IMG/VR virus record: IMGVR_UViG_3300031918_000116
Location: 1 to 28,789 of that record
Length of the DNA stretch: 28,789 bases
Direction: 5' to 3' (one strand)
Source: a virus
The notes beneath the pieces are model-generated. The model worked only from the letters and a program-made list of their open reading frames with translations, was not told the origin of the DNA and made no database searches. Made by a program: the position numbers and the translations under genes. This document shows positions 1 through 28,789 of the stretch, one piece after another. Position 1 is the first letter of the stretch; each line of letters starts with the position of its first letter.

Positions 1-1047
1 TCAAAGTGCTGTGGACAGGAATCATTACGCGACTTGCAGATAGCATTTCAGCGATTCTTTTCAAAGAAGTCTGGTTATCCAAAGTTTAAGAAACGTGGGC
101 AGAGAGATTCATTTAGATTGACAGGTTCAGTCTACATTGCATCAGACTATGTTCAACTCCCAAATCTAGGAAAGATTAGACTAAAAGAAAAGAACTATCC
201 AATTCTTGAAGGTAAATGCTTGCTATCACAAGCTACAGTTTCAAGACAGTGCGATAGATGGTATGTTTCATTCTTGTTGCCTGAAACAGTTGAAGATCCA
301 AAGTTGGCTTCAATTGAATCCATCGAAGAATGTGATATTCTTGGTGTAGACTTAGGTATAAAAGAATTAGCGATCACCTCGGAAGGTGAGACGTTCGAGA
401 ATCCTAAAGCATACAAGAAACATTTAGTGAAACTCAAAAGGTATCAAAGAATGGTTTCTCGCAGAGCTAAAGGAAGCAAGAATAAGCAGAAAGCAATAAC
501 AAAGTTGTCAAGAGTTCACAAGAGAGTTGCGGACATTCGCAATGACGCTGTGCATAAGTTGACGGCATCTTTGGTGAGAACCAAGCCAAAGGTCATAGTT
601 ATTGAAACATTAAAACCAAAGAACATGTCCAAGAATCATAAACTAGCTAGTGCTGTTTTGGATTCTTCCTTTGGTAAGATCAAGGATACTTTGAAATACA
701 AGTGTGGTTGGAATGGAATCCATTTAATAATGGCTCCAACCTTTTATGCTTCTTCAAAGTATTGCTCAATCTGTGGACATAAGCACAATGAATTAAAACT
801 ATCAGACAGAGAGTGGACTTGTAGTTCATGTGGAACACATCTTGATCGAGATGTCAATGCCGCAAAGAATCTACAATATCTTGGACTCTGGGTGATTGAT
901 AAACACTTGAGCGAAAGCTCAACTAGGCTGAGTTCCAGCCAAAGTTACGCTTGTGGAGATGAAAGGTTACAGTTCCTAACGGAACAGTGTTCGTCTATGA
1001 AACAAGAATTCAAATCGCAAAATCATGCTTTGCATAGTTTTGCATAG
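1..1047 (+). CDS. tnpB: TnpB (IS200/IS605 OrfB) RNA-guided nuclease, 5' truncated by window
   Basis: The frame is open from base 1, so the true start lies upstream of the window. Counting from the TTG at 34, the protein shows the TnpB N-terminal pattern with GYPKFKKR near residue 14, then RuvC motif I (GVDLGIKELAI, D106), motif II (VIVIETLKPKNM, E191), a CxxC...CxxC zinc finger (C244, C247, C263, C266) and motif III (DRDVNAAKN, D271/D273). All catalytic residues are present, so the nuclease is probably active. TnpB proteins cut DNA guided by an RNA made from the element's 3' end and help the element persist. No TnpA transposase is visible. The C-terminal tail (ACGDERLQ..., SMKQEF) is the kind seen in IS605-family OrfB proteins. 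The stop codon lies directly after a right-end hairpin. Confidence 0.93.
   Translation, partial: SKCCGQESLRDLQIAFQRFFSKKSGYPKFKKRGQRDSFRLTGSVYIASDYVQLPNLGKIRLKEKNYPILEGKCLLSQATVSRQCDRWYVSFLLPETVEDPKLASIESIEECDILGVDLGIKELAITSEGETFENPKAYKKHLVKLKRYQRMVSRRAKGSKNKQKAITKLSRVHKRVADIRNDAVHKLTASLVRTKPKVIVIETLKPKNMSKNHKLASAVLDSSFGKIKDTLKYKCGWNGIHLIMAPTFYASSKYCSICGHKHNELKLSDREWTCSSCGTHLDRDVNAAKNLQYLGLWVIDKHLSESSTRLSSSQSYACGDERLQFLTEQCSSMKQEFKSQNHALHSFA
860..1047 (+). ncRNA. Candidate omega/reRNA region of the TnpB element
   Basis: In TnpB elements the guide RNA scaffold overlaps the 3' end of tnpB and runs to the right end, with the guide taken from flanking DNA. Here this stretch contains several short inverted repeats, for example TTGAGCGAAAGCTCAA near 907-922 and the terminal hairpin at 1017-1043. 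Assignment is by family architecture, and the 5' limit is a guess. The predicted guide would begin just after about 1047, in the interrupted gene. Confidence 0.35.
1017..1043 (+). mobile_element. IS605-type right-end subterminal hairpin
   Basis: GCAAAA (1017-1022) pairs with TTTTGC (1038-1043), and ATGC (1025-1028) pairs with GCAT (1032-1035) around a TTT loop, leaving one wobble and one mismatch. IS200/IS605 elements end in subterminal hairpins recognised by the Y1 transposase. This one overlaps the last codons of tnpB. The exact right boundary is probably within a few bases of 1047. The left end lies outside the window. Confidence 0.6.
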
Positions 1048-1049
1048 AT

Positions 1050-1244
1050 TTGTTAGAACGGTTAGGTTGTAAGTTCAATGAATATTCGGTCAGCTATGAT
1101 ACTGTGAAATGTATTCAAGTCCTGCAGGATTTTCATGGTATGGATTACTTGGATGCGGTAGAGTACTTCGAGTTCAACGTATCAGGTGGATATTTGGGCA
1201 CTGGCACCCCTACCTTCATGGTTGACATCGGAGAGTTCACATAG
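1050..1244 (+). pseudogene. 3' remnant of a phage gene interrupted by the TnpB element
   Basis: Sixty-four codons follow directly after the TnpB right end. The frame is open only back to 1038, inside the element hairpin, and there is no SD. The segment DAVEYFEFNVSGGYLGTGTP resembles a C-terminal block that I recall from short conserved phage proteins of unknown role, which carry an upstream part missing here. I infer that the element inserted into this gene and separated its 5' end. A short product from the TTG at 1050 remains possible. Confidence 0.5.
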
Positions 1245-1276
1245 TATCTTGTGCATGAACGAACAGAAAGGTTCAT

Positions 1277-1996
1277 GTGCGACATACTAATCGAGTCGAT
1301 TCTCTACTGACTAGAACCCCATACAACGCGCAAATCCAAAAGGAATTAGTCAGGCTTGCGAAGTTAGGGTCCAAAGAGGCTCAGGATGAGCTTGTAGTCT
1401 CTAACATGAGATTCGTTAGATTGGTAGCTAATAGGTATTACTCTGACGAATCTTTCACCATGGAAGAGATGATCGCTGAAGGAGTGTCAGGGCTAATTGA
1501 GGCAATCGACAGGTTCGACCCTCTTAGCCCTAATACTTTCATGTCATATGCGGTATTTTGGATCAGGCAGGCAATCTCAAAGTACCATCGAGACAATCGT
1601 CGATTTATTCGTCAACCTGCAAATAAGCAACAAGATCTAGGGATTAGGGTTTGCAATATCGACGCCCCATTGAACGAAGATGGTGACTATACTATCGCAG
1701 ACACCATCGAACAGAGTACTTTCGAGTCTCCTGAAGATGTGTTGTATCGTGAACGGGTCAAAGTTCAGATCGACGAGATGCTTTCGTGTATTCCACATGA
1801 CGAATCTCAAGTAATCAGGTATAGGTACGGCCTTACTGGTGAAATTCTCTCATATGATGAAATTTCAAGTAAGATGAACATGAAAACTGCAAGACTCAAA
1901 GCACTAAGCGAACGTGCAGTTCGTAGACTTAGAAAGAATATTCAAGAATCCCCTAACAGAAATGATTTGCTACAATATCTACAGATGACAACATAG
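1277..1996 (+). CDS. Phage sigma-70-type RNA polymerase sigma factor (late sigma candidate)
   Basis: The 239-residue protein has sigma region 2 at about 34-110 (SNMRFVRLVANRY, EEMIAEGVSGLIEAIDRFD, FMSYAVFWIRQAI) and region 4 at about 165-222 with a helix-turn-helix (SYDEISSKMNM...ALSERAVRRLRK). Region 1 is absent and region 3 is short: the RQPANK end of region 2.4/3.0 runs almost directly into IDAPLNEDG of 3.2. The start is a GTG with AGAAAGG upstream. A 7-bp inverted repeat, CATGAAC (1254-1260) and GTTCATG (1271-1277), brackets the SD and touches the start codon. In T4-like phages gp55 is the late sigma and reads TATAAATA boxes, which abound in this window, so I infer a gp55-like role. The C-terminal LLQYL could be a clamp-binding tail; this is speculative. 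Confidence 0.88.
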   Translation: MRHTNRVDSLLTRTPYNAQIQKELVRLAKLGSKEAQDELVVSNMRFVRLVANRYYSDESFTMEEMIAEGVSGLIEAIDRFDPLSPNTFMSYAVFWIRQAISKYHRDNRRFIRQPANKQQDLGIRVCNIDAPLNEDGDYTIADTIEQSTFESPEDVLYRERVKVQIDEMLSCIPHDESQVIRYRYGLTGEILSYDEISSKMNMKTARLKALSERAVRRLRKNIQESPNRNDLLQYLQMTT

Positions 1997-2009
1997 ATAA
2001 GGAGATGTC

Positions 2010-2378
2010 ATGAGTAGTATTGGAGTTAGACCCTTTGGAAGTAAGGTAATCGTCGAGAGAATCTCGCATGAAAAAAAGGGAAACCTTATTCTTGCAGGTA
2101 CTAATAGTGAAGATGGCCGATTCGTAAAGGGTATTATCCTTGCGGTTGGCGATCCTATCCCGAACATTGCAGGAGTGATGATCGAACCTAAGTTGGCTGT
2201 GGGTGACGTAGTATTGTACAACTACTATAACGCAACTCCAATTAAGGTACCCGATGTCGCTAAGAGGTTGGAGTCAGTGCCATATCATGAGATTCTCGCG
2301 ATCTTTGAAGGTCCGATTGAAATTGTCGAAGACAAGGATCTCATACCTGATCGAGAGAATATCAAGTCAGTCTTCTAA
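2010..2378 (+). CDS. GroES-like co-chaperonin (T4 gp31 analogue)
   Basis: The protein has 122 residues and the GroES pattern: VRPFGSKVIVERI near the N-terminus, then a segment in the mobile-loop position (GNLILAGTNSED), GIILAVGDP, LAVGDVVLYN, and YHEILAIFE near the C-terminus, followed by an extra tail of about 20 charged residues. GroES proteins cap host GroEL. T4 gp31 is the phage version needed to fold the capsid protein, and no GroEL is visible here. It follows the sigma gene by 13 nt with a clear AAGGAG SD, so the two are probably co-transcribed, and it ends in an intrinsic terminator. Confidence 0.82.
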   Translation: MSSIGVRPFGSKVIVERISHEKKGNLILAGTNSEDGRFVKGIILAVGDPIPNIAGVMIEPKLAVGDVVLYNYYNATPIKVPDVAKRLESVPYHEILAIFEGPIEIVEDKDLIPDRENIKSVF

Positions 2379-2385
2379 GGAGATG

Positions 2386-2408
2386 GCCCTCTACCCGAGG
2401 GCTTTTTT
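2386..2408 (+). terminator. Intrinsic terminator after groES-like gene
   Basis: GCCCTC (2386-2391) pairs with GAGGGC (2397-2402), followed by six T. It begins 7 nt after the stop codon. Confidence 0.88.
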
Positions 2409-2409
2409 C

Positions 2410-2418
2410 TGTTAAAAT
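2410..2418 (+). promoter_or_regulatory. Extended -10 promoter TGTTAAAAT
   Basis: A TGn element abuts TAAAAT just downstream of the terminator. Predicted start is near 2425, giving a leader of about 11 nt with GAGAGG before the ATG at 2436. No -35 match is seen. Confidence 0.45.
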
Positions 2419-2435
2419 ATCACGAGAGGTTTACA

Positions 2436-3005
2436 ATGGCATACGCACTGAATCCGCAAGAAATTAGATTCCTACAGCAAATAGCTGAGCATGAGACAGT
2501 GGGTTCGATCTCACATCTTATCCGAGCAATCGTCACAGGGGTTGAACTAACCAAGGACGATCTTCTTTCTATTGAAGATCATTTAATGGATCAAGCAGGG
2601 GAAATTGAAAATGAGGGTCTAGAAGTGCCGCCTTTTTTTGACGCAATTAGAAATATTGTAGCTAGGCTCGTGAACACTGGCGCTGGCAGTCAGGCGGCAC
2701 CTCAGAACGCCCAGAACAACCCGCTCAATTACCCCGGAGCAGGCCCTCAAGCCTATCAGGAACCTAAGAAGGCACGGAAGCCCAGAGAGCCGAAGGTCGA
2801 CTCTGACGAGCCTCGCACGCCAAAGGTGAGTCGCAAGGAAAAGTACAAGGAAGACCTCACTCCTGACAATATTCCAGTGTATCTTCTTGACATATACGAA
2901 ATCATCAATCAGGTAGTAGAAGCTAAATGTGCTGACGAGATTGCTCGTAGGATTGCGGCTGAAGATAAACTAGCTCAACTACAAAACATATTGAAGGGGA
3001 TGTAA
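2436..3005 (+). CDS. Unknown protein with basic, proline-rich linker
   Basis: I do not recognise this 189-residue protein. An N-terminal, probably helical, part (about 1-90) is followed by a low-complexity segment rich in Ala, Pro, Gln and Asn (about 92-120), then a strongly charged Lys/Arg/Pro/Glu linker (about 121-150) and a C-terminal helix (NQVVEAKCADEIARRIAAED). The layout suggests two small domains joined by a disordered tether. Start has GAGAGG 7 nt upstream. Its stop overlaps the next start (TAATG), so translation is likely coupled. Confidence 0.8.
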   Translation: MAYALNPQEIRFLQQIAEHETVGSISHLIRAIVTGVELTKDDLLSIEDHLMDQAGEIENEGLEVPPFFDAIRNIVARLVNTGAGSQAAPQNAQNNPLNYPGAGPQAYQEPKKARKPREPKVDSDEPRTPKVSRKEKYKEDLTPDNIPVYLLDIYEIINQVVEAKCADEIARRIAAEDKLAQLQNILKGM

Positions 3006-3301
3006 TGACAACCCCTAAGGTTAAAGTAAAGAAAACTAGTGGCCGCTGGTCAAAAGTAACTCATGAAATCGCAACTTACAAATACGTCATGGACAATAAG
3101 GACGTTGCGGCTATATTCCCGAAGGAAACTAGGGATGGCAAAATTGCATGGGGCTATTTCGTCAAGCGGATCGGAACTTCAAAAGAGATAAACCTGAATA
3201 ACTACGAAACTGCTCCAGTTGAAATGGCACCTCACTACATGAAGAAGAGAGATGCTAAGAAAGCTGTAGAGTCAGTAGTTGGAGTACTTGCATGTCCGTA
3301 G
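3005..3301 (+). CDS. Unknown small basic protein
   Basis: A 98-residue lysine-rich protein with no recognised family. It starts within the stop of the preceding gene (ATGTAATGAC) behind GAAGGGG, and its last codons overlap the start of the gp62-like gene by 10 nt. This tight coupling to the clamp-loader candidate suggests shared regulation in a replication or transcription operon. Confidence 0.75.
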   Translation: MTTPKVKVKKTSGRWSKVTHEIATYKYVMDNKDVAAIFPKETRDGKIAWGYFVKRIGTSKEINLNNYETAPVEMAPHYMKKRDAKKAVESVVGVLACP

Positions 3302-3684
3302 CCCCTTGGGAGTTCATCAATAACATACAGGCAGGCGGAACTAGCACTGAAGGATATAATACCTTCTTGACTAACCGCACATTGTCGAGCAATCTGAAGA
3401 TGTATAGTCTCAGGGCGTTTGACTTTATCAATTCATATGAATGGTCTTCTGTGCCGGAAGAAGTCCGAGCACAGATTACTGCCAATTTGATCAGAAAACT
3501 CCCTAGGTTTAACTACAAGTATGTCAAGAATGGTAAGGTAGTCAAGGCTTGGCAGGACGAAGATGTTCAAACTGTCATGCAACGCATGGAATGTACTGAA
3601 AAAGACGCGCAAGTATATATTGAAGAGGGATTTGTCAGTCAAGACGTAATTGATAGATGGAAAGACGAAGGATTCTACAAATGA
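3292..3684 (+). CDS. Probable clamp-loader small subunit, T4 gp62-like
   Basis: The 130-residue protein has the pattern I know from short gp62 proteins of T4-like cyanophages: an N-terminal WEFINNIQ, then YNTFLTNRTLSSN (compare YNxFIVNRSLS), a middle helix ending in ANLIRKLPRFNYKYVK (compare LLNSIxKxKRFSKWxK), and a C-terminal EDVQTVMQRMECTEKDAQVYI, where the relatives have an IKEYYGYSxxKA block. In T4, gp62 bridges the gp44 ATPases that load the gp45 clamp, which is also needed for late transcription. It is shorter than T4 gp62 (187 residues). No gp44 or gp45 gene is in the window. The assignment rests on motif memory, not a search. Confidence 0.6.
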   Translation: MSVAPWEFINNIQAGGTSTEGYNTFLTNRTLSSNLKMYSLRAFDFINSYEWSSVPEEVRAQITANLIRKLPRFNYKYVKNGKVVKAWQDEDVQTVMQRMECTEKDAQVYIEEGFVSQDVIDRWKDEGFYK

Positions 3685-3977
3685 TACTCAACGGTATGCG
3701 AAAAGCGGCATCATATTTGGAAGCTAAGTTCGGCGGAGAGGCAATACCCGAAGTTCAGATGCAACGACTGGCAACTTGCTTCTCCTGCGACTGGATGCTT
3801 GTCGAAAAGCGAAACGAAAACAATCTACTAGACGTAAATGGAGTCCCGGTAGATAATCCATATTACTACTGTAAGAAGTGCGGATGTCCTAAGACTAAGT
3901 ATTGGGCTGATTCAGAACTACGAAAGAAAGTCACATACGATAAAGCAACTTGTCCTTTGAGTAAGTGGACTCATTAA
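3681..3977 (+). CDS. Small zinc-ribbon-like protein
   Basis: The start is taken as the ATG at 3681 in the ATGA overlap with the preceding gene. The 98-residue product has CFSC near residue 34, CKKCGC near residue 65 and a late Cys in ATCPLSKW, a pattern of paired cysteines fitting one zinc site. Short phage proteins ending in CPxxKW are common but their role is unknown to me. It may bind nucleic acid or a protein partner. Confidence 0.75.
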   Translation: MILNGMRKAASYLEAKFGGEAIPEVQMQRLATCFSCDWMLVEKRNENNLLDVNGVPVDNPYYYCKKCGCPKTKYWADSELRKKVTYDKATCPLSKWTH

Positions 3978-3978
3978 T

Positions 3979-4233
3979 GTGAATTTCCCGGTACTTGTAG
4001 CAAGTGCAACCCCTTTACTCTGCATAAGGGCGTACTGCGGACCTAATGGCCTAAAAGACCCTAGGATCATCAACAAATTACTGATTACACTAGAAACTTC
4101 ACACATGGCAGACCATGCTGTGAAGTTTTCTGCTATGGATAAAGAAACGAAATCAGAAAGAGTATTCATTGCATGTTTCAAGAATGCAGTTATTTCGGGG
4201 ATATACCTGACATCGGTAAGAGAAATCAATTAA
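3979..4233 (+). CDS. Unknown protein
   Basis: An 84-residue frame starting at a GTG directly after the previous stop (TAATGTG), so probably translated by re-initiation. No family is recognised. The middle part (LLITLETSHMADHAV...) is mixed hydrophobic and polar, with no signal peptide or clear membrane segment. A late-type promoter box follows its stop. Confidence 0.6.
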   Translation: MNFPVLVASATPLLCIRAYCGPNGLKDPRIINKLLITLETSHMADHAVKFSAMDKETKSERVFIACFKNAVISGIYLTSVREIN

Positions 4234-4238
4234 CAGGA

Positions 4239-4246
4239 GATAAATA
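4239..4246 (+). promoter_or_regulatory. T4-late-type box GATAAATA, 6 nt before ATG
   Basis: It matches the T4 late consensus TATAAATA at 7 of 8 positions. By T4 late geometry, transcription would start at about 4252, one base before the ATG at 4253. An AGGAG lies at 4235-4239 but is 13 nt from the start codon and would not be in this transcript. Confidence 0.6.
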
Positions 4247-4252
4247 AAGTCT

Positions 4253-4690
4253 ATGGGAAGTAGCGCATTAAATCTAGTGGCAATGGCCGAATCTATCGGA
4301 GCTAATGCCCCGATGGCTGACGACGATGGAGTCCTAAGGCATTCGCCTGAGACTGCACCTTCATATAATCAAAGTCTCCGTAATAGGAAAGCACCTCTTG
4401 AGATTAACGACGAGTTCATCAACAAGTACAAAGATAAGGCCCTTGCAGGCAAATCTATTGTAGAGCTTGCTGAAAAGATCGGAGGCGAAGGTCTTCAGGG
4501 TGCCGACGTATACAATCAGGACTTGGATTCTGTATCTGCCGCTAGGAATAAGGCTTACAAGGCTCTCAACGAGGCAATTCAGGTACTTTCCGATAATGAC
4601 ATCGACTATTGGTGTCCAGATGATGCAACTAAGCAATCGGCACCGAAGATCAGAGCTATTCTTGAGAAGTTCACTTCGAGGCTCCAGTGA
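4253..4690 (+). CDS. Unknown late protein
   Basis: A 145-residue protein not recognised. The N-terminal 50 residues are small and polar (MADDDG, HSPETAPSYNQ), and the rest is predicted helical and charged. The TAAATA box 6 nt upstream predicts late, near-leaderless expression, which points to a virion or assembly role, but this is inference. Its stop TGA overlaps the GTG start of the phosphatase gene, so the two form a unit. Confidence 0.75.
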   Translation: MGSSALNLVAMAESIGANAPMADDDGVLRHSPETAPSYNQSLRNRKAPLEINDEFINKYKDKALAGKSIVELAEKIGGEGLQGADVYNQDLDSVSAARNKAYKALNEAIQVLSDNDIDYWCPDDATKQSAPKIRAILEKFTSRLQ

Positions 4691-5298
4691 GTGAAGTAAG
4701 AATCTGCGGAGTACACGAAGTCCCACCATTCATCGAGCAGTTCGACATTAAGAAATTGATGTCCTGCCTATCCAATTACAAGGTTGTAGATTCAGCATAT
4801 GGATTTACTCCTTCTGTAATGAGTCTGAACCCTACTTACTGGGGAAATCAAGCTAATTGGCTGAAGCTCAACATGGAAGACACCACCAATACCTCAGAAG
4901 CAGATGCACCTACTACCGAAGAAGTGGTTAAGGGTATCAATTTCGGAGCCAGTGCAATCAAGTCAGGGAACAATCTACTAGTTCATTGCCAGCTAGGAGT
5001 ATCTAGATCCCCTGCAATGGCGATTGGAAGCATGATAGCGGCTGGAGACACCATCGAAGAGGCGTTCACTAAGGCAAAGCAAGTTCGCCCTAGGATCGAC
5101 CCTAATCCCCTGATAATCCAGATCATTGACGATCACCTGAAGTTGAATGGGCAGTTGACTGAGTACAATAATAACTTCAGAGCAAATACAAGAAGCGCAC
5201 TGAAGACAGAGTACAAGAAGTTAACTGAAGCATACATGACGGATACTAAGGTTCTCGGAATTATCTTCGAGAATGTATCAGCCCTCGACCGACTCTGA
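4687..5298 (+). CDS. Dual-specificity/tyrosine-type protein phosphatase
   Basis: The 203-residue protein carries the Cys-based phosphatase loop HCQLGVSRSP (H100, C101, R107), matching HCxxGxxRS, preceded by LLV as in DSP enzymes. A possible general acid is D65 in LNMEDTTN. The loop is followed by a helical segment ending near residue 155. Such enzymes hydrolyse phosphoesters on Tyr/Ser/Thr or on RNA 5' ends through a cysteinyl phosphate. Start is a GTG in the GTGA overlap with the preceding gene. Phage phosphatases of this fold are uncommon; the target could be host phosphoproteins or RNA triphosphate ends. The substrate cannot be told from sequence. Confidence 0.82.
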   Translation: MSEVRICGVHEVPPFIEQFDIKKLMSCLSNYKVVDSAYGFTPSVMSLNPTYWGNQANWLKLNMEDTTNTSEADAPTTEEVVKGINFGASAIKSGNNLLVHCQLGVSRSPAMAIGSMIAAGDTIEEAFTKAKQVRPRIDPNPLIIQIIDDHLKLNGQLTEYNNNFRANTRSALKTEYKKLTEAYMTDTKVLGIIFENVSALDRL

Positions 5299-6057
5299 GA
5301 TATAGATAGAAGTTAAATCATCAATGCGAACCCTAGCGGTTCGCTTTTTTAATTTATAGCCGAATACTTTTGGGATCATATTCTCAGGGATGTGAAGGCA
5401 GACGGTCAAACTATCGTGACTGTCAATCACATGGATAATGTCAATCTGCTTACTAGACTCTAATTGAGGTAGTAGATTCATTATACCTCTAAGATCAAGA
5501 TCCCTACGATGTGACATCTTAACTAGATACAACGAATTGAGATATTCCATCTTGAATAGCTTCTTTAAGTCAAAATGTCCGACCTTCTCAACTCGAAGTT
5601 CATCTTTTGTAGTAATAGTTGAGTGGTCGTCGTCTATCTCAATATCCAAGTACTCACTGTCAACCAACTCAACAGTATAATCAGGATACACCACGTCATT
5701 TGAAGTAAGTAGTTTCTCTGCAGTAGGGGCATCGTGCATTAATTTGCTGAGATTCAATACAGTGATGTCAGTGACGTGTTGTTTTACTAGCTTACTCATA
5801 GTTTCGTCAATCTTGACTACGAACTTAACCAAGTCGGCCATATTCTTCACATCCTTGTACGGATTGATATTTCCGTATGTGTTTCCGAAGTAATATAGAT
5901 CTCCGCCAATGTCGGCCACATTAGATTTCACTCTCATGTTTCTAATAGGAATCTCAAACTTTGGACTAACTAGTAGAACTTCGTGATATTTCGAATATAG
6001 TGAAAACAACTCCGAAGGGAGTTGTTTCAGTGTCACTTTCTTCTTCACATCAGACAT
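5278..6057 (-). CDS. Unknown protein, end of the structural operon
   Basis: A 259-residue protein that I do not recognise. It is rich in beta-forming and charged segments, with an acidic middle (about 130-150) and Lys/Arg-rich stretches. Its start overlaps the stop of the preceding leftward gene (TAATG). Its 3' end overlaps the convergent phosphatase gene by 21 nt and contains that operon's terminator hairpin. Position at the end of the fibre cluster suggests a virion or fibre-assembly role. Confidence 0.75.
   Translation of the reverse strand: MSDVKKKVTLKQLPSELFSLYSKYHEVLLVSPKFEIPIRNMRVKSNVADIGGDLYYFGNTYGNINPYKDVKNMADLVKFVVKIDETMSKLVKQHVTDITVLNLSKLMHDAPTAEKLLTSNDVVYPDYTVELVDSEYLDIEIDDDHSTITTKDELRVEKVGHFDLKKLFKMEYLNSLYLVKMSHRRDLDLRGIMNLLPQLESSKQIDIIHVIDSHDSLTVCLHIPENMIPKVFGYKLKKRTARVRIDDLTSIYISESVEG
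5326..5350 (+). terminator. Intrinsic terminator for the rightward operon
   Basis: GCGAACC (5326-5332) pairs with GGTTCGC (5338-5344), followed by six T. It lies 28 nt past the phosphatase stop and inside the coding region of the convergent leftward gene. Confidence 0.85.
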
Positions 6058-6632
6058 TATGCGGTGAAGTTGAATGAATCTATGCCAGCTATCATTGTCT
6101 TGTACATGTCAATCCTACCTACAGTGTAGAATGCGTCTGTTGCAAGGTTACTCAATGACAAAACAGCCTCAGTGAACTGCCCTATTGATAATTGTTGGAA
6201 TATTGGGGTTATTTTTGAAATTGTTGCACTTCTAGTAACACCCGATGAACTAAAGTCAGTACTGAGTATATCCTCTCCAACTAGAGATACTATTGCAGAT
6301 ACGTTTTCTAGATTCCACAGTAGTCTAATTGCTAGGTTGCGGGTGGGACTGATTGCGGTTGAAGATTCTAAGTTCTGTATGAACTTGATAATCTCCCCGT
6401 AGGTGGACTGTATGAACGTATATGCGTCGTAGAACTTTAGTTCAGCACCACTAATATCAGACGCTACTAAAGTGCCGTCATTGATGGCTGATAATATATT
6501 CTCAACCCCTACAGTATGATAGAACTGTGGGTTCAGTAGGACGATTTTATTACCTGCCACTGGAATACCACATATTGTTTTGGTTGAAGTGTTTTTTATG
6601 CGGAATACCGCGAGGTTATTAGAATTCATCAT
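6057..6632 (-). CDS. Unknown structural-cluster protein
   Basis: A 191-residue protein without recognised motifs. The N-terminal half has short hydrophobic and polar beta-like segments (LAVFRIKNTSTKTICGIPV), the C-terminal half looks helical. AAGGA precedes tandem ATGs at 6632 and 6629. It sits between a fibre-like gene and another unknown gene in the same strand, so a role in the tail or fibre is likely by context only. Confidence 0.75.
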   Translation of the reverse strand: MMNSNNLAVFRIKNTSTKTICGIPVAGNKIVLLNPQFYHTVGVENILSAINDGTLVASDISGAELKFYDAYTFIQSTYGEIIKFIQNLESSTAISPTRNLAIRLLWNLENVSAIVSLVGEDILSTDFSSSGVTRSATISKITPIFQQLSIGQFTEAVLSLSNLATDAFYTVGRIDMYKTMIAGIDSFNFTA

Positions 6633-6640
6633 GTTCCTTT

Positions 6641-7264
6641 TTATTGGCTGATTTCCATCCAGATTCTAGATCCGGTTGTATTGTTCACCTGTAGAGTATC
6701 TCCTACATTTATTTTATCGTTAGGGTCAGAAAGTATGATCATTGGGGTTAGTGTTGCTGATATTCTATTGGTGATTAGCATGAAAGTATTTACACCCGGA
6801 TTGTATACAGCCATGTAATACATATTACCTCCTTCAACCGAGACAGGTGCGTCTAGGTTGACAGTATTCAGCCCCTGCACTGGATTTGCTAAGTGAGCAA
6901 CCCCAACACAAGTATAAACATAAGTCCCGTTTACCCGTTCAGCCGTAACAATACCCAATTTCAAAGGCCAAGAAGTACCACCTGCAGTGATACACATTAT
7001 TCTCATCTTAGTGACAGTGAACGACCCTTTAGGTGCAAATGCAAAAGCATATGTATATGGTGCCTGTATGTTCCCGGTATTATCGCCTGCAGAAATAGGA
7101 TACAATTCTTGTGCAATAGGATAGGTTGCAATCATTCCAGTTGCGTCATGTGGATTACCGTCAACGTCAGTACCGATTGCAACGGCACTCGGGGGGAATT
7201 CAGTCAACTTAAGAGTGAGATCATCACCCTCGGTCATCTTATAGTATTTTGATTTAGCTGTCAT
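6641..7264 (-). CDS. Fibre-like protein with shared N-terminal adaptor
   Basis: The first ~40 residues closely resemble those of the neighbouring 697-residue fibre: both have SKYYKM, a GD turn, an EFP, and GTDV(D/N)GN spaced alike. I infer a common attachment domain. The rest (about 45-207) is beta-rich with Gly, Thr and Asn, typical of a tip or lectin-like domain. Start overlaps the stop of the upstream fibre gene (TAATG), with AAGAAGGG nearby. A TAAATA box at 7284-7289 could give it its own late transcript. Confidence 0.78.
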   Translation of the reverse strand: MTAKSKYYKMTEGDDLTLKLTEFPPSAVAIGTDVDGNPHDATGMIATYPIAQELYPISAGDNTGNIQAPYTYAFAFAPKGSFTVTKMRIMCITAGGTSWPLKLGIVTAERVNGTYVYTCVGVAHLANPVQGLNTVNLDAPVSVEGGNMYYMAVYNPGVNTFMLITNRISATLTPMIILSDPNDKINVGDTLQVNNTTGSRIWMEISQ

Positions 7265-9357
7265 TATGCACCCTTCTTTAGTCTATTTACTTCGAGTACT
7301 GCAGTTAGTGAATCGTCAGCAATGAAAGCACTAGAGAACACTTCGCATCCAGTAAGGGCTAGTTCTCCAAGCCAATCCAAGTTCAATCCGATTGTTAAAT
7401 GGTCGAACTCGCCAACTAGATTGTTACCCGGAACTGCACTTGGTCGGAATAATTTACCTAGTAGATTGTCGTACACATATCCGAAAGACAGTATACCCTC
7501 AGTCTCGACGCTTCCACTTACATAGTACGGAACGCTCACAGTTCCACCTCTGACGATAATGTCATTGGCGACCTTCTCTAGTTCTAGGATTACCTTGTAC
7601 GGACGCTTTGAAGTCTTAACTACTGAAGTACCTGCATATGGCCTGTCATTCATTAGTCCTTGTACTTGGAATATGCCTGCAGTGTTTAGTGCAGTGTTCT
7701 CGAATAGGAAGAATACTTGCCTAGGAGGCCCTGCCACATTGACAACTTTACTTCCACCGCTAGTCAATGAACCATTCAATTCCAATGGAGGCATCATTAG
7801 ATGGAATTCTAATTCAACTATCTCATTCACAGCCCATCCAACAGTATCAATTCCATTGAAGGTTGCGCTTACAGCCATTACTTCGCTACTATCACCTCTC
7901 ACTAGATCAGGTGCTGTAGTGTAATACTTCTTCGACGGTGATGTAGTGTCGTACTTTGCGACCATTTTACCATTTTCGTCTGTTCCTATGCTAGTTGCAT
8001 TTTTCAGATCAGATAGGAATGCATCGCCAGCAATCTGAATACCCTTTTCACATACGAGCATTCTATGTACAGGCACTTCATTGACTAGTAGCCTATATAC
8101 TGCAGGCGAAACGCTTGCTTTTGAATTTGTGGCAAAGAACTTAATTCCATCAGTGTCGCAAGAATAGAATGAATATACATTTGCATTTGAAGTATATGAG
8201 TAGAAATTAATCAGGTCGTCAGTATATATGAACGCAGGGCCGTAGTGTGGATTTACGAATTCAAGATCCTGACAGAATATCCAACGGCCATAAGCCGCCA
8301 CCATATTAGCCCATGTTTCGTTATGTCCTGACTGATTTAATCTCTTATTGGTAACTACTACGTCGTCAAGAGTAATCGAATCTAGTATTCTCCAATAGTC
8401 TAGGTATCCATTACCTACGTTACCTGCCTCTCCATCATGATTATTGATCCATAGTGTTCCAGATTCTCTCTCCATGACAATCCAATTACCATACTGGTCG
8501 CAAGATATTGCACCTGTAGGATAATATATTCCATTTCCTATGTCAGTCTGAGTTGGAGATCGCTGTAGCACAATAGAGAAGTGCTGGAAGTCTTGAGTCC
8601 TGACAACCTCGTGGGCATAACCAACCCACATTATAGTACCAGTGTTTTTGTTCTTAGTAATGTCTCCTATGTTAGGAATTACTGCAGAGAATGAAGAAGG
8701 ATTACCCCATAGGTCAGTTACATATACTGGGCGACTCTCAAGTAAAGTGTCAGTAGCTCCAGTTGCAGTTACTCCGTAGAATAAGGAACCGTCACCCGTA
8801 ACCCTCCAAGCAGATAGCTTCAATGTTCCGTCAGTTTCATACGATGCGGCTTCATGGGGGACATATGCATATCCAGTACCATCCCATCCAAATATCCACA
8901 TATCCTTCCCAATTGAGGCGTTATGTACGAACTTAGATTCTCCCCATCTACGAGCAGACATTGTGTATGCAGACCTAGTTGCAGTCTTCCATTCATTAGT
9001 GGTGACCCAATGCTCACCCTTCTCGCCAATTGAAAGCCAAGCGTCAACCTCTACGCCATTCTTAAAGATCTTTCCGAATCCAATACCCCTACCGCCATTT
9101 GGCGCGGAATGACTAGACGGTTCCCATGTGAAGGGCGCAATCGAAGCGGTAACTTCAGCACCTACACCAGTGATCTGCTTGACTAGTGGATTAGGTAAAG
9201 TACCTGATAGGTCACCGCCTACTTTTCTATTGGAGGTGTCGACGACATTACCGTTAACGTCAGTACCTAGAGATTCAGCAGGTGCTGGGAATTCAGCTAA
9301 TCTAACCGACGAAGGGTCGCCATCGTCCATTTTGTAGTATTTTGATGTTTGTGTCAT
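7264..9357 (-). CDS. Large tail fibre / receptor-binding protein
   Basis: The 697-residue protein begins with the SKYYKM...GTDVNGN adaptor, followed by GDLSGTLPNPLVKQITG, a phrase common at shaft starts of phage fibres. A central part (about 85-430) rich in Trp, Tyr, Gly and Asp has repeated short blocks such as GNWIVMERES and YGRWIFCQDL, and may form a propeller-like or sialidase-like fold. A second GTDENGK element lies near 458. The last ~225 residues match the separate 267-residue protein upstream: both have PDLV, WAxxEI, LNGS, a (V/I)PYY-type strand and a DW segment. I infer modular receptor binding. Confidence 0.8.
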   Translation of the reverse strand: MTQTSKYYKMDDGDPSSVRLAEFPAPAESLGTDVNGNVVDTSNRKVGGDLSGTLPNPLVKQITGVGAEVTASIAPFTWEPSSHSAPNGGRGIGFGKIFKNGVEVDAWLSIGEKGEHWVTTNEWKTATRSAYTMSARRWGESKFVHNASIGKDMWIFGWDGTGYAYVPHEAASYETDGTLKLSAWRVTGDGSLFYGVTATGATDTLLESRPVYVTDLWGNPSSFSAVIPNIGDITKNKNTGTIMWVGYAHEVVRTQDFQHFSIVLQRSPTQTDIGNGIYYPTGAISCDQYGNWIVMERESGTLWINNHDGEAGNVGNGYLDYWRILDSITLDDVVVTNKRLNQSGHNETWANMVAAYGRWIFCQDLEFVNPHYGPAFIYTDDLINFYSYTSNANVYSFYSCDTDGIKFFATNSKASVSPAVYRLLVNEVPVHRMLVCEKGIQIAGDAFLSDLKNATSIGTDENGKMVAKYDTTSPSKKYYTTAPDLVRGDSSEVMAVSATFNGIDTVGWAVNEIVELEFHLMMPPLELNGSLTSGGSKVVNVAGPPRQVFFLFENTALNTAGIFQVQGLMNDRPYAGTSVVKTSKRPYKVILELEKVANDIIVRGGTVSVPYYVSGSVETEGILSFGYVYDNLLGKLFRPSAVPGNNLVGEFDHLTIGLNLDWLGELALTGCEVFSSAFIADDSLTAVLEVNRLKKGA
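7284..7291 (-). promoter_or_regulatory. Late-type box AGTAAATA
   Basis: It lies inside the 3' end of the 697-codon gene. Predicted start is near 7278, giving a leader of about 14 nt with AAGAAGGG before the ATG at 7264. The leadered arrangement differs from the 5-nt class. Confidence 0.4.
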
Positions 9358-9366
9358 TGCTATTCC

Positions 9367-9374
9367 TATTTATT
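9367..9374 (-). promoter_or_regulatory. Late-type box AATAAATA, 9 nt before ATG
   Basis: It lies in the gap between the 267- and 697-codon genes. Predicted start is near 9361, leaving a 4-nt leader. A weak GGA lies downstream of the box. The purine-rich AAGGAATAAATAGGA could instead act only as an SD region. Confidence 0.4.
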
Positions 9375-9376
9375 CC

Positions 9377-10180
9377 TTAAACGAGGGTAGTGATGTCGTA
9401 GGGTTTAACTGTCAGGTACATTTTATTACCTGCAGTATCTGGCGAGAATAGTGCTATCCAATTATTACATGAACCAATTTCAGTCAACGGCATCCAGTCA
9501 GTCCCTATAGTAATGGTGACTTTCTTAATATCGTTAGTTGAGAATGGGGTTCCGTATTTTAGTATCATCTCAGTGTAATTACTATCACTAGTGCCACCGG
9601 GATATAGTGTTCCAAACGACCTGAAGGTAAATTCACCCTGTGAATATATTCCAGTAACTGAATCCTCGTAGAAGTATGGTAGAGTATACTTAACGCTAGT
9701 AACCCATAGTTTAGCGGCAATTCTCTTCACTTCAAGAGTTATTGTATATGACCTAACTTCCTTACATATGTAAGTCTCGTCACTAACTACATGATTATCC
9801 AAGTAGCTATTACTTGCCATGTAGAATAGTGAGTTTTCGTCTTCTACACTAATGATGATCTTGCCAACTACCTTATTGAATGTAGTCGAATCGAAGCTAT
9901 TAGATCCATTCAACTTGATCGGATTACATAGTCCTCTAATGTAGAATTGCTTAATCTCACCGTCAGCCCAAGATTCCGCAACGTCGAAACCAGCATGTAA
10001 CGCAATTATCGCATCTCCTGCAGTATATACTCCATTGGCGTATGAAGATTCATGAACTAGATCAGGTATCGTTTCATATGTTCTATCACCTTTCATGACC
10101 TCGGCTAATGGTTTCATGCTAATAGTATGAGTATCTTCAGACACTAATACATATGGCTCGTTTGCTATGTAGTTACTCAT
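9377..10180 (-). CDS. Fibre tip-like protein, paralogous to the fibre C-terminus
   Basis: A 267-residue beta-rich protein. From PDLV near residue 41 to the end it aligns with the C-terminal ~225 residues of the 697-residue fibre: WADGEI versus WAVNEI, IKLNGSNS versus LELNGSLT, TLPYFYEDSV versus SVPYYVSGSV, and TIGTDWM versus GLNLDWL. It therefore looks like a free-standing copy of a tip or receptor-binding module. AGAGG lies 7 nt before the ATG, which nearly touches the upstream stop, so translation is coupled to the 512-residue gene. Confidence 0.75.
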   Translation of the reverse strand: MSNYIANEPYVLVSEDTHTISMKPLAEVMKGDRTYETIPDLVHESSYANGVYTAGDAIIALHAGFDVAESWADGEIKQFYIRGLCNPIKLNGSNSFDSTTFNKVVGKIIISVEDENSLFYMASNSYLDNHVVSDETYICKEVRSYTITLEVKRIAAKLWVTSVKYTLPYFYEDSVTGIYSQGEFTFRSFGTLYPGGTSDSNYTEMILKYGTPFSTNDIKKVTITIGTDWMPLTEIGSCNNWIALFSPDTAGNKMYLTVKPYDITTLV

Positions 10181-10181
10181 T

Positions 10182-11720
10182 TTATGCCTCTACTGGTTCT
10201 AGTACAACTTTAATGTACGGGACGAAATTTAGTAATTTCTGGAAGTGTTGCTGGGTTATTGACATGCTAACTCTGTCGGCCTTATTACTATGTAGGGTAT
10301 AATTACTGCTACTAGTAGGGTTAGTGTCATTAGCCATATCATATGTTAGCATTTCAAAATTCATACCGTTTGTGCCATTGTTTGTCAAATTGTCAATCTT
10401 AGTAGGGTCTGAAATATAGTAAGGTAGTAATTCAGCCATTACGCTAGATATAGTCTCAGTCTGATCCCACGACACTGAAATGGCAATTGAGAAGCTACCT
10501 GCGACAATGGCCTCTGTTATTGTTGTGCTTGGATTGGCATTATATCTATCGTAAAACTCCCAGTATGTAGGATTATCTAATTGCACTGAGAAAGGCGTGT
10601 AGAATGGAGAACCTGCCCCACCTGCATTACGACCTGCGTATTGTTTACTATATGCTATTAACTGTTCACTACTGTATCTCGAAGGTCCATTTTCAGAAAA
10701 TTCATTTATCTCGTCGGAATATATGGCAACTTGCATAGATCCGCCGACAGTTGGGACGTAAATCTTCTTGATTTTAGCCTTTTTGTGACTATACATTCTA
10801 ACCACGAAAGAAAAGTTCTTTACGTTGTTCTGATTCTTATCTCCGGTGTGAGTTGGTGTATTTACAAGGGAGCACTTATTGAGTGAGCAAGTCTCCAGTG
10901 CGAAGTCAGCGCCACTTCCCGCTCCGAAGTTCTTGAAAAGACCACCGTCTTCGGAGTACCTGAGTTTATTGGTGGTTTCGTTGAAGTATATTACACCCTT
11001 TCCGTCAACTGCTAGGGTATCTCTTTCGGTATTCTTCTCTGCAGTTGTGGATATTGATATATTCACAGGCCCAAATATTGAAGTTCCGCTTACTAGTTCG
11101 AAGTTTCCATTGCCATATAGGCTAATCACCCTACGGGAACCGAGTGCAGTCTTAGAATCCTTAGAAGAATCCCATAGGAACACGTCGATTGCATTTTCAT
11201 TGTTGTTTGTTGAACTATGACGAGTCCTGAAGTTGTGTCTATAGAAACCCACGTCATCAACTGAGGCATCTGCATTGTAACCCATGATGAATTGAGTGAA
11301 TCCTGCCTGTCCGGGTAGATTTCCGTTTCTGGTTTCGAGGGACTTTATCTTACCCCTTCCAGTTCCGGGGTCGATCTTGAACTCTCTAAAAATAGTAGAT
11401 CCATCATAGTATGTCAATTCGAATGCTTCGTCGGTTCTATACGACTCCTGCCATGAATTCAGATAATCATCTCTACCAAATATGTTGGCTGAGTAGAAGT
11501 TATTCTGGTATTCAGCGGTCTTAGGGTAGAATCCACCTGAACCAGAGGCAAGTATCACAGAAGGCGCTCTAAACGACCCATTCTCTATACTATCTACTAG
11601 GAATTCGTAGTTAGAATAAGCCCTCGAATCCTTCAGAGTGTTATTCCCTATAGAATTCTCAAGTATGTTCTTCGATATTGGAGATGACTTAACTCCAGAA
11701 ACTTCATTCAGGTTCAACAT
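10182..11720 (-). CDS. Tail fibre / virion surface protein
   Basis: A 512-residue protein with many Ser, Asn, Gly and Tyr. The block GKGVIYFNETTNKLRYSEDG (near 240-265) is a phrase that recurs in phage tail fibres and appendages, where it marks a beta-hairpin in shaft repeats. The C-terminal ~230 residues are beta-rich and may form the head domain. It begins a leftward block of four consecutive fibre-cluster genes and has its own GATAAATA box 6 nt before the ATG and no SD, which predicts a near-leaderless late mRNA. Confidence 0.75.
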   Translation of the reverse strand: MLNLNEVSGVKSSPISKNILENSIGNNTLKDSRAYSNYEFLVDSIENGSFRAPSVILASGSGGFYPKTAEYQNNFYSANIFGRDDYLNSWQESYRTDEAFELTYYDGSTIFREFKIDPGTGRGKIKSLETRNGNLPGQAGFTQFIMGYNADASVDDVGFYRHNFRTRHSSTNNNENAIDVFLWDSSKDSKTALGSRRVISLYGNGNFELVSGTSIFGPVNISISTTAEKNTERDTLAVDGKGVIYFNETTNKLRYSEDGGLFKNFGAGSGADFALETCSLNKCSLVNTPTHTGDKNQNNVKNFSFVVRMYSHKKAKIKKIYVPTVGGSMQVAIYSDEINEFSENGPSRYSSEQLIAYSKQYAGRNAGGAGSPFYTPFSVQLDNPTYWEFYDRYNANPSTTITEAIVAGSFSIAISVSWDQTETISSVMAELLPYYISDPTKIDNLTNNGTNGMNFEMLTYDMANDTNPTSSSNYTLHSNKADRVSMSITQQHFQKLLNFVPYIKVVLEPVEA

Positions 11721-11726
11721 GCCAAT

Positions 11727-11734
11727 TATTTATC
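11727..11734 (-). promoter_or_regulatory. Late-type box GATAAATA, 6 nt before ATG
   Basis: It lies between the terminator of the upstream gene and the 512-codon fibre gene. Predicted start is one base before the ATG at 11720. No SD is present in the intervening bases. Confidence 0.62.
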
Positions 11735-11758
11735 GTTCCTTATCATATTGTTTCTATC

Positions 11759-11789
11759 AAAAAAAAGAAGACCCTCCAATTGGAGGGTC
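11759..11789 (-). terminator. Intrinsic terminator after the 153-codon gene
   Basis: A perfect palindrome at 11770-11789 (GACCCTCC, AATT, GGAGGGTC) is followed on the minus strand by CTTC and eight T. It ends the leftward transcript immediately past the stop at 11794. Confidence 0.9.
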
Positions 11790-11793
11790 TGTT

Positions 11794-12255
11794 TTAGTCA
11801 AGTGGCTCAGTGATGATTTCTTCGTCTAGCGGCTCACGATTTACTTCTATCTGCTTGAAAACTTCAGCAGTGTAATTGGCGAATCGCTTACTCATACCGA
11901 GGCTCTTACAGATGTCCTTGATCAGAGCGAGGTCGCCTGCCATGACAGTGTTCTTCCTGACAGTTTCCTTGATTCCTATATACATTCCGTCGAGTTCACC
12001 CCTAGTGAACACGATTTCGATGCTCTTAGGTGACTCTAGTCTATACTTCTGCTCATTCTTATCGTCGAGAACTGGCTTCTTATTCTCGTCAAACTCAAGA
12101 ACCTTGACGGCTCCTGCTCGGATAGCCTTACTGATTCGTTCGTTTACCCCGGTTGCGACAAACCTAGCAGTCTCGCTTCCGTCGAAATACTCGCACATCT
12201 TGAAAATTGCAAGGTATTCGTTTCGTGACAGTGTCTTCTTATATGTTTCGCTCAT
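11794..12255 (-). CDS. Unknown late protein
   Basis: A 153-residue acidic protein of mixed alpha/beta type, not recognised. Residues 1-50 look helical and the tail is acidic (EPLDEEIITEPLD). It has its own TAAATA box, a leader of about 22 nt with GGGGA 5 nt before the ATG, and a strong terminator, so it is a monocistronic late unit. It lies directly downstream of the radical SAM gene but separated by this promoter, so a functional link is uncertain. Confidence 0.75.
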   Translation of the reverse strand: MSETYKKTLSRNEYLAIFKMCEYFDGSETARFVATGVNERISKAIRAGAVKVLEFDENKKPVLDDKNEQKYRLESPKSIEIVFTRGELDGMYIGIKETVRKNTVMAGDLALIKDICKSLGMSKRFANYTAEVFKQIEVNREPLDEEIITEPLD

Positions 12256-12282
12256 GTTTTCCCCGTGATGGTGGTTTGTTTT

Positions 12283-12290
12283 TATTTAGT
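12283..12290 (-). promoter_or_regulatory. Late-type box ACTAAATA
   Basis: It lies between the radical SAM stop and the 153-codon gene. Predicted start is near 12277, giving a 22-nt leader with a GGGGA SD. Confidence 0.45.
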
Positions 12291-12307
12291 AGCCCATAAA
12301 GCCAAAA

Positions 12308-13306
12308 TTACCCTAGCTTAGACCCGAAAAACGTATCTAGGTAGGTGTTTGCTGATCTAGCAGTGTAGCATCCCTTGAACGAGAAGCACGGCGAGTGCTG
12401 TACCTTAGCGAGTTTCACTGCATTGTCATATACGTCACCTAGTTGAGATCCTTTTCCTTGACATTCGAAGATCTTTCCATTAGGCTCACACATTAAGAAT
12501 GAAGTACCCATGGGAGAATGCACCTGCTTGTATTGATCGGTAGGACCGAATAGGTATTGCTCCTGTTCAGACCTATTGAATCGCATAGAAGGATATGACT
12601 TCCCATTGTAATTCCCCTCGAATGGAGTCACTTCGTACTGATATTGATGCTCTATGAGTAAATCAATGTGTTTCTTATAGTCTTCACATGAATCCTCGTA
12701 GTATTTTGGATGTGCTACATAGTTGATCACATATTTGAAGTTGTTTTCGACCAAATAGTCAATGCATTTTACGAAAGTTTCTAGGTTTCTGTATTCTGGA
12801 TGATACCCTACTCGGAAATATAGCTTATCTCTAGGTATTTCTAGTAGAGATGGTTTATTCCTGACCAATGAAGCGTTAGAAGTTAGGAGAACTGCGTTAG
12901 TCTTTACCAACTCAACGATCAAATCTTCAATCTTAGGGTAGTATAGCGGCTCCCCTCCAGTTAGATTGATCACCCAGTCACTCGTCAGGTTGTTTCTTAC
13001 GAAAGCAATGAGAGCGTCGAAGTTCAACCAGTCAGTGTAGTCGTGCTTCAGGTGCCTATTGGCGTACCATGCGTCGTGTTCCGCCTGAACATAGGAGTCC
13101 AATGCACCCTGACCTTCTTCGGCCAGCATACGCACTCTCTTGGCCACTTCCTCGCTCGACAATTCCTTATCATGTACGAGTAGATTACCTTCACTGTCTA
13201 ACTTAAGCGGCTCCGAGAATTTATCGGCACCTCTAGTTTTGTCTGAGATACAGTATTCACATCTGAAGTTACAGTAATTGGTGAGACACACCTCGAATAC
13301 TTTCAC
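12308..13306 (-). CDS. Radical SAM enzyme with SPASM-like C-terminal cysteines
   Basis: The 332-residue protein has the radical SAM cluster motif CNFRCEYC (C12, C16, C19) and the SAM-binding GGEP (117-120), with an insertion of about 80 residues between them. Toward the C-terminus are C-E-P-NGKIFEC, LGDVYDN and PCFSFKGC, a cysteine arrangement like the auxiliary Fe-S cluster region (SPASM/twitch) of enzymes that modify peptides or proteins. It is longer than QueE-type 7-carboxy-7-deazaguanine synthases, which lack such cysteines. It starts at a GTG behind AAGAAGGAGC about 12 nt after the metallopeptidase stop, so the two are one operon under the box at 13759. The substrate is unknown. Confidence 0.85.
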   Translation of the reverse strand: MKVFEVCLTNYCNFRCEYCISDKTRGADKFSEPLKLDSEGNLLVHDKELSSEEVAKRVRMLAEEGQGALDSYVQAEHDAWYANRHLKHDYTDWLNFDALIAFVRNNLTSDWVINLTGGEPLYYPKIEDLIVELVKTNAVLLTSNASLVRNKPSLLEIPRDKLYFRVGYHPEYRNLETFVKCIDYLVENNFKYVINYVAHPKYYEDSCEDYKKHIDLLIEHQYQYEVTPFEGNYNGKSYPSMRFNRSEQEQYLFGPTDQYKQVHSPMGTSFLMCEPNGKIFECQGKGSQLGDVYDNAVKLAKVQHSPCFSFKGCYTARSANTYLDTFFGSKLG

Positions 13307-13318
13307 GAAAGCTCCTTC

Positions 13319-13753
13319 TTATTTGCTCATCTCATTCAGGATAGCTCGGAAATTCCTAACTATGATCCCGGATAATCCATAAGCCTCATATTCTAGATTA
13401 TAGCCTTCAGCGTTTTCGTCCGGCAAGTAAAAGGCAATACTAATACCCTGTAAGATACCCTTGTCTTGCTGTTCCATGTGTATTACTTCATGGGCAATAG
13501 ATCTAAGGATGTCCATAAGACCTCGCGACTTACAATACACGATGATCGATCTTTCTTCAGGTAGTACATACGCAAGTCGCAAATCAGTCGCTATTGCCAC
13601 ATTACCGTCCTCAAAAGCCTGTTTGAGTTCGATCTTTACTGGATACTTGATCACTAACTCACTGAATAGATATTCTACGAAAGCCTTAATCAGCTTCTTA
13701 TCCATTTCACTCCAGTTATTTTCATTCGAATTCAAGTATAAATCGTGAGCCAT
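13319..13753 (-). CDS. Small HExxH zinc metallopeptidase-like protein
   Basis: The 144-residue product has AHEVIHMEQ, the HExxH zinc motif (H88, E89, H92), and downstream EYEAYGLSG, whose Glu fits the third ligand of gluzincin-type folds. I place the start at the ATG at 13753, not the TTG further upstream, because a CATAAATA box lies exactly 5 nt before it and the upstream TTG lies outside the predicted transcript. There is no signal peptide. Stand-alone minimal zincins occur in large phages with unknown targets. It is co-transcribed with the radical SAM gene. Confidence 0.78.
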   Translation of the reverse strand: MAHDLYLNSNENNWSEMDKKLIKAFVEYLFSELVIKYPVKIELKQAFEDGNVAIATDLRLAYVLPEERSIIVYCKSRGLMDILRSIAHEVIHMEQQDKGILQGISIAFYLPDENAEGYNLEYEAYGLSGIIVRNFRAILNEMSK

Positions 13754-13758
13754 GATTT

Positions 13759-13766
13759 TATTTATG
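13759..13766 (-). promoter_or_regulatory. Late-type box CATAAATA, exactly 5 nt before ATG
   Basis: Seven of eight bases match TATAAATA. It follows the PhoH terminator. Predicted transcription start coincides with the A of the ATG at 13753, and no SD exists. Confidence 0.68.
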
Positions 13767-13772
13767 GTAAAC

Positions 13773-13794
13773 AAAAAACCCCTCTTTCGAGGGG
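13773..13794 (-). terminator. Intrinsic terminator after phoH
   Basis: On the minus strand CCCCTC, GAAA loop, GAGGGG, then six T, 8 nt past the stop codon. Confidence 0.9.
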
Positions 13795-13801
13795 GCTTTA
13801 G

Positions 13802-14839
13802 TTAATCCTGAAATGCTGTCAGGATGTCTTTAACGATCTTACTTCGCTGAACGTCGTCGACTCCCATTTCGACTATTCCAATATTCTCAATGTCCTTGAG
13901 CTTATTCTTCAAGGAAGCTAGGGCCGAAGGCTCCCTATGTCTATTCTTTCTGTCGTCCTGTGAGGAGTCGCCAGTTAGAATCATCTTGGTATTTCCGCAG
14001 ATACGGGTCAATAGGGTGAGTAGAGTAACTTCATCGAAGTTCTGAGCTTCATCCACAATCACGACTGCATCAGAAATATTACAACCACGAGCGAATGCCG
14101 CAGGGAATAGTTCAATTCTTTCAGCTTCAGTTGCCTCGTCGTATTCTTCTCTACCCATCAATTCGACGAGAGCTTCAGAAATTGGACTCTGGTATGGATC
14201 AATCTTCTCATCAACACCTCCGGGAAGGAATCCAATGTCCCCGCCTACAGCAACAAGAGGGCGAATAATGATAATCTTACTGACTCGATTATCTCGCAAC
14301 ATATTAAGGGCCATGATCAGGGCAATTCTAGATTTTCCTGTACCTGCTGAACCTTCTACGATAGTGACGGTGTTTTTTCTGATGGATTCGACCAGATCAA
14401 TCTGATTCTTGGTCCTAGGGGTGAAGTATCTACCCTTAGCATCCTCGAAGATCGCATTCTTATTCCAAATATACGCTTGGTCGTTAGTATTCTTGAAATA
14501 CTCTTCGATTAGCTCTTCAACTTCAAAGTCGAATATCTCTCCTTCAGTTTCAGACTCAATGCGATAAACCTGTTCGATCACGTTCACTACTGAACGGAGC
14601 TTATCAAGTTTCCCATTAGAGACGAATCTAACGACATTCTTCCCAACGTCATAGTGACTAAACGAAGCTACCTTATGTAGTTCGCCTAGAACAAGATCAC
14701 ATAGCACACTAGACTTATATTCGTCAGGTAGGTATAGCTTAACTTCGCTACCTACGAATCCGTCAGTTGGTTGAGAAGTTGCCCTACGGGTTTTTTTCGC
14801 GTAAGTGCTTTTACCCTTGCCGTCCCTCTTGTCCTTCAT
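13802..14839 (-). CDS. phoH: PhoH-like P-loop ATPase
   Basis: The 345-residue protein has Walker A GSAGTGKS (163-170), IIRPLVAVGGDIGFLPG (about 191-207, the PhoH signature RPxxxxGxxxGFLPG), Walker B VVIVDEAQN (259-267) and LTGDSSQ. An N-terminal part of about 130 residues precedes the ATPase; such extensions occur in bacterial PhoH2/PhoL proteins and phage versions. PhoH proteins are predicted RNA helicase or RNA-linked ATPases and are frequent in marine and other large phages. It follows the 71-codon gene by 2 nt behind an AAAGGG SD and ends in a strong terminator. Length and motifs are intact. Confidence 0.93.
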   Translation of the reverse strand: MKDKRDGKGKSTYAKKTRRATSQPTDGFVGSEVKLYLPDEYKSSVLCDLVLGELHKVASFSHYDVGKNVVRFVSNGKLDKLRSVVNVIEQVYRIESETEGEIFDFEVEELIEEYFKNTNDQAYIWNKNAIFEDAKGRYFTPRTKNQIDLVESIRKNTVTIVEGSAGTGKSRIALIMALNMLRDNRVSKIIIIRPLVAVGGDIGFLPGGVDEKIDPYQSPISEALVELMGREEYDEATEAERIELFPAAFARGCNISDAVVIVDEAQNFDEVTLLTLLTRICGNTKMILTGDSSQDDRKNRHREPSALASLKNKLKDIENIGIVEMGVDDVQRSKIVKDILTAFQD

Positions 14840-14841
14840 AC

Positions 14842-15057
14842 TTACCCTTTCTTTCTTTCCAAGCGTCGAATACGTTCGACACGCCCGATATTAAACGCCT
14901 GAAATTTTTCGGACCTCACTGGAAAAGTATTTTCAATGTCAGTGTTTCGTCCAAGTGTGTAGGCCGCAGTTTGCTTCTTAACTAGCTTCTGCAACTTCTT
15001 GATCTCTTTATAGTCCATGTTCATTCTCGATGGTTTAAGGTTAATGTGGAGGTCCAC
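14842..15057 (-). CDS. Unknown small basic protein
   Basis: A 71-residue, Lys/Arg-rich protein ending in RVERIRRLERKKG, not recognised; charge suggests nucleic-acid or acidic-protein contact. The GTG at 15057 is chosen because the box GCTAAATA ends exactly 5 nt upstream and no SD precedes it. The alternative ATGs at 15024 and 15018 would leave a leader of over 30 nt without a good SD. It is the first gene of the PhoH transcript. Confidence 0.65.
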   Translation of the reverse strand: MDLHINLKPSRMNMDYKEIKKLQKLVKKQTAAYTLGRNTDIENTFPVRSEKFQAFNIGRVERIRRLERKKG

Positions 15058-15062
15058 AGCTT

Positions 15063-15070
15063 TATTTAGC
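15063..15070 (-). promoter_or_regulatory. Late-type box GCTAAATA, exactly 5 nt before GTG
   Basis: TAAATA core with two mismatches at the first two consensus positions. Predicted transcription start falls on the GTG at 15057. It is back to back with the rightward promoter at 15080. Confidence 0.55.
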
Positions 15071-15079
15071 GAGTCCTTG

Positions 15080-15088
15080 TGCTACAAT
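15080..15088 (+). promoter_or_regulatory. Extended -10 promoter TGCTACAAT
   Basis: TGn abuts TACAAT. Predicted start near 15095 leaves a leader with ACGGAGG, in good position for the GTG at 15109. It resembles TGCTATAAT at 19799. Confidence 0.5.
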
Positions 15089-15108
15089 CAGCTATAACGG
15101 AGGTAAAG

Positions 15109-15483
15109 GTGAAGACTAAGCGACACATCGACGCGATGGAGAGGATCACTCTCCGGGAGAATAGCAAGGTTAAGTACTTTTTCAAGTACACCTTGAAGGA
15201 ATACTATGCTCGGTTCTTCAGGAAAGATTTCCCTGAGGATCTACTATGTACTACCTTTGATATGTTCTACAAGAACTGGACAGGCAATAATGACGAACCT
15301 AAACTGTCTTGGTATAAGACAGAAGAGGAATTCGAGGATGCTTGTGATCTCCACAATGAGATCAAGACTCTATTAGACTACTGGGCTTTCAGAGGTCTGA
15401 ACCCTAGAGACAGAATTCAAGACGACCAGATGTTTATTCGCCTAGTGAAGATTAGACACAAGTTGCGCTTCGACGAGGTTTGA
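15109..15483 (+). CDS. Unknown protein, first gene of rightward operon
   Basis: The start is the GTG at 15109, 5-6 nt after ACGGAGG; upstream in-frame codons lie at or before the predicted transcription start. The 124-residue product is rich in aromatic and charged residues (KYFFKYTLKEYYARFFRKDF), probably all-helical, and not recognised. It opens a run of small genes leading to dCMP deaminase, typical of early accessory genes in large phages. Confidence 0.72.
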   Translation: MKTKRHIDAMERITLRENSKVKYFFKYTLKEYYARFFRKDFPEDLLCTTFDMFYKNWTGNNDEPKLSWYKTEEEFEDACDLHNEIKTLLDYWAFRGLNPRDRIQDDQMFIRLVKIRHKLRFDEV

Positions 15484-15497
15484 CATAAATTAGTGGT

Positions 15498-15740
15498 ATG
15501 AAAGTACTCGAAGGAAACTTCTGGGGTGAAATTGTAGTTAAGCTAGTCCCTAACGTAAAATGCGTAACCAATAACCGCATACAAGGGGACGACTACTTCA
15601 TCCTGCAGAAGAAGAGACTAGATGACGGTACTTGGATCAACTGCCCTCCAAATGATGTTAGAATAATCACTAGAGACTTGTTTGTGACCTGCGTCCAGCC
15701 CGGATATTATCGTTTTGAGATATACGGAGCTAAACCTTAA
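15498..15740 (+). CDS. Unknown small protein
   Basis: An 80-residue beta-rich protein with two or three Cys and no recognised family. It has no good SD. A near-match to the late box, CATAAATT (15484-15491), lies 6 nt before the ATG, so it may share the close-spaced promoter layout despite one mismatch in the core. A TTGACA at 15480 has no matching -10. Confidence 0.65.
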   Translation: MKVLEGNFWGEIVVKLVPNVKCVTNNRIQGDDYFILQKKRLDDGTWINCPPNDVRIITRDLFVTCVQPGYYRFEIYGAKP

Positions 15741-15750
15741 GGGGGTTTGC

Positions 15751-15930
15751 GTGTTAGTTGACTATAGAGATCGTGAAACTGGCGAAGTGTTTGAACTTCT
15801 CTTCAAGAATAGAAGCGAAGTTACAGATACTGTAGTAAATGAGAAGACTGGCAATATTGCTGATAAGCAAATGGCGGCAGGTAGCTTCAAGTTTGCTGGA
15901 GTTCCATGGAACTCTGGACCTATGATGTAA
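15751..15930 (+). CDS. Unknown small protein, possibly a cysteine-less FmdB-like domain
   Basis: The GTG at 15751 follows a GGGGG SD region at 15741-15745. The 59-residue product reads VDYRDRETGEVFELL near the start and AAGSFKFAGVPW near the end. The layout (a YxY/YRD strand, TGxxFE, then a second TG, then a Gly/Phe tail) recalls FmdB zinc-ribbon proteins, but the CxxC pairs are replaced by ETG and KTG. This is a weak resemblance. Its stop overlaps the next start (TAATG). Confidence 0.6.
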   Translation: MLVDYRDRETGEVFELLFKNRSEVTDTVVNEKTGNIADKQMAAGSFKFAGVPWNSGPMM

Positions 15931-16106
15931 TGGGATTCGCAGTCGAATTCGATTTGTTCATCGGATTTGGTGTGAGTTATTCGAAGTCTGAGTATTGGAG
16001 GATGTTAGTCCTCCATTTGCCGTTCATCGCAATATACTTTTCACTCCCGAGTGAATCTAGTGAAATTAGTGAAGAAGATGACATTGAGGAAAGGCGTAGA
16101 CTGTGA
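15930..16106 (+). CDS. Unknown small protein with hydrophobic segment
   Basis: Starts at the ATG overlapping the previous stop (TAATG). The 58-residue product has two hydrophobic stretches, GFAVEFDLFIGFGVSY and MLVLHLPFIAIYFSL, the second perhaps a membrane segment, then an acidic to basic tail (SEEDDIEERRRL). Its role is unknown. Stop TGA overlaps the GTG of the deaminase gene. Confidence 0.6.
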   Translation: MGFAVEFDLFIGFGVSYSKSEYWRMLVLHLPFIAIYFSLPSESSEISEEDDIEERRRL

Positions 16107-16540
16107 GTATTGGACCTATTCCATCCCATAAGCTAGAAGTATTCAAGAAGATGCTAGTTGAATATGCATCTCTATCCAAAGATCCAAGAACTAAGGTAGG
16201 TGCGATGATTCTTCGTCCTGACTTGTCGATTGTGTCTGAAGGATATAATGGATTTCCTGCAGGATTTCCTGATCTCCCTGAATACTGGAACGATAGGGAC
16301 ATCAAGAATGCACTGGTCATTCATGCTGAAGAGAATGCTCTTGATTACGCAAATTCCATCTACCTACCAGACCATTTGCTGATCTGTTCACACTATCCTT
16401 GCCCTCGATGCGCATCTAAGATCATCAAGCGTAAGATCGCCCACGTTTACTACTTCAACGAGAAGAGGGCAGACCACAACTGCTCACTAACCGATGACGT
16501 TTTTAGTCGCGCTGGAGTGAAAACCTACTTCATTGGTTGA
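16103..16540 (+). CDS. dCMP deaminase
   Basis: The 145-residue protein has HAEENAL (H74, E76) and PCPRC (C100, C103), the zinc site of the cytidine/deoxycytidylate deaminase family, and KDPRTKVGAMI near the start. It converts dCMP to dUMP for thymidylate synthesis, a usual part of T4-like nucleotide metabolism (T4 cd). The GTG start lies in a GTGA overlap with AGGAAAGG upstream. Its stop codon overlaps the -35 box of the next promoter. It is slightly shorter than T4 Cd (193 residues), and all active-site residues are present. Confidence 0.9.
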   Translation: MSIGPIPSHKLEVFKKMLVEYASLSKDPRTKVGAMILRPDLSIVSEGYNGFPAGFPDLPEYWNDRDIKNALVIHAEENALDYANSIYLPDHLLICSHYPCPRCASKIIKRKIAHVYYFNEKRADHNCSLTDDVFSRAGVKTYFIG

Positions 16541-16565
16541 CAATCGACCCTCCTTGTCGTATCTT
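16537..16565 (+). promoter_or_regulatory. Sigma-70-type promoter TTGACA-N17-TATCTT
   Basis: Perfect -35 at 16537-16542 (overlapping the deaminase stop), 17-nt spacer, -10 at 16560-16565. Predicted start is near 16572. The same promoter recurs at 17745 and 26890. Confidence 0.78.
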
Positions 16566-16584
16566 AGGTAAGAACAAGGAGGGT
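16547..16584 (+). promoter_or_regulatory. SD-masking inverted repeat overlapping a promoter
   Basis: ACCCTCCTTGT (16547-16557) is the exact complement of ACAAGGAGGGT (16574-16584), with 16 nt between. The right arm holds the SD of the gene at 16588. The left arm lies wholly in the promoter spacer, so RNA starting near 16572 lacks it, while read-through RNA from the deaminase gene would hide the SD. T4 gene e uses the same logic. Confidence 0.7.
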
Positions 16585-16587
16585 ACT

Positions 16588-17274
16588 ATGAAAATCATCT
16601 GGACCAAAATCAAGAACCCGGAGATGCAGGCTAAGGTCCGCTATCTTTCGGGCGAATTCATGGTACGTCGCGAACTCCACAATCTCTACGGGGATCGGAA
16701 CAGCGAAATCGACGTATACCTCCACGCATTCTCTCACGCATTCTCCGAACTCCGGAAGTGTATCGACGAGAATGAGCTTGTTGAGTACGTTGAGGGTATC
16801 GACGAAGTTTCCGAAATGCTCACTGAATTTGCGGTTGAGAATTTCAAGAACCCTGTCGAGACTAAGGGAGAAACTGTCGACGAATATCAGGAGAAGATCT
16901 GGCTGAACACCTCCAAGGTGTTTGAGCGGTTCGTCGCTCTGATCGCTACTTTCGCATATCACAAGTACAGGTACATGCTGAGTCCTGATGATCGCAAGGT
17001 CGAGGATCGGAACTGCTATTACACTTGGCTTGAGATCAAGAAGTACAATCGAGACAATGGAATTCTCTTCAACTTCACCGATGAGGAACTTCAGGGTACC
17101 ATCTTGACTTGGTATGAGCAGTCGGTCCTTCCGAGGCACCCCGGACTGTTTGAAAAGGTCGACGCTAAGAATGGACACAATTGTTGTGACGTTCTTCAGC
17201 AGTACGCCGGACCCAAGCCTAAGATCCCCGCATCCGAAATGGCAGATGGATATGAATTCGATCTCGGAATCTAA
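16588..17274 (+). CDS. Unknown early protein
   Basis: Start is the ATG at 16588, 5 nt after AAGGAGGG; the open frame continues upstream to 16537, before the predicted transcription start. The 228-residue product is acidic and helical with many Glu, Tyr and Leu, and a Cys pair (NCCDVL) near the C-terminus. I do not recognise it. It has a dedicated strong promoter and an SD controlled by an inverted repeat, which suggests high early expression and a need to stay silent in read-through RNA. Codons look more C/G-ending than in the Nudix gene that follows. Confidence 0.82.
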   Translation: MKIIWTKIKNPEMQAKVRYLSGEFMVRRELHNLYGDRNSEIDVYLHAFSHAFSELRKCIDENELVEYVEGIDEVSEMLTEFAVENFKNPVETKGETVDEYQEKIWLNTSKVFERFVALIATFAYHKYRYMLSPDDRKVEDRNCYYTWLEIKKYNRDNGILFNFTDEELQGTILTWYEQSVLPRHPGLFEKVDAKNGHNCCDVLQQYAGPKPKIPASEMADGYEFDLGI

Positions 17275-17283
17275 TAATAAAGG

Positions 17284-17291
17284 ACTAAATA
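17284..17291 (+). promoter_or_regulatory. Late-type box ACTAAATA, exactly 5 nt before GTG
   Basis: TAAATA at 17286-17291, TTACA, then GTG at 17297. No SD lies between. Predicted transcription start is the GTG itself. Confidence 0.58.
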
Positions 17292-17296
17292 TTACA

Positions 17297-17758
17297 GTGA
17301 AGTCTTCAGGTTTTCTAATTAATTGTTTCGGGAAATATTTACTATGTCATGCGACATGCTTTAATGGTAGTTTTTCCAGAAACGACGGACATTGGGGTGT
17401 CCCTAAGGGTATTGTCGAAGGCGACGATACTCTTTTAGAAACTGCAATACGAGAAACTGTCGAGGAAACTGGAATTAATATTCCCATGCTTGTTTCTAAG
17501 GGTAATGCGGTGATGTATGAAGATTTACTCTTCAGGTATCGAACTACAAAGAAATCGGTATATGTTTATTATGTAGAGTCAAAAATAGACTTAACTAAAT
17601 CGACACTGAAATGTACATCTAGAATCACCGGAAGTCATTTACCTGAAAACGACGCTTTCTGTTGGGTTGATTGGGATACTGCAAGGGAAATGGTATCCAA
17701 GAGACAGAAAGAACTTTTCTCAGATGATAATCTGAAGAAAATAGTTGACAGAACGTAA
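17297..17758 (+). CDS. Nudix hydrolase
   Basis: The Nudix box starts at the Gly of WGVPKGIVEGDD, continues with TLLETAI and ends in RETVEETGI, fitting Gx5Ex7REUxEExGU with Asp in place of the first Glu. Nudix enzymes hydrolyse nucleoside diphosphates linked to another group (dNTPs, NADH, ADP-ribose, RNA caps); substrate is not readable here. The GTG at 17297 is chosen from the TAAATA box and because the preceding gene ends at 17274. The 153-residue length is normal. It looks more AT-rich than both neighbours, hinting at separate acquisition or late expression. Its last codons contain the -35 box of the RNA ligase promoter. Confidence 0.85.
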   Translation: MKSSGFLINCFGKYLLCHATCFNGSFSRNDGHWGVPKGIVEGDDTLLETAIRETVEETGINIPMLVSKGNAVMYEDLLFRYRTTKKSVYVYYVESKIDLTKSTLKCTSRITGSHLPENDAFCWVDWDTAREMVSKRQKELFSDDNLKKIVDRT

Positions 17759-17773
17759 GACTTCCAGTATCTT
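17745..17773 (+). promoter_or_regulatory. Sigma-70-type promoter TTGACA-N17-TATCTT
   Basis: -35 at 17745-17750, -10 at 17768-17773, predicted start near 17780. A small CTTTC/GAAAG hairpin spans the start site and SD. Confidence 0.78.
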
Positions 17774-17796
17774 TCCTATCAGAAAGGAGGTACGAT

Positions 17797-19008
17797 ATGT
17801 CTACACTGCGTGATTTTTTGAATGAGATGTTCGGTCCAGATAGCGGAGCGACCGTCGAAGATATTAAGACTCGGTTTTCTGCCGATTTTGGAGTTATGGT
17901 CGACGTTGTCGATGAACTGTATCTCTTCAAGTACGACATGATCGCGGTCAAGTGGAATCCAGTCACTTTCGAGTGTCGTGGAACCATCATGGAGCGACTG
18001 TCTGACGGTTCTTGGGAGTATGTCTCTCGACCTCCTGTCAAGTTCTTCAATTTGCGAGAGGGACATTGCCCTTATTCTCAGAAGGAGAACTTCCTTCGAG
18101 ACTTCGAGAATCTTGAATTGGTTCAGAAGGCTGACGGTTCTGCGATTCAGATGTATTTCTGGCGAGGGCAGTGGAGAATCTCCACCCTCGGGAAGATCAT
18201 CCCTTGCAGGGTTAGCGACTATGGGTTCACTTTCGCTGAACTGTTCATGAAGTTGTTTGGGGAAGAGGCGCTCACCAAGGCAAATCCAGAGTTCTGCTAC
18301 TTCCATGAACTCTGCACGAACTACAACATCATCGTCACTCACTATCCTGAGGATTCTATCTTCTTGCTCTTGGCTCGTAACGTCAGAACTGGCGAGTACA
18401 TGTCGACTGCGGAGCTTGACAATGCGGCTGAGGACTTCAATGAGCTTCGTCCGCATCGACTTAAGGTGTCTGAGTTGCCGTTGGTCGAAAGGACGCTAGA
18501 GGCTCTGGAAATGTTCGTAGAGGAGATGGCAACTGACCCTCGATACGGACAGAACCCTGAAGGATTCGTACTTTCGAACCCAGTACCCGTCGGGAAGATG
18601 AAGAATCAGCGTTACCTAGTACTTCACCGCCTAATCGGAGGCGGAGATAAGGGACACACTGTCAATAATCTCCTCGACATGTTCTTCGCAGGTATCATCG
18701 ACGACTTCTATTCTGATCTCACCGAGATGCAGAAGAATGCAATCGAGACTCTGCGCACCAAGATCGTGGGATATAACCCCAGCATCGAGGAATTCCTCCA
18801 GTCATGCAACCTTGGCGAAATTGATCGTAAGACTTTCGCACTGAAGGTGAATGAACTGGGAGATTTGAAGCGATTCAGTGGGTACATGTTCTACAGGTAC
18901 ATGGATCATGACTTTCTGCCGTTCACCGAATGGTTACTGTCTGGAAAGAACAACTCAAGGGTGTGGACAAAGTTCGAAGATCTCTGGAAGTCAGAGTTCG
19001 TCATCTAA
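17797..19008 (+). CDS. rnlA: T4 Rnl1-like RNA ligase
   Basis: The 403-residue protein has nucleotidyltransferase motif I KADGSAI (lysine K111), preceded by FECRGTIME (a RG element as in T4 RnlA), motif III FHELC, motif IV EGFVLSN and motif V KMKNQRYLVL. A C-terminal helical domain of about 120 residues follows, as in T4 Rnl1 (374 residues). Rnl1 joins 5'-phosphate and 3'-hydroxyl RNA ends using ATP and in T4 repairs tRNA cut by the host PrrC nuclease. AAAGGAGG lies 7 nt before the ATG, behind its own early-type promoter. No polynucleotide kinase gene is seen in the window. Confidence 0.88.
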   Translation: MSTLRDFLNEMFGPDSGATVEDIKTRFSADFGVMVDVVDELYLFKYDMIAVKWNPVTFECRGTIMERLSDGSWEYVSRPPVKFFNLREGHCPYSQKENFLRDFENLELVQKADGSAIQMYFWRGQWRISTLGKIIPCRVSDYGFTFAELFMKLFGEEALTKANPEFCYFHELCTNYNIIVTHYPEDSIFLLLARNVRTGEYMSTAELDNAAEDFNELRPHRLKVSELPLVERTLEALEMFVEEMATDPRYGQNPEGFVLSNPVPVGKMKNQRYLVLHRLIGGGDKGHTVNNLLDMFFAGIIDDFYSDLTEMQKNAIETLRTKIVGYNPSIEEFLQSCNLGEIDRKTFALKVNELGDLKRFSGYMFYRYMDHDFLPFTEWLLSGKNNSRVWTKFEDLWKSEFVI

Positions 19009-19023
19009 ACTAAGGAGAATGGA

Positions 19024-19155
19024 ATGCGAAAGGGATTTACTCTCATTGAATTGATGGTCGTTATCGTCATCGTCGGCATTTTTGCCTCACTCTTCATTCC
19101 GAAGATGTGTGGCAATGGTCATGTCGAACAGTACAATAGCCATGGCCCTCGATAA
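19024..19155 (+). CDS. Prepilin-like microprotein with type III signal peptide
   Basis: A 43-codon gene with AAGGAG (19012-19017) 6 nt before its ATG. The product begins MRKGFTLIELMVVIVIVG, a textbook prepilin motif: a basic leader, Gly-Phe cleavage site, Glu at +5, then about 20 hydrophobic residues (to SLFIPK near 27), then a short polar tail of 16 residues. Prepilin peptidase would be expected to cut after Gly4. The normal pilin globular domain is absent. The next frame overlaps and lacks a good SD. I infer a decoy or inhibitor of type IV pili or type II secretion; a captured host fragment is the alternative. Confidence 0.72.
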   Translation: MRKGFTLIELMVVIVIVGIFASLFIPKMCGNGHVEQYNSHGPR

Positions 19156-19330
19156 TTTCCACATCGAAAGAGAGTGTCATGAACTAGATGATCCTAAATT
19201 AGCCCTTTCTGTATGGCGAAATAAGATCGATGAACTTATTTCGAAATATGGAGAGGATTCTCTTCTAGGATTTGATGCAGGACACAATAACGTAGAAGCA
19301 ACAATATACCATGAGGTATGCCATGACTAA
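19121..19330 (+). CDS. Unknown small protein overlapping the pilin-like gene
   Basis: A 69-residue frame in the +1 frame relative to the pilin-like gene, overlapping it by 35 nt. Candidate starts are the ATG at 19121 (weak GTGTGG upstream) and at 19142. The acidic product (ERECHELDDPKLALSVWRN) has no recognised family. Translation may depend on coupling to the pilin-like gene, or on a +1 frameshift that would join them; there is no strong slippery site. It overlaps the YqeY start by 8 nt. Confidence 0.55.
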   Translation: MSNSTIAMALDNFHIERECHELDDPKLALSVWRNKIDELISKYGEDSLLGFDAGHNNVEATIYHEVCHD

Positions 19331-19781
19331 CCTATTCGAAAAAGTGAATACTGCGGTTGTAGAGGCCGCTAAGAACAAGGATTCTGCTCGACTGCTGATC
19401 CTTCGTACACTCGTCAGCGATATTCGCAACGTGGCCAAGAAGGCTTGTCGCGAAGAGGTCGTCGACGACGACGTGATGGGTGCTCTCGTCAAGGGAGTGA
19501 AGCAACGCGAAGACTCGATCACCCAGTTCAAGGCGGCTGGTCGAGAATACTTGGTGGAGAATGAGACTTTCCAAGTAAATGTCCTCAAGGAATTCCTACC
19601 TGAGCAGTTGAGTGAGGATAAAGTTCGCGAGATCGTCGTAGAGACTGTCGAGCGGATCGCCAACGGAGGCACGAAGTCCAAGAAGCTGATGGGAATGATC
19701 ATGAAGGAACTGAACCCTGAACTCAAGGGTAAGGCCGACATGAAATTCGTCAGTTCCATCCTCTCTGAGTTGTTGGTTTAA
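19323..19781 (+). CDS. yqeY: YqeY / GatB-tail family protein
   Basis: The 152-residue protein matches YqeY along its full length: an N-terminal helix with AAKNKDSARLLILRTLVSDI, then VKGVKQREDSITQFKAAGRE, LKEFLPEQLSEDK, and a C-terminal part with LMGMIMKELNPELKGKADMK and FVSSIL. This helical domain also forms the tail of GatB in the tRNA-dependent amidotransferase, where it contacts tRNA. YqeY itself is poorly understood and is unusual in a phage. The ATG at 19323 is chosen over 19311 because GAGG sits 6 nt before it. It lies between two RNA ligase genes, which suggests a tRNA-linked role. Confidence 0.85.
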   Translation: MTNLFEKVNTAVVEAAKNKDSARLLILRTLVSDIRNVAKKACREEVVDDDVMGALVKGVKQREDSITQFKAAGREYLVENETFQVNVLKEFLPEQLSEDKVREIVVETVERIANGGTKSKKLMGMIMKELNPELKGKADMKFVSSILSELLV

Positions 19782-19798
19782 TTCGAAAATCTTTTCCA

Positions 19799-19807
19799 TG
19801 CTATAAT
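19799..19807 (+). promoter_or_regulatory. Extended -10 promoter TGCTATAAT
   Basis: Consensus TATAAT at 19802-19807 with TGn. Predicted start is near 19814, one base before the ATG at 19815, so this transcript too would be nearly leaderless. No SD lies upstream of the gene. Confidence 0.6.
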
Positions 19808-19814
19808 TAATGGC

Positions 19815-20606
19815 ATGGAAAAGATTCAATTTACCGATTTCGAGGCGCATATCAAGGAAATCCAGCCAATAACGCTGGATCTTGCCAATCACTTGTTTTA
19901 CTGCATGAATACTATGCGAGTAAAGGCAAATAATAAGTACACTTACCTATGTCGAGACTCTGAAGGTAAATGGGAACTCCATATTTACAATTACGGATTT
20001 AATTACAGACATAAAGAGGACTATACTTCATACGTCTGCATATATCACGAGACTTGTAGAGAAAATGGATATGCTGAATTATCTTTTAGTGTTAAAGACG
20101 CCACTGTGCGTGGAGTATTTTCGTTTATTGACGATGTACTCACTAAGGAATATGAAAACGCTATAGGGAACGTAGCAAGACTAAGCAAAGTCAACGGTGA
20201 GTGGATATTCGCATCGGGTGTTAAGTTAGATGTAGATATGGGTATGGATTTCGAGGCGCTACGGGCTGAATTGCTAGGGGTGCTTCGAGGCGAAATTCCT
20301 GCAGAAGTGATACAAAATCCAGAAATCGAACCTGAAATTCTTGATGTATTCGACGCAGACGCAATTGAAGAATGCGATAATATCGTAACTGTTCTAGAAT
20401 CACATGAAATCGAATACTATCAAATAGACCCTAGTGATTTGAATAAACTAGCGAAGGCAGTTGTTGCTAGTAGGAAAGAAGGGAATGGGCCTTTTGCTAG
20501 AAATAGTGAAGGTGAATGGATTTCTGAGAATAACGGCAGTGTGATATACTATGATCCATGGAGTACACTATGTGCTTCTAGTGGCAGGTGGATTAAGTTC
20601 AAGTAG
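19815..20606 (+). CDS. Unknown protein
   Basis: A 263-residue protein not recognised. The N-terminal half is rich in Tyr and aromatic residues (YLCRDSEGKWELHIYNYGFN), and similar blocks near the C-terminus (RNSEGEWISENNGSVIYYD, SSGRWIKFK) suggest a repeated small beta motif of the form SEGxWxx. The middle is acidic (about 160-205). Visibly AT-richer than neighbouring ligase genes. Probable start at the ATG just after an extended -10 promoter. Confidence 0.72.
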   Translation: MEKIQFTDFEAHIKEIQPITLDLANHLFYCMNTMRVKANNKYTYLCRDSEGKWELHIYNYGFNYRHKEDYTSYVCIYHETCRENGYAELSFSVKDATVRGVFSFIDDVLTKEYENAIGNVARLSKVNGEWIFASGVKLDVDMGMDFEALRAELLGVLRGEIPAEVIQNPEIEPEILDVFDADAIEECDNIVTVLESHEIEYYQIDPSDLNKLAKAVVASRKEGNGPFARNSEGEWISENNGSVIYYDPWSTLCASSGRWIKFK

Positions 20607-20621
20607 TTGTTCGGAGGACAT

Positions 20622-20915
20622 ATGGAGATTGCAAGCGACGAGTACATTGCGAGTACCATACGAGAGTACATAAGCTCCATACTAGGCGGTACTGAAATAT
20701 CGCAGAGTTCGGTGCATATGCTGATTGCGTCACATACTAGGCTTCGAGCATTGAATCTTGAAGCTAGTGATTCATACATGGAATATGTGGAGAAACTTAA
20801 GGAACTGCGAAAAGCAGAGTTAGATGCCACACTCGTACAAGAATTCATTCGAGAAAAACTAAGAAACATGACGCTACAAGAAGTGGCGAATTACATAGGA
20901 GAAGACAATGGCTGA
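20622..20915 (+). CDS. Unknown helical protein
   Basis: Start is the ATG at 20622, 5 nt after CGGAGG; an earlier in-frame TTG at 20607 lacks an SD. The 97-residue product looks all-helical (YMEYVEKLKELRKAELDA) and is not recognised. Its last codons overlap the RNA ligase start by 8 nt, so it is probably co-expressed with that enzyme. Confidence 0.7.
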   Translation: MEIASDEYIASTIREYISSILGGTEISQSSVHMLIASHTRLRALNLEASDSYMEYVEKLKELRKAELDATLVQEFIREKLRNMTLQEVANYIGEDNG

Positions 20916-22158
20916 AAGAGCACTTGCGCATATTGAGAAGGTGGTTACTGTATACCCCATCGAAGGCGCTGACAATATCGAAATGGTTCAGGTTCTTGAC
21001 TTTCATGTCGTGAGCCAGAAGAGCAACGGCTACAAGAAGGGTGACCTCGTCGCGTACATTGAGGTGGATTCTATCCTACCTGATGGACTCGAACCTGCAG
21101 ATCAGGCCCGTCTCGGAGTAATCAAGACTCTCCTGAAGAAGGCTACTGGAGATGACATCGCAAAGCTAGAAGCTGAGCGTGAGGAAATCATCGCCAAGAA
21201 TACCAGACCTGAATTTGAAGATCTCCGTGCCAAGAAGTTCCGTATCAAGGCTCGTAAGTTCCTGAATAAGGTGGTTTCTCAGGGAATCATTTTCCCGCTA
21301 TCCATCCTCCCACCGGATATTGTCCCTGTTGAGGGACTGGACGTAACTGCCTCACTCGGTATTACCAAGGTGGTAGAAGATGCCGAGGATGTGAATACTG
21401 AGGAACAGACCGTACTGAACAAGAAGGGTGATTTCGAGAAGTTCCTCGATCATCACTTCATGCGCTATGCTCTCTACCGCAAGGGTAAGGATAGCTTCAA
21501 GGGAATGGATCGTACTGGGAAGTGGGAGCCTTGGATGGCCTCTCAGACTGACGAGGAGAACATCCAAAAGGTGTTCACTCGCATGAAGGCAAAGTACGGT
21601 GACCGTGCAGTATGGAATGTGACTTCCAAGATTGAAGGACAGTCCATGTCTGCCTACAATCATCAAGTCCCAACCTTGTTTGGCCTTCGCACCCGAAATG
21701 ACTTTGGAGTTTGCACTCATCACAGGCATTTGGTGACCGACGACGGCTCCAGATTCTGGCAGACTGTGAAGGAATTGGATATTCAGGCTCGACTCAAGTC
21801 GATCAATAAGAATCTAATGCTTCAGGGTGAACATGCTGGAGGTAAGATTCAGGGTAATATCTACAAGTTGCCTTCTCACAAGTTCTTCATCTTCAAGATT
21901 TGGGATATTGGGTTGAGGCACATGTATAACCTTGACGACATGCTAGAATTCTGCTTCAAGTACGAATTCGACCATGTCCCTGTCGTGGCTCAAAAGTTCG
22001 CACTGCCAGACACTGTTCAGGAACTGTTGGATTTCTCCAATGGAACTGACGAACTTGTTCCGGGGGTGAAGGTTCCTAGAGAGGGACTAGTATTCGACTT
22101 CGAGGACGATCACTTCAAGGTGAAGTCTCCGGAATACCTGATTCTACACGGCAAGTAA
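20908..22158 (+). CDS. RNA ligase with N-terminal OB domain (Deinococcus Rnl5-like)
   Basis: A 416-residue protein. Residues ~1-150 form an OB-like domain (IEGADNIEMVQVLDFHVVSQ, GDLVAYIEVDSILP, FRIKARKF, VVSQGIIFPLSILP), interrupted by a charged helical insertion of about 45 residues near 60-107. The nucleotidyltransferase domain has motif I KIEGQSM (K241), motif III-like FFIFKIWD, motif IV REGLVFDF and motif V FKVKSPEYL. This order matches the OB-plus-ligase group typified by Deinococcus radiodurans RNA ligase (Rnl5), which seals nicks in duplex RNA with a 3'-OH strand. AGGAG lies 7 nt before the ATG, and a bidirectional terminator follows. Confidence 0.85.
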   Translation: MAERALAHIEKVVTVYPIEGADNIEMVQVLDFHVVSQKSNGYKKGDLVAYIEVDSILPDGLEPADQARLGVIKTLLKKATGDDIAKLEAEREEIIAKNTRPEFEDLRAKKFRIKARKFLNKVVSQGIIFPLSILPPDIVPVEGLDVTASLGITKVVEDAEDVNTEEQTVLNKKGDFEKFLDHHFMRYALYRKGKDSFKGMDRTGKWEPWMASQTDEENIQKVFTRMKAKYGDRAVWNVTSKIEGQSMSAYNHQVPTLFGLRTRNDFGVCTHHRHLVTDDGSRFWQTVKELDIQARLKSINKNLMLQGEHAGGKIQGNIYKLPSHKFFIFKIWDIGLRHMYNLDDMLEFCFKYEFDHVPVVAQKFALPDTVQELLDFSNGTDELVPGVKVPREGLVFDFEDDHFKVKSPEYLILHGK

Positions 22159-22169
22159 GCAAAAAAAGA

Positions 22170-22193
22170 GCCTCCCGATTGGGAGGCTTTTTT
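22170..22193. terminator. Bidirectional intrinsic terminator
   Basis: GCCTCCC (22170-22176, counting the G) pairs with GGGAGGC (to 22187), flanked by an A run on the left and T run on the right. It serves the RNA ligase gene (+) and the convergent coiled-coil gene (-), whose stop codon lies in the T run. Confidence 0.9.
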
Positions 22194-22782
22194 ATTTTGA
22201 GTTTGCTGTTGAGTCTAACTGTTTAAGTTTCAATAGTAATGAATCTCTAGTGCTATTCTGACTAATAGTTTTTACCACAATGGCCCTGATCTCTTCTGGC
22301 TTTGGTTGCTTCGATGAATTATCCTTGATAGCAAGCCAATTACCTGCGGCTGTCAATAGTACTGTACCTATGAATCCAATAATCCACATCCTGAGTTCGC
22401 GCCTGAATGATGCTTTCTCAGTCCTGCGCTCACTCTCCACGTTCATCAAGGCTTTTACAATTGGTGTCAGTTCATATACTTCTTTAATGGTCTTTTCTAG
22501 CAGTGCTTCTATTTTCTCAATCCGGTCATATACTTCAATTACGTTTTCGTCAAATTTACCAAGAAGTTCTTTAATTTCTGCGATTTCGTCCTTCAAACCC
22601 TTCCGTCCATTACCCTCGATCTTATTGAACAACTTCTCTATGTTATCTCTAATTTCGTTGAATTTGTTTTCGGAATTTAACTTGAATTCTTTCAATGATG
22701 CCAACTCAGTCTTACACTGCCTAAGTTCTGTGATCTCAGTATAGAGTCTATCAAATTCTGCTTGGTGTGGGTCTGGACTCAT
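22192..22782 (-). CDS. Membrane-anchored coiled-coil protein
   Basis: A 196-residue protein. Residues ~8-125 show heptad-like Leu/Ile spacing with many Glu and Lys (FNEIRDNIEKLFNKIEG, VYDRIEKIEALLEKTIKEVY), so a long coiled coil. One membrane segment (MWIIGFIGTVLLTAAGNWLA) lies near 131-150, followed by a polar tail. Orientation is not certain. A perfect TATAAATA box 5 nt before the ATG predicts late expression, so a lysis-related (holin or spanin-like) or virion-associated role is possible but unproven. Confidence 0.8.
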   Translation of the reverse strand: MSPDPHQAEFDRLYTEITELRQCKTELASLKEFKLNSENKFNEIRDNIEKLFNKIEGNGRKGLKDEIAEIKELLGKFDENVIEVYDRIEKIEALLEKTIKEVYELTPIVKALMNVESERRTEKASFRRELRMWIIGFIGTVLLTAAGNWLAIKDNSSKQPKPEEIRAIVVKTISQNSTRDSLLLKLKQLDSTANSK

Positions 22783-22787
22783 TCAAA

Positions 22788-22795
22788 TATTTATA
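22788..22795 (-). promoter_or_regulatory. Perfect late box TATAAATA, exactly 5 nt before ATG
   Basis: All eight consensus bases are present. TTTGA separates it from the ATG at 22782, leaving no room for an SD. Predicted start is the A of ATG. Confidence 0.75.
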
Positions 22796-22832
22796 GTATT
22801 GCATTCATTTTGAAAAAAGATGTAGATAATAG

Positions 22833-22861
22833 TAGACAGTTCGCGCATCTTAAATTACTAT
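22833..22861 (+). promoter_or_regulatory. Sigma-70-type promoter TAGACA-N17-TACTAT
   Basis: Five of six -35 and four of six -10 bases match. Predicted start is near 22868, giving a leader with AGGAGG before the ATG at 22881 and excluding the upstream ATG at 22863. Confidence 0.55.
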
Positions 22862-22880
22862 TATGGTACAGGAGGTAGCG

Positions 22881-24704
22881 ATGACTAGAGAAGACTATCT
22901 GGCCCAAGCATTGACTCAGTGGGCCTACGAATACTACGAGACTGGCGAGGCCGCTGTAGACGACCAGACCTTCAACGACGCCGAGGATGAGCTTCGGCTA
23001 CTGAACCCGAACCACCCAGTGCTTAGCATGGTTGGATATGGCTACGACTTCAGTGGAGTTGCCGAAAAGGACAAGTTCGAGCATCCTATTTTCGTAGGAT
23101 CTATCACCAAAGAGAAGAATATCGACGAGGTGATTAAGTGGATTGGCGACCGAAAGTGTCGACTTTCTTCCAAACTCGACGGAAACTCAATCGTTCATTA
23201 CTACAGGAACGGAAAGTACTGGCGTAGTGGAACTCGTGGACGAAATAACATCGGTATTGACCGTAGCGTTAAATTCGTCAAGAAAGTTCCGATGGAAGTT
23301 CCTTTCCTGCGGAATTTCTCAGTTCGAGGCGAAGCGGCGATTAGTAAGGCCAACTACACTGTAGAAAATGGCTTCAATATTGAGAAGTCTAGCCGAAATA
23401 TCGTCGCAGGTATCATCTCTCGCAAGGATGACTGGGAAACACAAATGGAGTTTGTGGATTTCCTTTCATTTACCTTCACCGACACCGATACTGGAGAGGA
23501 TCTATATGACCTTTTCAATTGGAGCGAGTATTTCAAGGTAGAGCCTCAAGACGAATTCACTATCGAGTACATCAAGGACATCGAGAAGTTCAAGGCTGAC
23601 TATAAGGATAACCACCCATACGAATGTGACGGTGCAGTATTCAAGTCTCCAACTGGATCGCTCCTTGCATTTAAGTTCGAAGACGAGAAGCGACTCACCA
23701 TTGGCGAAGGCTATGACATTACAGTAGGAATCGATCAGAGATTCACTCCTGTTCTATTGCTCAAGCCAGTCAACATGAATGGTGCGATGCTCAAGAGGGC
23801 CTCCCTCGGTAGTTTCGGTCGTGCAATTAGAGAAGGTTTCTGGCCTCTCTACGAAAACCACGTCGTCGAGATTATTCGCACCAACGAGATTCTTCCATAT
23901 GCAACTAGGGTAGTATCTAAGGGTGAATATCTCCTAGACGATAATGCACTCGTGCCAAATTGCCCTGTATGTGGTACTCCGGGCGAAGCTGACGGAGAGC
24001 ACTACTACTGTGTCAACCCAACATGCCCCAATATCGAACAGTCTAAACTGCTTCGATTTGCCGAATTCTTCTATCCAGAGGGAATTGGTAATGGCGTGAT
24101 GACTAAGGTATTCAGGCACTTCAAGGTAAATGAGGTTCTTGATCTATACAATGTCTCAGTGGATGACATTGAATATGCGAAGATCCCATCCGTAGGAAAC
24201 TCGCAAAAAGAGAAGATCATGGTATTCTTCGACAACATTCGGAAGGGTGTCGAGTCTAAGATCATTTACCAGACATTCCTGCGCACCTGTGGCCGGACAT
24301 TCTCTCGCGTCATTGTGGAAAGCGGATTCAAGTTCGCAGACATCTACGACAATCCCGAGAAGATCGAGAAGCTGGGTGAAATTAAGAACTTCCGCAAGGA
24401 CATCGTAGCGCAGATGCATCGATATGCCCAGTTCTTCAAGTACTTGGCCACTATCATAGACGTAGTAGATCCTGTAGTGGTTCAGACTGTCGGAACATTC
24501 TGCATTACAGGAACCAGATTCAACGATATTCAAGTGAAGAAACTGGAAGCTAAGGGCTGGAAGGAAGATTCGACTGTCGGTAAGAACACTACTGTATTGG
24601 TAGTTGCCGACCTTGATTCAACTTCAGGTAAGGTCAAAAAAGCTCAAAAATACGGCATTGAGATTGCATGTATTGAGGACTTTATTGACAAATACTTGGC
24701 ATGA
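22881..24704 (+). CDS. ligA: NAD+-dependent DNA ligase (LigA type, with BRCT)
   Basis: The 607-residue protein has the full LigA order: an Ia-like N-terminal domain (AVDDQTFNDAEDELRLL), adenylation motif I KLDGNSI (K98), RGEAAISKANY (motif III), CDGAVFKS (motif IV), an OB domain with PVLLLKPVNMNGAMLKRASL, a four-Cys zinc finger (CPVCG...YYCVNPTC), helix-hairpin-helix region with PSVGNSQKEKI, and a C-terminal BRCT domain (about 530-605, FCITGTRF). It seals nicks in DNA with NAD+. T4 itself uses an ATP ligase. GGAGG lies 5 nt before the ATG. It is shorter than bacterial LigA (about 670 residues) but keeps every domain. Confidence 0.92.
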   Translation: MTREDYLAQALTQWAYEYYETGEAAVDDQTFNDAEDELRLLNPNHPVLSMVGYGYDFSGVAEKDKFEHPIFVGSITKEKNIDEVIKWIGDRKCRLSSKLDGNSIVHYYRNGKYWRSGTRGRNNIGIDRSVKFVKKVPMEVPFLRNFSVRGEAAISKANYTVENGFNIEKSSRNIVAGIISRKDDWETQMEFVDFLSFTFTDTDTGEDLYDLFNWSEYFKVEPQDEFTIEYIKDIEKFKADYKDNHPYECDGAVFKSPTGSLLAFKFEDEKRLTIGEGYDITVGIDQRFTPVLLLKPVNMNGAMLKRASLGSFGRAIREGFWPLYENHVVEIIRTNEILPYATRVVSKGEYLLDDNALVPNCPVCGTPGEADGEHYYCVNPTCPNIEQSKLLRFAEFFYPEGIGNGVMTKVFRHFKVNEVLDLYNVSVDDIEYAKIPSVGNSQKEKIMVFFDNIRKGVESKIIYQTFLRTCGRTFSRVIVESGFKFADIYDNPEKIEKLGEIKNFRKDIVAQMHRYAQFFKYLATIIDVVDPVVVQTVGTFCITGTRFNDIQVKKLEAKGWKEDSTVGKNTTVLVVADLDSTSGKVKKAQKYGIEIACIEDFIDKYLA

Positions 24705-24713
24705 TACTAAATA
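24685..24713 (+). promoter_or_regulatory. Hybrid promoter TTGACA-N17-TAAATA
   Basis: A perfect -35 hexamer sits 17 nt before a TAAATA box inside the end of ligA. Predicted start near 24719-24720 is 2-3 nt before the ATG at 24722. It is the only TAAATA box seen here with a -35. Confidence 0.4.
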
Positions 24714-24721
24714 TCTACCCT

Positions 24722-24889
24722 ATGGATCTTCGAGTTTATGCAGAAGCGCAACGAGAAGAAATGCAAAAGCATCGCTGGATAGAGTCGGAAAAGAATGGAT
24801 TCGATCTAGGGGATTCTGCCTATATGGACTGGATAAGAAAATACGCTAAGTTGTTCAGAGAGTATTGGAATTCAAAATACGGGACATAA
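24722..24889 (+). CDS. Small conserved protein of unknown function
   Basis: A 55-residue product: an N-terminal YAEAQREEMQKHRWIESEK, then GFDLGDSAYMDWIRKYAKLF and REYW. Short proteins with the KHxWIESEKxGxDLG...DWIxKYAxxFR pattern occur in phages and bacteria in my memory; their role is unknown. The ATG at 24722 is preferred from the nearby promoter; an ATG at 24701 overlapping the ligA stop (ATGA) would add 7 residues. Neither has an SD. Confidence 0.65.
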   Translation: MDLRVYAEAQREEMQKHRWIESEKNGFDLGDSAYMDWIRKYAKLFREYWNSKYGT

Positions 24890-24892
24890 TTA

Positions 24893-24918
24893 AAAAGGCC
24901 AGCTAACGCTGGCCTTTT
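24893..24918. terminator. Bidirectional intrinsic terminator
   Basis: AAAAGGCCAGC (24893-24903) pairs with GCTGGCCTTTT (24908-24918) around TAAC. It lies between the convergent genes ending at 24889 (+) and 24924 (-). Confidence 0.88.
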
Positions 24919-24923
24919 CTATT

Positions 24924-25043
24924 TCACAAAAGAGGTTTGATTCGTTTTACCTTCGGCTCGTCCTCGCACTCCTTCATTGGCTTTTCGCGAGGTTCGATGG
25001 TTTCTAGAATTACCCTTGTGCCTTTTGGTTGTTCGACTGACAT
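24924..25043 (-). CDS. 39-residue protein with KGT...LETI motif
   Basis: The frame starts in the stop of the upstream gene (TAATG) and ends just before the bidirectional terminator. The product begins MSVEQPKGTRVILETIEPRE and has a Lys/Pro/Glu tail. The KGTxxxLExI segment resembles two segments of the upstream protein. Its position, coupling and shared motif make it a likely real gene despite its size. Confidence 0.6.
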   Translation of the reverse strand: MSVEQPKGTRVILETIEPREKPMKECEDEPKVKRIKPLL

Positions 25044-25342
25044 TACTTAGCATCCTTTCGTTGATTTATTGCTTCTAGTACAATATTAGTGCCCTTGAGT
25101 CTGATCTTAGATGGAAACTTCCCATTAGCTGACTCAGTCAGTACTTTTCTATTGTATTCGTCGATGCGCATACCTCTCTTGTACGCAACACCCTCAAACA
25201 TTACATATTCAGCAGGAAGCTCTTCCTTGACGTATACTTCGTCATTATATTTGACCTTTTCTCCGGTCTTATTTGGAGCAACAGACTCTAGGATGTAGTT
25301 GCATTCCTCACCCTTTACTCTAATCATGGTTGGTTTAGTCAT
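25043..25342 (-). CDS. Small late protein with two KG...LE(S/A) motifs
   Basis: Start is taken as the ATG at 25342, 9 nt after GAGG; two earlier in-frame ATGs (25357, 25348) lie at or very near the predicted transcription start. The 99-residue product contains VKGEECNYILESVAP near the N-terminus and LKGTNIVLEAIN near the C-terminus, two related segments, with a Tyr/Glu/Lys-rich middle. Function unknown. It is expressed from a late-type box back to back with that of the terminase gene. Confidence 0.68.
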   Translation of the reverse strand: MTKPTMIRVKGEECNYILESVAPNKTGEKVKYNDEVYVKEELPAEYVMFEGVAYKRGMRIDEYNRKVLTESANGKFPSKIRLKGTNIVLEAINQRKDAK

Positions 25343-25360
25343 GTTCATATACCTCATGCG

Positions 25361-25368
25361 TATTTATG
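25361..25368 (-). promoter_or_regulatory. Late-type box CATAAATA
   Basis: Predicted start near 25355 leaves a 13-nt leader that holds GAGG and then the ATG at 25342. Confidence 0.6.
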
Positions 25369-25379
25369 GATTGAATATC

Positions 25380-25387
25380 TATAAATA
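25380..25387 (+). promoter_or_regulatory. Perfect late box TATAAATA, exactly 5 nt before ATG
   Basis: Full consensus match. AAAAC separates it from the ATG at 25393; no SD anywhere upstream. Predicted start is the A of ATG. Confidence 0.75.
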
Positions 25388-25392
25388 AAAAC

Positions 25393-25935
25393 ATGGACGA
25401 TTGGCTCGGCAGTGATGCATTAGGATCAGACGGCGATCTAGTAGATTGCCGCAATACTAGATTAGTACAAGTTAAGAACGCATTCAGCGGCATCGAGGAT
25501 GCTATGAATATTCCTATGGGATCGACTCCTGTGGCGAAGGGATTGGCTAAGGTCGTAAAGAAGAATACTGCAGTTGCAGTTACAGTGGCTAAGGAAGTCC
25601 TAGCAGATCCAGAAGAGTCATTCGAGGATAAAGAATTCCTTCGAGAGGTAATCAAGACTCAAATCATCAAGATGCAGTCCGTGCTTGAGATGATGGAAGG
25701 TAATTTCATGCAGGGTGCTGAGCCTAGAATGTTTGAAGTTTACTCAGACCTGAATAAAAGCGTACTAGACGCATGTACTAAACTAATGTCACTCCAGAAG
25801 CAGTCGGAAAATGCAAAGATGATGAAAGCTCAGCCTGCTAATGAAGTGACACTCACAGAAACCAAGCAATTGAAAGCATCTGGTAGCGACATGGCCGCAC
25901 TGATGGAACAATTGCGAGGTGGACAAGTTAGCTAA
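25393..25935 (+). CDS. Probable terminase small subunit (T4 gp16-like)
   Basis: The 180-residue protein has an acidic N-terminus (DDWLGSDALGSDGDLVD), a middle segment and a long helical core ending in PRMFEVYSDLNKSVLDAC, LMSLQKQ, then a polar tail with EVTLTETKQL and LMEQLRGG. The core pattern, helix then PRxxEVxxxLxKxxxDAxxxLxxLxKQ, fits T4-like gp16 proteins, where it forms the oligomeric ring that guides DNA packaging. A perfect late promoter supports a virion-assembly role. No large subunit follows; the next gene is convergent. Motif memory only, so moderate certainty. Confidence 0.55.
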   Translation: MDDWLGSDALGSDGDLVDCRNTRLVQVKNAFSGIEDAMNIPMGSTPVAKGLAKVVKKNTAVAVTVAKEVLADPEESFEDKEFLREVIKTQIIKMQSVLEMMEGNFMQGAEPRMFEVYSDLNKSVLDACTKLMSLQKQSENAKMMKAQPANEVTLTETKQLKASGSDMAALMEQLRGGQVS

Positions 25936-26839
25936 TTAGCGTTACTGGTATTTTAGCTCCCATCTCCTTATAGTAATTCATATATTTCCAACCTGTCATT
26001 GTATTACTATCTTTAGATATTTTGGTGTCTATGTAGGTGAACTTGATATTGGGTATTTCATTTGCAATTTCGCGCAATAACTTAACTTGTTCTATTCTAG
26101 CCTGTATCCTTGCTAGAGTTTCACCTTCAGCTAAGTAAGAATCCCATAGGTTCTCCACGTTATTCTGATGCTTTGCCGCTTCGAACGAAGGACAGTCATT
26201 GGTATATCCAGCCCCAACTGCATATATTTCAATAGTGTCATCGCTAGACGCCAACTTCAATGACTCAGCCAGACCATACATTAGAGGTAAATTGGCAAGA
26301 CCTTCACCACCATCCTCACATATCATCTTTCTCTTCTCGTCGACGTAATGTCCGAAGTATCCAACTGCCGCAAATGACTTAGCAACGCAATCAACTATAG
26401 GGTCATTCTCATATTCATCTCCACCGAATGATCTCATTCTTATATTCTCGTCAACTAGAGTATTAACGGTGACTGCAATAAACTTTGTCTTTAGTGTCTT
26501 CATTTCAGACGCCCCGTATTTCTCAAGTATAGTCTTAAGGGGGTTCAATACTCTATTCCTATCATACCATGGAGAGGTTATTTTCTTAATCGGCCTCCAC
26601 CATGGGTATTGATATGTGAATATGTTCTTGCCGTTGGCGAAGTACATGTCTTCAATTTCACTAGGCGACCCACCTGCGGCCAATACCGCACCTTCGATAG
26701 TACCTGTAGATGAACCTATTATCAGGTTGAAGAATTTATGTATCGGTTGCCCAGACAATTCTTCAATCTTCTTAAGTACTTCAAGGGATATGATACCGCA
26801 CAAACTACCACCAGACAAAACAAGTACCCTAAATGTCAT
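25928..26839 (-). CDS. Patatin-like phospholipase
   Basis: The 303-residue protein has the patatin order: a glycine-rich oxyanion loop (LSGGSLCGI, near 8-16), nucleophile elbow GSSTG (S44), and catalytic DGG (D176) in EDGGEGLANLP. Patatin-like enzymes hydrolyse membrane phospholipids or other acyl esters with a Ser-Asp dyad; bacterial members include CapV, the CBASS effector. There is no signal peptide. Start at 26839 follows AAAGGAG; longer frames upstream lack an SD. A TAAATA box at 26862 suggests late expression, so membrane damage at lysis is one idea. Its 3' end overlaps the terminase gene by 8 nt. Confidence 0.88.
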   Translation of the reverse strand: MTFRVLVLSGGSLCGIISLEVLKKIEELSGQPIHKFFNLIIGSSTGTIEGAVLAAGGSPSEIEDMYFANGKNIFTYQYPWWRPIKKITSPWYDRNRVLNPLKTILEKYGASEMKTLKTKFIAVTVNTLVDENIRMRSFGGDEYENDPIVDCVAKSFAAVGYFGHYVDEKRKMICEDGGEGLANLPLMYGLAESLKLASSDDTIEIYAVGAGYTNDCPSFEAAKHQNNVENLWDSYLAEGETLARIQARIEQVKLLREIANEIPNIKFTYIDTKISKDSNTMTGWKYMNYYKEMGAKIPVTLIS

Positions 26840-26861
26840 GATTTTCTCCTTTAGACATCCA

Positions 26862-26869
26862 TATTTACT
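26862..26869 (-). promoter_or_regulatory. Late-type box AGTAAATA
   Basis: Predicted start near 26856 gives a 17-nt leader with AAAGGAG before the patatin ATG. Confidence 0.45.
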
Positions 26870-26889
26870 AAAACGATCACTTTTGGTGG

Positions 26890-26918
26890 TTGACAGTAGG
26901 CGACCCGTCCAGTATCTT
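26890..26918 (+). promoter_or_regulatory. Sigma-70-type promoter TTGACA-N17-TATCTT
   Basis: -35 at 26890-26895, -10 at 26913-26918, preceded by CCAG as in the copy at 17745. Predicted start near 26925. Confidence 0.75.
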
Positions 26919-26920
26919 GT

Positions 26921-26968
26921 ATGGGTGGCACTATCGAGTGCGACGGCCTGATTACCACGCCACTCCAT
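26921..26968 (+). promoter_or_regulatory. Imperfect inverted repeat over the start site; structured leader
   Basis: ATGGGTGGC (26921-26929) pairs with GCCACTCCAT (26959-26968) with one bulge, and inside it GCACT/AGTGC (26928-26941) forms a small hairpin. The leader to the ATG at 27018 is about 93 nt and looks more GC-rich than its surroundings. CCCATGGG at 26981-26988 offers an alternative partner for ATGGG. It may be a regulatory leader or an operator. Confidence 0.4.
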
Positions 26969-27017
26969 CGGGCGACGACTCCCATGGGACTGGCTAACCT
27001 TTACGAGAGGACTACAA

Positions 27018-27488
27018 ATGCACAATCCTAAGGAGCTTTTTGGCGAAAAGGTATGTGGGATGATAGAGAATGCTCAGATTGTGGCAGATAACCTGAAATT
27101 CAGAACAAAGGTCGATCAGACAGTTGATGATTTGATTAGTGTCGTTGAAATTGCATTGCAATCTATTCTACACGCAACTGAAAATGATGAACGTAAAGAT
27201 CATTTTAGTCAGCCGGAATTGTCGGAAGAGCAATCAAGTGTTTCAGTAGATGATTTGATTGCCGAATCGTATGTCTACGGAAAGTCTGACGAAGAAATCA
27301 GTGGTGAGTTCAAGAACGATCTCAATGCTACGATTAAGGATTTCTCGTGGTTACTAGTGTCAATCGGCATTGCACTCGACAATGAAGATAAAATTGCAAT
27401 TACAAAGATGCTTAAACAAAAGACTATTGAATTATTCGAAAAAGAACGAAAACTCAATGAACTTGAGAACTCGATGAAAAACGTATAG
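27018..27488 (+). CDS. Unknown early protein
   Basis: A 156-residue acidic, helical protein not recognised. Two related segments, VDQTVDDLISVVEIA (near 32-46) and VSVDDLIAESYVYG (near 75-88), share VDDLI, hinting at an internal repeat. A C-terminal coiled-coil-like helix (LFEKERKLNELENS) ends the protein. ACGAGAGG precedes the ATG by 7 nt after a long structured leader from a strong early-type promoter. Confidence 0.75.
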   Translation: MHNPKELFGEKVCGMIENAQIVADNLKFRTKVDQTVDDLISVVEIALQSILHATENDERKDHFSQPELSEEQSSVSVDDLIAESYVYGKSDEEISGEFKNDLNATIKDFSWLLVSIGIALDNEDKIAITKMLKQKTIELFEKERKLNELENSMKNV

Positions 27489-27492
27489 ATAT

Positions 27493-27516
27493 AAAAAGAG
27501 AGGAATTAATCCTCTC
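27493..27516 (-). terminator. Intrinsic terminator for the leftward pair of genes
   Basis: GAGAGGA and TCCTCTC (27498-27504 and 27510-27516) form a stem, followed on the minus strand by five T. The stop codon of the 116-codon gene lies in the loop. Confidence 0.82.
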
Positions 27517-27856
27517 CTACAGTCGAAACATTTGGCAGTTTAGAAAGTCCACTAGTATATTGCTCTAGTAGAGTACCCAATTCCTTATCCAAAGCCTCCT
27601 CATGGAGGCTCTTTCTTTTCTTATTCTTACCTTTTAGCCTGACGGTTCCGCCCCTGTACGAGAATCCAAGATACTTAGGATACATTGCAACGTCTGCAGT
27701 GGTGGTTATGCCTGCAACAGGCTCACCAACAGGCCCTACAGCGGATGCGGCAGTGGCGTCACCCGCAACACCCGCAACACCCGCACTCATCCCCTCGCCA
27801 TCCTCAAGGAGGCTCCTAGGCTCGTCAAGTCCCTCGTATAGAACGGAAAGTCTCAA
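27506..27856 (-). CDS. Unknown late protein with Ala/Gly/Val-rich repeat
   Basis: Starts at a TTG overlapping the previous stop (TTGA), 8 nt after AAGGAG. The 116-residue protein has a low-complexity middle (AGVAGVAGDATAASAVGPVG, about 26-45) encoded partly by a 9-bp tandem repeat, and a basic segment VRLKGKNKKRKS near 72-83. Its VRLKGKN echoes the KG motif of the protein at 25043. A hairpin at 27593-27610 lies within the gene. Role unknown; probably late with its upstream partner. Confidence 0.68.
   Translation of the reverse strand: MRLSVLYEGLDEPRSLLEDGEGMSAGVAGVAGDATAASAVGPVGEPVAGITTTADVAMYPKYLGFSYRGGTVRLKGKNKKRKSLHEEALDKELGTLLEQYTSGLSKLPNVSTVGED
27762..27785. repeat. 9-bp tandem repeat CCCGCAACA
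   Basis: About 2.7 copies in phase with the codons of the overlapping gene, adding an AGV-type tripeptide per copy. Copy number could vary between related phages. Confidence 0.7.
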
Positions 27857-28215
27857 GCTAAGAACTCCTTAGCGCCTAGAGCGGCTTCGGCCAATGCCAA
27901 CTTCAAAGCCTCAATCTTCTCAGCACTCTCAGGATTTACGTCCTTAGCACTGTCCAATACACCTTCGAGAATGTAGGTTGTATATAGATCAGAGATCTTT
28001 TCTGCGGCTTCAGTCAAATTCTTCTTAGCTTCTGCCTTCTTAGCTTTCTTTGCGTCTGCATTATCTACAATCTTCTTCTTCGCATCGCTAAGAGGCGGAG
28101 CCTTGATCTTAGACTGGCGAGATTCCATGATTGCGGCAGGCGCGTAAAATGTCTCTTCCGAAACATTCATCATTACATCATCAAATTTTTCACTAACGCT
28201 CTGAATGGTGCTCAT
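27853..28215 (-). CDS. Unknown late Lys/Ala-rich helical protein
   Basis: A 120-residue protein rich in Ala, Lys and Glu, with DAKKKIVDNADAKKAKKAE near 44-63 and long predicted helices. Such composition is common in phage scaffold or prohead core proteins, and the perfect late promoter 16 nt upstream supports an assembly role, but no family is recognised. A CGAGG SD is close to the predicted 5' end of a ~11-nt leader. It is coupled to the next gene by a TTGA overlap. Confidence 0.72.
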   Translation of the reverse strand: MSTIQSVSEKFDDVMMNVSEETFYAPAAIMESRQSKIKAPPLSDAKKKIVDNADAKKAKKAEAKKNLTEAAEKISDLYTTYILEGVLDSAKDVNPESAEKIEALKLALAEAALGAKEFLA

Positions 28216-28231
28216 TTTAATACCTCGATGT

Positions 28232-28239
28232 TATTTATA
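28232..28239 (-). promoter_or_regulatory. Perfect late box TATAAATA
   Basis: Full consensus match. Predicted start near 28226, giving an 11-nt leader that begins with GAGG, then ATG at 28215. Confidence 0.72.
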
Positions 28240-28293
28240 GTCCAATTCAAAAAAAGGTTGACGGAGTCATTTGCCGACTGAGACTCGAAATAT

Positions 28294-28301
28294 CCTAAAT
28301 A
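28294..28301 (+). promoter_or_regulatory. Late-type box CCTAAATA, exactly 5 nt before ATG
   Basis: TAAATA at 28296-28301, CTTCA, then ATG at 28307. No SD. Confidence 0.55.
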
Positions 28302-28306
28302 CTTCA

Positions 28307-28789
28307 ATGAAAATAGAAAGTCTACCCGGAATCTACAAGATAACCAATAAACTGAACGGAAGGTCGTACATTGGACAGAGCATAGACGTTTTAGCTAGAA
28401 TTAAGACTCATAAGAGGAAATCTAGAAAATTAGTAATTAATAAGGCAATTCAAAAGTATGGAGTCTCGTCTTTCGTCTTCGAAGTAATCATTTACTGTGA
28501 AGTTTCATTACTAGACGAGTACGAAAAAGCACTTATAGTCTATCACAATACCATAAGTCCGCATGGATATAACATCGAAGTTGGCGGTAAAGATAGACAT
28601 ATGGTAGAGTCGACTAAAGAAAAACTGTCAAATATGATGAAAGGTCGACATGTTGGAGAAAATAATCCGTTCTATGGGAAATCTCATAGCGAAGAGGTTA
28701 AGAAGATAATATCTGAGGCTAATGTAGGTAAAATAATCTCAGAAGAACATCGTAAGGTAGTAGCTAAATCTGCAAGCACCAGAAAAGGA
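28307..28789 (+). CDS. GIY-YIG homing endonuclease with NUMOD3 motifs, 3' cut by window
   Basis: The frame is open for 161 codons to the window end. The N-terminus has PGIYKITN and SYIGQS (the GIY and YIG strands), an Arg in LARIKTHKR, and a Glu-containing LLDEYEKALIVYHNT, as in the family. The C-terminal part has NPFYGKSHSEEVKKIISEA and SEEHRKVV, NUMOD3-type DNA-binding repeats. Such free-standing homing endonucleases (T4 Seg type) cut related phage genomes and spread by repair. No intron boundary was seen. The start rests on the TAAATA box 5 nt upstream; no SD exists. Confidence 0.9.
   Translation, partial: MKIESLPGIYKITNKLNGRSYIGQSIDVLARIKTHKRKSRKLVINKAIQKYGVSSFVFEVIIYCEVSLLDEYEKALIVYHNTISPHGYNIEVGGKDRHMVESTKEKLSNMMKGRHVGENNPFYGKSHSEEVKKIISEANVGKIISEEHRKVVAKSASTRKG

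Follow-up and report, generated by a model that had tools for sequence, protein, structure and literature searches.

Probable late-promoter boxes of the T4 type placed close to start codons suggest leaderless late mRNAs in a lineage of giant T4-like phages

Late transcription of phage T4 is a textbook system, and its late mRNAs are regarded as Shine-Dalgarno (SD)-led. The late box of T4, TATAAATA, spans positions -13 to -6, and the box of phage Aeh1 is CTAAATA (PMC1524935). Leaderless mRNAs are described in other systems. Most middle and late mRNAs of the Thermus phage phiYS40 are leaderless, as stated in a passage of PMC3594737 that cites Sevostyanova 2007, and bacterial leaderless genes, common in Actinobacteria and Deinococcus-Thermus, have a TANNNT box lying some 12 bp ahead of the start (PMC3160421). 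Leaderless late mRNA of a phage is known from phiYS40, while we found no description in the literature of leaderless mRNA from T4-type late promoters. Here we analyzed a 28,789-nt stretch of viral DNA (the window) together with a 306-kb relative (G001), a second relative (G002) and three further contigs, 431 kb in six contigs. Alignment scans with three window proteins returned the same two contigs only, and a scan with the terminase added three new ones. Judged from sequence, the late-promoter box of these giant T4-like phages, a little-known lineage, seems to lie close to many start codons.

The hexamer TAAATA is not over-represented in the window (19 found, 21.1 expected), but TAAATA followed after 5 nt by ATG or GTG (RTG) occurs 7 times against about 0.8 expected (mean 0.77 and maximum 4 in 100 shuffles), so that the excess lies in the placement of the hexamer relative to starts. 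One of the seven matches (6779, minus strand) is inside a gene. The boxes and other features of the window are as follows.

13759..13764, minus strand: late box (A)TAAATA, 5 nt before ATG 13753; gene 13319-13753, 144 aa, no assigned function
13765..13804, minus strand: intrinsic terminator, hairpin dG -14.2 plus T tract, directly upstream of the 13753 box
17286..17291, plus strand: late box (C)TAAATA, 5 nt before GTG 17297; NUDIX hydrolase, 17297-17758
22788..22793, minus strand: late box (A)TAAATA, 5 nt before ATG 22782; gene 22192-22782
25382..25387, plus strand: late box (A)TAAATA, 5 nt before ATG 25393; terminase small subunit, gp16-like, 25393-25935
28296..28301, plus strand: late box (C)TAAATA, 5 nt before ATG 28307; GIY-YIG homing endonuclease running past the contig end
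4241..4246, plus strand: late box (A)TAAATA, 6 nt before ATG 4253; gene 4253-4690
11727..11732, minus strand: late box (A)TAAATA, 6 nt before ATG 11720; gene 10182-11720
9367..9372, minus strand: late box (A)TAAATA, 9 nt before ATG 9357 (9 nt in G001 too); predicted leader about 4 nt
28232..28237, minus strand: late box, leadered class, 16 nt before ATG 28215 (16 nt in G001); GAGG near the predicted 5' end
12283..12288, minus strand: late box, leadered class, 27 nt before ATG 12255; SD-like GGGG
25361..25366, minus strand: late box, leadered class, 18 nt before ATG 25342; GAGG in between
15063..15068, minus strand: late box (C)TAAATA, then GTGGACCTCCAC, a short hairpin where the mRNA is predicted to begin; the gene is leadered, with its ATG near 15018
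19815..20606, plus strand: gene whose ATG is preceded at 7 nt by TGCTATAAT, an extended -10 of the sigma70 type; candidate early leaderless gene

All TAAATA boxes listed in the original prediction were found at the coordinates given there. Its count of 15 of the 19 boxes within about 30 nt upstream of a same-strand start came to 13-14 of 19 on recounting, and five of its six genes with the box 5 nt before the start stand (13753, 17297, 22782, 25393 and 28307). The sixth, the GTG at 15057(-), was rejected as a leaderless start: its frame is broken or shifted in relatives, and the conserved protein at this locus begins ATGGA(C/T)TA(C/T)AA, at a distance of about 44-53 nt from the box; in the window the true ATG lies about 44 nt downstream. 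The pattern TAAATA-N5-RTG alone can therefore mislead. The two genes predicted with a 6-nt spacing, 4253(+) and 11720(-), belong to the same class as the 5-nt genes, 6 nt being the second genome-wide peak and the spacing of both genes in G001 too. A second, SD-led group had also been proposed; it retains 28215, 25342 and 12255, and loses 26839(-), whose box is preceded by G. That box is probably no promoter, given that a G at this position is almost absent among start-proximal boxes.

The placement is shared with relatives. The terminase small subunit gene and the 22782 gene, which is divergent from the DNA ligase gene, keep the 5-nt spacing in all three genomes (window, G001 and G002), and the NUDIX hydrolase gene has a GTG start together with the 5-nt spacing in the same three. 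For the 13753 gene, the box stands 5 and 6 nt from the ATG at the same N-terminus in relatives, and the terminator is followed by the box in G001 and G002 as well; the 11720 box is likewise preceded by an intrinsic terminator (dG -18.5). The 12255 gene is leadered in the window, G001 and G002 (27, 31 and 32 nt), and the 25342 orthologue in G002 has its box at 17 nt with GAGG. For the GIY-YIG homing endonuclease at 28307, no orthologue was found in the 306-kb relative. Between the window and G001, the class, near or far, is kept in 9 of 9 orthologue pairs (6 near, 3 far, no switch), with N-termini that align from the predicted start codon.

The excess of the 5-nt spacing sought in a larger genome is present in the 306-kb relative, where the pattern occurs 35 times against 2 for the reversed-pattern control, and in the three further relatives it occurs 13 times against 0. 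When the six contigs were pooled and only independently called starts considered, TAAATA lay at 5 nt in 38 genes and at 6 nt in 26, that is 64 genes at 5-6 nt, followed by 7 at 7-14 nt (1 of them at 10-14 nt) and a second mode of 20 at 15-19 nt. Raw pooled counts before RTG were 60 at 5 nt and 34 at 6 nt, and dinucleotide shuffles gave a mean of 17 with maxima of 29 and 25. A de novo scan of hexamers by position in the 306-kb phage, extended to -45, ranked TAAATA at -11 first. Among start codons, ATG and GTG are enriched at 5 nt, TTG and CTG are not, and GTG is enriched at 5 nt only. The 5-nt excess was not convincing in T4, Syn9, phiM12, Motura, Phosso, Tunturi_5, MaAM05, a 735-kb phage, a 164-kb IMG/VR contig or Aeh1 (C-prefixed box only). 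Chance in AT-rich DNA, with upstream TAA stops adjoining start codons, would fit the unremarkable overall number of TAAATA and six G001 cases in which the TAA of the box is the upstream stop. However, the excess persists over shuffles, reversed patterns and other hexamers, and holds in divergent contexts without an upstream stop and across orthologues; since the genome-wide and comparative counts contradict it, we regard chance as extremely improbable.

We consider it probable that [A/C]TAAATA acts as the -10 element of T4-type late promoters, giving leaderless mRNAs where it is near the start and leadered ones where it is far. RNA polymerase with a phage gp55-like sigma factor would read the box without a -35 element. 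Because the T4 box lies at -13 to -6, a box ending 5 nt before the start codon would place +1 on the A or G of ATG or GTG, and the resulting mRNA, having neither leader nor SD, would be translated by recognition of its 5'-terminal start codon in a host presumed to tolerate this. A 6-nt spacing, which is common, would give a leader of 0-1 nt; a leader of 1-3 nt is indistinguishable from none in sequence. In a second set of late genes the box, at least 15 nt away, would produce a leader just long enough for an SD, and intermediate leaders (2-9 nt) would be rare. Initiation could instead occur slightly upstream or imprecisely at a real promoter, leaving leaders of 1-5 nt that are near-leaderless in practice. 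The 5- and 6-nt spacings are both common, 8-9 nt also occur, and the T4 box lies about one helical turn upstream (PMC2988020) so that +1 can wobble, but the drop from the 5-6-nt genes to those at 7-14 nt and the restriction of GTG enrichment to 5 nt suggest a +1 fixed at the codon, and we judge this variant unlikely.

SD motifs precede 8 of 59 near-class and 21 of 23 far-class genes (P 5e-11 for this contrast); among the other genes they precede 248 of 393. Their scarcity in the near class is in part inherent, the box sitting in the SD position. This exact position and the absence of SD motifs there would also be expected if TAAATA were a translation signal, an A/U-rich substitute for the SD in mRNAs starting further upstream, and not a promoter. 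Against this, the same extended box heads SD-bearing genes, 15-30 nt further on, several boxes stand directly after terminators, and the preceding base is limited in the way known from T4-type late promoters. Moreover, in ten divergent pairs with two back-to-back boxes (reversed control, 0) the 34-48 nt between the start codons are filled by the boxes, and an upstream start would fall at or inside the opposite gene. A purely translational role thus appears distinctly improbable.

A late promoter is also favored by the wider context. Near-class genes head divergent units in 25 of 59 cases (33 of 393 for other genes), and among the codirectional ones 10 of 34 come after a terminator (31 of 360). 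They include homologues of gp4, gp6, gp13, gp14, gp16 and gp19, and the far class includes a gp18 homologue, so that the predicted promoter is placed ahead of late or structural genes in both classes. Of 64 start-proximal boxes, 63 have A or C directly in front, compared with 33 of 195 boxes remote from starts, and 81 of the 135 occurrences of [AC]TAAATA[ACT] in 431 kb sit 5-6 nt before RTG. The three bases upstream of the extended box are unconserved in both classes, the -35 region was covered by the de novo scan of the 306-kb phage to -45, and the boxes appear to have no conserved -35 element. In G001, the contig searched, a gp55-type gene (71342-72271) matches the late sigma factor family phrog_234 (E 2e-13), with T4 gp55 as its best, weak PDB match, and a gp45-like gene (weak match, E 0.003) adjoins gp44. 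With T4 gp33 as query no gp33 was found, and in the 306-kb phage the translation factors bS21 and IF3 were not found either. On the other side, within tight operons some boxes share bases with the stop codon (TAA) of the preceding gene, and read-through transcripts would there carry the downstream gene too. We also considered that abundant virion proteins are SD-led and rare ones leaderless, but this fails on the leaderless homologue of gp19, the tail tube protein.

The predicted split between leaderless and SD-led late mRNAs is supported by spacing, SD content, class conservation, divergent pairs, terminators and the extended motif, and the proposal of leaderless mRNAs from T4-type late promoters passed every sequence test run, with T4 as contrast and a gp55-type gene present. 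As a late feature it applies to the late genes with 15057 taken out, and the placement extends to early genes: a sigma70-type -10 element stands 6 nt before several early-gene starts, making some early genes candidates for leaderless expression too. On balance we favor a broader picture in which a large share of the programme is leaderless, late genes being read from gp55-type and several early genes from host sigma70-type promoters, each kind at the spacing that its geometry requires, with the leader all-or-nothing and set gene by gene over long divergence, and with back-to-back promoters in as little as 34 bp.

In searches for the host, the TnpB protein had no relative in genome contigs by pattern search, its matches in plasmids and phages were too scattered to indicate one, and no genome contig contained the tmRNA tag encoded by the 306-kb phage. 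If the proposal is true, the combination of a T4-type promoter and leaderless mRNA ties a second way of starting translation to a phage sigma factor, and it becomes testable whether the switch serves the level of expression, the crowding of promoters or the properties of host ribosomes. Gene callers misplace some starts in such phages, as the one used here did for gp16 of the 306-kb relative, and [A/C]TAAATA-N5-RTG can serve as a marker of start sites and late genes.

The boxes resemble late promoters of T4 and Aeh1 in the TAAATA core preceded by A (T4) or C (Aeh1) and in position relative to the predicted +1, the lack of a conserved -35 element, the late structural genes downstream and the gp55-type sigma gene. 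Unlike here, where they are mostly 5-6 nt away, T4 boxes peak 23-28 nt from start codons, which leaves room for an SD leader. phiYS40 differs in that PMC3594737, in the passage concerned, names no gp55/TAAATA system for it, and in a phiYS40 relative (50 kb counted) only 6 and 4 of 89 TAAATA boxes lie at 5 and 6 nt. Bacterial TANNNT leaderless genes share a -10 element one helical turn before the start codon, and the sigma70-type class of the phage (TGnTAnnnT, 6 nt) has exactly their arrangement; they use the host -10, whereas the main class here uses what is probably a phage late box.

The window is a linear fragment of a virus, 28.8 kb long. It carries genes for RNA ligases and an NAD-dependent DNA ligase, a PhoH-like protein, a NUDIX hydrolase and a patatin, together with a homing endonuclease, a small terminase subunit and a protein of the sigma-70 family. 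It had no near DNA match among 50,697 phage records, and its relatives were found in IMG/VR, one of 306 kb (G001) and one of 36 kb (G002). Judged by its proteins, G001 is T4-like, because phmmer matched homologues of T4 gp43, 44, 41, 61, 32, 46, 47, UvsX and UvsW as well as gp17, 18, 20, 21, 23, 15 and 4. Three further contigs (G004–G006) were found using the G001 large terminase as query, giving six contigs and 431 kb in total, five of them short fragments. A transposase gene lies at the contig edge of the window:

Window 1–1047: TnpB-type transposase; matches in plasmids and phages reach ~45% identity at most

As a word, TAAATA is not enriched in the window (19 versus 21.1 expected); TAAATA-N5-RTG, where RTG is ATG or GTG, is enriched (7 versus 0.77 expected). 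The original prediction of an excess at 5 nt held in the larger genome, where G001 has 35 matches versus 2 for the reversed pattern. The spacing histogram of G001 shows a sharp peak at 5 nt (35) and 6 nt (21), where other spacings average about 6, and other hexamers gave no comparable peak at 5 nt. G004–G006 combined gave 13 versus 0, and the pooled raw counts were 60 at 5 nt and 34 at 6 nt (shuffle mean 17). Gene calls came from a periodic Markov model blind to promoter and Shine-Dalgarno (SD) sequence; across 554 genes, box-to-start distances were 5 nt in 38, 6 nt in 26, 7–9 nt in 6, 10–14 nt in 1 and 15–19 nt in 20, with at most 3 per distance beyond. When every hexamer was scored at each upstream position in G001, TAAATA at −11 ranked first; SD words and TACAAT were among the next ranks.

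We distinguished near (5–6 nt) and far (12–35 nt) genes. The proposed split into leaderless and SD-leadered groups is supported by the SD motif, present in 8/59 near, 21/23 far and 248/393 other genes. The low near count is partly built in because the box lies where an SD would be; the almost universal SD of the far class is not built in. Window–G001 orthologue pairs never switched class (6 near-near, 3 far-far, 23 other-other), and comparisons involving G002 gave a few class changes or miscalled starts. Orthologous proteins align starting at the predicted first codon, and the GTG start of the NUDIX gene is kept in all three genomes (window, G001 and G002).

Several features argue that the box is a promoter. 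The preceding base, not used for box selection, is A or C in 63/64 start-proximal boxes versus 33/195 boxes far from starts, the leadered class shows the same preference, and 81 of the 135 [AC]TAAATA[ACT] octamers in the 431 kb are located 5–6 nt before ATG or GTG. T4 late promoters have TATAAATA at −13 to −6, and Aeh1 has CTAAATA from −12 (PMC1524935). In 10 divergent gene pairs (G001, G004, G005, G006), two back-to-back boxes each lie 5–6 nt from their own codon, and the start codons are only 34–48 nt apart, so that a leadered start would fall at or inside the opposite gene. Near genes are often divergent heads (25/59 versus 33/393 comparison genes), and codirectional ones often directly follow an intrinsic terminator (window 13753 and 11720, for example). 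A gene of G001 codes for a gp55-type late sigma (match to phrog_234, E 2e-13), and near genes include homologues of T4 gp4, 6, 13, 14, 16 and 19. Near and far genes cluster at 0–60 and 80–160 kb, with nearly none at 160–220 kb. A second phage-encoded sigma-70-family protein, with regions 2 and 4, differs from the gp55-type sigma:

Window 1277–1996; G001 30826–31551: sigma-70-family protein, regions 2 and 4

Two predicted sites need correction. The box at 26867, proposed as a late promoter, has a G before it and probably is not one. The leaderless GTG start at 15057(−) is rejected: the GTG frame runs for only ~10 codons in G001, the box sits at a different position in G002, and the three genomes have ATGGA(C/T)TA(C/T)AA in common further downstream. 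After the late box ahead of the small gene that precedes phoH, a short hairpin (GTGGACCTCCAC; CGTG...CACG in G002) could form in 3/3 genomes, possibly a 5′-end protection or regulatory element:

Window 15057–15046 (−); G001 17969–17980; G002 ~29856–29871: possible hairpin at the predicted 5′ end

Under T4 geometry, a box followed by 5 nt would place +1 on the start codon, and we infer, wholly from sequence, that near-class mRNAs are leaderless. The sigma70 extended −10 element TGnTAnnnT ends at −7 in standard promoter numbering. In G001 it peaks 6 nt before starts, as in the primase, RNase H and dUTPase genes, so an unrelated promoter type agrees with leaderless placement at its own distance. 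These genes probably form a second, early, leaderless class:

G001 genes 61, 70, 75, 80, 89, 103, 151, 170, 372: sigma70-type extended −10, 6–7 nt before starts
Window 19815: sigma70-type extended −10, 6–7 nt before start

About 42 tRNA genes, one initiator-like tRNA-Met among them, were also found in G001, together with a tmRNA whose tag reads AEESYSYALAA (190 bits in Rfam):

G001 281348–296896: ~40 tRNA genes (two more elsewhere)
Extracted G001 segment L020, 14882–14954 (L020 1348–16896 = G001 281348–296896): initiator-like tRNA-Met

This tRNA-Met, which we take to be the initiator candidate from its resemblance to E. coli tRNA-fMet, has an apparent U-U mismatch at 1:72.

At 5 nt in the pooled contigs, both ATG (49 versus 7.6 background) and GTG (11 versus 2.3) are enriched; TTG and CTG are not. 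This fits the rule measured in mycobacteria, where a 5′-terminal start is functional only as ATG or GTG; in E. coli, leaderless GTG performs poorly (PMC4633059). The codon preference is a supporting point only, because TTG starts are rare in these phages anyway. Leaderless phage mRNA is already known: leaderless middle/late mRNA is reported for phiYS40 (PMC3594737), and a paper on AR9 notes that transcripts of phages often lack leaders (PMC5312081). We found no open-access paper pairing leaderless mRNA with TATAAATA promoters, and no convincing 5-nt excess in the other phage records tested. In T4, the distance from TATAAATA to starts peaks at 23–28 nt, unlike the 5–6 nt seen here.

Follow-up and report, generated by a model that had tools for sequence, protein, structure and literature searches.

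The window analysed here, a stretch of 28,789 nucleotides (positions 1 to 28,789 of IMG/VR record IMGVR_UViG_3300031918_000116), is part of a lineage of jumbo phages, very large uncultured viruses of bacteria. Together with two relatives found in IMG/VR, IMGVR_UViG_3300033562_001181 (36 kb; G001) and IMGVR_UViG_3300048599_000194 (306 kb; G002, with coordinates given on the reverse complement), it forms the set of three phages on which our lineage analysis is based, and the gene order over the region is maintained in all three. Alignments of the PhoH, Nudix, SprT-like and locked proteins led back to these same two phages only, and one distant PhoH match was found in a Virgibacillus genome. In the phage GenBank collection, the deaminase and RNA ligase of the window have distant relatives only, and the locked gene described below, compared as DNA and as protein, had no relative there. 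The window encodes a sigma factor, PhoH, a deaminase, a Nudix protein, a T4-type RNA ligase, and GroES-like and NAD-ligase-like proteins, the last two named from sequence without a family search. An IS605 OrfB/TnpB-like gene lies at the edge of the record (window 34-1047).

The locus of interest begins where an operon on the + strand ends. Its last gene, a dCMP deaminase (16103-16540; PF00383, E 3.9e-17; 72% and 77% identical to the versions in the two relatives), has its stop codon within the -35 box, TTGACA (16537-16542), of a promoter that we call class B. A spacer of 17 nt separates this box from the -10 element, TATCTT (16560-16565), so that the promoter as a whole (TTGACA-17-TATCTT) occupies 16537-16565. 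Wholly within the spacer lies ACCCTCCTTGT (16547-16557), an anti-Shine-Dalgarno (SD) sequence and the left arm of a perfect 11-bp inverted repeat. The right arm, ACAAGGAGGGT (16574-16584), contains the SD, AAGGAGGG (16576-16583), and the 16-nt loop between the arms includes the -10 element and the invariant G before it. Since the deaminase gene stops inside the -35 box, the hairpin is entirely non-coding. Transcription is predicted to start at 16571-16573, around the seventh base after the -10 element, and the gene that follows, hereafter the locked gene, starts at ATG 16588-16590 and runs to 17274. Its 228-aa product had no match in Pfam or PHROGs, and its homologs are found in G001 and G002 only (28% and 39% identity). 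All these features are on the + strand, and the repeat, with its left arm in the spacer and the SD in its right arm, is exactly as the original prediction had described it.

Computed folds show what this arrangement could mean for RNA. The segment 16537-16617 folds at -21.4 kcal/mol (z -2.8), and the mean unpaired probability of the SD is 0.00 in read-through RNA vs 0.77 in RNA starting at ~16572. Similarly, opening the SD costs 14.5-15.7 kcal/mol in the long RNA vs 1.0 in the short one. These values support the earlier proposal that read-through RNA hides the SD, whereas RNA from the local promoter lacks the left arm and leaves it free. As in locks of the T4 gene e type, the SD lies in a stable helix of the longer RNA and, given the predicted start at 16571-16573, the 5' strand of that helix is encoded by promoter DNA. 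Two other readings of the hairpin were discarded: an intrinsic terminator, as the right arm is not followed by a T-run and no terminator was called at the site, and a known RNA family, as no Rfam match at the gathering score was found in the window. On finishing the deaminase at 16540, a ribosome would extend into the left arm, and the hairpin might open as a result.

The local promoter had been taken for a sigma-70 type, a view that we revise. It departs from the canonical form (TTGACA / TATAAT, spacing 16-18) in that its -10 element is TATCTT and its spacing fixed, and it is better described as one copy of a lineage-specific, phage-wide motif, G-TTGAC-N17-G-TATCTT. Four perfect copies of TTGACA-N17-TATCTT occur in the window, all on the + strand, and TTGAC-N18-TATCTT occurs seven times in G001, on one strand, with none found for a reversed-pattern control. 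Among 65 exact copies in G002, 64 are on one strand, compared with one per strand in the control; their spacing is fixed, the G ahead of both elements is nearly invariant, and in 39 of 64 promoters an A stands seven bases after the -10 element, which gives the predicted start. The fixed spacing, the G before both elements and the strand bias in G002 mark class B as a promoter class of the phage, perhaps read by a phage sigma factor.

In each of the three phages, a second motif, class A (TGCTAYAAT), stands before the orthologous first gene of the deaminase operon. The candidate in the window, TGCTACAAT (15080-15088, + strand), is an extended -10 element and heads the operon leading into the locked gene. 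Since class A is kept in three of three phages, it is plausible that a longer co-directional RNA extends across the locked gene. Within the operon, terminator-like calls on the + strand are limited to a single weak site at 15933-15950. A palindrome, TGTGGAGGTCCACA, adjoins the class A promoter at 15045-15058 and has a near-identical copy in G002.

Taken together, these features are probably best read as a two-in-one element, in which 16537-16565 serves as a promoter in DNA and as a translational lock in read-through RNA. As DNA, the segment would start transcription near 16572, giving an mRNA with a short leader and a free SD. Polymerase coming from the class A promoter near 15080 would instead run through the deaminase operon, and in its RNA the copied promoter spacer would pair with the SD and block initiation. 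Expression of the downstream gene would then require the activity of its own promoter, while read-through from the other class, which presumably acts at a different time, would be silenced. Within the lineage, a minority of class B promoters would be arranged in this way.

The relatives offer a first view of whether such a lock is kept. At the orthologous place, G001 has TTGAC-N18-TATCTT with a perfect 10-bp repeat on either side of the -10 element. The perfect arm does not contain the SD; the initiation region is shut by an additional outer pairing of CAGTTGAcGTTCAT (over the -35 box) with ATGAACaTCAACTG (over the start codon). The read-through fold has a z of -4.0, and opening costs ~10-12 kcal/mol vs 3.9 in the short RNA, with alternative outer pairings competing in the ensemble. 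In the best fold of G002 the spacer pairs with the SD and start (SD unpaired 0.01 vs 0.56), and this ortholog is weakly locked, with an opening cost of 6.6 vs 2.6 kcal/mol and a rank of about half. A read-through fold over the ribosome site is therefore found in three of three phages, weak in G002 and strong in the other two, and each time it is built from a different sequence. As the arm sequences differ among the phages, what has been kept is closure of the site and not its sequence. The expectation that relatives would preserve the complementarity of the arms holds clearly in G001 and weakly in G002, with the correction that the perfect arm of G001 leaves out the SD.

We further compared, for class B promoters with a nearby ribosome-binding site (RBS), the cost of opening the RBS with the promoter's own upstream DNA and with that of other promoters. 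Across 50 promoters, own DNA gave 8.15 kcal/mol vs 6.84 for swapped DNA (z 4.66). In G002 alone, the promoter group reached a z of 4.03, compared with 0.49, -0.32 and 1.33 for gene starts without a class B promoter. Sliding the same geometry by -400 to +400 gave z values of -0.64 to 2.21 vs 4.59 in place, and a lock gain of at least 10 kcal/mol was seen at 5 sites in place vs 0-2 at shifted windows. Relaxed motif matches (73 sites) gave a z of 4.21, with 9 of the 73 in the top 2% where ~1.5 were expected. Dropping the 8 strongest sites of this relaxed set removes the own-vs-swapped effect, so the lock is a property of a minority of promoters. This agrees with the mean SD pairing probability over all promoters, which is not above the swapped control (0.400 vs 0.391): a minority of promoters with very stable folds accounts for the effect, and the idea that SD pairing is raised at class B promoters in general was rejected. 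The energy of hairpins spanning the start was also rejected as evidence of promoter specificity, given a similar excess at shifted windows, and for this reason we relied on the cost of opening the RBS, controlled with shifted windows and with gene starts lacking the promoter. In the lineage as a whole, some 9-13 promoters carry similar locks, or between about a tenth and a fifth of class B, and the arrangement is hence not unique to the site at 16537-16590.

One of these sites is the gene for the phage sigma factor (1277-1996). Its class B promoter (1222-1250, + strand) is followed by a second lock, in which GTGCATGAAC (1251-1260) pairs with GTTCATGTGC (1271-1280) over the GTG start at 1277 (1251-1280, + strand; opening 15.6 vs 4.2 kcal/mol, rank 0), and the predicted transcription start (~1257) cuts the left arm. 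In G002 the ortholog is locked too, through two arms that both differ in sequence (opening 12.4 vs 5.4 kcal/mol). Among all the promoters, the strongest lock is predicted for that of a RIIA-like gene at reverse-complement position 39975 of G002 (record 266278), with an opening cost of 20.4 vs 5.3 kcal/mol. Further locked genes encode a metallophosphoesterase, a Nudix hydrolase and proteins of unknown function, and in the window the class B promoter of the RNA ligase gene carries a weaker read-through fold over the SD (17745-17799, + strand; opening 12.0 vs 4.6 kcal/mol, rank 0.08). In several strong locks it is the -10 box itself (AGTATCTTTC) that pairs with the RBS. It is conceivable, with the balance slightly against it, that in this promoter class the -10 element or spacer also serves as an anti-RBS at certain genes, among them an RIIA gene and that of the sigma factor of the phage itself, and that promoter choice alone decides translation in a continuous operon.

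A different explanation would place the function of the repeat in transcription: a palindrome around the -10 element could be an operator, form a cruciform or stop incoming polymerase, with cover of the SD a by-product of short leaders. Over 75 promoters, the spacer is indeed more complementary to the first transcribed bases than chance would give, with a peak 6-12 nt after the -10 element (z -5.5), and the signal extends to promoters with long leaders or without an RBS. For instance, at reverse-complement position 134132 of G002 (record 172121) a perfect repeat of at least 9 bp (9 bp, or 12 with one wobble) flanks the -10 element, while the SD lies 13 nt downstream of the repeat; this palindrome forms no obvious RBS lock. 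Since some promoters without a near RBS also carry hairpins across the start, part of the palindrome signal is left unexplained by locking. On the other hand, the arms share no common sequence between sites and the loop varies in length, which does not fit a single DNA-binding protein; the right arm has neither a T-run after it nor a terminator call; and several strong locks join the -10 element itself to the RBS and are not palindromes of spacer and start. We therefore regard this explanation as unlikely.

Locks might also arise through neglect. Promoter sequence ahead of the start is outside the working mRNA, so its complementarity to the SD would not be selected against, and TATCTT with a pyrimidine-rich spacer already resembles an anti-SD. 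That swapped promoters pair with SDs just as well (~0.46 own vs 0.46 swapped) would be expected on this account, as would the local self-complementarity across a point (z -3 to -5.7 at shifted positions), which is general in this genome. It does not predict the own-specific excess over swapped promoters (z 4.2-4.7), absent at shifted windows, nor the retention of orthologous locks with changed sequences, and we consider it improbable. Finally, a chance hairpin beside an ordinary promoter is very hard to credit: repeats alone are not rare, with 3 perfect inverted repeats of at least 11 bp (loop 3-30) in the window vs 0.6 per shuffle, but rarity lies in placement, as a perfect match of at least 10 bp between one promoter's -35/spacer and another's downstream DNA has a probability of ~0.0012, and both the window and G001 hold such a repeat at the orthologous promoter despite these odds per pairing, so that exact placement, relatives and genome statistics all disfavour it. 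The lock in read-through RNA, as originally proposed, is in our view well supported at the level of sequence.

The principle has precedents. In T4, long RNAs started upstream bury the RBS of gene e (lysozyme), soc and gene 49, an arrangement retained in related phages (PMC3014915), and the RBSs of I-TevI, I-TevII, I-TevIII, segB and Aeh1 mobE are sequestered in early or middle RNAs and free in RNA from an adjacent later promoter (PMC2988022). The original prediction had named gene e with its late promoter as a model, rightly, in that our locus follows the same logic of hiding the RBS in read-through RNA as both groups (PMC3014915, PMC2988022). The present case differs in lineage, in promoter type and in how the promoter overlaps the arm, as well as in the kinds of genes and in its recurrence. 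The late promoters of T4 gene e (TATAAATA) are read with gp55, whereas here the promoters are a -35/-10 class of an unrelated jumbo-phage lineage, the arm lies in the spacer or is the -10 element itself, and the arrangement recurs at about a tenth to a fifth of the class. Likewise, the hairpins of I-TevI, segB and mobE guard homing endonucleases, while those described here precede genes for a sigma factor, a RIIA-like protein, a phosphoesterase, a Nudix hydrolase and unknown proteins. The seg43 gene of Aeromonas phage 25 has a stable hairpin just upstream of an uncovered RBS, like the inner hairpin of G001, to which G001 adds the outer pairing that closes the initiation region.

Accounts of the T4 switch usually treat it as the property of a few special genes. 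In this unrelated lineage of giant phages, the same logic seems to recur within one promoter class, and orthologous genes apply it with independent sequences. It thereby becomes possible to test whether promoter DNA is commonly employed by phages as a translational insulator that separates timing in continuous operons. A practical aspect is that RNA-seq coverage over locked genes would overstate their expression.

A number of other sites deserve mention. In the window, a 14-bp perfect inverted repeat (19788-19826, + strand; folding z -4.75) surrounds a class A -10 element, with the TATAAT box as its loop (TGCTATAAT) and ATG 19815, which has no SD, in its right arm; the gene appears to be leaderless, and in read-through RNA its start would be closed. 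At reverse-complement positions 30441 and 30528 of G001, tandem class B promoters have no nearby RBS and possibly precede an RNA gene. Additionally, class B promoters are densely clustered before short genes at ~123-147 kb of the G002 reverse complement, some of them without a clear RBS.
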